Assembly (NCBI RefSeq): GCF_900155525.1
Contig: NZ_LT706942.1
Span: 193,530-257,529, forward strand
From: Mailhella massiliensis
GTDB lineage: Bacteria > Desulfobacterota > Desulfovibrionia > Desulfovibrionales > Desulfovibrionaceae
DNA: 64,000 nt
Direction of reading: 5' to 3'
The notes under the pieces are model-generated. The model did not search any database. It was not told the DNA's origin and saw only the letters and a list, made by a program, of their open reading frames with translations. The position numbers were made by a program, and so were the translations under genes. Below, piece by piece: positions 1 through 64,000 of this stretch (the stretch's first letter is position 1; each line of letters starts with the position of its first letter).

Positions 1-396
1 GGCGGCCTGAATTCAAAACTCCACGCTGTCTGCAATGCCTTCGGTCAACCGTTGGCCTTCCATCTGTCCGGCGGTCAGGTGAGCGACTACAAAGGCGCTG
101 CTGTCCTGCTTGATACTCTGCCGCAGGCCGGGGAGCTTCTGGCGGATAGAGGCTATGATGCCGACTGGTTTCGTCATGCCTTGTCCCGTAAAGGAATCAC
201 GCCGTGTATTCCCGGCAGACACAGCCGGAAAACTCCGGTGGCCTATGACAAGGAGGTTTATAAGCAGCGGCACAAGATAGAAATCATGTTCGGCCGACTC
301 AAGGATTGGCGCAGAATAGCCATGCGTTATGACCGTTGTGCCCACACGTTCTTTTCGGCTATTTGTCTCGCTGCCATTGTCATCTTTTATATTTAA
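1..396 (+). CDS. IS5-family transposase, C-terminal part (5' end outside window)
   Basis: This is the C-terminal half of a DDE transposase. The frame is open from base 1 (reading GGLNSKLHAV) to TAA at 394-396. It contains the DDE core residues expected in IS5/IS427 transposases: an Asp in LADRGYDADWF and the final Glu in KIEIMFGRLKDWRR. It ends with the typical hydrophobic tail ICLAAIVIFYI. In this group the transposase is usually made from two overlapping frames by frameshifting, and this would be the second. No stop or frameshift is visible in the part present, so the copy may be recent. Confidence 0.85.
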   Translation, partial: GGLNSKLHAVCNAFGQPLAFHLSGGQVSDYKGAAVLLDTLPQAGELLADRGYDADWFRHALSRKGITPCIPGRHSRKTPVAYDKEVYKQRHKIEIMFGRLKDWRRIAMRYDRCAHTFFSAICLAAIVIFYI

Positions 397-411
397 TGAG
401 TCCTGAACCTA
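1..411 (+). mobile_element. IS5-family (IS427-like) insertion sequence, right part only
   Basis: The window begins inside an insertion sequence. The transposase frame stops at 396 and is followed by a probable terminal inverted repeat, GAGTCCTGAACCTA (398-411), ending at a CTAG motif as is usual for the TA-targeting IS427 group. The left half lies outside the window, so completeness cannot be judged. The element sits directly beside a decayed IS200 end, suggesting a repeatedly used insertion hotspot. Confidence 0.75.
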
Positions 412-420
412 GGCATCATC

Positions 421-545
421 TGGCCGGGGATAAACGCGGAAAGCATGGACTCTTCGTATGGCGGAAGCCCGTCTGCGGGGGCCACCGACAACAGAAAAGC
501 AGCGTACATGCCCTGTCGGCCGCACACAGGAAATGCCGGACATGC
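421..545 (+). pseudogene. Decayed IS200-type element, 3' end of tnpA and right end
   Basis: Bases 463-490 encode SSYGGSPSAG, matching the extreme C-terminus of IS200 TnpA (SIPYxGSPxxG). The downstream DNA shares an ordered series of blocks with the better preserved remnant at 6095-6280: GTCCGTCTGCGGG-like, AACAGAAA-GCAG, CGTACATGC, CCTGTCGG, and a CCGG-CATG-CCGG hairpin. Only the last few codons remain. It cannot encode a transposase. Confidence 0.5.
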
Positions 546-950
546 CGGTGGAGTCCCCTGTCGTTCTGCCCGTCCGGGCGGGGAAGGGAAAGTGCCAGGC
601 CGTCTGCGGGACGTACTTCAGGCGCGTCAGGCCGGAAAACGGCATGTTTCCGGGATATGCCGCGTGGCGTGCGAATGGCCGGGAGGCCTTTTTCCGGTGC
701 CGTGTGTGGGAGGGCGTGGAGCCTGCCGGGCAGGGAGGGGCATCCTTGTTTTTCTGCGGCAGGGCGACGGGCGGAGATGCGCCGGAGAAAGCGATCTGTG
801 GGCGGCGCGTATGCGGGAGGGAGCGTACGGTAGGGCGCTGAGAAAAGAAGCGAAGCCGGCGGGAAACAGGGGGAAGTCTTCCGGCGGAACAGGGGAAGGC
901 ATAAAAAAGCGGCGGCCCGGAGGCCGCCGCAGGTCAGGCGTATGCTGCGT
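546..950. other. Intergenic GC-rich stretch without a supported gene
   Basis: Several open frames cross this stretch on both strands. They are Arg/Pro/Gly-rich, have no ribosome-binding site and resemble no family I recognise. Nothing functional is seen apart from GC-rich hairpins. The stretch lies downstream of the minus-strand terC-like gene and may contain its terminator; GGCGGCCCGGAGGCCGCC (911-928) forms a hairpin just past its stop. Confidence 0.5.
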
Positions 951-1967
951 TTACGCCTTCTTTTCCGGCAGGAAGGAAGCCAGAATGCCGAGGGCAAGGA
1001 AGCCGACCACCACGCTCAGGGAGATCATGGCGGGCAGGTGGATGACGCCGGTCACGTCGAGCAGCATCTTGATGCCGATGAAGGCGAGGATGGCGATGAC
1101 GGACTTTTCCAGATGGCGCAGGTAGCGCTTGGCGGCGGCCAGCAGGAAGAACATGGAACGGAGGCCGAGAATGGCGAAGATGTTGCTGGTGTACACGATG
1201 AAGGGGTCGGGCGTGATGGCCAGCACGGCGGGCACGGAGTCGAAGGCGAACATGATGTCGGAAATTTCGATCACCACGAGGCAGAGGAACAGAGGCGTGG
1301 CTCTCCAGATCACCTTGCCCACGGGCTTTTCGGCCAGCTTGACGGCGCCGCCTTCCGCATGCTTTTTGGGAGCTTCCACGGGAGTGCCGTTTTCATCGGT
1401 GCGCACGAAGAAGTCGTGGCCGTGCAGGTGCGTGTACACGGGGATGAACTTCTGGGTCCAGCGCACGGCCCAGTGCTGGGAGTAGTCGATGTCTTCGTCG
1501 TTCTTCTTGCCGAGGGACTGGAACATCTTCCAGGCCGTCCAGAGCACGAATACGCCGAAGCCCGCAAGGGCATAGGGGCCGAAGAGCTTGATGAGGGAGC
1601 TGCCCGCGGCCACGAAGAGAAGACGCATGACCACGGCGCCCAGAATGCCGTAGAACAGCACGCGGTGCTGATAGGCATCCTTGATGCCGAAGGAAGTGAA
1701 GATGGCCATCATCACGAAGAGGTTGTCCACGGAGAGGGATTCCTCAAGCAGATAGCCGGCGATGAACAGCTGCATCTGCGCGGGGCCTTCGTTCCAGCCG
1801 ATGTAGCCGGCGAAGGCGAAGGCGAGGGTGATCCACACCGTGGTCCAGATGGCGGCGTTGCGGGCGGTGACGGGTTTGTCGTCGTTGTGGGAACGAAGGT
1901 CAAGCCACATGCAGGCGATGACCAGTACGGAAAAGACGCCCACTTCAATGAGAGAGTGTCCGAACAT
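951..1967 (-). CDS. TerC/Alx-family integral membrane protein, probable Mn2+ exporter
   Basis: A 338-aa polytopic membrane protein of the TerC family. Alx/TerC members are linked to manganese efflux and to metallation of exported enzymes. Conserved acidic motifs in membrane helices are visible: SVDNLFV in the N-terminal half and FAFDSVPAVLA in the C-terminal half, separated by a charged loop. The start ATG at 1967 is chosen because GGAGG lies about 8 bases upstream. An in-frame upstream extension to 2048 would run through the leader hairpins and is rejected. The yybP-ykoY riboswitch in the leader supports a manganese role. The gene is monocistronic, divergent from the carbonic anhydrase. Confidence 0.9.
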   Translation of the reverse strand: MFGHSLIEVGVFSVLVIACMWLDLRSHNDDKPVTARNAAIWTTVWITLAFAFAGYIGWNEGPAQMQLFIAGYLLEESLSVDNLFVMMAIFTSFGIKDAYQHRVLFYGILGAVVMRLLFVAAGSSLIKLFGPYALAGFGVFVLWTAWKMFQSLGKKNDEDIDYSQHWAVRWTQKFIPVYTHLHGHDFFVRTDENGTPVEAPKKHAEGGAVKLAEKPVGKVIWRATPLFLCLVVIEISDIMFAFDSVPAVLAITPDPFIVYTSNIFAILGLRSMFFLLAAAKRYLRHLEKSVIAILAFIGIKMLLDVTGVIHLPAMISLSVVVGFLALGILASFLPEKKA

Positions 1968-1992
1968 GTGTATCCTCCAGAGTTTTCCATTT

Positions 1993-2140
1993 TTGCCGGA
2001 AGACACAAAAAAGACCTTCCGGCAACATTCATTGCCGCAAGGTCTCACTCATCAGACGGGCTGACGGCAATGCCAGAAGCGGACGCTCCATGCTGTTGAC
2101 ATTGCCCGGGACTCACGATCCCAGTTACTCCCCTTTGCGT
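1993..2140 (-). promoter_or_regulatory. yybP-ykoY (Mn2+) riboswitch leader of the terC-like gene
   Basis: Read on the minus strand, the leader starts with CAAAGGGGAGTAACTGG (about 2122-2138), then GTCAACAGCATG, and later TCTGATGAGTGAGACCTTGC (2037-2056). These are the conserved blocks of the yybP-ykoY manganese aptamer in the right order. Two mutually exclusive hairpins follow: a terminator (2007-2045), whose 5' arm is the aptamer block AGACCTTGC, and an alternative hairpin TTGCCGGAAG/CTTCCGGCAA (1993-2025). Metal binding to the aptamer should sequester the terminator arm and turn expression on. Confidence 0.88.
2007..2045 (-). terminator. Riboswitch-controlled intrinsic terminator
   Basis: On the minus strand, AGACCTTGCGGCAA pairs with TTGCCGGAAGGTCT around a 6-base loop and is followed directly by a run of Ts. 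The 5' arm overlaps the 3' conserved block of the Mn2+ aptamer, so folding of the aptamer and of the terminator compete. Confidence 0.8.
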
Positions 2141-2146
2141 TCCTTT

Positions 2147-2175
2147 TGAATATACAAACTGCCGCGTCCTGTCAA
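2147..2175 (-). promoter_or_regulatory. Sigma-70-type promoter for the riboswitch/terC transcript
   Basis: On the minus strand TTGACA (2170-2175), a 17-base spacer and TATTCA (2147-2152). Transcription would begin near 2140, at the first base of the aptamer, which fits well. Confidence 0.7.
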
Positions 2176-2191
2176 GGAAAAAGCGCGCCGC

Positions 2192-2220
2192 TTGCCTGTG
2201 GAAGCGGAAATCGCTATAAT
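2192..2220 (+). promoter_or_regulatory. Sigma-70-type promoter for the carbonic anhydrase gene
   Basis: TTGCCT (2192-2197), a 17-base spacer and a perfect TATAAT (2215-2220). Its position argues that the open frame starting at 2192 is too long and that translation starts at 2261. Confidence 0.65.
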
Positions 2221-2260
2221 ATGTTCGTTTTTCAGGATATTTTTTTATTTCGAGGCGTTA

Positions 2261-2989
2261 ATGTCCTTTCATGTCGTTCGTACGCACAGGGCGGGCCGTC
2301 AGCATCCGCTGGTGCTCCGTCTTTCTTCCGGGTTCCGTCGTTTCCAGCATCGCTGGTATCACCCTGAGGAACCCCTTTTTCAGGTTCTCAGAAACGGGCA
2401 GAATCCGCTCGCGCTCGTCATCGCCTGCTGCGATTCCCGCGTGGACCCCGTTCTTCTTACCGACTGCCGCCCCGGCGATCTTTTCGTGGTCCGCAATGTG
2501 GCCAACCTTGTTCCCCCCTACGCGCCGGACGGCGGAAGGCACGGCGTGAGCGCCGCCCTGGAATATGCCGTCAAGCATCTTCAGGTGCAGGATATCATCA
2601 TCATGGGGCACGCCTGCTGCGGCGGCATACAGGCTCTGGTTTCGGGAACCGGGGAGCATGGAGGGGACGAGTTCATCGGTCCGTGGGTGGATGTGGCGCG
2701 GCGTGCGCTGGAAAAGGCGGATGAGGCCGAACCCGGGGCCTGTGCGGCCGACAGGGCCAGAGCCTGCGAACTGTGGAGCGTGCGCCTGTCTCTGGAAAAT
2801 CTTCTTTCCTTCCCCTGGGTGAAGAACGCGGTGGAGGAGGGGAGGCTTTTCCTGCACGGCTGGTATTTCGATCTTCAGAGCGGGGAGCTTCTGGAATACG
2901 ATGCGGCAAGGAAGGATTTTCATCCTCTTGTAGGCAGACCCCACCTGCACGCCGGGCAGGGCGCGGTTCCCGCAGGAAAGCACGCCTGA
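2261..2989 (+). CDS. Beta-class carbonic anhydrase
   Basis: Cytoplasmic zinc enzyme interconverting CO2 and bicarbonate. The beta-class zinc ligands are present: Cys57 with Asp58 and Arg60 in IACCDSRVDP, and His117 and Cys120 in GHACCGG. The length of 242 aa is normal for the family. ATG 2261 is preferred because the promoter at 2192-2220 lies inside any longer frame, and a short GAGG lies just upstream. It may supply bicarbonate for carboxylations or balance CO2 in an anaerobe. The gene is alone and divergent from the terC-like gene. Confidence 0.92.
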   Translation: MSFHVVRTHRAGRQHPLVLRLSSGFRRFQHRWYHPEEPLFQVLRNGQNPLALVIACCDSRVDPVLLTDCRPGDLFVVRNVANLVPPYAPDGGRHGVSAALEYAVKHLQVQDIIIMGHACCGGIQALVSGTGEHGGDEFIGPWVDVARRALEKADEAEPGACAADRARACELWSVRLSLENLLSFPWVKNAVEEGRLFLHGWYFDLQSGELLEYDAARKDFHPLVGRPHLHAGQGAVPAGKHA

Positions 2990-3442
2990 GCGGCGCTTGC
3001 GCCCCGTCACGGAACGTTCCGGCTTCGTGAAAAGCCCGGCCGCGCCGTACCCTCTCGTTGTGTGATGCGGAAGGGATATGGGAAGGCTTACGGAAAGCGC
3101 TTCGGAATTTCCGGCGCAGGGGCGGCAGGCGCCGTCTGCCGTTCCTGTCATGCGCCGGGCCGCTTTTCCCGCGGTCTGTTTTCCGCCCCTGTTTTTTGCC
3201 GCAAAGCCCTGTGAGAAGGGGCGCTGCGGGAGACGGCATTGACGGGCCGCCTTTTTATTTCTATGGATAAGGCAAAGGCTCTGGAGTTTTTCGCGTTCAC
3301 GCAAATTCCCGTACAGCTTTAAGGCGGCTTTCTTCCGGGGGAGCGTTTCCGCCCGGCAGGAGCCGTCGCGCCATATCTGCCGCAGCCGTCCGCGTTTTCA
3401 CGCGCACGGTTTCCGATCCGGACAAGGATGCATGGAGGTTTT
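2990..3442. other. Intergenic region with a possible nfnAB promoter
   Basis: No gene is supported in these 453 bases. A possible promoter is TTGACG (3239-3244), a 17-base spacer and TATGGA (3262-3267), about 170 bases before nfnA. The rest is GC-rich with small hairpins. Confidence 0.35.
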
Positions 3443-4306
3443 ATGCCCACGAAAATTCTGCACAAGGAAAAACTGATTCCCGGCCGTACCAGCAAGCTGG
3501 TGCTGGACGCCCCGCAGATTGCCGCCACGGCCCGTCCCGGCCATTTCGTCATACTGCGTGTGGACGGGAACGGCGAGCGCTTCCCGCTCACCATTGCCGA
3601 TACCGACAAGGAACACGGCACCATCACCATCGTGTATCTGGTGCTGGGCCGTTCCACTCAGATGCTGGAGGAGCTGGAAGAAGGGCAGGAAATACTCGAC
3701 GTGTGCGGTCCCCTGGGACGTGCCACGCGGATTGAGAAGTTCCCCGCGCCGAAGAAGGTCATCTGCGTGGGCGGCGGCACCGGCGTGGCTGCCATGCATC
3801 ACATCGCCAAGGGGCACCATGAGGCGGGCAACTACGTCATCGCCTGCATCGGCGCGCGCAACAGGGATCTGCTTCTTTTCCAGAAGGAACTTTCCCTGTT
3901 CTGCGACGAGGTGCTCGTTTCCACGGACGACGGTTCCGAAGGCCGGAAGGGCATCGTGACCGACCTTGTGCGCAGCCGCCTGGACAGCGAAGGCGGCAAT
4001 ATTGCCGAAGTGGTGGCCGTGGGGCCCGTGCCCATGATGCAGGCCGTGGCCGAGCTTACGCGCGGGTACAACGTGCCCACCACCGTGAGCCTCAACTCCC
4101 TGATGGTGGACGGCCTCGGCATGTGCGGCGCCTGCCGCGTGACCGTGGGCGGAGAGATGAAGTTCACCTGTGTGGACGGCCCGGAATTCGACGGCCACAA
4201 GGTGGACTTTGCGGAACTGCGCAGCCGTCTCGGCTCCTTCCGTACCCAGGAGGCCCAGGCCCGCGAACATCACCGCTGCAACTGTTTTGAAAGGAAGGAG
4301 GCCTAG
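3443..4306 (+). CDS. nfnA: NADH-dependent reduced ferredoxin:NADP+ oxidoreductase, small subunit
   Basis: The 287-aa FAD/NAD-binding subunit of the NfnAB complex, which couples NADPH to NADH plus reduced ferredoxin by flavin-based electron bifurcation. Visible are the ferredoxin-reductase fold with the FAD motif RFPLTIAD, the nucleotide loop CVGGGTGVAAM, and C-terminal cysteines (MCGACRVTVG and a later FTCVDGPEFDGH) that bind the [2Fe-2S] cluster. Such proteins are often annotated as sulfide dehydrogenase or dihydroorotate dehydrogenase electron-transfer subunits. The nfnB partner one base downstream decides the call. ATG 3443 follows GGAGG. Confidence 0.9.
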   Translation: MPTKILHKEKLIPGRTSKLVLDAPQIAATARPGHFVILRVDGNGERFPLTIADTDKEHGTITIVYLVLGRSTQMLEELEEGQEILDVCGPLGRATRIEKFPAPKKVICVGGGTGVAAMHHIAKGHHEAGNYVIACIGARNRDLLLFQKELSLFCDEVLVSTDDGSEGRKGIVTDLVRSRLDSEGGNIAEVVAVGPVPMMQAVAELTRGYNVPTTVSLNSLMVDGLGMCGACRVTVGGEMKFTCVDGPEFDGHKVDFAELRSRLGSFRTQEAQAREHHRCNCFERKEA

Positions 4307-4307
4307 C

Positions 4308-5702
4308 ATGAGTCAGGAAGTTACCCGTGGGGCGAAGATTCCCCGTCATGAAATGCCCTGCCAGGCTCCCGAGGAACGTATCAGAAACTTCGGTGAAGTG
4401 GCTCTGGGCTACACTGCGGAAATGGCCCATGCGGAAGCGACCCGCTGCCTCCAGTGCAAGAAGCCTCTGTGCCGTACCGGCTGCCCCGTGGACATCGCCA
4501 TTCCCGATTTCATCGCCGAAGTGGTGAAAGGCGATATCGACGAAGCGAGCCGCATCATTCATGCTTCCAGCAGCCTGCCCGCCGTGTGCGGCCGCGTGTG
4601 CCCGCAGGAAAAGCAGTGCGAAGGCCGCTGCATTCTCGGTAAGAAGGGGCAGCCCGTGGCCATCGGCCGCCTGGAACGCTATGTGGCCGACCATGCGACC
4701 GCCGAAAAGGCCCCGGAAATCAGGAAGGTGGGCCGCCGCGTGGCCTGCATCGGTTCCGGTCCTTCTTCCGTGACGTGCGCGGGGTATCTTGCCCGCCTCG
4801 GTGTGGACGTGACCATGTTCGAAGGCCTGCACGAAGCAGGCGGCGTGCTCATCTACGGCATTCCCGCCTTCCGCCTGCCCAAGGATGTGGTGGCCCATGA
4901 ACTGGACGCCCTGCGCGCCATGGACGTGGATATCCGTCTGAACCATGTGGGCGGCCGTACCGTCACCGTGGACGGACTTCTCAAGGAAGGCTACGACGCC
5001 GTGTTCATCGGCGTGGGCGCGGGCCTGCCGTATTTTCTGGGCGTGCCCGGCGAGAACTGCATCGGCGTGTTCTCGGCCAACGAATACCTCACCCGCGTCA
5101 ATCTCGGCCGCGCGCATTCCTTCCCCGAATATGACACGCCCGTGGCTCCGGGCAAACACGTCACCGTGTTCGGCGCAGGCAACGTGGCCATGGACGCCGC
5201 GCGCACGGCGCTGCGTCTCGGCGCGGAGAGCGTGCATATCGTCTACCGCCGTACCCGTGCGGAAATGCCCGCCCGCGGCGAGGAAATCGAACATGCTCTG
5301 GAAGAAGGCGTGAAGCTGCTGGAACTTTCCGCGCCCGTACGCTTTTTGTACGACGAGGAAAATCACCTCACCGGCGTGGAACTGCAGCGCATGGAACTCG
5401 GCGAACCCGACGCTTCGGGCCGCCGCCGTCCCCGTCCCGTGGAAGGGCAGAACTTCGTCATGGAGACGGACCTTGCCATCGTGGCCCTGGGCACGCGCTC
5501 CAATCCCCTCATGCTGGACTGCACGCCCGGCCTGAAGCTGACCGAAAGAAACTACATCGCCGTGGATGAGAACGGCGAAACCTCCATTCCCAACGTCTAC
5601 GCCGGCGGCGACATCGTGACCGGCGCGGCCACCGTCATTCTGGCCATGGGCGCGGGCCGCCGCGCGGCTCAGAGCATCGCCCGCAGGATGGGTCTGGAAT
5701 AG
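4308..5702 (+). CDS. nfnB: NADH-dependent reduced ferredoxin:NADP+ oxidoreductase, large subunit (GltD-like)
   Basis: A 464-aa GltD-type flavoprotein. The N-terminal domain has two cysteine clusters for [4Fe-4S] centres (CLQCKKPLCRTGCPVDI and CGRVCPQEKQCEGRC). FAD-binding (CIGSGPSSVTCAGYLA) and NADPH-binding (VFGAGNVAMDAAR) Rossmann motifs follow, and the tail carries the FAD motif NVYAGGDIVTGAATV. It closely resembles the glutamate synthase small chain, but its pairing with nfnA and the absence of a large glutamate synthase subunit point to Nfn. ATG 4308 follows AAGGAGG inside the end of nfnA and is translationally coupled to it. Confidence 0.92.
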   Translation: MSQEVTRGAKIPRHEMPCQAPEERIRNFGEVALGYTAEMAHAEATRCLQCKKPLCRTGCPVDIAIPDFIAEVVKGDIDEASRIIHASSSLPAVCGRVCPQEKQCEGRCILGKKGQPVAIGRLERYVADHATAEKAPEIRKVGRRVACIGSGPSSVTCAGYLARLGVDVTMFEGLHEAGGVLIYGIPAFRLPKDVVAHELDALRAMDVDIRLNHVGGRTVTVDGLLKEGYDAVFIGVGAGLPYFLGVPGENCIGVFSANEYLTRVNLGRAHSFPEYDTPVAPGKHVTVFGAGNVAMDAARTALRLGAESVHIVYRRTRAEMPARGEEIEHALEEGVKLLELSAPVRFLYDEENHLTGVELQRMELGEPDASGRRRPRPVEGQNFVMETDLAIVALGTRSNPLMLDCTPGLKLTERNYIAVDENGETSIPNVYAGGDIVTGAATVILAMGAGRRAAQSIARRMGLE

Positions 5703-5722
5703 GCTTTTCTTCTTTTGCCGGA

Positions 5723-5756
5723 AGAGGCCGCCCCCGGAAGAGGGCGGCCTCTTTTG
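5723..5756 (+). terminator. Intrinsic terminator of nfnAB
   Basis: A perfect 11-bp stem (AGAGGCCGCCC with its complement) and a 7-base loop are followed by TTTT, 20 bases after the nfnB stop. Confidence 0.9.
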
Positions 5757-5849
5757 GGTTAAAAGAAAGGCCCCGGCCAGGCCGGGGCTGAAAACGTATC
5801 GTTATGAGCATGGCATGAACACTCCTTTTGACTTGCCAGAAAAGGGTTA

Positions 5850-6280
5850 TGGAGAAAGCGTGGGAACATCATGTGAAGGGAAGGGCGTGAAAACAGCAGG
5901 GGCGGAATGTTGCCCCGACCATATCCATATCTTGTCAGAAATACCCCGCAGGATGAGTGTATCGGCGTTCGCCGGATATGTGAAAGGAAAGAGCAGCCTG
6001 ATGGCATGTGAACAGTTCGGCGCGTTGAAGTGCGGGTGTCGCAGTCGGAAATTCTGGTGCCGCGGGTACTCGATACGGCAGGCAGGGATAAGCCATGGCC
6101 GGATGCCTCAGGAATCGACTGAACGGGGACAGCGCAGACGGGGCAGCATCCCGTACGCCGGAAGTCCGTCTGCGGGCCTCCGGTAACAGAAATGCAGAGG
6201 GCAGACGTACATGCGCCTGTCGGGGCGCGGCGGGTAAGAGGCGCGTAGGAGGAACCGCCGGTCATGCCGGCGGGGCCCGT
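5850..6280 (+). pseudogene. Decayed IS200 element: tnpA remnant plus right end
   Basis: One frame reads AECCPDHIHILSEIPRRMSV, then KGKSSLMACEQFGALK and SRKFWCRGYSIRQAG, and ends SIPYAGSPSAGLR with TAA at 6184-6186. This follows IS200 TnpA (HUH/Y1 transposase) from just before the HUH histidines to the exact C-terminus. The N-terminal third is missing or eroded, and the catalytic-tyrosine region after FWCRGY is scrambled. Beyond the stop, a CCGCCGG-TCATG-CCGGCGG hairpin (6255-6273) resembles an IS200 right-end hairpin. The hairpin CCCCGGCC/GGCCGGGG near 5770-5786 could be the left-end hairpin. Inactive. Confidence 0.8.
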
Positions 6281-6341
6281 TATCTGCTCAGCCCGGTCCC
6301 TCTCTCCGGGAAAAGGAGGCGCGCTTCCCGCCGCCCCTTCC

Positions 6342-6505
6342 TTGACATCATGCCCCGGTATCATTCATAGTGACGGGGATTATATGTGGGGTGTCCACGT
6401 CTGCCGGGGCTTTTTTTGAAAGGGAGCTTCGTCGGGCGGGAACATAGGGGGGAGGGCTGAGCTTTCAGCCTTTTTTGATGTACCTTTGTCAGTTAAGGAG
6501 TCACC
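6342..6505 (+). promoter_or_regulatory. Possible promoter and leader of the amino-acid ABC transporter
   Basis: A perfect TTGACA (6342-6347) is followed after 18 bases by CATAGT (6366-6371). The resulting leader of about 130 bases contains a full intrinsic terminator 30 bases before the ribosome-binding site, so attenuation is possible. I recognise no known aptamer. Confidence 0.35.
6455..6476 (+). terminator. Intrinsic terminator in the leader of the ABC transporter operon
   Basis: GGCTGA and TCAGCC form a 6-bp stem with a 4-base loop, followed by six Ts. It lies between the putative promoter and the start codon, so it could act as an attenuator. Alternatively it ends stray transcription from the decayed IS200. 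Confidence 0.7.
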
Positions 6506-7246
6506 ATGCTTCGTCATCTTCTGTGCGCCGCGCTGCTGCTGCCCACGCTTCTGTGTTCTTCCGCCTCCGCTGCGGAAAAGATTGTTGTCGCCACCAATCC
6601 CGAATGGCCGCCGATGGAATTTCTCGACGATGAAAAGCGCATCGTCGGTTACGACGTCGACATGATGAACGCCGTCGCCGCCGAAGTCGGTCTGGAAGCG
6701 GAATTCCGCATGACCGCCTGGGACGGCATCTTCGCCGGCGTCGCCGCGGGCAACTACGACGTGATCGCCTCCGCCGTGACCATCACCCCGGAACGTCAGA
6801 AGGCTTTTGCCTTTACCGTGCCTTATTATGACGTGCGCCAGATCGTGGTGCTGCGCAAGGGCGACAGCGCCGAGAACTTCGAAGCTCTCAAGGGCCGCGT
6901 CGTCGGCGGACAGATCGGCACCACCGGTATTTTCGTGGCGCAGAAGAGCGGCGTGGACATGACCATCCGCGAATACGACAACGTGGGTCTCGCCATGCAG
7001 GATCTGCTGAACTCCCGCATCGACGCCGTTATCTGCGACTCTCCCGTGGCTCTTTACTACGCCAATCAGAAGGAAGGTTTCGCCGACCAGCTTTCCATCG
7101 CCTTCCGTACCGAAGCCACGGAATCCTTCGGCTTCGTGGTGCAGAAGAACCGCAAGGACCTTGTGGAGCGCCTGAACAAGGGCATCGAAGCCGTGCGCGC
7201 CAAGGGAATAGAGGCCGAAATCATCCGCAAGTGGATGGGCGACTAG
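6506..7246 (+). CDS. Polar amino-acid ABC transporter, periplasmic substrate-binding protein
   Basis: A 246-aa family 3 extracellular solute-binding protein (GlnH/HisJ type). It has a cleavable signal peptide (hydrophobic residues 4-20, then SASAAEK). The mature start VVATNPEWPPMEFLDD and the ligand motif GYDVDMMNAVA are typical of the family. Beginning with AAGGAG and ATG 6506, it heads a three-gene operon with permease and ATPase. The ligand is probably a polar amino acid such as glutamine, glutamate or a basic amino acid. The exact substrate cannot be read from sequence. Confidence 0.92.
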   Translation: MLRHLLCAALLLPTLLCSSASAAEKIVVATNPEWPPMEFLDDEKRIVGYDVDMMNAVAAEVGLEAEFRMTAWDGIFAGVAAGNYDVIASAVTITPERQKAFAFTVPYYDVRQIVVLRKGDSAENFEALKGRVVGGQIGTTGIFVAQKSGVDMTIREYDNVGLAMQDLLNSRIDAVICDSPVALYYANQKEGFADQLSIAFRTEATESFGFVVQKNRKDLVERLNKGIEAVRAKGIEAEIIRKWMGD

Positions 7247-7288
7247 GGCGTCTTGCCTTGCACCTTCAGTTTCAGGAATTGCTGATCT

Positions 7289-8113
7289 ATGCGTGATAAT
7301 GAGGAAAATTCCCTTCCTGCCGGAGTTGCGCCGGAGGGGAAGATAGAGGTTCCTGCCGGAGGCCTCGTGCTGCCCGATACGGAAAGGGGGAGTCTGGTCA
7401 ACGCCTGGTCCCTTTCTCTGGTGGGCGCTCTGGCCGTGCTCACGTTCCTGTGCACCGTCTGGCCCGATCCTTACTTGGAAATTCTCTGTTTTGTTCCGGA
7501 AGGCCTTGTCGTCACGTTCGAGGTGACGATTTTCTCCATCATCTGCGCCATTCCTCTGGGGCTCATCACGGGCCTCGGAAGGCTTTCGCGCAACAGGGTG
7601 ATCAACCTTATCGCGTCCACCTATGTGGAAGTGATACGCGGCATTCCCCTGCTGGTGCAGATTTTCTACATCTACTATGCGCTGGCGAAGTTCCTGCAGG
7701 TCAGCGGGCTGACTTCCGCCGTCATCGCCATCAGCTTCTGTTACGGGGCGTACATGGGCGAGGTGTTCAGGGCCGGTATCATGGCCATTCCCAAGGGGCA
7801 GACGGAAGCCGCGCGTTCTCTGGGCTTCAACAAGGTGCAGACCATGGTGTTCGTGGTGCTTCCCCAGGCTTTGCGTACCATCGTGCCGCCTGTGGGCAAC
7901 GAATGCATCGCCATGCTGAAGGATACCTCTCTCGTGTCCGTCATGGCCATGCCCGATCTCATGCAGTTCGGCCGCAGCTTTGCCGCGAAAAGCTACCTGT
8001 ATTTTGAGACCTACACCATCATCGCTCTGATTTATCTCATCATTACGCTGCTGCTGTCCAAGGCTGTCAGCATTCTGGAATCCAGGCTGAACTACTATGA
8101 CAAACGCAAATAA
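7289..8113 (+). CDS. Polar amino-acid ABC transporter permease
   Basis: A 274-aa HisM/GlnP-type inner-membrane permease. After a hydrophilic N-terminal extension of about 40 residues there are several membrane spans. The cytoplasmic EAA loop that contacts the ATPase is visible ([20 protein letters not shown]). The motif [17 protein letters not shown] is characteristic of this family. The gene lies 42 bases after the binding protein and overlaps the ATPase start by 17 bases, so the three are co-translated. The ribosome-binding site is weak (CAGGAA). Confidence 0.92.
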
Positions 8114-8846
8114 CGCCGAACCCGTCATCCGCATCGAGCATGTGTGGAAATTCTTCGGAGAGCTGCCCGCCCTGCAGGATGTTTCCCTGCATGTGTATCA
8201 GGGGCAGCGCGTGGTCATCATAGGCCCGTCCGGGTCCGGCAAGTCCACGCTGCTGCGTTCCATCAACAGGCTTGAGGAAATCAACAGCGGGCTTATTTCC
8301 GTGGACGGCATTGATGTGAACGATCCGAAGAACGACATCAACAAGATCCGTCAGAATCTGGGCATGGTCTTCCAGCAGTTCAATCTGTTCCCGCACAAGA
8401 CCGTGCTGCAGAACCTTACCATGGCCCCGTGCAAACTGCGCGGTATGCCCCGCAAGGAGGCCGAGGACAGAGCGCTGGTGCTGCTGGAGAAGGTGGGCAT
8501 CAGCGACAAGGCGCACGTCTACCCCGCCATGCTTTCCGGCGGTCAGCAGCAGCGCGTGGCCATTGCCCGCGCGCTGGCCATGCAGCCGGAACTCATGCTG
8601 TTCGACGAACCTACCTCCGCGCTGGACCCGGAAATGGTGGGCGAAGTGCTGGATGTCATGGTGAACCTTGCCCGCGACGGCATGACCATGATCTGCGTGA
8701 CCCATGAAATGGGCTTTGCCCGTACCGTGGCCGACGTGGTGGTGTTCATGGACAAGGGACAGATTCTGGAACAGGGGAGCCCGGAAGAGATTTTCGAGCA
8801 TCCCAAGCATCCCCGGCTTCAGCAGTTCCTGAAACAGGTACTGTAA
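8097..8846 (+). CDS. Polar amino-acid ABC transporter ATP-binding protein
   Basis: A 249-aa GlnQ/HisP-type ATPase. Walker A GPSGSGKS is at residues 43-50, the Q-loop is [12 protein letters not shown], the signature is LSGGQQQR, Walker B is [14 protein letters not shown] and the switch is THEMGFAR. It powers import through the upstream permease. It overlaps the permease gene by 17 bases and is followed by a strong terminator, marking the end of the operon. Confidence 0.95.
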
Positions 8847-8863
8847 GCTGGAAAAAGAAACGG

Positions 8864-8897
8864 AAAAGGCCCTTTCCCGAGCGGAGGGGGCCTTTTT
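8864..8897 (+). terminator. Intrinsic terminator of the amino-acid ABC operon
   Basis: AAGGCCC and its complement form a GC-rich hairpin followed by six Ts, 18 bases after the ATPase stop. Confidence 0.85.
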
Positions 8898-11099
<2,202 letters not shown>

Positions 11100-11271
11100 T
11101 CGGTACCGGCAGCGCGCCCGGAGCGGCATCGCCGTTCGTGCATCATGAGGCACGGACGGGGGTCGCCCTTCCGCGGTCATGATTCCATACGGAAAAAGAC
11201 TGATGCGCCCCATCTCCGCATACGGGGGGTGGGGCGTTCTCTTCTCCTGTACTCTGAATCCGAGGTGAACA

Positions 11272-11991
11272 ATGCCGTATCTTGCTGAATTTCTCGGTAC
11301 CATGATGCTGATTCTTCTGGGCGACGGCGTAGTGGCCAACGTCAATCTGAACAGATCCGGCATGAAGGGGGCCGGGGCCGTGCAGATCACCTTTGCCTGG
11401 GGCCTTGCCGTCATGCTGCCCGCCTTCATTTTCGGCGCGTCTTCGGGGGCGCATTTCAATCCCGCGCTTACCGTGGCGCTCGCTGCGGGCGGCTATTTCC
11501 GCTGGACCATGGTACCCGGCTACTGCATTGCCCAGATGGCGGGGGCCTTTGTGGGCGCGTGCCTTGTGTATGTGCTTTTCAAGGATCAGTTCGACGCTAC
11601 GGACGACCCGGATATCAAGCGCGGGGTCTTCTGCACCTCTCCCGCCGTACCCGACCGTGTCCGCAATCTCATCAGCGAGATCATCGGCACCTTTGTGCTG
11701 GTCTTCGCCATTCTCGGCCTGAATCAGGTTCCCGACATGCCGGGAGGCGTCAACTATCTTCTGGTGTTCGGCATCATCGTTTCCATAGGCATGAGCCTCG
11801 GCGGTCTTACCGGCTATGCCATCAATCCCGCACGCGACTGGGGGCCCCGCCTGGCCCATACCGTTCTGCCCATCCGCGGCAAGGGGGCTTCCCACTGGGA
11901 TTACGCGGTGGTGCCGCTGGTCGGCCCCATGCTCGGCGGGCTTGTGGCCGTGATGCTTTATCATGTTCTTCCCTGGGCAAACGCAGTTTGA
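11272..11991 (+). CDS. glpF: Glycerol uptake facilitator (aquaglyceroporin)
   Basis: A 239-aa MIP-family channel for facilitated diffusion of glycerol. Both NPA boxes are present, at residues 63-65 (HFNPALT) and 185-187 (INPARDWGPR). The Asp after the second NPAR is the feature that separates GlpF from water-only aquaporins. Six membrane spans are apparent. It lies directly downstream of glpK, so the kinase would trap the imported glycerol. ATG 11272 follows GAGGT. Confidence 0.95.
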   Translation: MPYLAEFLGTMMLILLGDGVVANVNLNRSGMKGAGAVQITFAWGLAVMLPAFIFGASSGAHFNPALTVALAAGGYFRWTMVPGYCIAQMAGAFVGACLVYVLFKDQFDATDDPDIKRGVFCTSPAVPDRVRNLISEIIGTFVLVFAILGLNQVPDMPGGVNYLLVFGIIVSIGMSLGGLTGYAINPARDWGPRLAHTVLPIRGKGASHWDYAVVPLVGPMLGGLVAVMLYHVLPWANAV

Positions 11992-12038
11992 GGCGTTTTC
12001 TCTGCGTACCGGGAAGAACCGTGCTCAACAGCGAACAG

Positions 12039-12059
12039 GCGGGAATATCCCGCTTTTTT
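12039..12059 (+). terminator. Intrinsic terminator of glpKF
   Basis: GCGGGA, a 3-base loop and TCCCGC are followed by six Ts, about 50 bases after the glpF stop. Confidence 0.85.
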
Positions 12060-12103
12060 CGATTAAAAATCTTCTCTCCGTACAGGGCGGAAAATCTGAT
12101 CCG

Positions 12104-12133
12104 GCAAAACAGGGGAAATTTCCTCTGTTTTGC
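12104..12133. repeat. 30-bp near-perfect palindrome
   Basis: GCAAAACAG-GGGAAATTTCC-TCTGTTTTGC is self-complementary apart from one mismatched pair. It is not followed by a T-run on either strand, so it is not a standard terminator. Function unknown; it could be a protein-binding site or an insertion-element end. Confidence 0.6.
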
Positions 12134-12619
12134 GGGGAAGGGGGCGCTCCGGCACGCGGGGTATCCTCCGGGCGATAGAAGATGGAAATCATGGAAAGAC
12201 AGGCGTGCAATGCAGGCGCAGGTATCTGCCGGCGTGCTTTTCTTCGTTCGGGAAGAAAAGCATGACCGGGAAAGGATACGAAGGCTCGGGACGGGCTTGC
12301 CGCCGCAGCTTCCGCATGGGAGCGGCTGCCGAGAACAAGGCTCAGGGGGGCGGGAATGTCGGCCGTCCGTCTCCAGTCGGAGGGGCCCGTGTGCAGCCGT
12401 CTGCGCCTCCGGTCACGGAACGGCAGAAGACAGGCCCGGTGATGAGTCCTCACGGCCTGAAGAAACGGCGGGAAGGGATAGTCTTGCCCGGTGAAGGGGA
12501 GCGGCCCGTTTTCAGGGGAATCCGTTTCCGGGCAGGAAGGCGTTTCCTGTTCCAGGCACCTTAGGCAAACATGCCGCATACGGTCGGAGAAGGGCTCCGT
12601 CGTCGCACGTTGGGGGGCG
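12134..12619. other. Intergenic region, possible weak IS200-end trace
   Basis: No gene is supported. Around 12394-12425 the bases CCGTCTGCG, CCTCCGGT and GCAG appear in the same order as at the end of the IS200 remnant at 6160-6200. This may be a further, highly eroded copy. Open frames on both strands lack start signals and family resemblance. Confidence 0.35.
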
Positions 12620-13156
12620 TTACCAGTAGAGCGGGTAGCGGCGGGAACGGGGCAGATTGTTGACCACAAGGGCGATGATGAGCATGATGAGCGCGCCGGC
12701 CAGGCAGGGGACAAGCGCATACCAGTAGCCCAGTTGCCGTATGCCTTCTCCTCCGGTAACGGCGATGAGGGCCGTGGCTCCGCCCGGGGGATGCAGCGTT
12801 CCGGTCAGAAGCATGAGCGCTATGGCCGTGGATACGGCGAGGCAGGCCGCAAGCCAGGTGACGTCGGGGAAAAGAAGCCCTGCGCTCACTCCGGTGAGGG
12901 CGGAAATCACATGTCCGCCCACGAGGTTGCGCGGCTGGGCCAGCGGACTCTGCACGGCCCCGAAGGTCAGAACCGCAGAAGCGCCGAAGGAGCCGATGAG
13001 CAGGGGAAAGCCCGTACCGGGCGTGACGAGGCGCTCCAGCAGCGCAATAAGGGCTATGGCCAGACAGCTCCCCAGCCAGGAAAGCAGAATTTCTTTTGCG
13101 CTGCAGCGGGGCGCATGTCGTCCCCCGCCCCGCATCTTGCTCAGAATCCTCGACAT
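12620..13156 (-). CDS. HPP-family integral membrane protein
   Basis: A 178-aa protein with four to five membrane spans. The family-defining HPP motif is in LTGTLHPPGGATALIA, and PLAQPRNLVGGHVISA is also typical. HPP proteins have been tied to nitrite transport in plant chloroplasts and cyanobacteria, but the bacterial substrate is generally unknown. ATG 13156 is preceded by GGAG. The gene stands alone between the glycerol genes and the CAT-like gene. Confidence 0.88.
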   Translation of the reverse strand: MSRILSKMRGGGRHAPRCSAKEILLSWLGSCLAIALIALLERLVTPGTGFPLLIGSFGASAVLTFGAVQSPLAQPRNLVGGHVISALTGVSAGLLFPDVTWLAACLAVSTAIALMLLTGTLHPPGGATALIAVTGGEGIRQLGYWYALVPCLAGALIMLIIALVVNNLPRSRRYPLYW

Positions 13157-13352
13157 GTTTTCTCCGGGAAGGTTTCGGTGTCCGTTTCCCGGGAATTATA
13201 GAAAGGGGCGCGGGGAAAAACTGTGCCTCTGCTCACGCTGCGGGATGTTTACCGGAACATTCCGGGAAAGCTCCCGCGGCATTTTGCCCCGGAGCCGTGG
13301 AAGCGGGGGAGAGTCTGTTTCCCGAGCCTGAGCGCAGCGGCGTGCGCATGGG

Positions 13353-13979
13353 CTACAGGCAGGCGACAAGCTCCCTGAGCTCCCCCGTAAGGCGGCAGAC
13401 GTGAAAGCCGTCGCACACCGCGTGATGCACCTGCACGGCCAGCGGCAGCAGGAATTTCCCTTCCCGTTCAACATATTTTCCCATGGTGAATATGGGGAAG
13501 AAGTAGCGCTCCGCCCTGGGAAGATGCAGGTGGAAGCTTTCGAAACTTTCCCAGGGAATCATGGAGACGGGGAAGCTGTTCACCGGCGTCTGCGGTTTTG
13601 CTTCAAAGTCCTTCACGTTTCCGAAACTCTCCATGTCGCTTTTGCAGGAGCGGAGAAAGGTTTCATAATCGTCGTCGTATGTCGTCCAGAGCGTGGAGAA
13701 GGTTTCCGTGTCTTTGTGAAAGATGGTGTAGGAAGGGCAGAGCCTGTCGTATATGCCGAGTTCATCTTTGTCGTTGAAGGCCATGCGGAATTCCTCATGC
13801 CTGTTGACCACGGAGGAGAGGGCGTACAGCATGGAGGGATACAGTTTCCTTCCCGTTTTCACGAGGGAGGTGATGTCCAGAGAAACGGTCATGCTGTACT
13901 GGCAGGGAACAAGGGAGAGATAATGCTCGAAATGGGCGTTGCGCGGCCAGTTCTGTCTGTTGATGACGGTGAAGCTCAC
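13353..13979 (-). CDS. Chloramphenicol acetyltransferase (CatA)-like enzyme, GTG start
   Basis: A 208-aa protein of the trimeric CAT family. The opening SFTVINRQNWPRNAHFEHYL matches the family N-terminus, and the catalytic motif HHAVCDGFH holds the general-base His186 and Asp190. GTG 13979 is chosen because it gives the family length and has GGGAG six bases upstream; a frame extending to 14192 adds an unrelated Arg/Pro-rich leader. CatA enzymes acetylate chloramphenicol from acetyl-CoA. Whether this chromosomal member confers resistance or acts on another small molecule cannot be told from sequence. Confidence 0.88.
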   Translation of the reverse strand: MSFTVINRQNWPRNAHFEHYLSLVPCQYSMTVSLDITSLVKTGRKLYPSMLYALSSVVNRHEEFRMAFNDKDELGIYDRLCPSYTIFHKDTETFSTLWTTYDDDYETFLRSCKSDMESFGNVKDFEAKPQTPVNSFPVSMIPWESFESFHLHLPRAERYFFPIFTMGKYVEREGKFLLPLAVQVHHAVCDGFHVCRLTGELRELVACL

Positions 13980-14157
13980 ATGGATCTCCCGAAGGTCTGG
14001 AAGATTTGAGGGAAGATGCGGCGGAAGAAGGGCGGCGTATCTCTGCCGGGGGCGGCAGGCAGGAGAAAGCTCCTGCGCAGTCTGACGGAGAAGGCGGCTC
14101 CGTTCTTGCGCAGGCTTCGAAACCGCGTACCGGCGCGGAAACGCAGGGCGGAAAGCG

Positions 14158-15018
14158 CTACAGCGTGGGGCGCTGATAGAAAAGACCGGCAAGTTCCTGC
14201 GTTTTCACCGTATTGATGAAGGAATGGGGGTCCACTTCCCGGATGGCGTTCACCACTTTCTTGCTTTCGTCGCTGGATACCACGGAGTAGACGAGGCTGC
14301 GTTCGTTAAGATGGAAGGAACCCTCTCCCTTGAGAATGGTCGCCCCGTGTTTGGAGGTGGCGTAGATGACGTCGCACACTTCCTTGGGTTTGTCGGTGAC
14401 GATGAACAGGGTTTTCTTCTGGTAGCGCGTATAGAGGATATGCAGCACCTGCGTGGTGGTGTACTGGAAGAAGATGGAGTAGAGGGCCTTGTCCCAGCCG
14501 AAGGAAAAGCCTGCCACCAGCAGCAGGATGACGTTGAAATACAGGATGATGTTCCAGGAATCGATGCCTTTTTTCCGGGAAAGATAGATGGCGATGAAGT
14601 CCGTGCCGCCGCTGGTGGTGTCCATGCGCAGGCACAGGCTTATGGCGAAACCGTTGATGATGCCGCCGAAGATGCTGATGAGCAGAATATCGTAGGTGAT
14701 GATGTAGGAAGGAATGATGTCCGTGAGAACGCCGGTGAGCAGAATCATCAGGCAGGAGTAGAGGGTGAACCTTTTGCCGATGTAGCGGAACCCGATGTAG
14801 ATGGGGATCATGTTCAGCAGAAAGTTGACCACCGCAAAGGAAAGATGGATGCCCATGAACTTTTCCGAAAGGCGCTGGATGAGAATGGTCAGCCCCGTGG
14901 CTCCGCCGGGATAGAGTCCGCCGGTCTGCACGAAGGTATTGATGTTGAGCGCCATAAGGACGGACGCGACGCACACGGCAAGAATGATCTTGAAGTCGTT
15001 TTTCAAGCTGAACGTCAT
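14158..15018 (-). CDS. YitT-family membrane protein with C-terminal DUF2179 domain
   Basis: A 286-aa protein. The N-terminal part has five to six membrane spans with the conserved FVQTGGLYPGGATGL and RMDTTSGGTDFIA motifs. A cytoplasmic DUF2179 domain of about 80 residues follows (KKTLFIVTDKPKEVCDVIYA, then ERSLVYSVVSSDE). The family is widespread and its function unknown. ATG 15018 follows GAGG. The longer frame from 15084 would start inside a terminator hairpin and is rejected. Confidence 0.9.
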   Translation of the reverse strand: MTFSLKNDFKIILAVCVASVLMALNINTFVQTGGLYPGGATGLTILIQRLSEKFMGIHLSFAVVNFLLNMIPIYIGFRYIGKRFTLYSCLMILLTGVLTDIIPSYIITYDILLISIFGGIINGFAISLCLRMDTTSGGTDFIAIYLSRKKGIDSWNIILYFNVILLLVAGFSFGWDKALYSIFFQYTTTQVLHILYTRYQKKTLFIVTDKPKEVCDVIYATSKHGATILKGEGSFHLNERSLVYSVVSSDESKKVVNAIREVDPHSFINTVKTQELAGLFYQRPTL

Positions 15019-15071
15019 GGGCGGCCTCTCGGAAAGAAGTGATGAATCCTGTTTCTTCTTTACGGGTTCCT

Positions 15072-15107
15072 GTAAAAATAGCAAGAGGCCCCGGAGGAGG
15101 CCTCTTG
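15072..15107 (-). terminator. Intrinsic terminator of the metal ATPase gene
   Basis: On the minus strand CAAGAGGCC and GGCCTCTTG form a stem with an 8-base loop, followed by a T-rich run. It lies 30 bases after the ATPase stop and separates it from the yitT-like gene. Confidence 0.8.
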
Positions 15108-15136
15108 TCGTGCATAAGGGGGGCTGCGCCGCTTTT

Positions 15137-17059
15137 TTACAGGGGAGGAAGGGCGTTTTCCACGTTGTTTTGAGAAAGTGCGGCCGCAGAGCTGCCGCTC
15201 TGTCCCGATTTCCACTTCAGCAGCAGGGCGGAATGAAGAATGACGGCCACGGAACCGGCGTTGTGGACGAGCGCGCCCGTGACGGGGGTGAGCAGGCCGA
15301 GCGAGGCGAGAATGATGGCCGCGAAGTTCAGCAGCATGGAAAAGGTGAGGTTGAAGCGTATGGCCGACATCATGCGCCTTGAAAGCTGGAAGGCGTGCGG
15401 TACCTCGCCTATGCCGTCGCGTACGAGGACAAGATCCGCCGCATCCACGGCAATGTCGCTGCCCATGCCGCCCATAGCCATGCCCACATGGGCTTTTTTC
15501 AGGGCCGGTGCGTCGTTGATGCCGTCGCCCGTCATGCAGACCCTGTCGCTTCTCTCATCCATGAAGCGCAGCTTGTCCTCGGGCAGGCAGCCGGCATGAA
15601 CTTCGTCGATGCCGAGCGCTGCGGCGATGTGCCGGGCCGCGTTTGCGTGGTCGCCGGTGAGCAGAACGGGCGTGATGCCGGAGTCCTTCAGCGCGCGTAC
15701 GGTGGCGGCGGCGTCGGGTCTCGGCAGGTCGGCAAGGGCGAGAATTCCCAGGGGCTTTCCGTTCACGGCCACCCAGATGACGGTGCACCCTTCATCAAGG
15801 AACGATGCGGCATGGCGTAATGCTTCTTCCTCCAGCGTTATGCCTTCGCCTTCAAGAAAGGCCGGGCTGCCCGCAATGACGTCGTCCTTTCCCATGAGGG
15901 CGCGCACGCCTTTGCCGGGAAACATGTGGAAGGAGTCCACGGCAGGAAGGGAGGATGCGCTGCGTTCCCGGAAGCTCTGCACCACGGCCCTGCCCAGGGG
16001 GTGTTCCGAACGCTGCTCCGCGCCTGCGGCAAGGCGGAAGAGCCCGTCTTCCGACGTGACGCCGTCGAACACGCGCACGGCGGTGACCTTCGGCGTGCCG
16101 CAGGTGAGCGTGCCCGTTTTGTCGAAGGCGCAGGTCTTCACCTCGGCAAGGCGTTCCAGAGCGTCGCCCTCCCGTACCAGAATGCCGTGCTGCGTGAGGT
16201 TGCCGATGGCGGCCACGATGGCCGTGGGCGTGGCCAGAACCAGCGAACAGGGGCAGAACACCACGAGAATGGTGACCGCGCGTATGATTTCTCCGGTGAC
16301 GAACCATACGGCAAGGGCTGCGGCAAAGGCTCCGGCCACAATCCATGTGGCCCAGCGGTCCGCAAGGCGCACCACTTTGGCCTTGCCTGCATCCGCCGAC
16401 TGCACCAGCCGTATCATGCGTTGGAGGGAGCTGTTTTCTCCGCTTTTCGTCGCTTCCATGTCGAAGGTGCCGAAACGGTTTACCGTGCCGCTGTACACTT
16501 CGTCCCCTTCCTTTTTATCCACGGGCAGGGATTCCCCGGTGAGCAGGGCCTGATCCACCGAGCTTTCCCCGCGTATGATGATGCCGTCGGCAGGAATGGT
16601 TTCCCCGGGAAGCACGCGGAGCCTGTCGCCTGCGCGTACGTCGTCGGCCGGGGCCGGAACCTCCTTTCCGTCTTTCAGAAAGCGCGCCGTGCGGGGCGTG
16701 AGGTTCACCAGCTTTTCTATCCCTGCCCGTGCGCGGGCCGTGGTGGCTTCTTCCAGCAGCGAACCGAGCTGCATGATGAAGGCCACCTCTCCGGCGGCGA
16801 AGTCCTCACCGATGATGACCGAGGCGATGAGCGCCGTGGCCACGAGCACGTCGGCCTTGATGTCGAATTCCGTCACCAGTCCGACCACGGCTCCCTTCAC
16901 GATGGGAAAGCCGCAGAGAACAATGGCGACCCATGCCGGATCTGCGGGAAAGGCCTGCGGCGCGAACATGCTGAAAAGCAGCGCGAGGCCGGAAAGAAAG
17001 AGAAACGTGATGTCCGTTTTGAAATCGTGCCAGAGCGACAGCATATCCTTCTTGTTCAT
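15137..17059 (-). CDS. Heavy-metal-translocating P1B-type ATPase
   Basis: A 640-aa metal-export ATPase. Visible are TGES (174-177), the transmembrane metal site CPC (269-271), the phosphorylated Asp313 in DKTGTLT, the P1B-specific His-Pro pair (SEHPLG, His353) and the hinge TGDGINDAP. There is no N-terminal heavy-metal-associated domain, so it is a short form. The CPC site fits Cu+ or Zn/Cd/Pb-type export, and the upstream CsoR-type repressor with Cu(I)-sensor spacing favours copper. It lies downstream of csoR but has its own promoter and operators. ATG 17059. Confidence 0.93.
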   Translation of the reverse strand: MNKKDMLSLWHDFKTDITFLFLSGLALLFSMFAPQAFPADPAWVAIVLCGFPIVKGAVVGLVTEFDIKADVLVATALIASVIIGEDFAAGEVAFIMQLGSLLEEATTARARAGIEKLVNLTPRTARFLKDGKEVPAPADDVRAGDRLRVLPGETIPADGIIIRGESSVDQALLTGESLPVDKKEGDEVYSGTVNRFGTFDMEATKSGENSSLQRMIRLVQSADAGKAKVVRLADRWATWIVAGAFAAALAVWFVTGEIIRAVTILVVFCPCSLVLATPTAIVAAIGNLTQHGILVREGDALERLAEVKTCAFDKTGTLTCGTPKVTAVRVFDGVTSEDGLFRLAAGAEQRSEHPLGRAVVQSFRERSASSLPAVDSFHMFPGKGVRALMGKDDVIAGSPAFLEGEGITLEEEALRHAASFLDEGCTVIWVAVNGKPLGILALADLPRPDAAATVRALKDSGITPVLLTGDHANAARHIAAALGIDEVHAGCLPEDKLRFMDERSDRVCMTGDGINDAPALKKAHVGMAMGGMGSDIAVDAADLVLVRDGIGEVPHAFQLSRRMMSAIRFNLTFSMLLNFAAIILASLGLLTPVTGALVHNAGSVAVILHSALLLKWKSGQSGSSAAALSQNNVENALPPL

Positions 17060-17069
17060 GAACAGCTCC

Positions 17070-17109
17070 TATACCCTGGGGGGTATGAGGAAAATACCCA
17101 TAGGGGTAT
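17070..17109. promoter_or_regulatory. Two CsoR-type operators
   Basis: Two inverted repeats of the form ATACCC-N4-GGGTAT occur at 17071-17086 and 17094-17109. They match CsoR operators such as those of Bacillus copZA. The second lies between the -35 and -10 elements of the ATPase promoter, so bound repressor would block RNA polymerase. The first lies between promoter and start codon. Confidence 0.85.
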
Positions 17110-17120
17110 GGGTTTGTCAA
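17091..17120 (-). promoter_or_regulatory. Promoter of the metal ATPase gene
   Basis: On the minus strand TTGACA (17115-17120), an 18-base spacer and TATTTT (17091-17096). An operator fills the spacer. Confidence 0.75.
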
Positions 17121-17124
17121 GAGG

Positions 17125-17152
17125 CGAAAGAAAAGCCGGCACGGGGCCGGCG
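17125..17152 (-). terminator. Intrinsic terminator of csoR
   Basis: On the minus strand GCCGGC, a 5-base loop and GCCGGC are followed by TTTTCTTT, directly after the csoR stop and directly before the ATPase promoter. Confidence 0.75.
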
Positions 17153-17157
17153 AAGAA

Positions 17158-17433
17158 TCAGTTCATGTTGGCGAAGCGTTCCACGGCCTTGGTGAAGCTG
17201 GCTATGGTCTGATCGGCGTCGCCGTGTTCGATGCCGTCGCGCACGCAGTGGCGGATATGACCTTCCAGCACCACCTGACCGGCCTTGTGCAGGGCCGATT
17301 TTGCGGCGTTGATCTGGGCGAGGACATCCTCGCAGGGGACGTCCTCATCGATCATGCGGTCTATGGCCTGTACCTGACCGATGATTTTTTTCAGTCTCCG
17401 GTGCAGATTATCGGAGTCCATGCATTGTCTCAT
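17158..17433 (-). CDS. csoR: CsoR/RcnR-family metal-responsive repressor
   Basis: A 91-aa all-helical repressor (DUF156 fold). The sensor residues are spaced Cys34-x24-His59-x3-Cys63, the same spacing as the Cu(I) site of CsoR (Cys36, His61, Cys65 in Mycobacterium tuberculosis). The helix HRRLKKIIGQVQAIDRMI is typical of the family. Copper binding should release the operators at 17070-17109 and derepress the ATPase. ATG 17433 follows GAGG; a longer frame to 17529 is not supported. FrmR-type aldehyde sensing is less likely because of the His-Cys pair. Confidence 0.9.
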   Translation of the reverse strand: MRQCMDSDNLHRRLKKIIGQVQAIDRMIDEDVPCEDVLAQINAAKSALHKAGQVVLEGHIRHCVRDGIEHGDADQTIASFTKAVERFANMN

Positions 17434-17604
17434 CGCATATTCCTCGCTGGGAAAACTTCCCGCATGGTACGGCGGGGCGCGTTTTTCAAAAAGGAATCCG
17501 CGCCCTGCGTTCACGGCAGTGTAGGGCACAACGGAAAAAACGTAAACCGTGCGGAGTCGCGGCGCAGGGCGGGCAGGGCCGCGCGCCGTTTTCCGGCAGG
17601 ATGT

Positions 17605-19071
17605 TCACGCTCCGGCCCCGGACTCCAGCGCGGCCAGGGTTTCCACATGGGGCGTCTGGGGGAAGAGGTCCACGGGCTGCACGGCGCGGATGTGGTAGGC
17701 GGGGGCGAGCAGGGCAAGGTCGCGCGCAAGCGTGGCGGGATTGCAGGATACAAGCACCATGCGCGGCGGGCGGTGACGGAGTATGGCCTTCACCGTGTGC
17801 TCATCCATGCCCGCGCGCGGCGGGTCGGTGACGAGAAGGTCCGGCGTCCCCATGCGGGAAAAGCGCTGTTCGAGATTGGCGGCGTCGCCCGCTTCAAAGC
17901 GGAAAGTCGTTTCTCCTCCGGCAGCTCCGGCGTTTTTCCTGGCCAGATCCACGGCCGGAGCCACCGCTTCCAGCCCGAAGACATGCCGGAAATGCGGCGC
18001 CATGGTGAGGGCGAGTCCTCCCGCGCCGCAGTAAATGTCCCAGCAGTTTTCCCCCCATATGCCTTTTTCGGGACTGCCGAACAGGGAGGAGGCGAGGTCG
18101 GCCGCAGCGTTGTACAGCAGTTCCGCCGCGCGGCTGTTCACCTGAAAGAAGGAATTGTGATCGAGGCGGAAGGTCACGTCTCTTCCCTGAAGGCGCAGCG
18201 TTTCCCGAAGCTGCGCTTCCCCCAGGGTGAAGGCGGTTTCCTCCCCGTAGGCAACGTCGCTTTCACTGCGGCGTATGCTGTGGACGAAGCCCGTCACCCC
18301 GCAGGGGCCGTCCAGAAGTTCCCGGCCCATGCTGCGGATATTGCCCGCCTCCTGCGGGGAAGGCTGGGTGATGAGCTCCACAAGGCAGCCCCCGGCCAGA
18401 GGTTCGCGGATGACGGCGAAGCGCAGAATGTCGTTCTGCCGTACCGACCGGCTGAAGGCTCCGTGGCGCTGCCTGCGTTCCTTCTGCGGTGCGGCGGCTG
18501 CGTGCAGGCGGTATTTTTCGCACAGGCGGCGCAGTTCGTCGAGCACCGCCATGGTACGCGGGCTCTGAAGCAGGCAATGCGTCACTTCCGTCACGCGGCG
18601 GGAAGAGCGTTCCCTGAGGCCGAGCAGCGTCCGGCCTTCGCCGTTGGCGGCAAAGGCGAACTCCATTTTGTTCCTGTAGCCCCACTGTTTTTCTTCCCCG
18701 GCGGAAAGTACGGGCAGAATGCGCTCTTCCGGCAGATGAAGCCTGCCTATGCGCTGCAGAGAGTCCTGCACGATGCGCCTTTTCCATTCGAGCTGCACGG
18801 CATGGGGCAGAATCTGCCACGGGCAGCCTCCGCAGCTTCCGGCATGGGGGCACGGGGCGGGACGTTCTTCCTTCGCCCTCTGCCGCACCTCGACAAGTTC
18901 CGCCTCGGCCATGCGCTTCTTCACTCCGGTAAGGCGCGCAACGACAGTCTGCCCGGGAACGCCTCCCCGGACGAATACGGTCATGCCTTCCGCGCTGCGC
19001 CCTACGGCCCTGCCGTCGGAGGAAAGGCCGACAAGTTCCATTTCCAGCGTATCGCCCGTATGATATTCCAT
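17605..19071 (-). CDS. 23S rRNA (uracil-C5)-methyltransferase, RlmD/TrmA superfamily
   Basis: A 488-aa SAM-dependent RNA methyltransferase. An N-terminal TRAM-like beta domain (GDTLEMELVGLSSDGRAVG) is followed by iron-sulfur cysteines Cys74, Cys80 and Cys83 (CPHAGSCGGC) and a later Cys. The catalytic domain has the SAM loop DIYCGAGGLALTMAPH, TDPPRAGMD, and the nucleophile Cys in VSCNPATLARD. RlmD and RlmC cannot be separated reliably by sequence alone. ATG 19071 follows GGGAG. Confidence 0.9.
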   Translation of the reverse strand: MEYHTGDTLEMELVGLSSDGRAVGRSAEGMTVFVRGGVPGQTVVARLTGVKKRMAEAELVEVRQRAKEERPAPCPHAGSCGGCPWQILPHAVQLEWKRRIVQDSLQRIGRLHLPEERILPVLSAGEEKQWGYRNKMEFAFAANGEGRTLLGLRERSSRRVTEVTHCLLQSPRTMAVLDELRRLCEKYRLHAAAAPQKERRQRHGAFSRSVRQNDILRFAVIREPLAGGCLVELITQPSPQEAGNIRSMGRELLDGPCGVTGFVHSIRRSESDVAYGEETAFTLGEAQLRETLRLQGRDVTFRLDHNSFFQVNSRAAELLYNAAADLASSLFGSPEKGIWGENCWDIYCGAGGLALTMAPHFRHVFGLEAVAPAVDLARKNAGAAGGETTFRFEAGDAANLEQRFSRMGTPDLLVTDPPRAGMDEHTVKAILRHRPPRMVLVSCNPATLARDLALLAPAYHIRAVQPVDLFPQTPHVETLAALESGAGA

Positions 19072-19365
19072 GTTTTTCTCCCGTTGTGGTCGCAGCATCA
19101 TAGCAGGGCGGGCCGGGAAAGGCAAAAGCCTCCGCACGGGCCGTTTTGCCTGCGCGTTTGTCTTTTCCGCCCGGGAGGAGCGTTTTTTGCGTCATGAAGA
19201 AGACGGATACGCCGTTGCCCGCGGAGCGACGGCCCCTGTCCGAGCCGGGAACAAAGCCGCCTTATTCGAGACTCCGCCTTGACTTTTTGCCTCTGTTGGG
19301 GGAAGATGAACGCTGATTCCGGTACGTTCGCCGGAAGGGCAGTCCAGACTTTCGAGGAGCACAGT

Positions 19366-19500
19366 ATGGCAGAACTCATCACCAGCGCCCTGCACTCCAC
19401 CCCTCAGGGCTTTGTGGGCGTAGGCTGCATCTTCATTTACTTTGCGGTTATGATCGCCGCCATCATCTATCGTGTCAGGCGCGGCGAACACGTTCACTGA
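19366..19500 (+). CDS. 44-aa single-span membrane protein, unknown function
   Basis: The product has a short polar N-terminus, one hydrophobic segment (VGVGCIFIYFAVMIAAIIY) and a positively charged tail RVRRGEHVH, giving an N-out/C-in prediction. ATG 19366 has GAGGAG seven bases upstream and a strong terminator follows 15 bases after the stop, so the gene looks real although tiny. Similar size and topology are seen in small accessory subunits of transporters, but no such partner lies next to it. Confidence 0.7.
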   Translation: MAELITSALHSTPQGFVGVGCIFIYFAVMIAAIIYRVRRGEHVH

Positions 19501-19514
19501 TATTTTCGCCTGAT

Positions 19515-19556
19515 GAAAAAGGAGCCTTCTTCCCTACGGAAGAAGGCTCCTTTTTC
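19515..19556. terminator. Strong bidirectional intrinsic terminator
   Basis: An 18-bp uninterrupted stem with a 5-base loop, with A-run and T-run on either side, serves the small membrane protein on the plus strand and the unknown gene ending at 19653 on the minus strand. Confidence 0.9.
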
Positions 19557-19652
19557 ATGGCGTTGCCGCATCCTCGTCAGATGTCGGAGACGGGTCGGCA
19601 GGGGAAAAGCCGTGTCCGCGGCATCTTCCGCAGACGCTCCCCGTGGCGGGCA

Positions 19653-20048
19653 TCACTGCGGCGTGCAGGGGTGGCTGCGCAGGGCGAAGCGCGCCGTGCC
19701 GTCGGCCAGAATGGTATCGAATTCCTTCATGTTGTTTTCCGCCACATCGCGCAGGGCCAGCAGAAGGGGAATGGCCGTGCCCAGCCAGAACTTGCCGGAA
19801 ACCATGCCGGAAGAGCTGCCTCCGTGGGCGTAGGCCTCCACGAAGGGGCGGGCGGTATTGGTCAGTTCCTCGCCGGTTTTTTCCCGGAAGAGGCGGTGGA
19901 TGTCCATGACCAGTTCATGGGCGCTGTAGGGGAAGGGCGTGTCGGCAAAGGCCTTTTTCATGTCTTCCCAGAGAAAAGGATCGCCGCGCAGGCCCCAGTG
20001 GGGCGGCTGAACCTGGAACATTTCGGAAAGAAAGCGCTGTTCGGACAT
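19653..20048 (-). CDS. Conserved-looking soluble protein of unknown function
   Basis: 131 aa, no signal peptide or membrane span, mostly helical. It reads MSEQRFLSEMFQVQPPHWGL and ends ADGTARFALRSHPCTPQ. GGAGG lies seven bases before ATG 20048, and the shared terminator at 19515-19556 lies downstream, so it is probably expressed. I do not recognise the family; the neighbours (rRNA methyltransferase, hydrogenase) give no clear clue. Confidence 0.65.
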   Translation of the reverse strand: MSEQRFLSEMFQVQPPHWGLRGDPFLWEDMKKAFADTPFPYSAHELVMDIHRLFREKTGEELTNTARPFVEAYAHGGSSSGMVSGKFWLGTAIPLLLALRDVAENNMKEFDTILADGTARFALRSHPCTPQ

Positions 20049-20443
20049 AAATCCTCCATACATTGTCGCTGGCGGCGTTCATATTGGCCGCAAGCGGGGG
20101 AAAAGTCAAAGAGACGGCCTGCGCGGAGAATGCGCGGAGGCGGAATGTATATGGGGCCTGACGGAGCGTTGCGCAAGGGGGGCGCGGCGTTTTTTCCCGC
20201 AGAGGCATGACCGGCGGGAGCCTGCCGTCTTTGCGGAGAGCGTCCGGCGGGGCGCGTTTTTTCTCCCGTGGCCTGTACCCTTTTTCCGCCGCGGAACCGG
20301 CGCGCTCTTCGGCGTCGTTTTTTCTGCCTGGGCCCGACATTTCACGGAGACCATGCGGTCCTGGGGACTGCGGAAAGGCCGAAGTCCTGTGATCGCCCGG
20401 GCGCGTTTTTCCCTGCGTCCCGGTCAAGGACGGTTTTCGGGCC
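20049..20443. other. Intergenic region without a supported gene
   Basis: A GC-rich stretch between the unknown protein and the hydrogenase terminator. Overlapping open frames on both strands are Arg-rich and lack start signals. The promoter of the 131-aa gene (minus strand) should lie around 20060-20120. Confidence 0.4.
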
Positions 20444-20480
20444 GAAAAAAACGCCCCGTCCGGTTTCCCGGGCGGGGCGT
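20444..20480 (-). terminator. Intrinsic terminator of the hydrogenase operon
   Basis: On the minus strand ACGCCCCG and CGGGGCGT form a stem, followed by seven Ts. It starts 18 bases after the catalytic-subunit stop. Confidence 0.85.
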
Positions 20481-20498
20481 GCATGTCAGAGCCAGGGC

Positions 20499-22244
20499 TT
20501 ACTTGCTCTTGCAGGAGCGGTACTGCTGATAGTAGCGGGTATGCAGCAGTTCATGAGCCTTGTGGCTGTTGGGAGAGCCGAGGAACTCCTCGTACAGGGC
20601 CTTGATTTCGGGGTTGTCGTGGCTTCTGCGCACGGGCAGGTTGCGGTCGTCCCGATACAGGGCCTCGATACGGCGGCGCGGAGTTTCGGCATCGAGATTG
20701 ATGGGCTGGCCGCCGCCGTTGATGCAGCCGCCGGGGCAGGCCATGATTTCGATGAAGTTCCAGCCGCGCGGGTTGCCTTCGCGGATCATGTCGCAGATCT
20801 TGCGGGCGTTGGACAGGCCGTGGGCAATGGCCACCTTGAGCTTCAGCGCGCCGTTGAAGTCCACTTCCGCCTCGCGGATGCCTTCCATGCCGCGCACGGC
20901 TTCCAGTTCCACAGGTTCCATTTCTTCGCCGGTGATCACCTTGTAGGCGGTGCGCACGGCCGCTTCCATCACGCCGCCGGTGGCGCCGAAGATGGTGCCC
21001 GCGCCGGAACCGAGGCCCATGATGGGGTCGAATTCCTCTTCGGGCAGAGCGAAGAAGTTGATGTTGGCTTCCCTGATCATCTGCGCCAGTTCCGTGGTGG
21101 TGAGCACGATGTCGGTGTCGGCGTAGCCGCTGGCCGAAAGTTCGCGGCGTCTGGCTTCGAACTTCTTGGCCGTGCAGGGCATGATGGACACGGAGACGAT
21201 CTTGGAAGGATCTATGCCCTGTTTCTGGGCATAGTAGGTCTTGAGCATGGCGCCGAACATGGACTGCGGGCTCTTCGCCGTGGAGAGGTTGGACAGCAGT
21301 TCGGGGTAGTAAAGCTCGATGAAGTTGATCCAGCCGGGCGAGCAGCTGGTGATCATGGGCAGGGTGCCGCCGTTCTTCATGCGGTCGATGAGTTCATGGC
21401 CTTCTTCCAGAATGGTGAGGTCGGCCGACCAGTTGGTGTCGAACACCTTGTCGAAGCCGAGGCGGCGCAGGGCGCTGACCATCTGACCGGTGGCGATGTC
21501 GCCGGGCTTGCCGCCGAAGGGTTCGCTGATGGCCACGCGCACGGAGGGAGCCGTCTGCACCATGACGACCTTGTCGGGATCGCGCAGGGCCTGCCAGGCG
21601 CGGTCGATGTCGCTCTTGATGGTGATGGCGCCGGTGGGGCAGACCTTGCGGCACTGACCGCAGAAGGTGCACGACACTTCGCCGAGGCCGAGGTTGAAGG
21701 CCGGGGTCACGCGGGCGTTCAGGCCGCGGTAGGCGAAGGAGTAGATGCTCACGCCCTGCACTTCGGCGCACATGCGCACGCAGCGGCCGCAGAGAATGCA
21801 CTTGGAAGGTTCGCGGACGATGCAGGGGTTGCTTTCGTCCTTTTCCAGAGGTTCATGGTTGTACTCGTAACGCACGCGGCGGATGCCCAGGTTGTTGGCC
21901 ACGGTCTGCAGTTCGCAGTTGCCGGAGCGGGCGCAGGAAAGGCAGTCCTTGGGGTGGTTGGCGAGCAGAAGTTCCACGATGTTTTCGCGCGCTTCCAGCA
22001 CTTCGGGGTCGTTGGTGAACACTTCCATGCCTTCGCTCACCTTCGTGATGCAGGCGGGCATGAAGGAACGGGCTTTGGTCACCTTGCACACGCACACGCG
22101 GCACGCGCCGTCCGGACGCAGCAGCGGGTGATGGCAGAGCGTGGGAATATTGATGCCGACAAGTTTCGCCGCTTCCAGAATGGTGGAACCTGCGGGCGCG
22201 GCCACCTTCTGGCCGTCTATCGTCAGATTAACGGTATCGCTCAT
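20499..22244 (-). CDS. [FeFe] hydrogenase catalytic subunit, HydA/HndD type
   Basis: A 581-aa cytoplasmic hydrogenase subunit. The N-terminus has a [2Fe-2S] plant-ferredoxin domain (CHHPLLRPDGACRVCVC), a His-Cys3 [4Fe-4S] motif (HPKDCLSCARSGNCELQ) and two [4Fe-4S] ferredoxin motifs (CILCGRCVRMC, CTFCGQCRKVC). The H-cluster signatures follow: TSCSPGWINF, MPCTAKKFE and MACPGGCINGGGQP. With the two upstream subunits it should couple H2 with ferredoxin and NAD(P). It is the last gene of the operon. Confidence 0.96.
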   Translation of the reverse strand: MSDTVNLTIDGQKVAAPAGSTILEAAKLVGINIPTLCHHPLLRPDGACRVCVCKVTKARSFMPACITKVSEGMEVFTNDPEVLEARENIVELLLANHPKDCLSCARSGNCELQTVANNLGIRRVRYEYNHEPLEKDESNPCIVREPSKCILCGRCVRMCAEVQGVSIYSFAYRGLNARVTPAFNLGLGEVSCTFCGQCRKVCPTGAITIKSDIDRAWQALRDPDKVVMVQTAPSVRVAISEPFGGKPGDIATGQMVSALRRLGFDKVFDTNWSADLTILEEGHELIDRMKNGGTLPMITSCSPGWINFIELYYPELLSNLSTAKSPQSMFGAMLKTYYAQKQGIDPSKIVSVSIMPCTAKKFEARRRELSASGYADTDIVLTTTELAQMIREANINFFALPEEEFDPIMGLGSGAGTIFGATGGVMEAAVRTAYKVITGEEMEPVELEAVRGMEGIREAEVDFNGALKLKVAIAHGLSNARKICDMIREGNPRGWNFIEIMACPGGCINGGGQPINLDAETPRRRIEALYRDDRNLPVRRSHDNPEIKALYEEFLGSPNSHKAHELLHTRYYQQYRSCKSK

Positions 22245-22269
22245 GATGATTCTCCTCAGGAAGCCGGGC

Positions 22270-24156
22270 TTACACGCGGCTGATGGCGCCGTGCTTGCAC
22301 TTGTCCATGCAGGTGCCGCACTTGATGCACTTGTTGGGATTGATCAGGTGGGGTTCGCGTACCTTGCCGGTAATGGCGTTCACCGGGCAGTTGCGGGCGC
22401 AGAGCGTGCAGCCCTTGCACTTTTCAGGATCAATCTTGTATTGCAGGAGCTTGGTGCAGGTGCCGGCGGGGCACTTCTTGTCGTGAATGTGGGCTTCGTA
22501 TTCCGAACGGAAGAAGCGCAGCGTGGACAGTACGGGGTTGGGAGCCGTCTGCCCCAGGGCGCAGAGGGAGGAAGTGCGCATGGTGTGAGCCAGGCGTTCC
22601 AGTTCCTCGATGTCGCCGTCGCGGCCTTCGCCGTTGCAGATGCGCTCCAGAATTTCCAGCATGCGCTTGCTGCCTTCGCGGCAGGGCGTGCACTTGCCGC
22701 AGCTTTCGGCCTGCGTGAAGGTGAGGAAGAAGCGGGCGAGGTCCACCATGCAGGTGTCTTCGTCCACCACGACCAGACCGCCGGAACCCATCATGGCGCC
22801 AGCGGCGGTGAGGGAATCATAGTCCACGGGGTTGTCGAGCATGGAGGCGGGCAGGCAGGCGCCGGAGGGGCCGCCGATCTGCACGGCCTTGAAGGCCTTG
22901 TCGCCCTTGATGCCGGCGCAGATGTCGAAAATGATGTGGCGCATGGAAACGCCCATGGGCACTTCCACAAGGCCGGTGTTGCGCACCTTGCCGGTGACGG
23001 CGAAGATCTTCGTGCCGGAGGACTTTTCCGTACCGTCCTGGCGGAAGGCTTCCGCGCCCTTCAGGATGATGCGGGCGATGTTGGCGAAGGTTTCCACGTT
23101 GTTGAGAACCGTGGGCTTTTCCCACAGGCCCTGCTTGGCCGGGAAGGGAGGACGCACGCGGGGCATGCCGCGCTTGCCTTCGATGGAACGCATGAGAGCG
23201 GTTTCTTCGCCGCACACGAAGGCGCCCGCGCCCTGCTTGATCTTCAGATGGAAGTTGAAGCCCGAACCGAGGATGTTGTCGCCGATGAGGCCCAGAGCTT
23301 CGGCTTCGGCAAGAGCGATGCCGAGGCGCTTGATGGCCAGCGGATATTCGGCGCGCACATATACATAGCCTTCGGTTGCGCCCGTGGCCCATGCGCCGAT
23401 GAGCATGCCTTCGATGACGGCGTTGGGGTCGCCTTCAAGGACGGAACGGTCCATGAACGCGCCGGGGTCGCCTTCGTCTGCGTTGCAGAGCATGTACTTG
23501 GGCTCAGCCTGTTCCGAAGCCATGAACTTCCACTTGAGGCCCGTGGGGAAGCCCGCGCCGCCGCGGCCGCGCAGACCGGAGTTGTACACTTCCTCAAGGG
23601 TGGCTTCGCGGCCCATGGTGAGGGCCTTGGCTATGCCCTGATAGCCGCCGCTTGCGATGTATTCGAAAATGTTTTCCGGGTCGATGCGGCCGCAGTTGTG
23701 CAGTACCAGGCGCTTCTGGAGGTTGTAGAAGAGCATGTCGCGGTAGCTGTGGCGGGGCGTTTTGCCGGTACGGCCCTGGTAGTGCAGGCGTTCCACCGTC
23801 TTGCCTTCCAGCACGGTGGTCTTGATGAGCTCGTCGGCATCTTCGGGCTGAACGCGGACATAGAAGATGCCGCCGGGGTAGAAAATGACCAGCGGGCCGA
23901 GTTCGCAGAAGCCGTGGCAGCCGGTGACCACGATGCTCACGCGGTCGTGCAGGCCGTTGTCGTCGATGGCCTTCTGCAGGGCGTCGCGCACGTTCATGCT
24001 GCCCGAAGAGGAACAGCCGGTGCCGCCGCAGATCAGAATCTGGTATTTTTCCTCGTGTTCCTTGCGTTCGTAGTGACGCAGGTCGAGCAGGGGCCGGGCC
24101 TGCTCGTGCAGCCGGGCAAGGTCGTCAATGGAGTTGAGACGTTTGAGTTCAAGCAT
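22270..24156 (-). CDS. Hydrogenase flavin/NAD(P)-binding subunit, HydB/HndC type with fused domains
   Basis: A 628-aa NuoF-like subunit. An N-terminal thioredoxin-like [2Fe-2S] domain of about 120 residues (ICGGTGCSSSG, then TGCHGFCELGP) is fused to the FMN/NADH domain (GLRGRGGAGFPTGLKW, CNADEGDPGAFMDR) and a [4Fe-4S] motif (CGKCTPCREG). A C-terminal two-cluster ferredoxin domain (CKGCTLCARNC, CIKCGTCMDKC) ends the protein. This layout is that of HydB of bifurcating hydrogenases. In the four-gene hnd operon of Desulfovibrio fructosivorans the thioredoxin-like subunit HndB is a separate protein. Confidence 0.94.
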   Translation of the reverse strand: MLELKRLNSIDDLARLHEQARPLLDLRHYERKEHEEKYQILICGGTGCSSSGSMNVRDALQKAIDDNGLHDRVSIVVTGCHGFCELGPLVIFYPGGIFYVRVQPEDADELIKTTVLEGKTVERLHYQGRTGKTPRHSYRDMLFYNLQKRLVLHNCGRIDPENIFEYIASGGYQGIAKALTMGREATLEEVYNSGLRGRGGAGFPTGLKWKFMASEQAEPKYMLCNADEGDPGAFMDRSVLEGDPNAVIEGMLIGAWATGATEGYVYVRAEYPLAIKRLGIALAEAEALGLIGDNILGSGFNFHLKIKQGAGAFVCGEETALMRSIEGKRGMPRVRPPFPAKQGLWEKPTVLNNVETFANIARIILKGAEAFRQDGTEKSSGTKIFAVTGKVRNTGLVEVPMGVSMRHIIFDICAGIKGDKAFKAVQIGGPSGACLPASMLDNPVDYDSLTAAGAMMGSGGLVVVDEDTCMVDLARFFLTFTQAESCGKCTPCREGSKRMLEILERICNGEGRDGDIEELERLAHTMRTSSLCALGQTAPNPVLSTLRFFRSEYEAHIHDKKCPAGTCTKLLQYKIDPEKCKGCTLCARNCPVNAITGKVREPHLINPNKCIKCGTCMDKCKHGAISRV

Positions 24157-24169
24157 ATCGTCCTCTCTT

Positions 24170-24655
24170 TTAGGCCAGGTAGCTGTCGAGGATACCGGGA
24201 ATGTCGTCGGGGGTCAGGCGGCCGTGGGTGTTGTCGTTGACCATCATGACGGGGGCAAGACCGCAGGCACCGAGGCAGGCCACGGTTTCCAGCGTGAAGT
24301 TGAGGTCCTTGGTGGTTTCGCCGGGCTTGATGTCGAGGTGGTGGCTCACCGCTTCCAGAATGGAAGCGCCGCCGCGGACATGGCAGGCGGTTCCCTGGCA
24401 CACGCGGACGATGTTCCTGCCGCGGGGATTGAGGTGGAACTGGGCATAGAAGGTGACCACGCCGAACACTTCAGCAACGGGAATGCGAAGTTCGGAAGCG
24501 ATGCATTCAAGCACTTCCTGCGGCAGGTAACCGTAGACATCCTGCGCCTGCTGCAGAACGGGGATGAGAGCCCCCTTCGAGTTCTGCCTGTAGGGTTTCA
24601 GAATGTCCATGAGCGGAGCAAGGTCAATGGGGTTGGCCGTGCAGTTGCAAGACAT
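24170..24655 (-). CDS. Hydrogenase NuoE-like [2Fe-2S] subunit, HydC/HndA type
   Basis: A 161-aa thioredoxin-fold electron-transfer subunit. The [2Fe-2S] cysteines are in VRVCQGTACHVRGG and AVACLGACGLAPV-type motifs (here TVACLGACGLAPVMM). The N-terminal helical segment ALIPVLQQAQDVYGYLP is standard for NuoE. It is the first gene of the hydrogenase operon, with AGGAGG before ATG 24655 and 13 bases to the next gene. Confidence 0.94.
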   Translation of the reverse strand: MSCNCTANPIDLAPLMDILKPYRQNSKGALIPVLQQAQDVYGYLPQEVLECIASELRIPVAEVFGVVTFYAQFHLNPRGRNIVRVCQGTACHVRGGASILEAVSHHLDIKPGETTKDLNFTLETVACLGACGLAPVMMVNDNTHGRLTPDDIPGILDSYLA

Positions 24656-24863
24656 GTTGGTATCCTCCTGGTACGATCCTGAATCCGGCGAGTCTTCCCA
24701 ACAACGCCGGAGCTATGCAAAAGTTTCCCTTTTCGGGGGAATGCCCGGGTGCGGAAAAGCTTTCTGCCGCACGGTATGGCGCGCGGCGCTTTTTCCGCCG
24801 TTTTCGTGATGCTCCTTCGAAGAGACGGCACGGCGGCCCCTGGGCGAAGGGACCGTTTTCGGG

Positions 24864-25841
24864 CTACCGGGCCAGGCCTGCGGCTCTGAGCCCGGCGTCT
24901 TCCTCCTTCCATGCTTCGGCAAGGAATGCTTTCGCTTCCTGCCGATTCATGAGAACGGGGGCGACGGAAAAGTGTTCCAGGGTCTTTCTGAACGATGCGC
25001 TTGCGGCGGCTTTGGCAAAGGCCGCTTCCAGGCGGTTCAGCGTTTCCTCAGACACGTTTTTCGGGGCCAGCAGAAAGAAGGAGGCGTCACCCCGGCCCGG
25101 ATCGGCGAAGCCTCCGTCGGCAAGACAGGGCACCTGTGGCAGAGCATCCAGTCTCGTTCCGGCAAGAATCATAAGAGGGGAAAGCTGTCCCTGACTGATG
25201 CGGGGCAGGGCTCCGCTCGCGGCGGCGTCCACATGGCCTCCCAGAAGAGCCGTTTCGGCTTCTCCCGGACCGCCGAAAGGAATGAAGCGCCATACGAGCT
25301 CCGGGTCCTTTCCGGCCATCATGGCGAGCGCCGTATGCGAGGGCGTACCCAGACCGGGAACGCCGATGCGCATGCTTCCTCCGCTTTTCTTCGTTGCTTC
25401 AAGGAAGGATTCCCAGTCCTTCCAGGGGGCGTCGGGCCGTGTGACCAGCACGGGCGAAGCCTGCCCGAAGACGATGACGGGCTCCACGTCCAGAAGAGGA
25501 TCGTAGGGTACGTCGTTTTTGCGGGGGAGGAAGAGAAGCGCGTTGCCCGCGCATGCGGCAAGGCGCGTGCCGTCCGCTTTGTCTGCGGCAAGCTGCGCCA
25601 CGGCCGTCATGCCCGCACCGCTCGGCATGTTCTGGACGACGATGTCGACGCCCAGTTCCTTTTCCGCCTCGCGGGCCAGCGCCCGGGCCGCGCCGTCAAG
25701 CGCTCCCCCCGGACTGAAGGCTACGGTGAGCCGTACGCTTCCCTTTGCTGCAAGAGCCTGAGGCGCGAACGTCGCGGCAGGCAGAGCACAGAAAAGAAGC
25801 CATGCCGCAATACGGAAAAAGTGTAACATACGCCATTTCAT
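24864..25841 (-). CDS. TTT transporter solute-binding protein (TctC/Bug family)
   Basis: A 325-aa periplasmic binding protein with a signal peptide (hydrophobic residues 10-24, then FAPQALAAKG). The mature start VRLTVAFSPGGALDGAARAL is the family carboxylate-binding loop, and QNMPSGAGMTAVAQL is also typical. It should capture a small carboxylate for the membrane part encoded upstream. ATG 25841 is used; an earlier frame start at 25877 would need TTG without a ribosome-binding site. A separate promoter lies in the 180-base gap before it. Confidence 0.88.
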   Translation of the reverse strand: MKWRMLHFFRIAAWLLFCALPAATFAPQALAAKGSVRLTVAFSPGGALDGAARALAREAEKELGVDIVVQNMPSGAGMTAVAQLAADKADGTRLAACAGNALLFLPRKNDVPYDPLLDVEPVIVFGQASPVLVTRPDAPWKDWESFLEATKKSGGSMRIGVPGLGTPSHTALAMMAGKDPELVWRFIPFGGPGEAETALLGGHVDAAASGALPRISQGQLSPLMILAGTRLDALPQVPCLADGGFADPGRGDASFFLLAPKNVSEETLNRLEAAFAKAAASASFRKTLEHFSVAPVLMNRQEAKAFLAEAWKEEDAGLRAAGLAR

Positions 25842-25911
25842 GATGAGTATCTCTACAGGGAAAAAGGAAATGAGCAAGCATAAAAAAAATTTTCACATAA
25901 GTGATTTTGAA

Positions 25912-25950
25912 ATGTTATCGTAACATACCATATTCATGTGATTTTTACAA
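25912..25950 (-). promoter_or_regulatory. Promoter and operator of the tctC-like gene
   Basis: On the minus strand TTGTAA (25945-25950), a 17-base spacer and TATGTT (25922-25927). An inverted repeat ATGTTA-TCG-TAACAT (25912-25926) overlaps the -10 element and would suit a repressor. A second small inverted repeat, ATTGAGTGTTCAAT, lies nearby around 25960-25973. Confidence 0.5.
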
Positions 25951-26020
25951 GACGGTGTTCATTGAGTGTTCAATCAGTTTTGCGAAGGAGTGCCGGAATT
26001 GTGGCATGGTGCGGCCGAAG

Positions 26021-27412
26021 CTACCACCAGGAGAGCAGGGTCTGCAGAAGGTGCGTTTCCAGGGCGGGGCCGAGCACGAAGGCCAGCACGAGGGGCGCGG
26101 GGGAGCAGCCGTGCCTTCTGAGAAAAACGGCCAGCAGACCGAAGGCGAGGCACTGCACGGGGCCGGAAATGCCGTCCGCCCCCACATAGGAGCCGATGAG
26201 GCAGAGCATGAGGATGACGGGCCAGAGAAGGCGGAAGGGAAGGCGGGCAAGGCGCGCCCAGAACCCGGCAAGCCCCAGGCCGAGGACAAGAAGGAGCACG
26301 TTGCCCATGAGCAGGCAGAAAATGAAGCCCCAGTAGAAGTCGGGCTGATTCTGCGGAAGCGAGGGGCCCGGCACGACGCCCACCACGGTGAGCGCGCCGA
26401 GCAGGGCCGCCGTGATGGGGTTGGTGGGAAGCCCCAGCAGAAGAAGCGGAGCGAAGGAGGCCATGGCCGCGGCGTTGTTGGAGGCCTCCGGCCCGGCAAG
26501 GCCTTCCCATGCGCCCTTGCCGAAGTCTTCGGGACTGCGGCTTATGCGTTTTTCCAGTGCATGAGAGGCAAAGCTTGCGGTCACGCCTGCGCCGCAGGGA
26601 ATGAGGCCTGTGGCAAAACCTATGAGACAGCCGCGCAGGGCGGCTTTTGCCGCCCGGAGGCGGCGCAGCGGCGGCGCAGAGGAGACGCTTTTTTCCCCGG
26701 AGGTTCCGCGGGGCTGAAGAAGCGCGTCCATGAGATCGCCCAGGCCGAAGATGCCGAGCAGCAGAGAAGTGAGCTGCACGCCGTCGGAAAGTCTCCAGGA
26801 ACCGAAGGTGAGGCGGGGCATGCCGTAGACGGGGTCCATGCCGGGCAGGGCGAGCACGAAGCCGAGAAAGATCATGCAGGTGTTGCGCCTTGCTCCGCCG
26901 GGACTGGTGAACGCCACAAGCACAAGCGCGCATGCCATGACGGCGGCACGACCCGAGGGGCCGAAGAACAGCGCAGCCTGCGAGAGTGCGGGCGCAAGCA
27001 GTATCATGCCGAATACGGAGAGCGTTCCCCCCGTGAAGGAGGCGAGCGTGGCTGCGGCAAGGGCCTCTTTCGCCTTTCCGGCAAGCGCCAGGGGCCTGCC
27101 TTCAAACAGCGTGGCCACGGCATCCGCCTCGCCGGGAATACCCATGAGAATGGAGGTGACCGCTCCCCCGTACTTTGCGCCGTAGAAGATGCCCGCCAGT
27201 AGAGAAATGCCGGGCAGAGGCTCGAGCGTATAGACAAGAGGAAAGAGCAGGGCCATGGCTGCGGGCGGGCCGAACCCCGGCAGAACGCCTACCGTCATGC
27301 CGCAGAACACACCGGCAAGTACCAGCAGCCAGAGAGCGGGCGCGGAGAAGATGGCCGAGATTCCGGCCCATACGCCGGAATAAAGGGAGGGATCGGCGAA
27401 GAGGGTATCCAT
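26021..27412 (-). CDS. TTT transporter large permease subunit (TctA family)
   Basis: A 463-aa protein with about ten to twelve membrane spans. The family motif GVLPGFGPPAAMALLFPL near the N-terminus and FYGAKYGGAVTSILMGIPGE (substrate path) are clear. The repeat-related GLIPCGAGVTASFASHALEK lies in the second half. It is somewhat shorter than typical TctA (about 500 aa). It starts three bases after the small subunit gene. With the downstream binding protein it forms a secondary carboxylate importer. Confidence 0.92.
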   Translation of the reverse strand: MDTLFADPSLYSGVWAGISAIFSAPALWLLVLAGVFCGMTVGVLPGFGPPAAMALLFPLVYTLEPLPGISLLAGIFYGAKYGGAVTSILMGIPGEADAVATLFEGRPLALAGKAKEALAAATLASFTGGTLSVFGMILLAPALSQAALFFGPSGRAAVMACALVLVAFTSPGGARRNTCMIFLGFVLALPGMDPVYGMPRLTFGSWRLSDGVQLTSLLLGIFGLGDLMDALLQPRGTSGEKSVSSAPPLRRLRAAKAALRGCLIGFATGLIPCGAGVTASFASHALEKRISRSPEDFGKGAWEGLAGPEASNNAAAMASFAPLLLLGLPTNPITAALLGALTVVGVVPGPSLPQNQPDFYWGFIFCLLMGNVLLLVLGLGLAGFWARLARLPFRLLWPVILMLCLIGSYVGADGISGPVQCLAFGLLAVFLRRHGCSPAPLVLAFVLGPALETHLLQTLLSWW

Positions 27413-27415
27413 GCA

Positions 27416-27868
27416 TCAGGCTCCGGCGAAAAAAGGAAAAAAAAGACCTTCGGGCAGGGGCCATTGCAGAAGGCGCACCATGCCTGCGTAGAGCAGCAGG
27501 CAGAGCAGGGCGGGAATGAGCAGGCTTTCCTTCCAGCTGCAGCCCGCCTTTCTGCATGCGAAGATTCCGGCAAGAAACGTGGCCGCGGCCCAGCCTGCGG
27601 GAAGAAGCAGCGCTGTCCAGAGCAGAGCGGAAAGGACGAGGCCGAGAAGAGGGCGCAGGCCGCGCCTTTTTTCCTCCTTCCTTTCTGAAGCGGCCGGGGT
27701 GAGCATGGCGCAGGCAAGAAGCCCTGCGCCCGTGACGCGGCTCCAGAGCCCGGGGCCGGGCAGTCCCTCGGAAAAGGCGGGAGGAGAGGCGAGCAGCGCA
27801 ATAACTCCGGCGGAAAACAGGAGGATGCGGAGGGCGCGGCGGCGGAGAAGAACGGAGAACGGGATCAT
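27416..27868 (-). CDS. TTT transporter small permease subunit (TctB-like)
   Basis: About 150 aa with four hydrophobic spans, matching TctB in size and topology. It was called mostly from position directly upstream of tctA, since TctB sequences are poorly conserved. ATG 27868 precedes MIPFSVLLRRRALRILLFSAG; no good ribosome-binding site is visible, so the start is uncertain. The longer open frame upstream crosses the divergent infA gene and is rejected. Confidence 0.75.
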   Translation of the reverse strand: MIPFSVLLRRRALRILLFSAGVIALLASPPAFSEGLPGPGLWSRVTGAGLLACAMLTPAASERKEEKRRGLRPLLGLVLSALLWTALLLPAGWAAATFLAGIFACRKAGCSWKESLLIPALLCLLLYAGMVRLLQWPLPEGLFFPFFAGA

Positions 27869-28036
27869 GGAAAGTGTGCTTGCAAAAGGGGAAAAGCGGG
27901 CGTTTTTTCGAAAACGCAGTATAGAAGAGAAGAAAAAGATGGGCAACGGCGGGGAAAGGCGGCTTTTGGGGCGAGTTTTCCTTGACAGCTGCGGCATATT
28001 CGGGGAAGGTGTCTCGATAGTTTTTTTGGAGGAACC

Positions 28037-28255
28037 ATGCCTAAAGAAGACGCCATAGAAGTGGACGGCATCGTGGAAGAAGCTCTTCCCAATGCCATGT
28101 TCCGCGTGAAGCTGGAAAACGGCCACGAAGTGCTTTCCCATATTTCCGGAAAGATGCGCAAGTTTTATATCCGCATTCTGCCCGGCGACCGCGTGAAGGT
28201 CGAGCTTTCGCCCTACGATCTCACCCGCGGCCGTATCACCTACCGTATGAAGTAG
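28037..28255 (+). CDS. infA: Translation initiation factor IF-1
   Basis: A 72-aa OB-fold protein that binds the ribosomal A site during initiation. The full family sequence is recognisable: [20 protein letters not shown], then [20 protein letters not shown] and [17 protein letters not shown] lies eight bases before ATG 28037. A perfect TTGACA at 27982-27987 may be its -35 element, although the -10 is unclear. Confidence 0.97.
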
Positions 28256-28256
28256 G

Positions 28257-28631
28257 ATGTCCGCTTGCGCCTCCCCCTCGCCGGAGGGGAGTCTCCCCGA
28301 GCGGGCTTCCTGCCCGGGCGGCGCGAGGCGGCGAAAGCCTGTACGGCTTCCCGCCGCCGACGCTTCACAGATGCTGCTGATCCGTATCGCTCCCGGTGAT
28401 ACGGGTCTTTTTCGTTATCTTCTGGAAGGCGGGGGCGGGCATCTTGCCATGCTTACGGTGCTCGATCCGAAAAGGGCGCTGTTCAAGCTGCTGTTTTCCC
28501 CGCATCAGCGGGAGGAGCTTCTCGAGCTTCTGGCGGGCATGAGGCGGACCGTACCCTTTGAGATTTTCGATCATCCGTGCTCTCCGGGGCGGAGAGCCGG
28601 AAACGGAGCGTTTGAGGGGAAAAGAACATGA
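28257..28631 (+). CDS. DUF4911-like protein of unknown function
   Basis: 124 aa as opened at ATG 28257, immediately after infA. The conserved-looking part begins at residue 39 (MLLIRIAPGDTGLFRYLLEG) and continues through LAMLTVLDPKRALFKLLFSP to an amphipathic end; it resembles DUF4911 proteins of Desulfovibrionaceae. The first 38 residues are Arg/Pro-rich and may not be translated; an alternative start is 28371, but neither has a clear ribosome-binding site. Its stop overlaps the lemA-like start (ATGA). Confidence 0.6.
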   Translation: MSACASPSPEGSLPERASCPGGARRRKPVRLPAADASQMLLIRIAPGDTGLFRYLLEGGGGHLAMLTVLDPKRALFKLLFSPHQREELLELLAGMRRTVPFEIFDHPCSPGRRAGNGAFEGKRT

Positions 28632-29194
28632 TTGTCGCCGGAATCGTTGCCGTCGTCGCGCTGGCTCTGGTGCTGGCGCTCATTCTTCTGCACAACGCCA
28701 TGGTGCGCGGCCGCAACCTTGCCGAAGAGGCGTGGAGCGGCATCAATGTGCAGCTTCGGCGCAGGCACGATCTCGTGCCTCTGCTCGTCAGCGCGGTGCA
28801 GGGCTACGCTCTGCATGAAAAGGATGTGCTTTCCGCCGTATCGGCGGCAAGGCAGGCGGGCATGAAGGCCGCCGGAGGCGACATTCACACCGTGGGCGAG
28901 GCGGAAAAGGGGCTTTCCCTTGCGCTCGGTCGCCTGATGGCTGTGGCGGAAGCCTATCCCGAGCTCAAGGCGGGGGAAAACTTTCTTCAGCTTCAGAAGT
29001 CCCTTGCCGAGCTGGAAAACGATATTCAGATGGCGCGCCGCTACTATAACGGTACCGTGCGCGACCAGAACAACCGCATCATGCAGTTTCCCGGAAACCT
29101 TGTGGCCGCAAGGTTCGGCTTTGAACCCATGGAGTACTTCGAGCTTTCCGCCGAGGAGGAAGCTGCGCTGCCCGGGGGCTATCCCGTCCGGTAG
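28628..29194 (+). CDS. LemA-family membrane protein
   Basis: 188 aa: one N-terminal membrane anchor (residues 2-22) and a long coiled helical domain. The LemA signatures RGRNLAEEAWSGINVQLRRR and LENDIQMARRYYNGTVRDQN are present. The function is unknown; lemA genes usually sit next to a DUF2207 or TPM-domain protein, as here. It overlaps the preceding gene by 4 bases. Confidence 0.93.
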   Translation: MIVAGIVAVVALALVLALILLHNAMVRGRNLAEEAWSGINVQLRRRHDLVPLLVSAVQGYALHEKDVLSAVSAARQAGMKAAGGDIHTVGEAEKGLSLALGRLMAVAEAYPELKAGENFLQLQKSLAELENDIQMARRYYNGTVRDQNNRIMQFPGNLVAARFGFEPMEYFELSAEEEAALPGGYPVR

Positions 29195-29306
29195 GGCCGG
29201 GGCCTCAGGTCATGCGATGGGGAGAAAGGGCGGAACGGTGTCTGACGGATGCGCCGGGCGCATCTGCCTGCGTTCCGTCGCCGTCCGGCAGGAAAAAGAA
29301 AGATCA

Positions 29307-29337
29307 GGGAGGAAGCGGGGCTTCCTCCTTTTTTTTG
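29307..29337 (+). terminator. Intrinsic terminator after the lemA-like gene
   Basis: GGAGGAAG, a 5-base loop and CTTCCTCC are followed by eight Ts. It lies between the lemA-like gene and the DUF2207 gene, so the two may be partly uncoupled. Confidence 0.8.
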
Positions 29338-29423
29338 TCCCCTCGGGGACGGAAAAGCCGGGCCGGGCTGCCTTGACGCTCCTGCCGCCCCGGCTCATGA
29401 TGACGGAATCAGGAGGTGGGCCG

Positions 29424-31334
29424 GTGAAGCGATGGTTCCTTGCACTGATATTGTGTCTTCTTGCCGCGACGGAATGCCTTGCCTCGGCCGTGCAGGTGCG
29501 TCGTTTCGACGTCGTCATCGACGTGGCCGGCAACGGCGACATCGTGGTTGAGGAAACGCTCGACGTGGATATTCCCGAATCGGGGCGGTTTCACGGCATA
29601 TTCCGCGATATTCCCGTGGTGACGCTCCGGCACGGACAGGGCCGCGCCTCCATGGAGGTGCTTGCCGTGCGTCTGGACGGACGGCCGCTTCCCGCCGATG
29701 ATGTGAGCCGTTCCCCTTCTTCCGTGCGCGTCTATCAGCGCGACAGGGAGAGGCTTCTCGAACCCGGAAGGCATGAATTTTTTCTTTCCTACCGCATGAC
29801 CGGGCAGACCGCTTTTTTTGAAGCCAACGATGAACTTACCTGGAACGTGACGGGCTCCTCCTGGGAAAGGCCCATAGACGGGGCTTCCTGCACCGTGCGC
29901 TGCCCTGCGGGCGCGCCTTTTTTCGGGCAGCGTGCGTGGCTGGGCAGGCCGGGCAGCAGGGAATCTTCCGTAACGATGCGTCATGCGGTGGAGAACGGCC
30001 GCCTTGTCATGCGTTTTACCGCGCAGCGTTCCGTGAAGCCCGGCGAAGACTTCACCGTGGCGGCGGGCTGGGGCAAGGGCTTCATTGTGCCGGAAAAGGC
30101 AGCGGGTTCTCTGCCGGGCGCGCTGCTTTTCGGCATTCTGGACGCGGCGCTTCTGCTTTACTTTTTCCTTGTGTGGTTCTTTACCGGGCGCGATCCGAAG
30201 AAAGGCGTCGTCGTTCCGCGTTTTCATCCCCCCCATATACGCAGAGGTACGGACGGGAGAAAAGGAGCCCTGCAGATTCTTTCTCCCGCGGCAACGGCCT
30301 TTCTTTACCATAAAACCGAGGTGACGCCGGGCTGCTTCGGCGCGGCGGTGCTTTCCCTTGTCATGCAGGGCTGCTGCAGCCTGGAAGGCGGCAAGGACGG
30401 ATTCGTGCTGAAGCGCGGCGAGGGGCTTTCCCCCCATGCGGAGGAGAACCGCATTCTGGAGCTTCTTGAAGGGGAACTGCCCGTAGACCGGGAACACGGC
30501 GAACGGCTTGCCGCCATGCGTCGGGCCATGGGAAAGCAGCTCCGCAGCGATTACGGAAAGTTGTGGAAAGGCGCCGGGGGAGGGCTGACGGGACTGTTCG
30601 GCTCGGTGTGGATGTTCATCGGCATGGCGGCCACGCTGCTCGCCCTTGCTGCCGTTACCGGCTACCTGACGGGCGGCGTTCTTCCCGAAGGTACTCCGGG
30701 CGTGATTGTGCCCGTGCTCTTTCTTTTCTTCCTTTTCCGGCGATTCCTCCCTGTTTCGGCGTCGCTTCGGCGTTCGGGCCGATGGGGGCCTTTTGTCGTC
30801 TCGCTGCTTTTTCAGGCGTGCGCCTTTGCCTTCATGGGCTTTTTCATCTTCACGATCTGCCGGGACACGTTCGAGATGTTCACTCCCGCAGAAACCGGGC
30901 TTGCCTTTTTCGCGCTGTTCATTCCGCTGTTTTTCTCCTGCATCATGGATGCTCCCACTCAGGAGGCCCGTGCCGTGCTCGACGAGATAGAGGGGCTTGC
31001 CCTCTACATGCGCATGGCGGAGGTCCCCGTCATGAATGCGCAGCCCGTGCCCGGGCGTACGCCGCAGCATTACCACGAGCTTCTTCCCTATGCCGTGGCC
31101 CTCGGGCTGGAACAGGCCTGGGGCGCGCATTTTTCCGCCGGGCTTTTCACCGCCTCTTCGGCGGGCGGAGAGGTGATGACGCCCGAACGTGCGGGGGCGT
31201 TTTCTTCCTGCGCGGAAAGAAGCGCATCTTCCGCCGGTTCCGGGGAATCTTCCTCCTCCTCGGCGAGTTCCTTCGGCGACGGCGGCGGGGGTGCGGGCAG
31301 CGGCGGCGGTGGCGGTGGCGGCGGCGGATGCTGA
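29424..31334 (+). CDS. DUF2207 membrane protein with glycine-rich tail, GTG start
   Basis: 636 aa. A signal peptide (VKRWFLALILCLLAATECLA) is followed by the extracytoplasmic DUF2207 beta domain (DVVIDVAGNGDIVVEETLDV, FHGIFRDIPV), one membrane span, a cytoplasmic region and further hydrophobic spans. The tail is Ser-rich and then a long glycine run ending in Cys. Poly-Gly tails are common in this family, although the terminal Cys is unusual. GTG 29424 has AGGAGG seven bases upstream. Function unknown; partner of LemA. Confidence 0.88.
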   Translation: MKRWFLALILCLLAATECLASAVQVRRFDVVIDVAGNGDIVVEETLDVDIPESGRFHGIFRDIPVVTLRHGQGRASMEVLAVRLDGRPLPADDVSRSPSSVRVYQRDRERLLEPGRHEFFLSYRMTGQTAFFEANDELTWNVTGSSWERPIDGASCTVRCPAGAPFFGQRAWLGRPGSRESSVTMRHAVENGRLVMRFTAQRSVKPGEDFTVAAGWGKGFIVPEKAAGSLPGALLFGILDAALLLYFFLVWFFTGRDPKKGVVVPRFHPPHIRRGTDGRKGALQILSPAATAFLYHKTEVTPGCFGAAVLSLVMQGCCSLEGGKDGFVLKRGEGLSPHAEENRILELLEGELPVDREHGERLAAMRRAMGKQLRSDYGKLWKGAGGGLTGLFGSVWMFIGMAATLLALAAVTGYLTGGVLPEGTPGVIVPVLFLFFLFRRFLPVSASLRRSGRWGPFVVSLLFQACAFAFMGFFIFTICRDTFEMFTPAETGLAFFALFIPLFFSCIMDAPTQEARAVLDEIEGLALYMRMAEVPVMNAQPVPGRTPQHYHELLPYAVALGLEQAWGAHFSAGLFTASSAGGEVMTPERAGAFSSCAERSASSAGSGESSSSSASSFGDGGGGAGSGGGGGGGGGC

Positions 31335-31473
31335 GCGCCGGAACAGGGGGAAAGGCGTTTGCACATCCTATCTTTTTAGCATAGGGTAGCCGTGGAGAGA
31401 GGCGGGAAAATTTCCTTTTCCTGCCGGAATTACCTGTTTTCCCGCAAGCGTCTTCCCTTTCGGAGGTGTTTTC

Positions 31474-32046
31474 ATGAAAGCCCGCATGATGTTCGCAGGA
31501 CTGGCCGCGGCCCTGATGCTCACCGGCTGTTCCAGCATGCCTTCCATCAGCAATCCCTTTGAACAGCCCAGCATCACGGATACCTATATTTCCCAGTTCC
31601 GCGACGTGCCCATTCCCGCTCCCATGAGTGCCATTCCCTCCGAAACGCTGGTGACCGTGGCTCCGGACGGGAGCAAGTTCGGCCTGGAATCCTTCAACGG
31701 CCGTGTGGACGGTACCTCGCTCGCCAACGTGATGATGCAGAACATGGCCCGCCAGGGCTGGCAGCTTCGCGGCTCCAGCGTGGGCGTGCGTTCGGTGCAG
31801 CTTTACGAGAAGTCTCCCCACTATGCAGCCATCTTCTACCGTGAGGGCGTGGTGAACACCTCCATGGACGTGTGGGTGGTCAACGGCGTGAATGTGGATA
31901 TTCTGAACCTCGTGCCCGAACTGCATAACGGCGGAGCCTCTTCCTCCTATTCGGGTTCCTCCTATTCCGGCTCCGGCTTCTCCGGCGCCCCGGCTTCCTC
32001 CTACACCGACGTGTCTTCCGGTCAGGTAACGAAGCTGTCCAACTGA
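31474..32046 (+). CDS. Putative lipoprotein of unknown function
   Basis: 190 aa with a lipoprotein signal peptide ending in the lipobox LTGC (Cys19). A soluble domain carries FNGRVDGTSLANVMMQNMAR followed by QGWQLR and AAIFYREG. The C-terminus is a Ser/Tyr/Gly repeat tract (SYSGSSYSGSGFSG). The layout suggests an outer-membrane or periplasmic anchored small-molecule or peptidoglycan-associated protein, but I recognise no family. GGAGG precedes ATG 31474. Confidence 0.75.
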   Translation: MKARMMFAGLAAALMLTGCSSMPSISNPFEQPSITDTYISQFRDVPIPAPMSAIPSETLVTVAPDGSKFGLESFNGRVDGTSLANVMMQNMARQGWQLRGSSVGVRSVQLYEKSPHYAAIFYREGVVNTSMDVWVVNGVNVDILNLVPELHNGGASSSYSGSSYSGSGFSGAPASSYTDVSSGQVTKLSN

Positions 32047-32128
32047 TTCATGCCGGAAGACGCCCGGACCGGAGAAGGGAGTTTTCCCCGGATTCCGGGC
32101 GCGGCATGAGTGTGAGAGCGCGTGGAAA

Positions 32129-32158
32129 CGCCCGGGCCTGCGCGCCCGGGCGATGTTT
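32129..32158 (+). terminator. Probable intrinsic terminator after the lipoprotein gene
   Basis: CGCCCGGGC, a 6-base loop and GCCCGGGCG are followed by ATGTTTT. The T-run is interrupted, so strength is uncertain. Confidence 0.5.
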
Positions 32159-32254
32159 TCCGCTCCGGTGCGTCCTGCCGGAAGGGGCGGAAGGAAATTT
32201 CCGGCGCGGCTTTTGCGCGGGCGCGCTTTTTTCCATTTATTCTGGGGGTGCGGC

Positions 32255-33481
32255 ATGGAAAAGCATCTGCTGTTCAAGCGTTTTGCGGACAAGAGGATTC
32301 ACCTTGGCGTATGCGGTTCCGTGGCCGCCTTCCGCGCGGCCGAACTCGTGCATCGCTGGCAGGATACCGGGGCGGGCGTGAGCGCCACGCTCACGGCTGC
32401 CGCGCGCAGGTTCATCACTCCGCTCACCTTCGAAGCTCTCGGGGCCTCTCCTGTCTATGGGGATATGTTCAGCGGCGAAGCTCCCTTCGAGCATCTGGAA
32501 CCCGGACAGATAGCGCACGCCATGGTCATCGCTCCCGCTACGGCGGACATGCTGGCGCGCCTTGCCCAGGGCCGGGCGGACGACATGCTTTCCGCCCAGG
32601 CGCTGGCCTTCGACGGACCCGTGGTGCTGGCGCCGGCCATGAATCCGCGCATGTGGCGCAACCCCGCCACGCAGGCCAATGTGGACGTTCTGCGGGAAAG
32701 GGGCTTTCTTTTCGTAGGACCGGACAGCGGCGTGGTCGCCTGTCACGACGAGGGGCAGGGCAGACTTGCCGATCTGCGCATGATCTATCTTGCCGGGCTC
32801 AAGGCCCTTACGCCTCAGGACATGGAGGGCAGATCCGTCATGATCACCCTCGGACCCACCCGCGAGGCTTGGGACGACGTGCGCTTCTGGACCAACGCCT
32901 CCACGGGCGTGATGGGCGCGTCCATTGCCGTGGCGGCGTGGCTGCGCGGCGCGGAAGTTCATGCGGTGTGCGGTCCTGTGGATGTGTGGATGCCCGAGGA
33001 TGCCGCCTTCCACAGGCACGATGTGACAAGCGCCCGTCAGATGCTGGAAAAGTCCCGCGAATTGTGGAAAAGCGCGGATGTGGGCGTGTTCACCGCCGCC
33101 GTTGCCGATTTCAGCCCCGAACCGCACGGGCCGGGCAAGTTCAAGAAGGACAGGGCTGCGGACGGCTTCAGCCTGAATTTCCTGCCCAATGCCGACATCC
33201 TGCGTACTCTGGCGGAAGAGCGTTCCGAAGGGCAGGTCATTGTGGGCTTTGCGGCGGAAAGCGCGCCCGACATGGACGCCCTCGGCCTTGCCGTGCATCA
33301 CAAGCTTGCGAGCAAGGGGGCGGACATGATTGTGGGCAACCGTATTTCCGACGGCTTCGGCCGTGCGGCCAACCGCGTCTATGTGGCCGATGCCCAGGGC
33401 CGCGACGAGGTCTGGCCCGACATGCCCAAGCCGCAGGTGGCCTGGAAGATCATCGACTGGGTCCGTTCCCTGTCCGTATGA
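32255..33481 (+). CDS. coaBC: Bifunctional phosphopantothenoylcysteine decarboxylase / phosphopantothenate-cysteine ligase
   Basis: A 408-aa coenzyme A biosynthesis enzyme. The N-terminal flavoprotein decarboxylase (HLGVCGSVAAFRAAEL, APAMNPRMW) and the C-terminal CTP-dependent ligase (LGPTREAWDDVRFWTNASTG, DVGVFTAAVADFSP, KFKKD) are both recognisable. The usual Pro-Ala-Met-Asn decarboxylase motif is intact. ATG 32255 is preferred over an upstream frame that runs through a terminator-like hairpin. It overlaps the next gene by 4 bases (ATGA). Confidence 0.95.
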   Translation: MEKHLLFKRFADKRIHLGVCGSVAAFRAAELVHRWQDTGAGVSATLTAAARRFITPLTFEALGASPVYGDMFSGEAPFEHLEPGQIAHAMVIAPATADMLARLAQGRADDMLSAQALAFDGPVVLAPAMNPRMWRNPATQANVDVLRERGFLFVGPDSGVVACHDEGQGRLADLRMIYLAGLKALTPQDMEGRSVMITLGPTREAWDDVRFWTNASTGVMGASIAVAAWLRGAEVHAVCGPVDVWMPEDAAFHRHDVTSARQMLEKSRELWKSADVGVFTAAVADFSPEPHGPGKFKKDRAADGFSLNFLPNADILRTLAEERSEGQVIVGFAAESAPDMDALGLAVHHKLASKGADMIVGNRISDGFGRAANRVYVADAQGRDEVWPDMPKPQVAWKIIDWVRSLSV

Positions 33482-34299
33482 CGAGCCGTTCCGTCATAGT
33501 TCGCCCGTGGCTGAAGGCCGGGCTCGGCACCCTGCTTCTGGAAAGTGAGGAGCGGGTTCTTGCGCTGCGTCAGAAGCCGGGAGAGGCTTCCGCGGCGTCG
33601 GCTGCACCCGCCGTCGAAAAGAAGCCGGCCGCGCTCCGGCCCCGGAACGGCGCTTCCTTTGCCGCTCCGCCCTTCCGGGAAACGACGGAGGCTGCCTTGG
33701 CGGAAAAGCGCATGGCGCCGCAGCAGAGGCCCGCTTCCGCAGGCCCCGGCCCTGCCGTGGAAAGCGCCGCCTCCGTCAGGCCCGTGAAAACGGCTTCCTC
33801 TTCCGATCTGCTCGTCACGCCAGGGGCTCTGCCGGTGGAAAGCTGGCCTGAAACCTGGCTTGCGCTGAAGAACCGCCGTCCCCTGCCGCCGAGTCCTCTG
33901 GTGTTGTGGACATATTTCGGCCTCGGCGAGGATCTGACCGGAGTTCCCGACGAGACGCGGAAAAAAGTTATCGTGCGTATGCTCATGGAGCTGAGGCACC
34001 CCGGCGGTACGCATGTGTTCTGGCCCTGCAATCTCCCCGGGGAGGAAAACGGCGCGGCGCTGTTCTGGTCCGGCGTGAAGCTGCTGAACCCCAGAGTGCT
34101 TTTGCTTTTCGGCTCCGATGCCCGCGACGTTCTCGCCATGCCCAAAACGCTTTTCCCCTTCTGCGAGGAGCGCGTGCACGGCAGACTGGTGGTGCAGATG
34201 CCGCGCCCGCAGGCTCTTGCTGACGATGAACCTTCCTTCCGGCGCGTGCTGGTGTTTTTGTCGCGCAGGCTCGGCTTCTGCGCAAAGCGCAGGGGATAG
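33478..34299 (+). CDS. Unknown protein translationally coupled to coaBC; possible uracil-DNA-glycosylase-like fold
   Basis: 273 aa. The first 120 residues are an Ala/Pro-rich, low-complexity linker. The C-terminal 140 residues look folded: LVLWTYFGLGEDLTGVPDET, then GTHVFWPCNLP and LLNPRVLLLFGSDARDVLAM. The last stretch resembles the beta-turn after LLxxxPxxVLALGxxA in uracil-DNA glycosylase family proteins, and Phe-Trp-Pro-Cys-Asn is similar to their FxNxxxxRPPxNR region only loosely. I do not claim that activity. ATG 33478 overlaps the coaBC stop. Confidence 0.7.
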   Translation: MTSRSVIVRPWLKAGLGTLLLESEERVLALRQKPGEASAASAAPAVEKKPAALRPRNGASFAAPPFRETTEAALAEKRMAPQQRPASAGPGPAVESAASVRPVKTASSSDLLVTPGALPVESWPETWLALKNRRPLPPSPLVLWTYFGLGEDLTGVPDETRKKVIVRMLMELRHPGGTHVFWPCNLPGEENGAALFWSGVKLLNPRVLLLFGSDARDVLAMPKTLFPFCEERVHGRLVVQMPRPQALADDEPSFRRVLVFLSRRLGFCAKRRG

Positions 34300-34346
34300 T
34301 TTACCCCGCCGCATGGTCACGAAGCCACGGCAGCGGATGCTTCCGT

Positions 34347-34382
34347 AAAAAAGAGCGGTTCTCATGGAACCGCTCTTTTTTT
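34347..34382 (+). terminator. Intrinsic terminator of coaBC unit
   Basis: AAGAGCGGTT, a 6-base loop and AACCGCTCTT are followed by a run of Ts. It can act in both directions because As precede it. Confidence 0.85.
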
Positions 34383-34602
34383 GCATGTTCTGCCGAAGCT
34401 TGTCGTACCGTTCCGCATCTAGGCAAGATGCGCGGGCTTCCGCCGGGGGAAGGGGGGAAAACGGGAGGCTCTTGGATTCCGGGAAGTGCTTTTCCGTCTG
34501 AGGATACGGGGTATCCGGCAGAAGAGATGAAAATCTCTGCCTCTGTTCTTCGTGCAGGGAAGGGGGCGAAGTGCGTTTTTCCGGGGAATGCCCGGCTCTG
34601 CG
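34383..34602. other. Short intergenic stretch with no supported gene
   Basis: Between the coaBC-unit terminator and the small membrane protein gene nothing recognisable is present. Confidence 0.4.
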
Positions 34603-34782
34603 CTACTCTTTTTTCTTGTCCCTCATTCTTTTTTCCTGAAGCCTTGCGGAAGTGAGCCCGGCAAGCAGCCCCATGGTGGACCCGAACACGATGCCTTCCG
34701 CCGTGTTCACGAAGCCGAGAAGAACGGCGAATATGCCGACGGAGCTGCCGATAAGGAAACCTCGAAGAATAAACGGACTCAT
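34603..34782 (-). CDS. 59-aa membrane protein, unknown function
   Basis: Two glycine-rich hydrophobic segments (ILRGFLIGSSVGIFAVLLGF and GIVFGSTMGLLAGL) and a basic tail RLQEKRMRDKKKE. ATG 34782 has GAGG upstream; earlier in-frame ATGs at 34794 and 34809 lack a ribosome-binding site. It lies divergent to the RND efflux operon. It is probably a small inner-membrane protein. Confidence 0.6.
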   Translation of the reverse strand: MSPFILRGFLIGSSVGIFAVLLGFVNTAEGIVFGSTMGLLAGLTSARLQEKRMRDKKKE

Positions 34783-34961
34783 ACAGAACCTCATGGACGC
34801 GCGTTTCATCGTCGTATTAAAAAGGGAGGGATTCCGTCATAATCTACGTGCGCTTCCTTTTTTGTCAATGCGCGATTATGGCGGCGCTCTTCTGCGGGCG
34901 CGCAAAGCTCGCGCTTCTTGCGGAGGGTCGGCGGATGCGTTCACGATGAGGAGGAAGGCGT

Positions 34962-36194
34962 ATGACGATTTTGCGCGTGGCGGCAGCGGCGGCGCTGTGC
35001 CTTTTTCTTGCGGCATGCGACGAGGAGAAAAAACATTCCGGCAGTGCGGAAATTCCTCCGCCCGTGGTGACGGCGGTGGAACTTGTCCGCATGGACGTGC
35101 CTTTGTACGCCACCTTCATGGGGCAGACCGAGGGCAGTCATTCCGCTGCGGTCAAACCGCAGGTGACGGGCATACTGCAGAAGCGTCTTTTTGAGGAAGG
35201 CGCTTATGTGGAAAAGGGCGCGCCTCTTTTCGATATAGATTCAGCCCCCTACAGGGCGGCGCTGGAGCAGGCACGGGGGCAGCTTGCACAGGCTTCAAGC
35301 GCCCTTGAGAACGCGCGTAAAGAATACGAGCGTGTACGCAGGCTTGTCCGTGAGAACGCCGTGAGCCGTCAGCAGTACGACAGCGCCCATGCCGCCTTCC
35401 GCAGCGCGCAGGCTCAGGCGGCATCGGCCGGGGCTGCCGTGGAGGAGGCCCGCATACGCCTCGGCTACTGCCGTGTGGAAGCGCCGCTTTCCGGCTTCAC
35501 CAGTCGTGAGGTAAGTACCGTGGGCTCGCTGGTCACGCCGGAGAGCACGCTTACCTTCATCAATCAGACCGATCCCATGGACGTGCAGTTTTCCGTACCT
35601 GCCGTGGAGCTTTTCACCATGCGGGACATGGAGGCGGACGGCAGGGCCGTAAGCTACGGCAAGGGGTCGGCGGCAAGGCTGCGCCTCATGGAAGGGATGG
35701 AATACGGCGAAAAGGGAGTGGTGACTTTTCTGGATACGCAGGTGGAGCAATCCACAAGCGCGGTACACGCGAGGGCCCGCTTCCCCAACCCTCAGGGGAC
35801 GCTCATGCCCGGGCAGTTCGTCATTGTACGTGTGGGCGGAGGAAAGCTCGTGAACGCCCTCATGCTTCCCCAGGAGGCGCTCATGCAGACGGAACGCGGA
35901 ACGGAAGTCTGCGTGCTGGATGAAGAGAACACGGCGTCTCTTGTTCCGGTGACGACAGGCCCCGCCTTCGGCGGATATTTTCTGGTGGAAAAGGGGCTTG
36001 AGGCGGGAAACAGAGTTGTGGTGCAGGGGCAGAACAAGGTGACTCCGGGACAGAAGGCGCAGCCTGAGCTGATGCGTCAGATGCTGAGGCAGGATGCCCT
36101 GGATACGCCGGATTCCTCGAATTCCGTAACGGGCAGAGGGGTGGAAGCGGCTCCCGCTCCGGTTTCCTCCGCAGGGGAGGATGTTCATGAGTGA
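34962..36194 (+). CDS. RND efflux periplasmic adaptor lipoprotein (AcrA/MexA family)
   Basis: A 410-aa membrane fusion protein. The lipoprotein signal peptide ends at Cys (LFLAACDEEKK). The lipoyl half motifs (VKPQVTGILQKRLFEEGAYV and IRLGYCRVEAPLSGF) flank a coiled-coil hairpin (residues about 95-150). It links the inner-membrane pump to the outer-membrane channel. GAGGAAGG precedes ATG 34962. It overlaps the pump gene. First gene of a three-gene operon. Confidence 0.94.
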   Translation: MTILRVAAAAALCLFLAACDEEKKHSGSAEIPPPVVTAVELVRMDVPLYATFMGQTEGSHSAAVKPQVTGILQKRLFEEGAYVEKGAPLFDIDSAPYRAALEQARGQLAQASSALENARKEYERVRRLVRENAVSRQQYDSAHAAFRSAQAQAASAGAAVEEARIRLGYCRVEAPLSGFTSREVSTVGSLVTPESTLTFINQTDPMDVQFSVPAVELFTMRDMEADGRAVSYGKGSAARLRLMEGMEYGEKGVVTFLDTQVEQSTSAVHARARFPNPQGTLMPGQFVIVRVGGGKLVNALMLPQEALMQTERGTEVCVLDEENTASLVPVTTGPAFGGYFLVEKGLEAGNRVVVQGQNKVTPGQKAQPELMRQMLRQDALDTPDSSNSVTGRGVEAAPAPVSSAGEDVHE

Positions 36195-39100
36195 TGCTGC
36201 AAGGAACGACAAGGGGACAGGCATCGGAGAGAACGGGAATGCTCCCGCGGCTTTCAGGCAGGGCTTTTTCCTGCAGCGCCCCGTGCTTTCCATGGTGCTT
36301 TCCCTGTTCATCGTGCTGGCGGGGATATTGTCCATACGCGAGCTCCCCGTTGCTCAGTACCCGGATCTCATTCCCCCCACCATATCGGTAAGCGCGCAGT
36401 ACCCGGGCGCCAGTCCCGAGATCATCGCGCAGACGGTGGCCACGCCCATAGAGGAGCAGATCAACGGTGTCGCCGACATGATCTACATGAGTTCGGTCAG
36501 CTCATCCAGCGGGGCCATGCAGATTTCCGTGACCTTCGCCGTGGGGACCGATCCCGACATGGCCCAGGTGAACGTGAACAACAGAGTGCAGGCCGCAGTG
36601 CCCATGCTGCCGGAAATCGTGCGGCAGTACGGCGTGACGGTGGATACCTTTTCTCCCGCCATTCTGGAAATCGTGGCCCTGTACTCCAAAGACGGCATGT
36701 TCGATGCCACCTATCTCAGCAACTACGCGCTGGTGAACCTGCTGGACGGACTCAAGCGTGTGCCCGGCGTGGGACAGGCGCAGATACTCGGCAGCCGCGA
36801 CCACGCCATGCGCATCTGGCTCGATCCGCCGCGCATGGCGCAGCTCGGCATCAGCACCGGCGATATTGCGCAGGCCGTCAACGACCAGAACGCCCAGTAT
36901 TCCTTGGGCAGCGTGGGGAGTCAGCCCGGTTCGGACAGTCTTTCCATGACCTGGCAGCTGGAATCGAAGGGGCGTCTCACTACGGCGGAGGAGTTCGGCG
37001 ACATCATTCTGCGCGCCTCGCCGGACGGCGGGGTGCTGCGCCTGCGCGACGTGGGCCGTGTGGAACTCGGGGCGGAAAGCTACAACTTCGCCTGCGCCAT
37101 CGACGGCGCCACAGCCATACCCCTGGCCATATTCCTTGCCCCGGGCAGCAACGCACTCGATACCGCGAGTCGCGTGGCCGCCTACATGGAGGAACAGGCG
37201 AAGTTCTTCCCTGCGGGCATGGACTACATGGTCCCTTACGACACCACCATTTTCGTGCGTCTTTCCGTGGAAGAGGTGGTGCGTACTCTGGTGGAGGCCA
37301 TGCTGCTGGTGTTCGCCGTGGTGTATCTTTTTCTTCAGGACTGGAGGGCCACGCTCATTCCCTGCCTTGCCGTGCCCATCGCTCTGGTGGGTACCTTCGC
37401 CGGGGTATATCTGCTGGATTTCTCCATCAATACCCTTACGCTGTTTGCGCTGGTTCTGGCCATAGGCATGGTGGTGGACGACGCCATCGTGGTGCTGGAA
37501 AACGTGGAACGCGTTCTGCACGACGGGGGACTCAGCGTCAGGGAAGCCACGGCCGCGGCTATGAACGAAGTGACTTCCGCCGTGGTCGCCATCGTTTTCG
37601 TGCTGTGCTCCGTGTTCATTCCCGTGGGCTTTCTCGGAGGGCTTGCCGGGGTGATGTATCGCCAGTTCGCCGTGACCATTGCCATGGCCGTGGTCATTTC
37701 CGGCGTGGTGGCCCTTACCCTCACCCCCGCGCTGTGCCTTCTTCTGCTCCGGCAGAAGAAGGGCGAGCCGTGGGCTCCCTTCCGCTGGTTCAACCGTTTT
37801 TTCGATGCCGTCACGGAAGGCTTTGCCCATCTGGTGACCTTTTTTCTGCGGCACGGGGTGCTTTCCTTCCTTATTCTTCTGGCGCTTTCCGCAGGCACTG
37901 CGGAACTTTTCACCCGCGTGCCCACTACCCTGGTGCCGGAGGAGGATCAGGGGTCCCTCATGTGCACCATCGCAATGCCTGAAGGTTCGGCCCTGCCCAG
38001 AACGCGCGAACTCGTCAGAGACGTAAGCGAGAAGGTACGCGAGCTGCCCGCCGTGGCCCATGTGCTCAGTCTTGCGGGGTACGACCTGGTCAACAGTACG
38101 CTGAATACGGGATCGGGTACGCTGTTCATACAGCTCAGGCCCTGGGAGGAGCGGGAAAAGCTGGGCCTCGACCTCGAGGAGACGCTGCGGCGCATCTACG
38201 CGCTGGGCCTTGCGGAAAGCCGGGGCGTGGTACTGCCCTTCAATCCCCCGCCCATCATGGGCATGAGCAATACCGGCGGCTTTGAAATGCAGATTCAGAC
38301 CACGTCGGGCACGCCCGCCGAACTTGCCCGTACGGCTTCGCTTTTTGCCTCGGAAGCATCGAAGCGGCCCGAACTTTCCCGCGTGAGCAGTTCCTTCAGC
38401 GTGGCTTCTCCCCGTCTTTTCGTGGAGCTGGACAGGGAAAAGGCCATGATGTCAGGGACGGACTGCGCAGAGGTGTTCAATATGCTGGGCGCTACGCTGG
38501 GTTCCACCTACATCAACGACTTCAACCTTTACGGGCGTACCTTCAAGGTGATGATGCAGGCGGACGAAAGCTACAGAAGCCTGCCCGACAGCATGCGTTC
38601 TCTGTATGTGACCTCGTCCTTTGGCGATCAGATACCGCTCACCTCCCTTGTAACGGTAAAGACCAGCGGAGGGCCGGACAATGTTTCCCATTTCAACGGA
38701 CTTCTGTCCGCCAAGATCACGGGCAGTCCCGCGCCGGGCGTAAGTTCCGGTCAGGCCATCGCCGCGCTGGAGGAGGCGGCCTCCTCCCTGCCGCAGGGCT
38801 ACGGCTACGCATGGTCGGGCGTGACGTATCAGGAAGTGGAAACCGGGGGTACGGATTTTTCCGTGCTGGGGCTCAGCGTGCTCATGATCTTCCTCATTCT
38901 CGCCGCCCAGTATGAGCGCTGGAGTCTGCCCGTGGCCGTGCTTTCCGCCGTTCCCTTTGCGGTGTTCGGCGCCATACTGGGCAACTGGCTTACGGGGCTT
39001 GCCAACGACATCTATACGCAGGTGGCCATCATCACGCTGCTGGGGCTGGCCTGCAAGAACGCCATTCTCATCATAGAGTTTGCGGTGGAGCTGCGCGGGC

Positions 39101-39375
39101 AGGGCAGAGGACTGGAAGAGGCCGCCGTGGAAGCTGCAAAACTGCGTTTCCGGCCCATCATCATGACATCCATAGCCTTCATTCTCGGCTGTCTGCCTCT
39201 GGCCTTCAGCACGGGCGCTGGCGCGGCGAGCCGGGTATCCATAGGCGTGAGCGTGGTATGCGGCATGATTGCGGCCACGGTGCTTGCGCCGCTGCTCGTG
39301 CCGTACTTCTTCGTATTCGTCATGCGGATTTCGGAACGTGTGACGGGTGCGGCACGGAGGGAGGAAAAATCATGA
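36187..39375 (+). CDS. RND multidrug efflux transporter, inner-membrane pump (AcrB/MexB family, HAE1)
   Basis: A 1062-aa proton-driven pump with twelve spans and two large periplasmic loops. Typical motifs are RPVLSMVLSLFIVLAGILSI, LPVAQYPDLIPPTISVSAQY, the span-4 proton-relay pair of Asp residues (GMVVDDAIVVLENVER), and GLACKNAILIIEFA near the end. ATG 36187 is preferred since GGGGAGG lies six bases upstream; ATG 36181 is too close. The start overlaps the adaptor stop. Confidence 0.96.
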   Translation: MSDAARNDKGTGIGENGNAPAAFRQGFFLQRPVLSMVLSLFIVLAGILSIRELPVAQYPDLIPPTISVSAQYPGASPEIIAQTVATPIEEQINGVADMIYMSSVSSSSGAMQISVTFAVGTDPDMAQVNVNNRVQAAVPMLPEIVRQYGVTVDTFSPAILEIVALYSKDGMFDATYLSNYALVNLLDGLKRVPGVGQAQILGSRDHAMRIWLDPPRMAQLGISTGDIAQAVNDQNAQYSLGSVGSQPGSDSLSMTWQLESKGRLTTAEEFGDIILRASPDGGVLRLRDVGRVELGAESYNFACAIDGATAIPLAIFLAPGSNALDTASRVAAYMEEQAKFFPAGMDYMVPYDTTIFVRLSVEEVVRTLVEAMLLVFAVVYLFLQDWRATLIPCLAVPIALVGTFAGVYLLDFSINTLTLFALVLAIGMVVDDAIVVLENVERVLHDGGLSVREATAAAMNEVTSAVVAIVFVLCSVFIPVGFLGGLAGVMYRQFAVTIAMAVVISGVVALTLTPALCLLLLRQKKGEPWAPFRWFNRFFDAVTEGFAHLVTFFLRHGVLSFLILLALSAGTAELFTRVPTTLVPEEDQGSLMCTIAMPEGSALPRTRELVRDVSEKVRELPAVAHVLSLAGYDLVNSTLNTGSGTLFIQLRPWEEREKLGLDLEETLRRIYALGLAESRGVVLPFNPPPIMGMSNTGGFEMQIQTTSGTPAELARTASLFASEASKRPELSRVSSSFSVASPRLFVELDREKAMMSGTDCAEVFNMLGATLGSTYINDFNLYGRTFKVMMQADESYRSLPDSMRSLYVTSSFGDQIPLTSLVTVKTSGGPDNVSHFNGLLSAKITGSPAPGVSSGQAIAALEEAASSLPQGYGYAWSGVTYQEVETGGTDFSVLGLSVLMIFLILAAQYERWSLPVAVLSAVPFAVFGAILGNWLTGLANDIYTQVAIITLLGLACKNAILIIEFAVELRGQGRGLEEAAVEAAKLRFRPIIMTSIAFILGCLPLAFSTGAGAASRVSIGVSVVCGMIAATVLAPLLVPYFFVFVMRISERVTGAARREEKS

Positions 39376-40841
39376 AAGAGGCCGTAGCGGTGTTTGTGGC
39401 GGCGCTTCTGGTATCGGGCTGTTCCCTTGCCCCGGAGTATCACCGGCCGGAGCAGCAGCTTCCTTCCTCATGGGGCTGCGAGGCGCAGGCGGGGCAGGAA
39501 ATGCTTTCCCGCCAGTGGTGGAAGCGTTTTCAGGATGAGACGTTGAACGGACTTGTGGACATGGCCCTTGCCCGCAACCGGGATCTGGAACAGAGTCTGG
39601 CGAGGGTGGAGGCGGCGCGCGCCTCTCTGGGGCTGGCGCGCTCTGGGCTTTTCCCCCGGTTTTCCGCGCAGGGAAGCGGGGAGCGCAGCGAATCGAGCCT
39701 TGATTCGTCGCCTTCCTACGGCATGATGGAGGAGATCGGCCTTCTGGATGAGCGTGTGGGCGCGCTGGAAGGACGGCCGGGCAGGAGCGTTTCCTCCCCC
39801 TCGCGCGTGGGCTCTCTCTGGTCCGGTGCGGTACAGGCCGCGTGGGAGCCGGACATCTGGGGCCGCTACAGGGATGCGGCCTCCGCAGCGAAGGAGAGCC
39901 TTCTTTCCGCAGAAGAGGCGCGGCGGGCGCTGGAACTTTCCGTGGCCGGTCAGGTCTGTTCCGCCTACTTCGACATGCTGAACTATGCCGCTCAGCTTGA
40001 TCTTTCCAGGCGCACGCTGACATCGCGCGGGCAGTCCGCCGCTCTTTATGAGAAGCAGTATGCCGCAGGAGCCATCAGCGAACTGGACATACTGAACGTC
40101 CGCACGCAGGTGGACGAACTGAGGGACAGTCTGGCCCAGGCAGGGACAAGACTTGAGCAGGCCGAAGGCGCGTTGCTTCTTCTTACGGGAGCCTCGCCCG
40201 CGGACATCTATGCGGCGGAGGCGAAGGGACGGAACCGGCTTGAGGAGGCTTCTGCGGTACCGCAGCTTCCCGCAGGGCTTCCTTCGGAACTTCTTAACCG
40301 GCGGCCGGACATCCGTTCGGCGGAGGCCGCGCTTCGGGCCGCGCATTTTCAGGTGGGGGAGGCAAGGGCGGCCTTTTTTCCCTCCATAAGCCTCACCGCG
40401 GCACTGGGGACGGCGAGCAAGGCCTTGAACGGCCTTTTTACCGGCCCTGCGGGGACCTGGAGTTACGGAGGAAGCGTTTCGCTGCCGCTGTTCACCTTCG
40501 GAAAGACGATGAGCGGGGTGAGGCAGGCCGAAGCCGCGATGCACGAGGCGGAGGCCGCGTATGAGAAGGCGGTGCAGCAGGCCTTTTGCGATATCCGTTC
40601 CTCGCTTGCGGCGCAGCGCGGCATGGCGGAAAGCGTGAAAAGCCTTGCCGAGGTCCGCAGGCGCATGGAAAAGGCGGCAAGTCTCGCCAGAGCGCGCTAT
40701 GCGGCGGGATATTCGCCCTATCTGGACGTGCTGGAGGCGGAACGCACGCTGTACGAAGCGGAGATGAATCTTGCGTCTCGCCGGTCCTCGCAGCTTTCCG
40801 CCATTGCGCAGGTATGCGTGGCCCTCGGCGGAGGCTGGTAG
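39372..40841 (+). CDS. Outer-membrane efflux lipoprotein (NodT/OprM, TolC family)
   Basis: 489 aa with a lipoprotein signal (LLVSGCSLAPEYHRPEQQLP). Two tandem OEP repeats of long helices are visible, with the family motif AAWEPDIWGRYRDA and the repeat LLNRRPDIRSAEAALRAAHF. It forms the exit duct of the tripartite pump. It overlaps the pump stop by 4 bases (ATGA) and ends the operon at a terminator. Confidence 0.94.
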   Translation: MKEAVAVFVAALLVSGCSLAPEYHRPEQQLPSSWGCEAQAGQEMLSRQWWKRFQDETLNGLVDMALARNRDLEQSLARVEAARASLGLARSGLFPRFSAQGSGERSESSLDSSPSYGMMEEIGLLDERVGALEGRPGRSVSSPSRVGSLWSGAVQAAWEPDIWGRYRDAASAAKESLLSAEEARRALELSVAGQVCSAYFDMLNYAAQLDLSRRTLTSRGQSAALYEKQYAAGAISELDILNVRTQVDELRDSLAQAGTRLEQAEGALLLLTGASPADIYAAEAKGRNRLEEASAVPQLPAGLPSELLNRRPDIRSAEAALRAAHFQVGEARAAFFPSISLTAALGTASKALNGLFTGPAGTWSYGGSVSLPLFTFGKTMSGVRQAEAAMHEAEAAYEKAVQQAFCDIRSSLAAQRGMAESVKSLAEVRRRMEKAASLARARYAAGYSPYLDVLEAERTLYEAEMNLASRRSSQLSAIAQVCVALGGGW

Positions 40842-40876
40842 AAAAAGAGAAGGGCGGCCTTGAAAAGGCCGCCCTT
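40842..40876. terminator. Convergent terminator between efflux and TRAP-TAXI operons
   Basis: AAGGGCGGCCTT, a 4-base loop and AAGGCCGCCCTT. The T-run (CTCTTTTTC) is on the minus strand, so it mainly ends the TAXI-protein transcript. On the plus strand there is no T-run. Confidence 0.75.
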
Positions 40877-40997
40877 CCGGACAGGAGGATGCGCCCGCGC
40901 AGGGGAAGAACGGTGAGGGGGAAAACCGCCGGTGCAGCAGGCGCGGGAAGAAAAGGGCGCCGGGGAAGCTTCTTCAGGGATTCCCCGGCGGAAGAGA

Positions 40998-41975
40998 TTA
41001 CTTGAGCACGCCGATTTCCTTATAGTACTTGGCCGCGCCGGGGTGCAGCGGGAAGGCAAGGTTCTGCGGGGCGGTTTCAGGAGACATGGTCTTCCAGCCG
41101 GCGTTTGCGGTGCCGATGTCCTCACGGCCTTCGACGATGGCCTTGGTCATGTTGTAGACCAGCTCTTCCGACAGGTCGGAACGCACGAGAAGTTCCGCAG
41201 CGTCGCAGAGCGCGGGGACATTCTTGCCGACCACGTCGCTGAACATGGTGGAGGGGATTTCCGTTCTCTGCACACCGTAGGTGTCATGCATCTTCTGGAA
41301 GAGTTCATCACTGACGGGAAGCCAGTTCAGGGTGGTGTTCTTGCTCAGTTCCACCACAAACCAGATTTCGCCGGGGCCGAGCCAGAAGAGCAGATCCACG
41401 TTGCCGTCCTTGGCCATATCGGCGGCGTCGTCGAAGTTGTTGGTGATGACCTTGCCGCCCCAGGACTGAATGTCCTTGTAGGTGACGCCGTAGGTGGCCA
41501 GCATCCAGCGGACCCAGAGTTCCGTGCCGCTGCCCATGGGGCCGACGACCATGTGGACGGGCTGCTTGTTCTTGATCATGCTTTCCAGCGATTCGGGCGC
41601 GTTCTTTCCGATGCCAATGATGTGCAGACGGGAGACATCGTTCAGATTGAAGATGGAGCTGACGCCGGTCACGGGTTTTCTGAAGGGATCAATGCCCTTG
41701 GCAGCGGAAACCATGATGGAGTGGGTGCCGATGGAAAGTTCGCCTTCCTTCTTGGAGAGGCGGCCGGGATTGGACAGGCCGCCGCCGGGCAGCAGGTTGA
41801 CGTCGATTTCCGGGAACTGCTTGTTGATGGCTTTTGCTACGGCGCCCATGCCCACATACCAGGCTCCCGAGGTGGGGCCGGAAAGAATCTTGATTTTTTC
41901 ATTCGCGGCCTGGGAGGGAGAGGGGAGAGCCAGAACGGCCATCACTGCCAGCAGAGCGAGTTTTTTGAGCATCAT
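40998..41975 (-). CDS. TAXI-family TRAP transporter solute-binding protein (copy 1)
   Basis: A 325-aa periplasmic binding protein with a signal peptide (LALLAVMAVLALPSPSQA). Mature motifs ILSGPTSGAWYVGMGAVAKA and NLLPGGGLSNPGRL are those of the TAXI (TRAP-associated extracytoplasmic immunogenic) family. The tail LAFPLHPGAAKYYKEIGVLK is nearly identical to that of copy 2 at 52196-53176, while the ligand-binding middle is strongly diverged. It is the last gene of the left operon permease-amidohydrolase-TAXI. Confidence 0.93.
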   Translation of the reverse strand: MMLKKLALLAVMAVLALPSPSQAANEKIKILSGPTSGAWYVGMGAVAKAINKQFPEIDVNLLPGGGLSNPGRLSKKEGELSIGTHSIMVSAAKGIDPFRKPVTGVSSIFNLNDVSRLHIIGIGKNAPESLESMIKNKQPVHMVVGPMGSGTELWVRWMLATYGVTYKDIQSWGGKVITNNFDDAADMAKDGNVDLLFWLGPGEIWFVVELSKNTTLNWLPVSDELFQKMHDTYGVQRTEIPSTMFSDVVGKNVPALCDAAELLVRSDLSEELVYNMTKAIVEGREDIGTANAGWKTMSPETAPQNLAFPLHPGAAKYYKEIGVLK

Positions 41976-41990
41976 GCATGAACTCCGTGA

Positions 41991-42848
41991 CTAGAGGGTG
42001 CCGGGAAGGTCGAGTTTCAGCGCGGTGGCGATGTTCTTGTAGAGCAGCTTGGGCAGAACTTCGGGCTTGAAGGGCAGGCTCTTGAAGTGCGCCACACCTT
42101 CTTCCAGGGGAATGAAGGGGTAGGCCGTGCCGAAGAGGAAGCGGTCCTGCAGAAAACCGTTGGCTGCGGTGACGTAGTCCTGCCATCCGGGGAAGTTGAA
42201 CAGGTACATGTCGGGGCAGATGTAGATGTTCTGACGCTTGTAGGCGACGAACAGCACTTCCGTCACATAGGGGTAGCCGCCGTGGGTGTTGATGATGGTC
42301 AGCCTGGGGAAGTCCGCGGCAATCTGATCGAGAATGGCGGGGAAACCGTAGCTGAGGTCGGGGCCGTTGCCGCCGCCCGCCATGAGCAGAAGGGGAATGC
42401 CGTCGGCTTCCAGCTTTTCATAGATGGGGTAGATGCGGCGGTCGTTGGGATACATGGGAGTGGGCAGCAGGCCGGGTTCCATGCCTACGCCGACCAGAGG
42501 GCCGTTCTTGACGTACTTGTCGATTTCATCAAGGGCTTCCTGCCGGTTGGTGGGATCGATACCGGCGACGCCGAGGAAACGGCCGGGGTAGTCGTTCATG
42601 ATGGCCACGATGTCTTCATTGGACACGCCGCCGAGGAAGGGATAGGCGCGGCGACCGGGAACGACGCCCATGGTGATGCCTGCGGAGTCCATTTCCTTGA
42701 GCAGAAGCTCGGTGGAGCGCTGTGCCGTGGAGGGCGCCTGAGGCATACCGAAGCAGCGGCTCATGCGTTTGGTGCGTTCCGTGTCGCGGAAGAGGCTGAG
42801 GTTGAGGAAGCCGCGCGCCGGAGGTCTGAGTCGGCAGTCGATGATCAT
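41991..42848 (-). CDS. Amidohydrolase-2-family-like protein lacking the HxH motif (copy 1)
   Basis: A 285-aa predicted TIM-barrel protein. It resembles metal-dependent hydrolases/decarboxylases of amidohydrolase family 2 (VGVGMEPGLLPTPMYPNDRR, then LTIINTHGGYPYVTEVL). The canonical N-terminal metal motif Asp-x-His-x-His is replaced by MIIDCRLRPP, where both His positions are Arg. The barrel His (INTHGG) and a late acidic position are less certain. AAGGAG precedes ATG 42848. It lies 15 bases before the TAXI gene. Its paralogue is at 51309-52175. Confidence 0.85.
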   Translation of the reverse strand: MIIDCRLRPPARGFLNLSLFRDTERTKRMSRCFGMPQAPSTAQRSTELLLKEMDSAGITMGVVPGRRAYPFLGGVSNEDIVAIMNDYPGRFLGVAGIDPTNRQEALDEIDKYVKNGPLVGVGMEPGLLPTPMYPNDRRIYPIYEKLEADGIPLLLMAGGGNGPDLSYGFPAILDQIAADFPRLTIINTHGGYPYVTEVLFVAYKRQNIYICPDMYLFNFPGWQDYVTAANGFLQDRFLFGTAYPFIPLEEGVAHFKSLPFKPEVLPKLLYKNIATALKLDLPGTL

Positions 42849-42896
42849 GGAAATTCTCCTTTCAAAGAGTGTTGAAGGTTCAGGAAAGGGAAGCGG

Positions 42897-43609
42897 GGGG
42901 CTGTCCTAGCTAAGAAAAAAGAGCTAGGATACCGGCATGTATGAAAGACGCAGCAGACTAAATAATCGGCAACAGACCGAACTCATAAAGTTTTTTGTGG
43001 CCGGTGCCACGGCAAGGGCTGCCGGAGAGATGGTAGGAGTAAACCGTAACACTGCCACATCCTATTTCATGCGCTTGCGACGTCTTATTGCTTCTCATCT
43101 CCCCAGCTATCGGCTGTCCGGAGAAATAGAAGCCGATGAAAGTTACTTTGGAGGTGTAAGAAAAGGTAAACGAGGACGGGGATCTGCCGGAAAAATAGCT
43201 GTTTTTGGTCTATTGAAGAGAAACGAAAGAGTCTACACAGTAATCATTCCTGATGCCCGTACTGAAACACTTCTCCCCATCATCAAAGAACAGGTGGAAC
43301 CTGACAGTATAGTCTATACAGATACATTTTCAGCTTACAACGCCTTGGATATCAACGGATTCCATCATCATCGTATCAATCATTCTCAGAAGTTTGCAGA
43401 ACACCATAATCATATCAATGGAATAGAAAATTTCTGGAATCAAGCCAAAAGACACTTACGTCGTTTTAACGGTATCAAGCCAGAACACTTTTACTGGTTC
43501 CTCAAAGAATGCGAATGGCGCTTCAATGGAGGCAACCATAAACAACTTCTAACTCAGCTAACTTATTGGGTAAAACAAGCTAAACACTAGTCTTAGCTAG
43601 GACAGCCCC
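42897..43609 (+). mobile_element. Complete IS1595-family insertion sequence, 713 bp
   Basis: Perfect 19-bp terminal inverted repeats GGGGCTGTCCTAGCTAAGA occur at 42897-42915 and, inverted, at 43591-43609. An exact 8-bp target duplication GGAAGCGG flanks it (42889-42896 and 43610-43617); 8 bp is the usual size for IS1595. One intact transposase lies inside. Its base composition is clearly more AT-rich than its surroundings, indicating recent arrival. It interrupts the left TRAP-TAXI operon at the permease stop codon. Confidence 0.96.
42937..43590 (+). CDS. IS1595-family transposase
   Basis: 217 aa, intact. A short N-terminal helix-turn-helix (ARAAGEMVGVNRNTATSYFM) is followed by the DDE/DDN-type catalytic domain of the ISXO2-like family: EIEADESYFGG, then VYTDTFSAYNAL and HHNHINGIENFWNQAKRHLR. 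No zinc-ribbon domain is seen upstream of the helix-turn-helix, as in the shorter ISSod11-like branch. It is antisense to the host operon. Confidence 0.95.
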   Translation: MYERRSRLNNRQQTELIKFFVAGATARAAGEMVGVNRNTATSYFMRLRRLIASHLPSYRLSGEIEADESYFGGVRKGKRGRGSAGKIAVFGLLKRNERVYTVIIPDARTETLLPIIKEQVEPDSIVYTDTFSAYNALDINGFHHHRINHSQKFAEHHNHINGIENFWNQAKRHLRRFNGIKPEHFYWFLKECEWRFNGGNHKQLLTQLTYWVKQAKH

Positions 43610-45493
43610 GGAAGCGGTGCGCTTCTTGCGGACAAGCTGCATGAGTACGACGGAAACGATGCAGCATGCGCCGATCATGTCGGTGAGGAGGCCGGGGTAG
43701 ATGAGGGAAAGACCGCCCGCAAGCAGAAGAAGCTGCTCCAGCCTGTTGGCGAGGATGAGGAACCACTGCTGCATTCCGCCGGCAAGGGCAATGACGCCGA
43801 TGATGGCGGAGACGCAGGCGAGACTGGTTTCCGGCAGGGAGCCGGAAAGCAGAAGCGCAGGTTCATATACGAACATGAAGGGGATGATGAAGGCCACGAT
43901 GCCCAGCTTGGAAGAGAGCAGGCCGGTTCTCATGGCGTTGGCTTCGGCAATGGAGGCTCCGGCAAAGGCCGCCATGCAGACGGGCGGCGTGATGACGGAC
44001 AGGATCGCGTAGTAGAACACGAACATGTGAGAGGCCAGAGCGGGCACGCCGGCCTTGATGAGGGCGGGCGCGCCGAGGGTGGCCACGATGACGTAGGCCG
44101 GAGTTGTGGGAACGCCCATGCCCAGCACTATGCTGGTCAGAGTGAGCATGACCATGAGCAGGAAGAGGTTGTTCCCGGCAAGGTCGGTGATGGCGCTGAT
44201 GAAGGTGAAGCCGATGCCCGTGATGGCGATGACGCCTATGATGATGCCTGCGCAGGCACAGCAGGAGGTGATCATGAGGCAGTTTTTCGCGGACATTTCC
44301 AGAGCCTTCCAGAGCCTTGCGGGCGTCATGCGGGTTTCGGCCCGGAACAGGGAAAGGATGATGATGGCGAGCGTGGCGATGAAGGCGCAGGAAATGACGC
44401 TGCGTCCGAGCACCATGGCGATGATCAGGCCGAAGATGGGCAGCAGGTAGTAAAGCCGGGAAATGACCTGACGGCTGTCGGGAATTTGATCCTTGGGAAG
44501 CGTGCCGAGATTATGCCGTACCGCCTCGAAGTGAATCATGGTCCAGAGGGACAGATAGTACAGGATGGCGGGGAGCAGGGCGGCCTTGGCCACCTGGATG
44601 TAGCCCGTGCCCGTAAGGTCGGCCATGATGAAGGCGGCCGCGCCCATGATGGGCGGCATGATCTGACCGCCGGTGGAGGCCACGGCTTCCACGGCGCCGG
44701 CAAAGGCGGGAGAATAGCCCACCCTCTTCATGAGCGGAATGGTGAAGGTGCCCGTGCCGTACACGTTGGCCGGAGCGGAACCGGAAATGGTGCCGAACAG
44801 CGCGGATGCGAAGATGGCCACCTTGGCGGGGCCGCCGCGGGATTTACGGGTGAGCAGGCAGGCAAGGTCCATGAATACGCTGCTCATGCCGCTCACATGC
44901 AGAAATGCGCCGAACATGACGAATGCGAAGATCATGGTGGAGGAAACGGCCACGGGCACGCCGTAGATACCGTCGGTGATCATGAAGAGCTGTTCGATGA
45001 GCGCATCGAAGGATACACCGCTGTGCCTGAGCGCTTCGGGGAAGGGCGCGGCGTGGCCGAACAGGGCATAGACGATGAAGGCACAGGCGATAAGCACCAG
45101 AGACCATCCCGAGGTGCGGCGCGTGGTTTCCAGTACCAGAAGAACGGCGATGACGCCGTATATCATGTCCTGCTGCGTCACTTCGTCCAGATAGCGCATA
45201 CGCATCTGGAGCATGTCCAGATTGGTGAACACATAATACGCTGAGCTGAAGGCGAGTACGACAAGGATGATATTGATGAGGGTGAGAACATTTTTCTTTA
45301 CCGCCGAATCCTCTTCACGATATCCGGGGAAATACATGAAGATAAGGGCCATCACCGCAGACAGGTGTATGGCTCTTAAAAGGTGGCTGTCCATAATGGC
45401 GAAGCCGCCGGTAAAGATGATCTGAAAAAGGGAAAGCATGACGGCGAGAACCGCCGCGATATGCTTCATTTTCAACTGGCCGATGCTAGGCAT
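43580..45493 (-). CDS. TRAP transporter fused permease, TAXI type (copy 1), C-terminus altered by the IS
   Basis: A 637-aa polytopic protein in which the small (DctQ) and large (DctM) TRAP subunits are fused. Core motifs GGPAKVAIFASALFGTISGS, PANVYGTGTFTIPLMKRVG and STGGQIMPPIMGAAAFIMAD are identical or nearly so in copy 2. The last nine residues (GAVLAKTSV) are encoded by the IS1595 end. Removing the IS and one target copy restores an end RTASLS followed by TGA. ATG 45493 is chosen over 45499 because GGGAGG then lies seven bases away. Confidence 0.94.
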   Translation of the reverse strand: MPSIGQLKMKHIAAVLAVMLSLFQIIFTGGFAIMDSHLLRAIHLSAVMALIFMYFPGYREEDSAVKKNVLTLINIILVVLAFSSAYYVFTNLDMLQMRMRYLDEVTQQDMIYGVIAVLLVLETTRRTSGWSLVLIACAFIVYALFGHAAPFPEALRHSGVSFDALIEQLFMITDGIYGVPVAVSSTMIFAFVMFGAFLHVSGMSSVFMDLACLLTRKSRGGPAKVAIFASALFGTISGSAPANVYGTGTFTIPLMKRVGYSPAFAGAVEAVASTGGQIMPPIMGAAAFIMADLTGTGYIQVAKAALLPAILYYLSLWTMIHFEAVRHNLGTLPKDQIPDSRQVISRLYYLLPIFGLIIAMVLGRSVISCAFIATLAIIILSLFRAETRMTPARLWKALEMSAKNCLMITSCCACAGIIIGVIAITGIGFTFISAITDLAGNNLFLLMVMLTLTSIVLGMGVPTTPAYVIVATLGAPALIKAGVPALASHMFVFYYAILSVITPPVCMAAFAGASIAEANAMRTGLLSSKLGIVAFIIPFMFVYEPALLLSGSLPETSLACVSAIIGVIALAGGMQQWFLILANRLEQLLLLAGGLSLIYPGLLTDMIGACCIVSVVLMQLVRKKRTASGAVLAKTSV

Positions 45494-45553
45494 ACACATT
45501 CCTCCCGGTAAAGTATGCGCAAAAGAAGTTTCCTGTAAGGATGAACAGGGATA

Positions 45554-45569
45554 TGCAAATATCGTTCCA
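45554..45569 (-). promoter_or_regulatory. Sigma-54 (-24/-12) promoter for the left TRAP-TAXI operon
   Basis: On the minus strand TGGAACG-ATAT-TTGCA; the GG and GC dinucleotides are exactly 12 bases apart. Compare the consensus TGGCACG-N4-TTGCA. The predicted start site is about 50 bases before the permease ATG. Confidence 0.65.
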
Positions 45570-45902
45570 AATTAGATAAAAATAATAAAAATTCTATAAA
45601 AACAATAAGATATATAAACATACAAAGAGCGCTTCATAACCTTTTTCCGGGGGAAGAGCCTGTGAAAGATGCCGATTTTTCTTTTAACATATTATAATTG
45701 CTTACTATTTTAACATGTATTCCGGTGATGTGTCTAAAACTGGAATATGAAAAAACTCATATTTATATGCAATTCTTCACATGAAAAAGATTTTTTTCCC
45801 TGCTTCATTAAAGAGAAGCCCCCGTCGTTTTCAGGAAAACAATGGGGGATTCTTTGATTAAATGTAATGAATATAAGGTATTATTTTATATTTTTATTAT
45901 AC

Positions 45903-45918
45903 TGGCATGTTTTTTGCA
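45903..45918 (+). promoter_or_regulatory. Sigma-54 (-24/-12) promoter for the flavoprotein gene
   Basis: TGGCATG-TTTT-TTGCA departs from the consensus TGGCACG-N4-TTGCA at one position, with GG and GC 12 bases apart. The start site would lie about 35 bases before ATG 45963. Confidence 0.8.
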
Positions 45919-45962
45919 AACGCGGGGGTGTTGCTACAGATTATTTTGAGGAGTCGTTTTTC

Positions 45963-47900
45963 ATGTATGATTCTCTTTTCACTCCCATAACTATACATGG
46001 CGTCACCGTTCGGAACCGCATCCTCTTCCCCGGCATGTCCACCAAACATGCGTCGCCCGACGGCCGCGTCACCGAGCGCATGATGCGTTATTATGAGGAA
46101 CGCGCGAAGGGCGGCGCGGGCATGGTTACGGTGGAGGCCTCCGCAGTGAGCGCCGAGGGCAGACCCTTCATCCGGGGACTCAGCCTGTACCGGGACGAGG
46201 ATATTCCCGGTCTGTCGGAGCTGACCGCAAGAATACATGCGCACGGAGCTCTTGCTTCGGTACAGCTTGTACACGGCGGCTGTCTGGCTCTGCCCGATGT
46301 TGCCGGACATGTATTCATGGTTTCCTCCGTCTGCGGCCGTACGCCGTATTCCGACAGTTCCGTTTTTACGGTGAAGGATATCAAGGCTCTTGTCCGTCGC
46401 TTTGCGGAAGCCGCGTCGCGCGCCGTGGCTGCCGGTTTCGATGCGGTGGAGCTGCATGGCGCGCACGGTTACCTGCTCGCCCAGTTCTTTTCTCCTCTGA
46501 TGAACCGTCGTGAGGACGAGTACGGCGGTTCTCTGGAAAACCGCATTCGTTTTCCCCTTGAAGTTCTGAAGGCCGTGCGTGAGGCGGTGGGCGAACGTCC
46601 CGTGCTTTACCGGATGAGCGTGGTGGACGGTCTGCAGGACGGGATACAGCTTGACGATTCTCTGGAACTTGCCGTCCGGCTGGCCCGGGAAGGCGCGGAC
46701 GCCCTGCATGTTTCTGTAGGTACACGGGAAACAAGACATATCGTGGCTCCGCCCTCCTGTGTTCCCTGCGGCTGGAATGCCTCCCTTGCACGGGCAGTGA
46801 AGAGCGCCGTGGGTTCTTCCGTTCCCGTCATCGTGGCGGGCCGTGTGCTGGATGAAAACGTGGCCTGCGACATTCTGGATCGCGGCGACGCCGACATGGT
46901 GGCCATGGGGCGCGCACTCATTGCGGAGCCTGCGCTGCCCCGGCTGGTACATGAAGGGAAGGCGCATACGGCGCTGCGCTGCGTAAGCTGCAACGAGGGG
47001 TGTTCCAGCGGTTCGGCGAGGGGCAGCGGCATAGGCTGCGCCCTGAATCCTCTGGCGGGTTACGAGGGCCGTTATGAGATCGTTCCGGCAAGACAGAGGA
47101 AGCGCGTGGTCGTCATCGGCGGGGGGCCTGCGGGTATGCAGGCGGCCTTGAGCGCCCATGCCGGAGGGCACGAGGTGATTCTCTGCGACCGCGGCGACAG
47201 GCTGGGCGGTCTTCTGCATGTGGCGAAGCTCCCCCCCTACAAGGAGCTGCTCGGTACATATGCCTCCTGGTGTGCCGAACGCCTTGAGGAGTGCGTGAAC
47301 GAAGGGGGCATGGAAATCCGCCTTTCGGAAGAAATGACGGCGAAGAAGGTGCAGGAACTGAGACCCGACGTGGTGCTGCTGGCTGCGGGGAGCGTTCCGC
47401 TCTGGCCTGCCTTCTGTCGTGAAAGCGACCTGTTCTGCACGGCGCAGGACATACTGACGGGCAGGCGTGAGCTGCCCGGCCGCGCCCTGATCGTGGGCGG
47501 CGGCCTTGTCGGCTGCGAAACTGCGGATTTTCTGCTCAAGAGAGGGCGTCAGGTGTGCATTGTGGAAATGAAGCCCGCCCTTGCCGCAGATATGGAACCC
47601 CGTACACGGGTGTTCATGATGGACAGACTCACCCGTGGAGGTGTGGAAGTATGGACAAAGAGCACCTTTCTCGGGCTGGACGAGCAGGGGGGAGCCATGC
47701 TGCGCCATGAAGATCGCGGAGAGCTGAGGCTTTCCCCCGTGGATGCCGTCATCGTCGCCCTGGGGTACCGGCCTGAGCGTTCGCTGTATGCCGGACTGCT
47801 GCAGCTCGGCATGGACGTGCGCCCGATAGGCGACTGCGCCGCCGTAGGGAAGATAGAGAACGCCGTGCGCGGCGGCTTTGAAGCGGGCCTGAGTCTGTAG
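45963..47900 (+). CDS. NADH:flavin oxidoreductase, OYE/2,4-dienoyl-CoA reductase (FadH/BaiH) type, copy 1
   Basis: A 645-aa multidomain flavoenzyme. An N-terminal FMN TIM barrel of the Old Yellow Enzyme family (VRNRILFPGMSTKHASPDGR; active-site HGAHGYLLAQFFSP) is followed by a [4Fe-4S] motif (CVSCNEGCSSGSARGSGIGC) and FAD/NAD(P) domains (VVVIGGGPAGMQAALSAHAG, LIVGGGLVGCETADFLL). Such enzymes reduce activated C=C bonds with NAD(P)H. ATG 45963 has AGGAG nine bases upstream, 45 bases after a sigma-54 promoter. The MFS gene follows 12 bases later. Confidence 0.92.
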   Translation: MYDSLFTPITIHGVTVRNRILFPGMSTKHASPDGRVTERMMRYYEERAKGGAGMVTVEASAVSAEGRPFIRGLSLYRDEDIPGLSELTARIHAHGALASVQLVHGGCLALPDVAGHVFMVSSVCGRTPYSDSSVFTVKDIKALVRRFAEAASRAVAAGFDAVELHGAHGYLLAQFFSPLMNRREDEYGGSLENRIRFPLEVLKAVREAVGERPVLYRMSVVDGLQDGIQLDDSLELAVRLAREGADALHVSVGTRETRHIVAPPSCVPCGWNASLARAVKSAVGSSVPVIVAGRVLDENVACDILDRGDADMVAMGRALIAEPALPRLVHEGKAHTALRCVSCNEGCSSGSARGSGIGCALNPLAGYEGRYEIVPARQRKRVVVIGGGPAGMQAALSAHAGGHEVILCDRGDRLGGLLHVAKLPPYKELLGTYASWCAERLEECVNEGGMEIRLSEEMTAKKVQELRPDVVLLAAGSVPLWPAFCRESDLFCTAQDILTGRRELPGRALIVGGGLVGCETADFLLKRGRQVCIVEMKPALAADMEPRTRVFMMDRLTRGGVEVWTKSTFLGLDEQGGAMLRHEDRGELRLSPVDAVIVALGYRPERSLYAGLLQLGMDVRPIGDCAAVGKIENAVRGGFEAGLSL

Positions 47901-47912
47901 AGCGGTGCTGCC

Positions 47913-49232
47913 ATGAACGGTGAAAACAAACAGGTGCTCAGGCTGGCACGCTTCTACTTCGTACTGCTTCTTTTCTGCTACGCGCTGGCCCCCTTTCACA
48001 GAACCGTGCTCAGCACGCTGGGCGTGGATCTCATGGAGGATTTTTCCGTGGGCGGAGGGCTGATATCCGTCATGGGCGCAGCCTTTTTCTACCCGTATGC
48101 GGCCATGCAGATCCCCGCAGGGATTCTTGCCGACCGATGGGGGGCCCGGCGTACCGTCATGGTGTTCCTGGCTCTGGCCGCCGCAGGAACTTTCCTTTTT
48201 GCTTCCGCCTCCACCGTGTCCATGGGAGCGGCCGGACGGGTGCTCACGGGGACCGGCGTGGCCATGATTTTCGTGCCTGCGCTCAGGGTCATTCTTTCCT
48301 GGTTTCCCAGGAGGCTGCACCCCTTGTGCACGGGGCTTTTCCTTTCCCTGGGGACGGGCGGCATGTTTCTGGCTTCCTGGCCGCTGAACGCTCTTTCCGG
48401 TTTGTTCGGCTGGCGCTGGGCCATGCTTCTCGTGGCGCTTTTTACCTGCGCACTGGCCGTGCTGTGCGGGGTGTTTCTGCGCAATACCCCTGCCGACGCA
48501 GGGCTGAAGGGAGAAACGGCCTTTTCCTCCGACGGCAGGTCGGCAAAGGCCATGCCCCTGAAAGAGGCTCTGACGCTTATTCTGAAAAGCAGAACGTACT
48601 GGGGCGTGTCGCTGTGGTTCTTCTGCATGTACGGCGTGTTTTATGCCTTCAGCGGCCTGTGGGCCGGGCCGTATCTGCTGCAGGGCTACGGCCTCGACAA
48701 GGAACGTGCTTCCGTGGTGCTCATGGCCATTTCCGCAGGCGCCATCATCGGTCCCTCTCTGCACGGCGCCTTTCTTTCCTGGGTGAGAGTGTCCAAGCGC
48801 AAGCTCATGGCCGCGGTGTGCCTTGCAGGTATGGCGCTGGGAAGCGTGCTCATCATTCCTGCCCCGGTTCTTCCCTATGCCGTGCTTCCCGTATGGGGAT
48901 TTTTCTTCAGCGTGTTCGTCGGCGGTGTGGGCAGTCTCGGGCTTCTGAAGATTCAGGAAGACTTTCCTTCCTCCATTGTGGGAACGGCTACGGGCATGGT
49001 GAATATCTATACCGCCCTCGGCGGCGGCATTCTTCAGATGTGCAGCGGCTGGATCATGGAACGGATCGCCCCCGGAGGCGTGTACGACATTACCGTGTAT
49101 GCCGGCATGTTCCTGCTTTTCTTTGTTCTCATAGGAGTGGGCTTCCTTGCCGCGCTGCTCTGCCGCCCCGGCGGCGAGTCATGTGCACCCGTGCACATGA
49201 CTCCTGCTGCGGCATCTTCGGAACGGACGTAG
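47913..49232 (+). CDS. Major facilitator superfamily transporter
   Basis: 439 aa with twelve hydrophobic segments. The MFS signature between spans 2 and 3 is ILADRWGARRTVMVF. The N-terminal MxG-type motif PFHRTVLSTLGVDLMEDFSV and the last-span region recall the D-galactonate/hexuronate-type or nitrate-type families, but the substrate cannot be assigned. It starts 12 bases after the flavoprotein gene and is probably co-transcribed, so it may move the same substrate or product. Confidence 0.88.
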   Translation: MNGENKQVLRLARFYFVLLLFCYALAPFHRTVLSTLGVDLMEDFSVGGGLISVMGAAFFYPYAAMQIPAGILADRWGARRTVMVFLALAAAGTFLFASASTVSMGAAGRVLTGTGVAMIFVPALRVILSWFPRRLHPLCTGLFLSLGTGGMFLASWPLNALSGLFGWRWAMLLVALFTCALAVLCGVFLRNTPADAGLKGETAFSSDGRSAKAMPLKEALTLILKSRTYWGVSLWFFCMYGVFYAFSGLWAGPYLLQGYGLDKERASVVLMAISAGAIIGPSLHGAFLSWVRVSKRKLMAAVCLAGMALGSVLIIPAPVLPYAVLPVWGFFFSVFVGGVGSLGLLKIQEDFPSSIVGTATGMVNIYTALGGGILQMCSGWIMERIAPGGVYDITVYAGMFLLFFVLIGVGFLAALLCRPGGESCAPVHMTPAAASSERT

Positions 49233-49311
49233 TGCATTTTGCCTCGGCGGTGATGAGGCCGATTCCGTAAAAGGAACACGCCCTTTGCCGGAACAGGCGG
49301 TCGATGCAGGG

Positions 49312-49331
49312 CCTGCACGGAGCCGTGCAGG
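49312..49331. repeat. Perfect 9-bp inverted repeat in the MFS/TRAP gap
   Basis: CCTGCACGG-AG-CCGTGCAGG, 64 bases before the right TRAP permease. It is not followed by a T-run. It may be an operator or an RNA-stabilising hairpin between MFS and TRAP genes. No sigma-54 promoter was found in this 162-base gap. Confidence 0.5.
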
Positions 49332-49394
49332 AAGACATGCTCTCAAGAGAAGGGAATGGGTCCCTTCCCATGAAGATATAAGGAGCACAAACAA

Positions 49395-51275
49395 ATGACC
49401 TTTTCCAGAAAGTCGGTGGCCCCGATAGCATCCGTTGTTGCTGTCGTTCTGACGTTGTTTCAAATCTATTCCACGGGCGGGTTCGGCGTCCTGCCCACGC
49501 CCATACAGCGCGGCACGCATCTGGCTCTCATCATGACGCTGGTTTTTCTCTGGCGTCCCGCCTTCCGTTACAAGGAAGGCAGGGAACCTCTGCCCATGTT
49601 CCTGCTGGACCTGTGCCTTGCCGTGCTGGCGCTGGCCATAGGGGCGTACATCATCATGGAAAACGACTACATCATGGACCGTCTGCGTTATGTGGACCCG
49701 CTGACCGATATGGACTGGTTCATGGGAGTCAGCTGCGTGCTCCTCGTGCTTGAGATCACGCGACGCACGGCGGGGCTTCCGCTGGTGATAGTCTCCGTGG
49801 TGTTCATTCTCTATGCCTTCTTCGGGCAGTATCTGCCCGGAGGCCTGCGCCACAACGGCATTTATACTCCCGATCTTCTTGAACAGCTCTTCCTGACCAC
49901 GGACGGCATCTACGGCGTGCCCCTGGCGGCGGCCGCAGGCATGATCTACGCCTTCGTCATGTTCGGCGCGTTTCTGGAAAAGGCCAACATGAGTTCCCTG
50001 TTCATGGATCTTGCCTGCCTGCTCACCCGCCGTTCCCAGGGCGGTCCCGCCAAGGTGGCCATCTTCGCATCCGCGCTGTTCGGCACCATTTCCGGTTCCG
50101 CTCCGGCCAACGTGTACGGCACGGGCACCTTCACCATTCCGCTCATGAAGAGGGTGGGCTATTCTCCCGCCTTTGCCGGCGCCGTGGAAGCCGTGGCCTC
50201 CACCGGCGGCCAGATGATGCCGCCCATCATGGGCGCGGCCGCCTTCATCATGGCCGACCTCATCGGCGTGGGCTATCTGGAAATCGCCAAGGCGGCGCTT
50301 CTGCCTTCCCTGCTTTATTATCTTGCTCTTCTGGCCATGATTCATTTCGAGGCGGTAAACAAGAATATCGGCCGTCTGCCGGAAGAGCAGATTCCCTCCA
50401 CGCGCAGCGTCATGATCCGCATGTACTACCTGCTGCCCCTGGTGGTGCTGGTGGCCGTCATGCTCATGGGCCGCAGCGTCGTGTCCTGTGCGCTCATCGG
50501 CATCGTGACCATTCTGGTGCTTTCCGTATTCCGTGCCGAAACCCGCTTCGACCTGAAGCGTCTTGCCGGAGCTCTGGAACAGGCCGCCAGAAATGCGCTC
50601 ATGATTTCCTCCTGCTGCGCCTGCGCGGGCATCGTGGTGGCCGTCATCGCCCTTACCGGCGTGGGCTACAAGTTCATCAACTTCGTAACCATGCTCGCCG
50701 GCGACAGCCTGCTTCTGCTTATGATCTGCCTCATGATCACCAGCATGATCCTCGGCATGGGGGTTCCCACCAGCCCCGCCTACATCATCGTGGCGGCCCT
50801 CGGCGCTCCGGCTCTGGTCAAGGCCGGCGTGCCCGTCATTGCCGCGCACATGTTCGTGTTCTACTACGCCATTCTCTCCGCCATCACGCCGCCCGTGTGC
50901 GTGGCATCCTTCTCAGGGGCGGCCATTGCCGAGGCCAATGCCATGAAGACGGGCTGGGTGTCCGTGAAACTCGGCATCGTGGCCTTCATCATTCCCTTCA
51001 TGTTTGCCTACCAGCCTGCGCTCATGCTCCAGGGCGACGCCCTTACCGTGGGCCGCGCCGTGGTGACCTCCATCGTGGGCGTACTCGGTCTTTCCGGCGG
51101 TATGCAGGGCTACTTCGTCAGTCGCTGCCATTCCTGGGAACGGCTTCTGCTCATTGCGGGCGGTCTCATGCTCATCGACTCCGGTTCCATGACCGACGTC
51201 ATCGGTGTGGCGCTCATGGCCGGAGTGGGAATTCTTCAGTGGATACGCCGCAAAAATACCGTCGTCGCGGCCTGA
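49395..51275 (+). CDS. TRAP transporter fused permease, TAXI type (copy 2)
   Basis: A 626-aa fused DctQM permease. It shares long, almost identical blocks with copy 1 at 43580-45493 (GGPAKVAIFASALFGTISGS, PANVYGTGTFTIPLMKRVG), while the termini differ. The intact C-terminus RRKNTVVAA helps define the ancestral end of copy 1. AAGGAG precedes ATG 49395. First gene of the right operon, in the same gene order as the left one but on the opposite strand. Confidence 0.95.
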   Translation: MTFSRKSVAPIASVVAVVLTLFQIYSTGGFGVLPTPIQRGTHLALIMTLVFLWRPAFRYKEGREPLPMFLLDLCLAVLALAIGAYIIMENDYIMDRLRYVDPLTDMDWFMGVSCVLLVLEITRRTAGLPLVIVSVVFILYAFFGQYLPGGLRHNGIYTPDLLEQLFLTTDGIYGVPLAAAAGMIYAFVMFGAFLEKANMSSLFMDLACLLTRRSQGGPAKVAIFASALFGTISGSAPANVYGTGTFTIPLMKRVGYSPAFAGAVEAVASTGGQMMPPIMGAAAFIMADLIGVGYLEIAKAALLPSLLYYLALLAMIHFEAVNKNIGRLPEEQIPSTRSVMIRMYYLLPLVVLVAVMLMGRSVVSCALIGIVTILVLSVFRAETRFDLKRLAGALEQAARNALMISSCCACAGIVVAVIALTGVGYKFINFVTMLAGDSLLLLMICLMITSMILGMGVPTSPAYIIVAALGAPALVKAGVPVIAAHMFVFYYAILSAITPPVCVASFSGAAIAEANAMKTGWVSVKLGIVAFIIPFMFAYQPALMLQGDALTVGRAVVTSIVGVLGLSGGMQGYFVSRCHSWERLLLIAGGLMLIDSGSMTDVIGVALMAGVGILQWIRRKNTVVAA

Positions 51276-51308
51276 TCGTCATAACAGCACAAGAAAGGAG
51301 TATGTGCC

Positions 51309-52175
51309 ATGGTTATCGATTTTCGTGTCCGTCCGCCTTATCGCGGATTTCTTGAGATGGGCATCTTCACCAAGTATGTGGTTCCGCAGAAGGATCCCCG
51401 CAAGCTGAGCGCCTTTGAAATGGGCCGCGCCGGAGTGCCGTCCTGCGAACAGCGCAGCATGGATCTGTTCATGAAGGAAATGGACGAGGCCGGTGTGGAG
51501 GCGTGCGTCGTCATGGGCCGCAAGAACAAGGGACAGGCTATCAACGCGGGCAACATTCTTCCCGAAGATCTCTATGAGCTGGCAAACAGCCATCCCGGCC
51601 GTTTCATTCCCTTTGCCGGTATCGACCCCAACGACGCGGGAGCCCGCAAGGAAGTGGAATATGTGGCCGGAGAGCTCGGCTTCAAGGGCATCAGCATGGA
51701 CCCCGGCTGGTGCGAACCCTGCATGTACGCCGACGACGAGCGCATTCTCTCCATTTGTGAGACCGCCGAACAGCTCGGCCTCATCGTGACCCTCACTGCA
51801 AGCGGCGTGGCCGGTCCCGATCTTACCTATGCCGACCCGCTGGTCATCCAGCGCGTGGCCAAGAAGTTCCCCCGGCTGAAAATCGTCGTGGCCCACGCCT
51901 GCTGGCCCTTTGTGCCCCAGATGCTGGGCGTGGCCATGACCTGCCCCAACATCTACCTCGTGCCCGACGTGTATCTCTATACGGACAATATGCCCATGTC
52001 CGACCTGTATGTGACGGCGGCCAACGGCTACCTGAAGTACAGAACGCTCTTTGCCAGCACCTATCCTGTGGGCGGCCTGAAGCAGAGCATCGAAAAATGG
52101 AGCGCCAAGGGCTTCACTCAGGAATCCCTGCAGCTCACCCTGCACGACAACGCAGCCGGACTTCTCGGTCTGTAA
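51309..52175 (+). CDS. Amidohydrolase-2-family-like protein lacking the HxH motif (copy 2)
   Basis: 288 aa, a paralogue of the gene at 41991-42848. It starts MVIDFRVRPPYRGFLEMG, again with Arg-x-Arg in place of the metal-binding His-x-His. Other barrel motifs remain: FIPFAGIDPNDAGARKEVEY, LKIVVAHACWPFVPQML and LFASTYPVGG. GAAAGGAG precedes ATG 51309. It lies 33 bases after the permease. Loss of both His in both copies argues against simple decay and for a changed chemistry or a non-catalytic role. Confidence 0.87.
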   Translation: MVIDFRVRPPYRGFLEMGIFTKYVVPQKDPRKLSAFEMGRAGVPSCEQRSMDLFMKEMDEAGVEACVVMGRKNKGQAINAGNILPEDLYELANSHPGRFIPFAGIDPNDAGARKEVEYVAGELGFKGISMDPGWCEPCMYADDERILSICETAEQLGLIVTLTASGVAGPDLTYADPLVIQRVAKKFPRLKIVVAHACWPFVPQMLGVAMTCPNIYLVPDVYLYTDNMPMSDLYVTAANGYLKYRTLFASTYPVGGLKQSIEKWSAKGFTQESLQLTLHDNAAGLLGL

Positions 52176-52195
52176 TCTTCGGAAAAGGAGTCTGT

Positions 52196-53176
52196 ATGAA
52201 ACTTTCCAGCATCCTTCTTTCCTGCACTCTGGCTCTGGGACTGACCGTTGCTCAGGCCGGTGCGGAACCCATGAAGCTCAACCTCGTGTCCGGCCCCGTG
52301 ACCGGCAGCTGGTATGTGGGCATGGGCATTGTAGGCAAGCTCATCACCAACGCCTATCCTGATACGGAAATCACCATGCTGCCCGGCGGCGCCACCGTGA
52401 ACCCCATCCGCATGGATCGCGGTCAGGCCGATATCGGCATCGTGCAGATAGCTCTTGGTTCCGTGGCCCGCAAGGGGGAAGCCCCCTTCAAGGCTCCGGT
52501 GAAGAATGTGGCCCAGCTTGTATGCTGGAATGACCTGAGTCCCATCAACGTGGTGGTGCGCGAAGACCTCGGCGTGAACAGCATCGAGGAACTTCGTGAC
52601 CGTAAGGTGCCCGTGCGTCTTGCCGTGGGCATGAAGGGCGGCGGCGGTGACAGCTACGGCCGCTGGCTGTTCGGCGAATACGGCTTCACCTTCGACGATA
52701 TCGAAAGCTGGGGCGGACAGGTCTATTTCAACAATTACGACGACATGACCAACCTTGCCAAGGACGGCCTCGTGGACATGATCGTGTGGCTCGGACCCGG
52801 TGAAAGCTGGTTCCTCGCCGAAATCAGCAAGGACATCAAGATGAAGTGGCTCCCCATCAGCGATGAGGTGGCCGAAAAGATGAACAAGCGCTACGGCATG
52901 GTTCGCGCTTCCGTGTCCGGCGATTTCTACTCCGGCCGTGTGGGCGGCAAGGACATTCCTTCCGTGGCGGAAATGACGGGGCTCAGCGTCCGCGCCGACA
53001 TGCCTGAGGAAGAAGTGTACAAGATCACCAAGGCCATCTGTGAAGGTCGCGACGAACTCGTGAACTCCTTCGCCGCCTGGGGCAGCTTCACCGTGGAGGG
53101 CGCGGCCCGCGAGATGGCCTTCCCCCTGCATCCCGGTGCGGCCAGGTACTATAAGGAAATCGGCGTTCTCAAGTAA
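52196..53176 (+). CDS. TAXI-family TRAP transporter solute-binding protein (copy 2)
   Basis: 326 aa with a signal peptide (LLSCTLALGLTVAQAGA). Motifs NLVSGPVTGSWYVGMGIVGK and TMLPGGATVNPIRMDRGQAD define the family. The tail MAFPLHPGAARYYKEIGVLK mirrors copy 1. The middle region, which forms the ligand pocket, differs a lot from copy 1, so the two systems may recognise different but related compounds. AAAAGGAG precedes ATG 52196, 20 bases after the amidohydrolase gene. Confidence 0.94.
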   Translation: MKLSSILLSCTLALGLTVAQAGAEPMKLNLVSGPVTGSWYVGMGIVGKLITNAYPDTEITMLPGGATVNPIRMDRGQADIGIVQIALGSVARKGEAPFKAPVKNVAQLVCWNDLSPINVVVREDLGVNSIEELRDRKVPVRLAVGMKGGGGDSYGRWLFGEYGFTFDDIESWGGQVYFNNYDDMTNLAKDGLVDMIVWLGPGESWFLAEISKDIKMKWLPISDEVAEKMNKRYGMVRASVSGDFYSGRVGGKDIPSVAEMTGLSVRADMPEEEVYKITKAICEGRDELVNSFAAWGSFTVEGAAREMAFPLHPGAARYYKEIGVLK

Positions 53177-53368
53177 CAGGCATAGCCGGGGGAAGTGCTT
53201 CTTCCCCCGGTCTGTTTCAGTGCATTTTTTACTGAATTTTTTCTCAGCAGGATCTGCGTTTCCCCATAAGAAGCGCGTCGCCGGACGCCGATTTTTTCCG
53301 GGGCTTCGGAACCCGGGATTTGTCCGTGCCGCCTTGCGGAAGGGGCCTGCCAGCATTTCGGAGCCGTC

Positions 53369-55420
53369 ATGAAATATCCCAAGTTGTTTTCTCCCATAGC
53401 GCTCAGCCCGACCTGCGTGCTTAAAAACAGAATTGTAAAGACAGGGCAGTCCACCTGGCGCTGGAATCAGGACGGGTCTGCCCAGGACAGCACCGGCGAG
53501 GATCTGTACGAGAATATCGCCAGAGGCGGGGCCGCCGCCGTGATCATAGGAGGGTGCGCCATAGAGGACACTCCCGGCATCTATCTCGGCCTGTGGGACG
53601 ACAAGTTCATCCCCGGACTGCGCCACCTGGCGGACAAGGTACACAAGTACGACTGCAAGATCTTCGCGCAGTTCCATCATTCCGGCCCCGCCGCATGGCC
53701 CCGCCTCGGAGCGCTTCCCATATCCTCCTCTTCCCTCGGGCTTGATGAAATCCCCATGAAGCCGCCGCTTGCCAATCCCTGCCGGGAAATGACGCTGGAG
53801 GAGATACGGGAAAAGCAGCGTCAGATCGTGGAAGCCTGTGTCCGCGCCGATCAGGGCGGATTCGACGGCATGGAAATTCATGTCGCTCACGGCTATCTTC
53901 TGAACAGCTTCGTCAGCCGTGTGTGGAATCACAGAACGGATGAATACGGCGCGCAGAACGTGGAGAACCGTACGCGCATCGTGCGCGAGATATTTGAGGA
54001 AGCCCGCAGGCGCTGCCGGCCTGAATTCGTGCTCGGCGTCCGCATGAACGGCCGTGAATACGGCGCGAACGGCGCCATTACCATTGAGGAGGCCGTGGAG
54101 AACGCCCGTGCCTTCGAGTCCATGGGGGCGCAGTTCATCAACGTGGCCGGTTACGGCTACGGTGAGGCCCCGTTCCGTTACTGCCCGGATTACTTCCCCT
54201 ATCCCGAGCCGGAAGACTTCATGAAGCCTTATATGGAAGCCTATCGCGGCAAGGGGCTGTGGACGGACTCGGCAAGCCATATCAAGAAGGCGGTCAGCGT
54301 GCCCGTGATCACCGCGGGCAGAATGAACGAGGATCTTGCGGAAAAGGTGCTCGAGGACGGCGATGCGGATATCATCGGCATAGGCCGCGGACTCTGGGCC
54401 GACCCCGAGATGCCGCGCAAGATTCTGGAAGGCCGCCCCGAGGACATCGTACGCTGCACGCGCTGCGCCAGCTGTGAAGACCCCGTGACCCAGCCGCGCA
54501 TCTGCCGTGTGAACCCTTCTCTCGGTCGGGAAAAGGAAATGGACATGAGTCCTGCCGCGACGAAGAAGAAGGTCATGGTCATAGGCGGCGGTCCCGCCGG
54601 CATGGAAGCCGCCCGTGTGGCCGCCCTGCGCGGTCATGAGGTGACGCTGTACGAGAAGACCGGTTCCCTCGGAGGTCGTATCAAGCTTGCCTCCATGATC
54701 AAGGGGTGCGAGGTGGAGAACGTCATGCCCATCTACGACTACCTCACCACGCAGATCCGTAAGCTTCCCGTGAAGGTGAAGCTCCATACCACCGTCACCC
54801 GCGAGCTGGTGCTTCAGGAAAAGCCCGACGCCGTGGTGATAGCAACGAGTTCCGAATATGCCGTACCCGAGATTCCCGGCATACACGGTTCGAAGGTCTT
54901 CACCATCAAGGGACTGTCGCGTCTTGCGGCGCTGCCTCTGCGTCTGTTCGGTCCCGAGCTGCTGGCCAGACTCAGCCATGTCTTCCTTCCCGTGGGCAAA
55001 AGAGTGGTGGTTCTCGGCGGGCAGATTGAAGGTGTGCAGGGCGCGGTCTTCCTGAAAAAGCGCGGCCGTGACGTCACCATCGTGGAAGAGAGTGAAACCT
55101 GGGGTGCGGGTATTCCCGAACGCTACTTCCAGCGTATAGGCCCGTGGTTCCGTCGCAAGAATGTCCGCGTGCTGACCGGGACGAAGGCTGTGGAAATCAC
55201 GAAGGACGGCGTACGCGTCCGGTCCTCGGACGGAACGGAAACCGTGCTCTCCTGCGACAGCGTCATGGTGCTCATGCCGCAGGTTCCTTCTCATGCTCTG
55301 GCCCGGTCGCTGGAGGGCGTCGCGGGAGAAATTCATGAGATAGGTTCGACCCTCGGTGCGGAAAACGGTCTGCTCAAACATGCCCTTTATGACGGGCGGC
55401 GGGTAGGCTGTCGGCTTTGA
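53369..55420 (+). CDS. NADH:flavin oxidoreductase, OYE/2,4-dienoyl-CoA reductase type, copy 2
   Basis: A 683-aa protein with FMN barrel, [4Fe-4S] and FAD/NAD domains in the same order as copy 1, but only distantly similar to it. The active-site block reads HVAHGYLLNSFVSR (Gly to Val compared with HGAHGYL). The cluster motif is CTRCASCEDPVTQPRICRVN. The FAD motif is VMVIGGGPAGMEAARVAALR. An extra segment around LPLRLFGPELLARLSHVFLP precedes the NAD motif VVVLGGQIEGVQGAVFL, in which the GxGxxG is altered (GGQIEG). No clear ribosome-binding site is visible. It ends at a strong terminator. Confidence 0.88.
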   Translation: MKYPKLFSPIALSPTCVLKNRIVKTGQSTWRWNQDGSAQDSTGEDLYENIARGGAAAVIIGGCAIEDTPGIYLGLWDDKFIPGLRHLADKVHKYDCKIFAQFHHSGPAAWPRLGALPISSSSLGLDEIPMKPPLANPCREMTLEEIREKQRQIVEACVRADQGGFDGMEIHVAHGYLLNSFVSRVWNHRTDEYGAQNVENRTRIVREIFEEARRRCRPEFVLGVRMNGREYGANGAITIEEAVENARAFESMGAQFINVAGYGYGEAPFRYCPDYFPYPEPEDFMKPYMEAYRGKGLWTDSASHIKKAVSVPVITAGRMNEDLAEKVLEDGDADIIGIGRGLWADPEMPRKILEGRPEDIVRCTRCASCEDPVTQPRICRVNPSLGREKEMDMSPAATKKKVMVIGGGPAGMEAARVAALRGHEVTLYEKTGSLGGRIKLASMIKGCEVENVMPIYDYLTTQIRKLPVKVKLHTTVTRELVLQEKPDAVVIATSSEYAVPEIPGIHGSKVFTIKGLSRLAALPLRLFGPELLARLSHVFLPVGKRVVVLGGQIEGVQGAVFLKKRGRDVTIVEESETWGAGIPERYFQRIGPWFRRKNVRVLTGTKAVEITKDGVRVRSSDGTETVLSCDSVMVLMPQVPSHALARSLEGVAGEIHEIGSTLGAENGLLKHALYDGRRVGCRL

Positions 55421-55432
55421 TGCCGATCGGGA

Positions 55433-55464
55433 ACGCCCCGTCGTCAAAGGCGGGGCGTTTTTTT
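55433..55464 (+). terminator. Intrinsic terminator of the right TRAP-TAXI/flavoprotein operon
   Basis: ACGCCCCG, a 10-base loop and CGGGGCGT are followed by seven Ts, 12 bases after the flavoprotein stop. Confidence 0.9.
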
Positions 55465-55717
55465 CTGCAGGATGCTGGGAAAACAGGGTTGTGTTGTGGA
55501 ACTTTTCATGGAAAAATATATGGTTTGGCGTATATCATCCCATGTCGTCGGGAACTGGACCGCTGTGGGGATTTTTTACCGGGGGGCGGTAAGAAAGACT
55601 GAACCGCATATGCGCAGGATGATGTTCTGTGAATGCTGAACCGGACAGTGGGGAAGCGTTTTTTCTCGGGTGGGTCATGGCCGCTGCAGGGTGTGACGAG
55701 CGGAAGGGAGTAGGGTT

Positions 55718-57139
55718 TTGTCAGTCCCAAGGTTGTCTCAGGATATTTTTGAAATTTTGTACAAGAGCGATGTGGGTATCGCCATCTGTGATGGTGAAGG
55801 CCGTTTTGTCTGGGGCAACCCTCAGTATCAGCGCATCAGCAAGTTTGAAGTGCACAAGGTCGAAGGCCAGCACATTCTGGACATCATGACCGCACACTCC
55901 GTCAACGTGCAGGGCGCGGAAAACATGCTTTCCGTAGTGCTCAACAAGCGTTCATCCTATACCTGCATGGTGGACTTCAATACCGGGCATGACACCATCG
56001 CCACGGCGACTCCCATTTTCAATGAGGACGGCTCTCTTCGCTGGCTCATGTACTATCTTGTGGACTGCGATCAGGTCTTTCAGATGCAGCAGCAGCTTGC
56101 CGAAGTGACGGAACGCATGGAGGTGAGTCAGAAGCAGTTGCAGGAAGCGCTCTTTGAAAAAGGCGGACTGAACAGTTATGTGGTTCACGACGGCAAAATG
56201 CTGGATATTTACGCGGCTGCTCTCCGTATGGCTCAGGTGACGGCCACGGTGCTCATTCTCGGCGAAACAGGTACGGGGAAGGATCATCTTGCCAAATTCA
56301 TCCATAATGCGGGTACCCGCAAGGAAACCCCTTTTGTTCATGTGAACTGCAGCGCCATTCCCGAGAATCTTTTCGAATCGGAACTGTTCGGTTATGAGGC
56401 GGGATCGTTCACCGGCGCATCGCGTCAGGGCAAGATGGGGCTCATCGAGTTTGCCAACCACGGCACTCTGTATCTGGATGAGGTTGCTGACCTGCCCCTC
56501 AATATGCAGACGAAGCTGCTGCTTGTCCTGCAGAACAAGAAACTGATCCGCATAGGCGGGGTCAAGGCCCGTGCGGTGGACGTTCGTGTCATTGCCGCCA
56601 CCAACAGAGATCTTCAGAGCATGGTTGCGGAGAAGCGGTTCCGGGAGGATCTGTACTACAGGCTGAATGTGCTGGAAATTCAGCTTCCGCCCCTGCGCGA
56701 CCGCAGGGACGACATCATTCCTTTCGTTCAGTTTTTCGTGGAGCGCTTCAATGAGCGTTACAAGGTGCACAAGAAGTTCAGCCAGCACGCGCTGCACTGT
56801 TTTCTGCAATATGACTGGCCGGGGAATGTCCGCGAACTGGAACATCTGGTGGAGAGGCTCGTCATCATGTCCCCCGAGGATTTCATAGGGGAGGAGCTGT
56901 TACCGGAGAAATTCAGGAATGCGGAAAAGAAGACCCCTTCTCTGGAGAAGGGGCGGAAGCTTAAGGATATTCTGGAAATGGTGGAGGAGCAGGTACTCCG
57001 AAAGGCCATAGCGTCGTCGTCCTCTCTGAAGGAGGCCGCCGAGAGACTGGGCATAGAACTTTCCACCCTGACCAGAAAGAAGCAGAAGTATGGAATATAC
57101 CTTAAAAAAGAATACGGTGAGCGCGAAAACGAAGAATAG
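55718..57139 (+). CDS. Sigma-54-dependent transcriptional activator with N-terminal PAS domain, TTG start
   Basis: 473 aa. A PAS sensor domain (residues about 8-118; VGIAICDGEGRFVWGNPQYQ) and a coiled linker are followed by the AAA+ domain: Walker A GETGTGKD (182-189), sigma-54 contact loop GSFTGA (229-234, Ala to Ser compared with GAFTGA), Walker B LYLDE (251-255), then WPGNVRELEHLVER. A Fis-type helix-turn-helix ends it (SLKEAAERLGIELSTLTRKK). TTG 55718 has GGGAG seven bases upstream. It is the obvious candidate activator for the sigma-54 promoters at 45554 and 45903. Confidence 0.93.
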   Translation: MSVPRLSQDIFEILYKSDVGIAICDGEGRFVWGNPQYQRISKFEVHKVEGQHILDIMTAHSVNVQGAENMLSVVLNKRSSYTCMVDFNTGHDTIATATPIFNEDGSLRWLMYYLVDCDQVFQMQQQLAEVTERMEVSQKQLQEALFEKGGLNSYVVHDGKMLDIYAAALRMAQVTATVLILGETGTGKDHLAKFIHNAGTRKETPFVHVNCSAIPENLFESELFGYEAGSFTGASRQGKMGLIEFANHGTLYLDEVADLPLNMQTKLLLVLQNKKLIRIGGVKARAVDVRVIAATNRDLQSMVAEKRFREDLYYRLNVLEIQLPPLRDRRDDIIPFVQFFVERFNERYKVHKKFSQHALHCFLQYDWPGNVRELEHLVERLVIMSPEDFIGEELLPEKFRNAEKKTPSLEKGRKLKDILEMVEEQVLRKAIASSSSLKEAAERLGIELSTLTRKKQKYGIYLKKEYGERENEE

Positions 57140-57251
57140 GCCGTTCTGAGCGTTTTCTCGCGATGAGCGGGAGATTGCCTTCTTCCGTGAAAGGCTGCGT
57201 CGGCTTTTTCCGGCGGCTGCAGGCGGCCGTGCCGGGGCAGGCCTGCTGCGG

Positions 57252-58142
57252 TCACCCCTTGTCGCTCCTGGTCTTCCAGCGATTGTGCATCCAGAACCAC
57301 TGTTCGGGGTTTTCACGGATGAAGCGTTCTATGGCCTGCGTGTAGAAGGCGGCCGCCTGCTTTACCTGTTCGTCGCGGGAACCTTCAAGGAGCGTAGTGT
57401 CCAGAGGTTCCTGCATACGGAAGACGTAGTCTTTGCCGTCGCGGACAAGAGCCACCGGCCAGATGAGCGCCTTTGCCCGGACGGCGAGCAGTGCGGGGCC
57501 CATGTTCACGGCCGCCACTTCGTCGAGAAAGGGGAGAAATTCCGCTTCCGCAGGCGAGGTGTTGTGATCCACCAGAAAGGCCACGATGCCTTTGTGATGC
57601 AGGGCCCGTATTACGCTCATGGCCGCGTTTCTGTGTCCTACCATATCCGCTCCCGTAGCTTCGCGGCAGGAGGCGATGAAGGTCTGCACTGCTTCGTCGT
57701 GATAGCGGCGCACCACCACCATGCGAGGCCTCGGGGCTTCATAGAGCTGGCCCAGCATGGAGGCCAGCAGCTCCCATGAACCGAAGTGGGCGGTGGCCGC
57801 CACAATAGGCCGGTCGCAGGAACGCAGTTTTTCCATAAGCTCGGGCGATTCGATGCGCAGGCGCGGGGAATGCATGCCGAAGCGTCCGGTAAGCAGAATT
57901 TCCAGAAAGGAACGACCCGTATGGCAGAAGCTGGCATGGGCCGTTTTTTCCGCTTCCTTCTCCGTCATGCCGAGATGGCGCATGATGTTTCTTACCGCGA
58001 GTCTGCGGCGGGAGGGCACGAAATACCAGATGAGGTGTCCCACGCCGTTGCCGAGAAGTTCGATGCCGGGAAACCCCAGAAGGCGCAGCGCGCTGCCTGC
58101 GGCCTTCAGCAGGGCAAGACGGATCTGGTCGCTGCGAGTCAT
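57252..58142 (-). CDS. Lysophospholipid/lipid A acyltransferase (LpxL/HtrB family)
   Basis: 296 aa. The catalytic HxxxxE motif is in AHFGSWELLASML, and the second family block is VAFLVDHNTSP. A single N-terminal hydrophobic segment anchors it to the inner membrane, where it would add a secondary acyl chain to the lipid A precursor. It overlaps the preceding acyltransferase by 4 bases (ATGA), so both act together in lipid biosynthesis. Whether it is LpxL- or LpxM-like cannot be decided. Confidence 0.9.
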   Translation of the reverse strand: MTRSDQIRLALLKAAGSALRLLGFPGIELLGNGVGHLIWYFVPSRRRLAVRNIMRHLGMTEKEAEKTAHASFCHTGRSFLEILLTGRFGMHSPRLRIESPELMEKLRSCDRPIVAATAHFGSWELLASMLGQLYEAPRPRMVVVRRYHDEAVQTFIASCREATGADMVGHRNAAMSVIRALHHKGIVAFLVDHNTSPAEAEFLPFLDEVAAVNMGPALLAVRAKALIWPVALVRDGKDYVFRMQEPLDTTLLEGSRDEQVKQAAAFYTQAIERFIRENPEQWFWMHNRWKTRSDKG

Positions 58143-58798
58143 GCGGAAACTCCGGGAATAAGCCCTACGGCAAGTTCGTGCAGTTCTTTTTCCAGACGCG
58201 CGCTGACCCGTGCCATGGTGGATTCCTCGATGTCGGGAACTTCCTTTTTTCCTTCATCCCAGGCATGGCCGAAGCGGATGGTCACGCCGGAAAAGGGCAG
58301 GGGAACCTGAAATCTGTCCCAGGTGGGGCAGCGCAGGGCGTGCTTCTGATAGATGCGCACCGGCATGATGCGTGCGTTGGTGCGGTTGGCAAGGAAAAAG
58401 GGACCTTCCTTGGTTTTGTGGCGCGGACCTGCCGGACCGTCCACGGTGATGCAGGCATGTACGAGATCCTGCTTCATCATATGCGCCAGGCTGAGCAGCG
58501 CGCGCACGCCTCCGCGGGTGCTGGAACCGCGTACGGCGCCTACGTTTTTCGAGGCGAGAATGCGGGCCAGCATGTCGCCGTCGGAACTGGGGCTGACGAT
58601 GGAGACCACGCGCAGATGGCGGGAAACCGGAATGAGGGAGAAGAGTTCGTCATGCCAGAGGCAGAAGATGATGCGTTCTCCCCTGGCGTGTATGGCGTCC
58701 ACTTCCGCGCGGTTTTCTTCCCGGATGCGGAGCGTGGCGCAGATGGCGGAATAGAGCGTGGTGAAGAGCGAAGAGGTAAGAGCTGGAGGAAGGTGCAT
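58139..58798 (-). CDS. Lysophospholipid acyltransferase family protein (DUF374)
   Basis: 219 aa with an N-terminal hydrophobic segment and the DUF374 motifs IIFCLWHDELFSLIPVSRHL (His-Asp catalytic pair), SSTRGGVRALLSLAHMMKQ and ITVDGPAGPRHKTKEG. The family is predicted to acylate lipids at the inner membrane, often next to lipid A genes as here. It is the first gene of a two-gene operon with the LpxL-like enzyme. Confidence 0.9.
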   Translation of the reverse strand: MHLPPALTSSLFTTLYSAICATLRIREENRAEVDAIHARGERIIFCLWHDELFSLIPVSRHLRVVSIVSPSSDGDMLARILASKNVGAVRGSSTRGGVRALLSLAHMMKQDLVHACITVDGPAGPRHKTKEGPFFLANRTNARIMPVRIYQKHALRCPTWDRFQVPLPFSGVTIRFGHAWDEGKKEVPDIEESTMARVSARLEKELHELAVGLIPGVSA

Positions 58799-58953
58799 AT
58801 CTCTCTGGTCTTGTTATAGGGACAAGGAAAAACGGGTCCGTCCGGGGGTATGGTCTTGACGGATGGTATGATAGCCCACATTATCCCGATGTGCCAGTGG
58901 AGAATGACGACTTTTTCCCGGGGCAAGCCCCGGCCCGTATCGGAGACAAAGGC

Positions 58954-59766
58954 GTGGCGGAAGGTGTCAGACTGAACAAGGCACTGGCGGATGCGGGTGT
59001 GTGCTCGCGCCGCCGGGCCGATGAACTTGTTTTTGCAGGCAGAGTACGCGTGAACGGAACCGTGGCGGATTCTCCGGCTCTTCGCGTTGCCCCCGGAGAC
59101 CGCGTGGAGCTCGACGGCAGGCCCGTGCAGCTCAAGGCCTCGGAAGAGAAGGTGTGCTGGCTCATGCTCAATAAGCCTGTGCAGGTGGTTTCCACGGCAA
59201 GCGATCCCGAGGGAAGGGAAACCGTGCTCGACCTTGTGCCCGATCCGTGGAGGCGCAGGCGTCTTTTTCCCGTGGGCAGGCTGGATTATTTTTCCGAAGG
59301 GCTGATTCTGCTTTCCGACGACGGCGAGCTTGCGCACCGCCTTACCCATCCGCGCTGGCACCTTTCCAAGGTCTACCATGTACTGGTGCGGCCGGAAGAC
59401 GGTGAGGATTCCGTGCCTGCTGCGCTTTCCCTCATGCGCCGGGGCATGACGCTGGCCGAGGGGGAAAAGCTCGCTCCTGTGGAGGTGCGGGTTCTTCCCT
59501 CGAAGTCTTCTCGCGGGATACTTCTGGAAATGGTGCTTCATCAGGGACTGAACCGGCAGATACGCCGCATGTGCCGCGATGTGGGCTTTACGGTGCTGCG
59601 TCTCAGAAGAGTGAAGGAAGGGCCGCTGGAACTCGGTTCCCTTGCTCCCGGCAGGGTGCGTCCGCTTTCCGATCTCGAGGTGGCGGCGCTGCGTCGCGCC
59701 GTGGGCCTTGAGAACCCGGAACGTGACGCAGAGGGCCGCCGGGGGTATTTTTTCGGCCGCAGATAG
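58954..59766 (+). CDS. rRNA pseudouridine synthase, RsuA/RluB family, GTG start
   Basis: 270 aa. An S4 RNA-binding domain (residues about 6-55; RLNKALADAGVCSRRRADEL) is followed by the synthase domain with catalytic Asp111 in PVGRLDYFSEGLILL. The motif LNRQIRRMCRDVGFTVLRL is typical of RluB/RsuA. GTG 58954 is preferred: GGAG lies eight bases upstream and the S4 domain begins at once. A probable promoter TTGACG (58856-58861), 17 bases, CATTAT (58879-58884) would make an upstream GTG at 58891 leaderless. Confidence 0.9.
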   Translation: MAEGVRLNKALADAGVCSRRRADELVFAGRVRVNGTVADSPALRVAPGDRVELDGRPVQLKASEEKVCWLMLNKPVQVVSTASDPEGRETVLDLVPDPWRRRRLFPVGRLDYFSEGLILLSDDGELAHRLTHPRWHLSKVYHVLVRPEDGEDSVPAALSLMRRGMTLAEGEKLAPVEVRVLPSKSSRGILLEMVLHQGLNRQIRRMCRDVGFTVLRLRRVKEGPLELGSLAPGRVRPLSDLEVAALRRAVGLENPERDAEGRRGYFFGRR

Positions 59767-59863
59767 AGAAACGGCATGTACGCGCCTGAAGGGGCGCTTT
59801 GTTTTCCGGGCGATGAGAAACGTTTCGCCCGGCAGAAAACCATGAACATTCCGAGGTGAATTT

Positions 59864-61396
59864 ATGGATATACGTTTTCAGGCAGGCGGTCCTTCCCGCT
59901 GGAAGGCCGACGTGGTGCTCAGCTTCGTGTTTGAGGATGAACGTGTGGAGCAGGCCTGTCCCGAACTTGCCGAACGCGCTCCCTGGCTCGGCATCGCTCC
60001 CGCGTGGCGCGATTTTCGCGGGCACAAGGGCGAATTCGTCATGTTTTACGGGCCGGAAGCCATGGAGATATCCCGTGTGCTCGGCGTGGGACTCGGCAGG
60101 GCGGAGAAGGCGGATATGACCGCGTTCCGCTACGCCGTAGGTACCGCGCTGCGCCGCTGCCGCGAGTACGATCTGGAAACCGTGGGGGTGGACGGCTGTT
60201 CCCTTGCCCGCGTCGCCGCGCGTCTGGGTGTCGACATGGCCGCAATCGTGCGGGAAACCGTGCTCAGCGCCTTCCTCGGGCTGTATCGCTATGACCGCTG
60301 GCTGAGCGAGAAAAGTTCTCATGCCGATCCCCGCTGGCTGGGCCTTCTGCTGGAAGGCGAATTTGTGGAAAACGACGTGCGCGCCGCCGCCAGAATGGCC
60401 GAGGCGGAAGCTTCCGGCATCATGCTCGCCCGCGACGCCGCCAATGACCCTGCCAACGTCATGACGCCTTCCGCGTTTGCGGAAAAGGCGAGGGAAGTGG
60501 CCGCAAGGCACGGCATGTCCTTCCGTGTGCTGGGCCGGGAAGAGCTGGAGGCCGAAGGCATGGGCGCCTATCTGGCGGTGGCCCGCGGTTCCGCCGAAGA
60601 ACCCCGCATGGCCGTGGTGGAATACACGCCCAAAGGGACGGAAGGCCTTGCTCCCGTGATTCTCGTAGGCAAGGGACTCTGCTTCGATTCCGGCGGCATC
60701 AGCCTGAAGCCCGCCAAGGGCATGGAAGACATGAAGGGCGACATGTCGGGCGCGGCCGCCGTGCTCGGCGTGATGGAGGCCCTGGGGCGGCTCGGTGCTT
60801 CCGCCGCGCCTTCGCGTCCGGTGGTGGGCATCATGGCCTGTGCGGAGAACATGCCCGACGGCCATGCCGCGCGACCCGGGGATATCGTGGTTGCAAAGAA
60901 CGGCAAGTCCATTGAAATCGTGAATACCGATGCGGAAGGCAGGCTTGTTCTGGCCGATGCTCTCGCCTGGGCGCAGGAGCATTATCAGCCGTTCCGTATT
61001 CTTGATATCGCCACCCTTACCGGTGCGTGCGCCGTGGCGCTCGGCCTGGGAGCGGCGGGCGTGTTTTCGGAAGACGAGACCCTTGCCGCCGAACTGTGTG
61101 CGGCGGGTACGGCTCTCGGGGAACGCAACTGGAGGCTTCCTCTGTGGACGTCCACCAGTCTTGAGGTGCTGAAAAGCTCCTGCGCCGACATGGTCAATTC
61201 CGGCAGGCGTGAGGGCGGGGCCGTTCATGCGGCCGTGTTCCTTCAGCAGTTCATACGCGAAGGGGTGACGTGGGCGCATATCGATATGGCGGCCGCCGAT
61301 ATGGGGGAAAGCCCCGTCAACGCCAAGGGGGCGACGGGCTTCGGCGTCCGTACGCTGCTTTGCGCCGCTCTGAGCGGCGGGAACATGCTCCAGTAG
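59864..61396 (+). CDS. pepA: Leucyl aminopeptidase (PepA, family M17)
   Basis: A 510-aa di-metal aminopeptidase. Metal and catalytic residues match E. coli PepA: Lys270 and Asp275 in GKGLCFDSGGISLKP, Asp293 in KGDMSGAA, and Asp356/Glu358 in the signature NTDAEGRL. Cytosolic; degrades peptides to amino acids. The N-terminal domain (residues 1-170) is diverged, as is normal for the family. GAGG precedes ATG 59864. Confidence 0.95.
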   Translation: MDIRFQAGGPSRWKADVVLSFVFEDERVEQACPELAERAPWLGIAPAWRDFRGHKGEFVMFYGPEAMEISRVLGVGLGRAEKADMTAFRYAVGTALRRCREYDLETVGVDGCSLARVAARLGVDMAAIVRETVLSAFLGLYRYDRWLSEKSSHADPRWLGLLLEGEFVENDVRAAARMAEAEASGIMLARDAANDPANVMTPSAFAEKAREVAARHGMSFRVLGREELEAEGMGAYLAVARGSAEEPRMAVVEYTPKGTEGLAPVILVGKGLCFDSGGISLKPAKGMEDMKGDMSGAAAVLGVMEALGRLGASAAPSRPVVGIMACAENMPDGHAARPGDIVVAKNGKSIEIVNTDAEGRLVLADALAWAQEHYQPFRILDIATLTGACAVALGLGAAGVFSEDETLAAELCAAGTALGERNWRLPLWTSTSLEVLKSSCADMVNSGRREGGAVHAAVFLQQFIREGVTWAHIDMAAADMGESPVNAKGATGFGVRTLLCAALSGGNMLQ

Positions 61397-61413
61397 CAGA
61401 CGGGCGGACAGAA

Positions 61414-61446
61414 GAAAAGGGCGGGGCCTGGCTCCGCCTTTTTCAT
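61414..61446 (+). terminator. Probable intrinsic terminator after pepA
   Basis: GGGCGGGGCC and GGCTCCGCC form an imperfect hairpin followed by TTTTTC, 20 bases after the stop. The following bases up to 61724 hold no supported gene. Confidence 0.6.
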
Positions 61447-61724
61447 CCTGCGGCCGTTTCCGGCTGCGGATACGCCCGGAGCAGAGGCCCGCGGAAAGGC
61501 CGGACCGGGGAGAGCCGGCTTTGCGCTTGAAATTGTTCCGTTCTGCAGGTATTTCCGCAGTGACGGAACGGTCGTCTTTTTCCGTCGCACAGAGCCGGGG
61601 CTGCCGCGGAACATGCCGGATACGGCTCCCGGGATACGGGGGGCGGCGGACGCCGTTTGGGGCGGCGTTTTTTCTGCCCCGCCGGGCGACATGAGGAACC
61701 TTCATCCGTTTCAGGGAGAAGATA

Positions 61725-62510
61725 TTGAGCCGGATAAGCAAGCTCAGCTACGCGCAGCAGGTATGCGTGAAGGCCGCGGGCAAGGCCATGCAGAGTACGG
61801 GAATGCTGCGCCCGGGCGCCCGCGTGGGCGTGGCCGTATCGGGCGGGGTGGACAGCTTCGTACTGCTCAAGGTGTTGCAGATACGCAGGCGCATCGTGCC
61901 CTTTCCTTTTGAAATCATGGCGATTCACCTCAATCCCGGGTTCGACCCGGAAAACCATGTACCCCTGGCCCGCTGGCTGGCCCAGGAAGGGATTGCCGGG
62001 CATCTTGAGGTGACCGATTACGGGCCGCGCGGCCATTCGGAAGAAAATTTAAGAAACTCCGCCTGTTTTTACTGTGCGCGCCTGCGCCGCAAGCGTCTGT
62101 TCACCCTCTGCCGGGAATATAAGCTCACCCATCTCGCCTTCGGGCACAACAACGACGATCTCGTCTCCAACTTTCTCATGAATCTTGTTCAGACGGGAAA
62201 GGTGGCGGGCATGAGCATGAACGAGCCTTTTTTCGGCGGAGCGCTTCAGGTCATACGACCCCTCATGCTGCTTCCCAAGGCGGAAATCATGCGGGCCGCC
62301 AGACAGTGGGAACTGCCGGTGTTTTCCAATCCCTGCCCTTCGGCGGGCAAAACGAAGCGTGCGGACATGATGGACGTGCTCGACGCCATGTGCGCGGGCA
62401 GCAAGGTGCGGCGCAAGAATATCTTCAACGGGCTTGCCCGCTGGCAGTGGGAACAGAACCGCCTTGCCGGGGCCGTGATTGACGGCGACGGCGCAGGCGA
62501 CGTAGAGTAG
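61725..62510 (+). CDS. TtcA-type tRNA 2-thiocytidine synthetase, TTG start
   Basis: A 261-aa PP-loop ATPase. The ATP pyrophosphatase motif SGGVDS is at residues 39-44. The cysteines CFYC (114, 117) and Cys in SNPCPS match the iron-sulfur-binding cysteines of TtcA, which thiolates cytidine 32 of tRNA. TTG 61725 has GGGAGAA upstream. The related TtuA/TilS families are less likely given the CxxC position. Confidence 0.88.
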   Translation: MSRISKLSYAQQVCVKAAGKAMQSTGMLRPGARVGVAVSGGVDSFVLLKVLQIRRRIVPFPFEIMAIHLNPGFDPENHVPLARWLAQEGIAGHLEVTDYGPRGHSEENLRNSACFYCARLRRKRLFTLCREYKLTHLAFGHNNDDLVSNFLMNLVQTGKVAGMSMNEPFFGGALQVIRPLMLLPKAEIMRAARQWELPVFSNPCPSAGKTKRADMMDVLDAMCAGSKVRRKNIFNGLARWQWEQNRLAGAVIDGDGAGDVE

Positions 62511-62601
62511 GCACTCCGGGTTCTGCCCCCGGTGTTTCGCATTTGAGAAAACGGCATCTTCCCGCCTGTGATGCGGATACATCATCCATAACGAGGCTCC
62601 T

Positions 62602-63219
62602 ATGTTTCAGATTATCGATCAGTCTTTGTTTGAACTCATCAATGTGTCGGCGCATAACGCGGTGTTCAACTTCATCATGCCCCTGTTTTCCCAGGTCTGG
62701 CTCATGTGGGTGGGCGCCTTCGTCTGCGTGACGGCCTATGCCGTGCACTGCTGGCGCAGTTCGCTGGAACCCGTGGGCCGCGTGCTCATGCTGGTTCTTC
62801 TCATGGGGCTTTCCGTAGGCGTGACCGATATCACCACCAGCGCGCTGAAATCGTCCATCAACCGGGAAAGACCCTGTCAGGAAGTGATGGGGACCAACTA
62901 TTACGCCGCCGAAACGGAACAGTGGATCGTCGTGGACCAGTACACCACGGAAACCGAAGGGCTGGGCGGTTCCATGCCTTCTTCTCCCGCGGCGGCCTGC
63001 ATGGCCGTGGCCGTGGTGCTTTCCATGCTGTTCTATCGTTCCAATCCCTGGGTGTACCTTCTGCCGTTCTGCGTGGGCTTTTCGCAGATTTATGTGGGCA
63101 AGAACTATCCCTTCGATATTGTCGTAGGCTGGCTTATCGGCCTGATTTCCGTTATTGCCGTATGGTGGATATGTCACTTGATTATCATACGATTTTCTTC
63201 CCACAGGCGTATCGGCTGA
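62602..63219 (+). CDS. PAP2-family membrane protein lacking catalytic histidines
   Basis: 205 aa with about five to six membrane spans. Phosphatase motif 1 is intact (Lys83 to Arg90-Pro91, KSSINRERP). Motif 2, normally PSGH, reads PSSP (126-129), and motif 3, normally SRxxxxxHxxxD, reads SQIYVGKNYPFD (161-172). Both the proton-donor His and the nucleophile His are absent. The fold is kept, so it may bind rather than hydrolyse lipid phosphates. The start ATG at 62602 has a weak ribosome-binding site. Confidence 0.82.
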   Translation: MFQIIDQSLFELINVSAHNAVFNFIMPLFSQVWLMWVGAFVCVTAYAVHCWRSSLEPVGRVLMLVLLMGLSVGVTDITTSALKSSINRERPCQEVMGTNYYAAETEQWIVVDQYTTETEGLGGSMPSSPAAACMAVAVVLSMLFYRSNPWVYLLPFCVGFSQIYVGKNYPFDIVVGWLIGLISVIAVWWICHLIIIRFSSHRRIG

Positions 63220-63260
63220 GAGCGTTTTGAAAGAAATTTGAAATTTCCGAAAAGAATCGC

Positions 63261-63288
63261 TTGACTTTTACGGCGGTTCCGGTAAGTT
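63261..63288 (+). promoter_or_regulatory. Promoter for the tRNA pair
   Basis: TTGACT (63261-63266), 16 bases, TAAGTT (63283-63288), followed closely by the tRNA-Gln gene. Confidence 0.55.
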
Positions 63289-63301
63289 TTTTTCTCGCTG
63301 A

Positions 63302-63376
63302 TGGGCTATCGTTCAATTGGCAGGACGTCGGATTCTGGCTCCGATAATCAAGGTTCGAGTCCTTGTAGCCCAGCCA
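63302..63376 (+). tRNA. tRNA-Gln (anticodon CUG)
   Basis: 75 bases with encoded CCA. The acceptor arms TGGGCTA/TAGCCCA pair perfectly. The anticodon stem TCGGA/TCCGA encloses loop TTCTGGC with anticodon CTG. The T arm has GGTTCGAGTCC. Confidence 0.96.
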
Positions 63377-63388
63377 CGGCAACACCGT

Positions 63389-63465
63389 GTCCCCATCGTC
63401 TAGCCGGCCCAGGACAGCGGCCTTTCACGCCGTCAACGGCGGTTCAAATCCGCCTGGGGACGCCA
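63389..63465 (+). tRNA. tRNA-Glu (anticodon UUC)
   Basis: 77 bases with encoded CCA. The acceptor arms GTCCCCA/TGGGGAC pair. The anticodon loop CTTTCAC gives anticodon TTC. The T arm has GGTTCAAATCC. It lies 12 bases after tRNA-Gln. Its 3' end is the likely chromosomal attachment site for the adjacent integrase. Confidence 0.96.
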
Positions 63466-63496
63466 AAAATTTCAATAGGCTACAGCAGCTCAGTTT

Positions 63497-63521
63497 TTGG
63501 GTTACAAAAATTGGGTTACAA
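63497..63521. repeat. Tandem TTGGGTTACAA repeats between tRNA-Glu and the integrase gene
   Basis: Two copies of TTGGGTTACAA, at 63497-63507 and 63511-63521, lie about 30 bases past tRNA-Glu. Short repeats of this kind are common near attachment sites and integrase-arm sites of tRNA-targeted islands. The exact core cannot be set without the other end. Confidence 0.5.
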
Positions 63522-63528
63522 TTTTTCC

Positions 63529-64000
63529 TCAGGAGACCTTCTCTTGAGGAATTTTTGTTTTAAGCAGGTCTTCCACTACCTGCCCGATGCCGCTGCCTCC
63601 CAGAGCCGAAAGAATTTCGCTCTGGTCCGTGTACAGCCCCGCGCTTTTCGTATATCGGTCCGTGGTGGTCGCCCGATAATGTCCCATAAGAACCTGGGCG
63701 GCATTCAGACCTGAACTCACGAACGTGATGGCCGCACTTTTATGCCGGATGGCGTGAAAACCGAAGGGCTTCACATGGGCCTTCCGGCAGAGACGCTCCA
63801 TGAAGTGAATGCGCTGGGTGAACGGCTGCCCCAGAAACGTGTCGTTCTGAAGCTGCATGAACACATTGTCCACCTTGCAGGGACGGGCATCCCGCCACCA
63901 CTTGAGCGCCTTGACCAGTTCCGGGTGAATTCGGAGCCAGCGCACCCGTTCCATGCCATTCCCCGACTTGTTGTCGGTCAGCCTGATTTTTTCCTTCTGA
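63529..64000 (-). CDS. Tyrosine recombinase (phage/island integrase), C-terminal part; 5' end outside window
   Basis: The frame is open through base 64000, so the gene continues beyond the window. The C-terminal catalytic domain shows the HxxRH motif (FHAIRHKSAAITF, i.e. His-x-x-Arg-His), MGHYRATTTDRYTKSAG with the conserved His/Trp-position His, and the nucleophile Tyr in TDRYTK. It is placed 64 bases from tRNA-Glu with its 3' end facing the tRNA, the usual arrangement for a tRNA-integrated island or prophage. Confidence 0.9.
   Translation of the reverse strand, partial: QKEKIRLTDNKSGNGMERVRWLRIHPELVKALKWWRDARPCKVDNVFMQLQNDTFLGQPFTQRIHFMERLCRKAHVKPFGFHAIRHKSAAITFVSSGLNAAQVLMGHYRATTTDRYTKSAGLYTDQSEILSALGGSGIGQVVEDLLKTKIPQEKVS

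Follow-up and report, generated by a model that had tools for sequence, protein, structure and literature searches.

A locus of the gut sulfidogen Mailhella massiliensis (Desulfovibrionaceae) was found to carry two divergent, adjoining operons, each encoding an importer and an amidohydrolase-like protein in which the metal motif of the fold has given way to arginines. Judged from its sequence, this protein, here called the RxR-type amidohydrolase, is the novel part of the locus. We give about an even chance to the reading that the locus consists of sigma-54-driven import-and-process cassettes built around an undescribed, metal-free family with the amidohydrolase fold.

Organization of the locus

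The locus occupies positions 40998–57139 of the window, the whole stretch of 64,000 nucleotides that was analysed. Its ten genes encode two TRAP-TAXI importers, the amidohydrolase-like proteins AHY1 and AHY2, the Old Yellow Enzyme (OYE)-type flavoenzymes OYE-A and OYE-B, an MFS transporter and a PAS/sigma-54 activator. The initial annotation had spoken of a seven-gene set; the set itself holds, but the number does not, as its own description covers ten genes. All genes that it named were recovered in place, and the layout of divergent importer operons around flavoenzymes, carrier and activator was confirmed.

The left operon lies on the reverse strand and comprises fused TRAP permease 1 (43580..45499; TIGR02123, 652 bits), AHY1 (41991..42848; PF04909, 100.9 bits) and the TAXI-type solute-binding protein 1 (40998..41975; TIGR02122, 131.8 bits). 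On the forward strand follow OYE-A, a FadH/BaiCD-type FMN/FAD/Fe-S enzyme (45963..47900; PF00724, 255.5 bits), the MFS transporter (47913..49232; PF07690, 135.5 bits), fused TRAP permease 2 (49395..51275; TIGR02123, 659 bits), AHY2 (51309..52175), TAXI-type binding protein 2 (52196..53176; TIGR02122, 146.9 bits), OYE-B, a more divergent OYE-type Fe-S flavoenzyme (53369..55420; PF00724, 182.2 bits) and the sigma-54 interaction activator (55718..57139; PF00158, 225.9 bits). A longer OYE-A frame, starting at 45867, is unlikely because a promoter-like site at 45903 would fall inside it. Both permeases and both binding proteins score above the curated cut-offs (321 for TIGR02123 and 84.35 for TIGR02122). 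The two binding proteins are 42% identical, AHY1 and AHY2 39%. Rfam and tRNA scans gave two tRNAs at 63302–63465, outside the locus, as their sole matches.

The initial annotation overlooked, in the left operon, an IS1595-family element of 713 bp (42897..43609, forward strand) with 18-bp inverted repeats and an 8-bp target duplication. Its transposase lies at 42937–43590 (PF12762, 125.9 bits) and three identical copies are present in the genome. The insertion splits the operon between permease 1 and AHY1, and the last nine residues and the stop codon of permease 1 are derived from it. It is absent from the corresponding locus of a sister Mailhella (L104). The insertion has probably left this strain with a weakened left operon.

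The RxR-type amidohydrolases

AHY1 and AHY2 fit the PF04909/COG2159 profile and the TIM-barrel fold, and the protein begins right at the first barrel strand. In all 64 aligned relatives, which are 24–50% identical to AHY2, the metal motif DxHxH is replaced by DxRxR (AHY1 reads IDCRLRPP for IDxHxH), and D4, R6, R8 and the beta-6 histidine H196 are invariant. The beta-5 site holds a histidine in one of the 64 sequences and a threonine in AHY2, and the beta-8 aspartate occurs in none, AHY1 included. This alignment (A4) excluded sequences no longer than 260 residues and any that were at least 80% identical to another; Firmicutes loci are missing from it because the gene finder had been tuned to Mailhella codons and overlooked them. 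The earlier description of an "atypical amidohydrolase" is borne out, with the metal ligands replaced across the aligned relatives.

A reading of AHY1 and AHY2 as ordinary metal-dependent amidohydrolases or decarboxylases in which the ligands are unusual is very unlikely. The fold and Pfam family are common to decarboxylases, and the beta-1 pair varies even among the other PF04909 proteins of this genome, one of which (L097) has no DxHxH. Against this, 63 of the 64 sequences have lost all four ligand positions and every sequence has lost three of the four, and two arginines replace the beta-1 pair; among the features of metal-dependent enzymes, the beta-1 HxH, beta-5 His and beta-8 Asp were absent and only the beta-6 His was found.

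The putatively metal-free family is named here BB4693-like RxR family: AHY1 and AHY2 combine DxRxR with the beta-6 histidine, have no beta-8 aspartate and are nearest to the structure 3irs. An RxR profile scored at least 263 bits on 63 genes and at most 76.5 bits on six other matched proteins of the stretches, four of which have DxHxH. The motif filter missed four of the 63 genes: two carry RAP for RPP, and two had been given too late a start, one of the latter pair showing IDFRVRPP when a longer start is used. At E 0.001 no NCBIfam model matched AHY1 or AHY2, nor did any at 1e-20 match an RxR copy linked to a glycyl radical enzyme (GRE; L191). We know of no substrate or activity for any RxR member, the solved BB4693 included.

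Linkage of RxR genes to importers

The genome of M. massiliensis holds 15 RxR genes. Twelve of them have a TRAP permease within 8 kb (at random, 1.78 on average and at most 7 in 5,000) and eight have an OYE gene nearby (at random, 0.68 on average and at most 6 in 5,000); conversely, 18 of the 28 TRAP large permeases have no RxR gene within 8 kb. The stretches L095–L103 of this genome were picked by other PF04909, OYE or TRAP matches, and neighbours were counted only around RxR genes. In the stretches fetched from four Mailhella genomes, 48 of 63 RxR genes had a TRAP permease within 7 kb, 33 an OYE, 30 a sigma-54 activator and 10 a GRE. In ten control stretches there was a single sigma-54 activator, a single GRE-activase-like gene, and no TRAP permease, OYE or GRE. 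The association of the gene types extends well past this locus.

Among the 15 RxR genes of this set without a nearby TRAP permease, 11 have a carrier from two clusters, the tested members of which are of the CitMHS and Na/sulfate-symporter types. TctC or ABC-type binding proteins stand beside RxR genes in other loci, and for two of the 63 genes (L094 and its relative L172) no recognised importer was found within 7 kb. Proximity to TRAP permeases is shared by two PF04909 genes of the HxH kind, and linkage with importers is therefore not confined to the RxR type. The partner enzymes differ (OYE, GRE, PrpD, HpcH, nitroreductase) and therefore no single pathway can be deduced.

With regard to sampling, 43 named loci were fetched with the peptide patterns M[VI]IDFRVR or KIVV[AP]HAC and are biased toward the motif; Mailhella and family loci were obtained by whole-protein or profile searches. 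Only part of the RxR genes of two genomes (G014 and G001) was fetched, and the RxR counts of the richest genomes, scored up to 20 candidates each, are lower bounds.

Instead of catalysing a reaction, the RxR protein might, as a pseudo-enzyme, sense the imported compound and control the adjacent activator or importer. The loss of the metal ligands, the variety of importers without a constant chemistry alongside, and the 30 genes with an activator within 7 kb would suit such a role. We consider it unlikely, as the beta-6 histidine and the new RxR motif, needless for a ligand sensor, are invariant in 64 of 64 sequences, 33 of the 63 genes have no activator within 7 kb, and in microcompartment loci the RxR gene stands at the far end, beside an aldehyde dehydrogenase or EutJ-like gene and a TauE-like gene.

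Putative sigma-54 promoters and activator

The divergent operons carry conserved, putative sigma-54 promoter-like sites, each with one mismatch to the consensus. On the reverse strand, TGGAACGATATTTGCA (45554–45569) lies 61 bp from the permease 1 gene and is identical in L104; on the forward strand, TGGCATGTTTTTTGCA (45903–45918) lies 45 bp from OYE-A and is identical in L104 despite differing flanks. Across the window, three motifs were found with one mismatch against 2.67 expected, and 18 with two mismatches against 35 expected. Since these counts are at or below chance, the case for the promoters relies on position, conservation and a wider scan. In that scan of RxR-bearing stretches, 25 of 31 strict sites were upstream of a gene, 18 of these preceding TRAP, DctP, DctQ, OYE, AHY or GRE genes; eight sites were found in reversed sequence.

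The PAS domain of the activator is weak (PAS_4, 27.6 bits with a cut-off of 23.1, in the first 160 residues). An identity as the sigma-54 regulator PrdR was rejected (NF041552, 392 bits against a cut-off of 795).

OYE-type flavoenzymes

OYE-A and OYE-B both match PF00724 and PF07992, the long, FadH-like form of Old Yellow Enzymes, from which C=C reduction may be predicted by family. The best-scoring solved structure was 1ps9, a 2,4-dienoyl-CoA reductase, for OYE-A and NCR (6qkg) for OYE-B. The best named model for OYE-A was BaiCD; for OYE-B the listed OYE-type NCBIfam models are all far under cut-off.

These top names would make the enzymes bile-acid (BaiCD), bilirubin (BilR) or mycofactocin-linked reductases and the locus a known gut pathway. 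This is extremely improbable, because OYE-A and OYE-B score far below all three cut-offs: 476 and 311 bits against 825 for the bile-acid enzyme (NF041087), 434 and 345 against 750 for bilirubin reductase (NF045599), and 461 and 354 against 793 for the mycofactocin-linked OYE. To our knowledge, none of these pathways contains TRAP-TAXI or RxR partners.

Conservation and origin of the two halves

In the sister Mailhella locus L104 all ten genes are present in identical order and orientation. A search of 19 genomes gave the intact ten-gene set in a single Mailhella besides M. massiliensis, and in rearranged form in a third genome. Conservation in related genomes, which the initial annotation had called for, was found in L104, but the ten genes do not make up a fixed pathway set. 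What recurs is an importer with an RxR amidohydrolase, and the variable partner is an OYE or a GRE.

The two halves had been explained by duplication and diversification of one operon. The gene types match in a mirrored layout, and two inverted repeats, one of 666 nt (80% identity) and one of 458 nt (76%), connect the halves. A recent tandem duplication followed by divergence of the binding proteins is nevertheless quite unlikely. In a quick tree, with SH-aLRT support only, AHY1 and AHY2 are placed on separate, well-supported branches, and each is more closely related to proteins found elsewhere in Mailhella. The permease cores, reported as near-identical, proved so only over about 60 codons (about 50040–50220, pairing with about 44660–44840), and the permeases are 59.7% identical overall. 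At codons 240–300, nine sites pair both copies within each species versus one by orthology; outside them the figures are eight versus 422. It follows that the identity of the core is a short tract of gene conversion. The branch split of AHY1 and AHY2 thus argues for two older cassettes that were joined, with local gene conversion afterwards.

Proposed mechanism

In the reading built on a metal-free RxR family, the locus would be two adjoining sigma-54-driven cassettes for the import and processing of organic anions. The TAXI protein and TRAP permease would import a carboxylate- or sulfonate-like compound. In the cytoplasm, the RxR protein, without metal, would hold the acid group of the compound through its two beta-1 arginines, while the beta-6 histidine, which is retained, would act as acid/base. 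Among metal-free reactions, a lyase, isomerase/tautomerase or lactonase step seems the most likely. The OYE-type flavoenzymes may next use NAD(P)H to reduce an activated C=C bond, aiding electron disposal. The PAS/sigma-54 activator would turn on the divergent promoters, the sites being supported by their conservation and the link to this regulator being presumed.

Comparison with known systems

Literature searches for sets of TRAP/TAXI, amidohydrolase and OYE or GRE genes gave no named system, in agreement with the earlier statement that no named pathway has this set. COG2159-type decarboxylases and the LigJ hydratase bind a catalytic metal. These enzymes (gamma-resorcylate decarboxylase, ACMSD, LigW, 4-oxalomesaconate hydratase) share fold and sequence family with the RxR proteins, but at 13–22% identity and with the ligand positions replaced in the latter. 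LigI and D-galactarolactone isomerase are metal-independent amidohydrolases of COG3618. They offer a superfamily precedent for metal-free chemistry, although from a separate subgroup at 13–16% identity; structural neighbours of the RxR proteins include 4i6k and 2ffi, named pyrone dicarboxylate hydrolases.

The nearest solved relative is BB4693 of Bordetella bronchiseptica (PDB 3irs, 3k4w), an uncharacterised TIM-barrel protein. A literature search on it gave no paper about its function and one modelling paper that names the entry. A report on Bordetella Bug proteins, in its available parts, has no bearing on RxR proteins (PMC11452294). MetalloBSH of Bilophila resembles the AHYs as an amidohydrolase of gut Desulfovibrionaceae; according to excerpts of its description it is secreted and belongs to PF07969 with conserved metal ligands, and an identity with the AHYs, which belong to PF04909 and have no ligands, was rejected (PMC13081902). 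The role of the RxR protein should be testable soon, given that the 3irs structure became public in 2009 and that a relative, D. alaskensis G20, has a transposon library (PMC6386719); the available excerpts of that paper contain no word beginning with "hydrolase".

GRE and activase genes adjoin other RxR genes of the M. massiliensis genome. In loci fetched from other Desulfovibrionaceae, a GRE was in the stretch for eight of the 16 RxR genes called (from 20 stretches, as L189, L196, L197 and L200 gave no RxR call), and three further RxR genes lie in GRE microcompartment-type operons of this family. The RxR protein is also present in sulfite-releasing sulfonate operons, and may therefore be an unrecognised step in the use of imported compounds. 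Tentatively, and at somewhat less than an even chance, the RxR proteins can be seen more widely as an undescribed metal-free family on the amidohydrolase barrel that performs a shared first step on acids once imported, sulfonates among them. They would be an overlooked part of the isethionate and DHPS glycyl-radical operons of Desulfovibrionaceae, amplified to 15–20 or more copies in larger Mailhella genomes, most with their own importer, many with OYE or glycyl-radical chemistry, and often as RxR pairs acting together. If RxR proteins are a regular part of such sulfonate operons and of many importer operons, this would point to a reaction or control step missing from present pathway maps.

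Sulfonate and organic-acid use governs the H2S output of gut Desulfovibrionaceae, and the isethionate operon is among the best-studied of these routes. The word "amidohydrolase" is absent from the accessible parts of the isethionate lyase paper (PMC6453916). In the excerpted description of the isethionate sulfite-lyase cluster of Bilophila wadsworthia, a PAS-domain regulator is included and the gene listed last, 00649, is described as a "hypothetical protein, predicted amidohydrolase function" (PMC8667426). The locus studied here differs from that cluster in having no shell genes and, among the genes of 40998–57139, no GRE or activase gene as in glycyl-radical sulfonate (IslA/HpsG) operons, whereas the gene types of three other loci with an RxR gene (L207–L209) resemble it. 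The Bilophila gene 00649 is a likely candidate for the RxR type.

Structure and conservation of the locus

All ten genes described in the initial annotation proved to be real and to lie where it had placed them. The leftward operon (minus strand) comprises a TRAP permease (43580-45499), the amidohydrolase-like gene AHY1 (41991-42848) and a TAXI binding protein (40998-41975). Rightward on the plus strand follow the flavoenzyme OYE-A (45963-47900), an MFS transporter (47913-49232), a second TRAP permease (49395-51275), AHY2 (51309-52175), a second TAXI protein (52196-53176), the flavoenzyme OYE-B (53369-55420) and a PAS/sigma-54 activator (55718-57139). In the translations, the likely Fe-S cysteines are spaced C-x2-C-x2-C-x9-C in OYE-B versus C-x2-C-x3-C-x11-C in OYE-A.

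Conservation of the set in related genomes was checked. It was intact in an uncultured Mailhella (stretch L104), with order and orientation unchanged and AHY2 97% identical, but rearranged in Candidatus Mailhella excrementigallinarum (L105), where all ten genes were present, AHY2 was 93% identical and the permease immediately before its orthologue was, as called, an 87-residue remnant. Since an AHY2 match above 51% was found in just three of 19 Mailhella genomes, the genome studied here included, the exact ten-gene set is both local and young; three of the 19 had no AHY2 match at 1e-20. The initial annotation was confirmed as an observation and supported in part as an interpretation. The point of interest moves from the mirrored layout to the RxR family, in which DxRxR replaces the metal motif DxHxH of the amidohydrolase fold, and to its company of importers and sulfonate operons.

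The two permeases had been described as sharing near-identical cores. As whole proteins they are 59.7% identical, and the description holds for a short tract, alignment codons 240-300, where nine sites group by species versus one by orthology (8 versus 422 outside the tract); here the copies within a species are closer than orthology predicts. Judged from two species, the inverted copies have undergone gene conversion, which involves about 44660-44840 in one and about 50040-50220 in the other. In the window, the TAXI genes also share a 60-nt stretch of 92% identity at their 3' ends; a TAXI 3'-end pair of this length was searched for in L104 and none was found.

An IS1595-family element of 713 bp with 18-bp inverted repeats (42897-43609) is inserted between the left permease and AHY1, flanked by an 8-bp target duplication (42889-42896 and 43610-43617). 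It is absent from L104 and present in three identical copies in the M. massiliensis genome, suggesting recent movement. The left permease frame terminates within the element, its last nine residues and stop codon being IS-derived, and therefore the left operon may be polar-defective in this strain.

Importers and enzymes near RxR genes

In M. massiliensis, a TRAP large permease was found within 8 kb of 12 of the 15 RxR genes (random mean 1.78, maximum 7 in 5,000 draws) and an OYE near eight (random mean 0.68, maximum 6). Counted in reverse, 8 of the 12 OYE genes had an RxR gene nearby, as did 10 of the 28 TRAP large permeases. Among five other PF04909 genes given the same TRAP test, two were near a TRAP permease and three were not.

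Fetched stretches of four Mailhella genomes held 63 RxR genes, with the following within 7 kb: TRAP permease (48), OYE (33), sigma-54 activator (30), TAXI (26), DctP (18) and glycyl radical enzyme, GRE (10). Ten control stretches from one of these four genomes (G016) contained no TRAP permease, OYE, TAXI, DctP or GRE; a single sigma-54 activator was present, as was a single gene resembling a GRE activase. Eleven of the 15 RxR genes with no TRAP permease in that range had a carrier from either of two clusters; the members tested from these belong to the CitMHS and Na/sulfate-symporter types. One gene had DctQ and one an MFS carrier. No recognised importer occurred within 7 kb of the RxR gene in L094 and its relative L172. 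Elsewhere, TctC receptors stand beside RxR genes in Roseomonas, a betaproteobacterium and Desulfovibrionaceae, ABC-type binding proteins also occur among the neighbours, and ABC permeases (L131) and a carrier-like membrane protein (L134) were recognised by eye. An importer of small organic compounds is the usual companion of RxR genes, and the partner enzyme varies.

Two further loci, recurring in other Mailhella genomes, combine an RxR gene with MmgE/PrpD and an Fe-S nitroreductase (L087, 13180-15542) or with an HpcH/HpaI aldolase and an aminotransferase (L085, 1952-3891), and serve as clues to substrates. In L085, from M. massiliensis, one OYE gene is split into two overlapping frames (3965-5044 and 5002-5913), either a broken gene or a sequence error; the sister-species stretch L168 has a single OYE call there.

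RxR genes are often paired. A second one lay within 7 kb of 37 of the 63 Mailhella genes, and 10 of the 16 in a single closed genome were paired (random mean 1.2, maximum 8). Of nine loci from alpha- or betaproteobacteria, eight also carry two, the second being a partial call in L121 and L123. Adjoining pairs are kept in Alphaproteobacteria (Roseomonas, Rhodobacteraceae; L112, L113, L115, L119), with TctC alongside in L112 and L115 and a different binding protein in L119. In a quick tree the L119 pair splits between the AHY1 and AHY2 sides, and both L124 proteins fall on a single one; support for the two sides, at 91 and 80, is not strong. Paired RxR proteins may act together.

Sigma-54 sites and a proposed pathway

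The gap separating the divergent operons contains a pair of outward-facing sites that resemble sigma-54 promoters, at 45554-45569 on the minus strand and 45903-45918 on the plus strand; both are unchanged in L104 despite divergence of the gap itself. Across the window the motif count is at chance level, and OYE-B and the activator each lack a preceding site with one mismatch, as does the second TRAP permease. In the RxR-bearing stretches (699,903 bases) 31 strict sites were found versus 8 in the reversed sequence; 25 lie upstream of gene starts, 18 of these before AHY, DctP, DctQ, TRAP, OYE or GRE genes. The controls (160,010 bases) gave one, and five when reversed. These results support sigma-54 control, with the acting activator inferred.

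Under sigma-54 control, each set would most likely pass one imported acid from importer to RxR protein to OYE. Its acid group would be held by the arginines, in keeping with the expected TRAP ligands, and His196 would act as acid/base. LigI and galactarolactone isomerase are precedents for metal-free chemistry within the superfamily. The RxR protein may instead be a sensor.

RxR genes in glycyl radical enzyme operons

The RxR type was present in 39 of 119 Desulfovibrionaceae genomes. Outside Mailhella it was single-copy in 25 of 31 genomes; the eight Mailhella with a match among those scored carry from one to at least 20 copies each, the scoring having a ceiling of 20 per genome. From other genera 20 loci were fetched and 16 RxR genes called. 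Eight of these have a GRE in their stretch (L191, L194, L195, L198, L201, L203-L205), three (L187, L192, L193) belong to longer operons (L207-L209) that start next to a sigma-54 activator and a GRE, and the stretches of the other five lack a GRE. The longer operons also encode aldehyde dehydrogenase (614 and 627, cut-off 403), EutJ (343, cut-off 182), an EutN-like shell protein under the cut-off (83.5 bits, cut-off 118), an RnfC-domain protein and a TauE exporter. All eight GREs tested scored 1246 to 1557 with the HpsG model (cut-off 1000).

In M. massiliensis, five GREs exceed this cut-off (L088, 5277-7775; L089, 9160-11673; L090, 11872-14364; L091, 4579-7080; L094, 1775-4249); every stretch has an activase-like gene and an RxR gene, and four a TRAP permease. 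L088 contains an additional GRE-like gene (1907-4210).

The accessible parts of the isethionate accounts cited here leave the cluster amidohydrolase unexplained. For the Bilophila wadsworthia isethionate cluster, they give the last gene as a 'hypothetical protein' with 'predicted amidohydrolase function' and list a PAS-domain regulator (PMC8667426). Isethionate respiration has been proposed for a Ca. Mailhella, in an account, as far as accessible, that credits 75% of 48 genomes with homologues of HpsG/IslA (PMC13219744).
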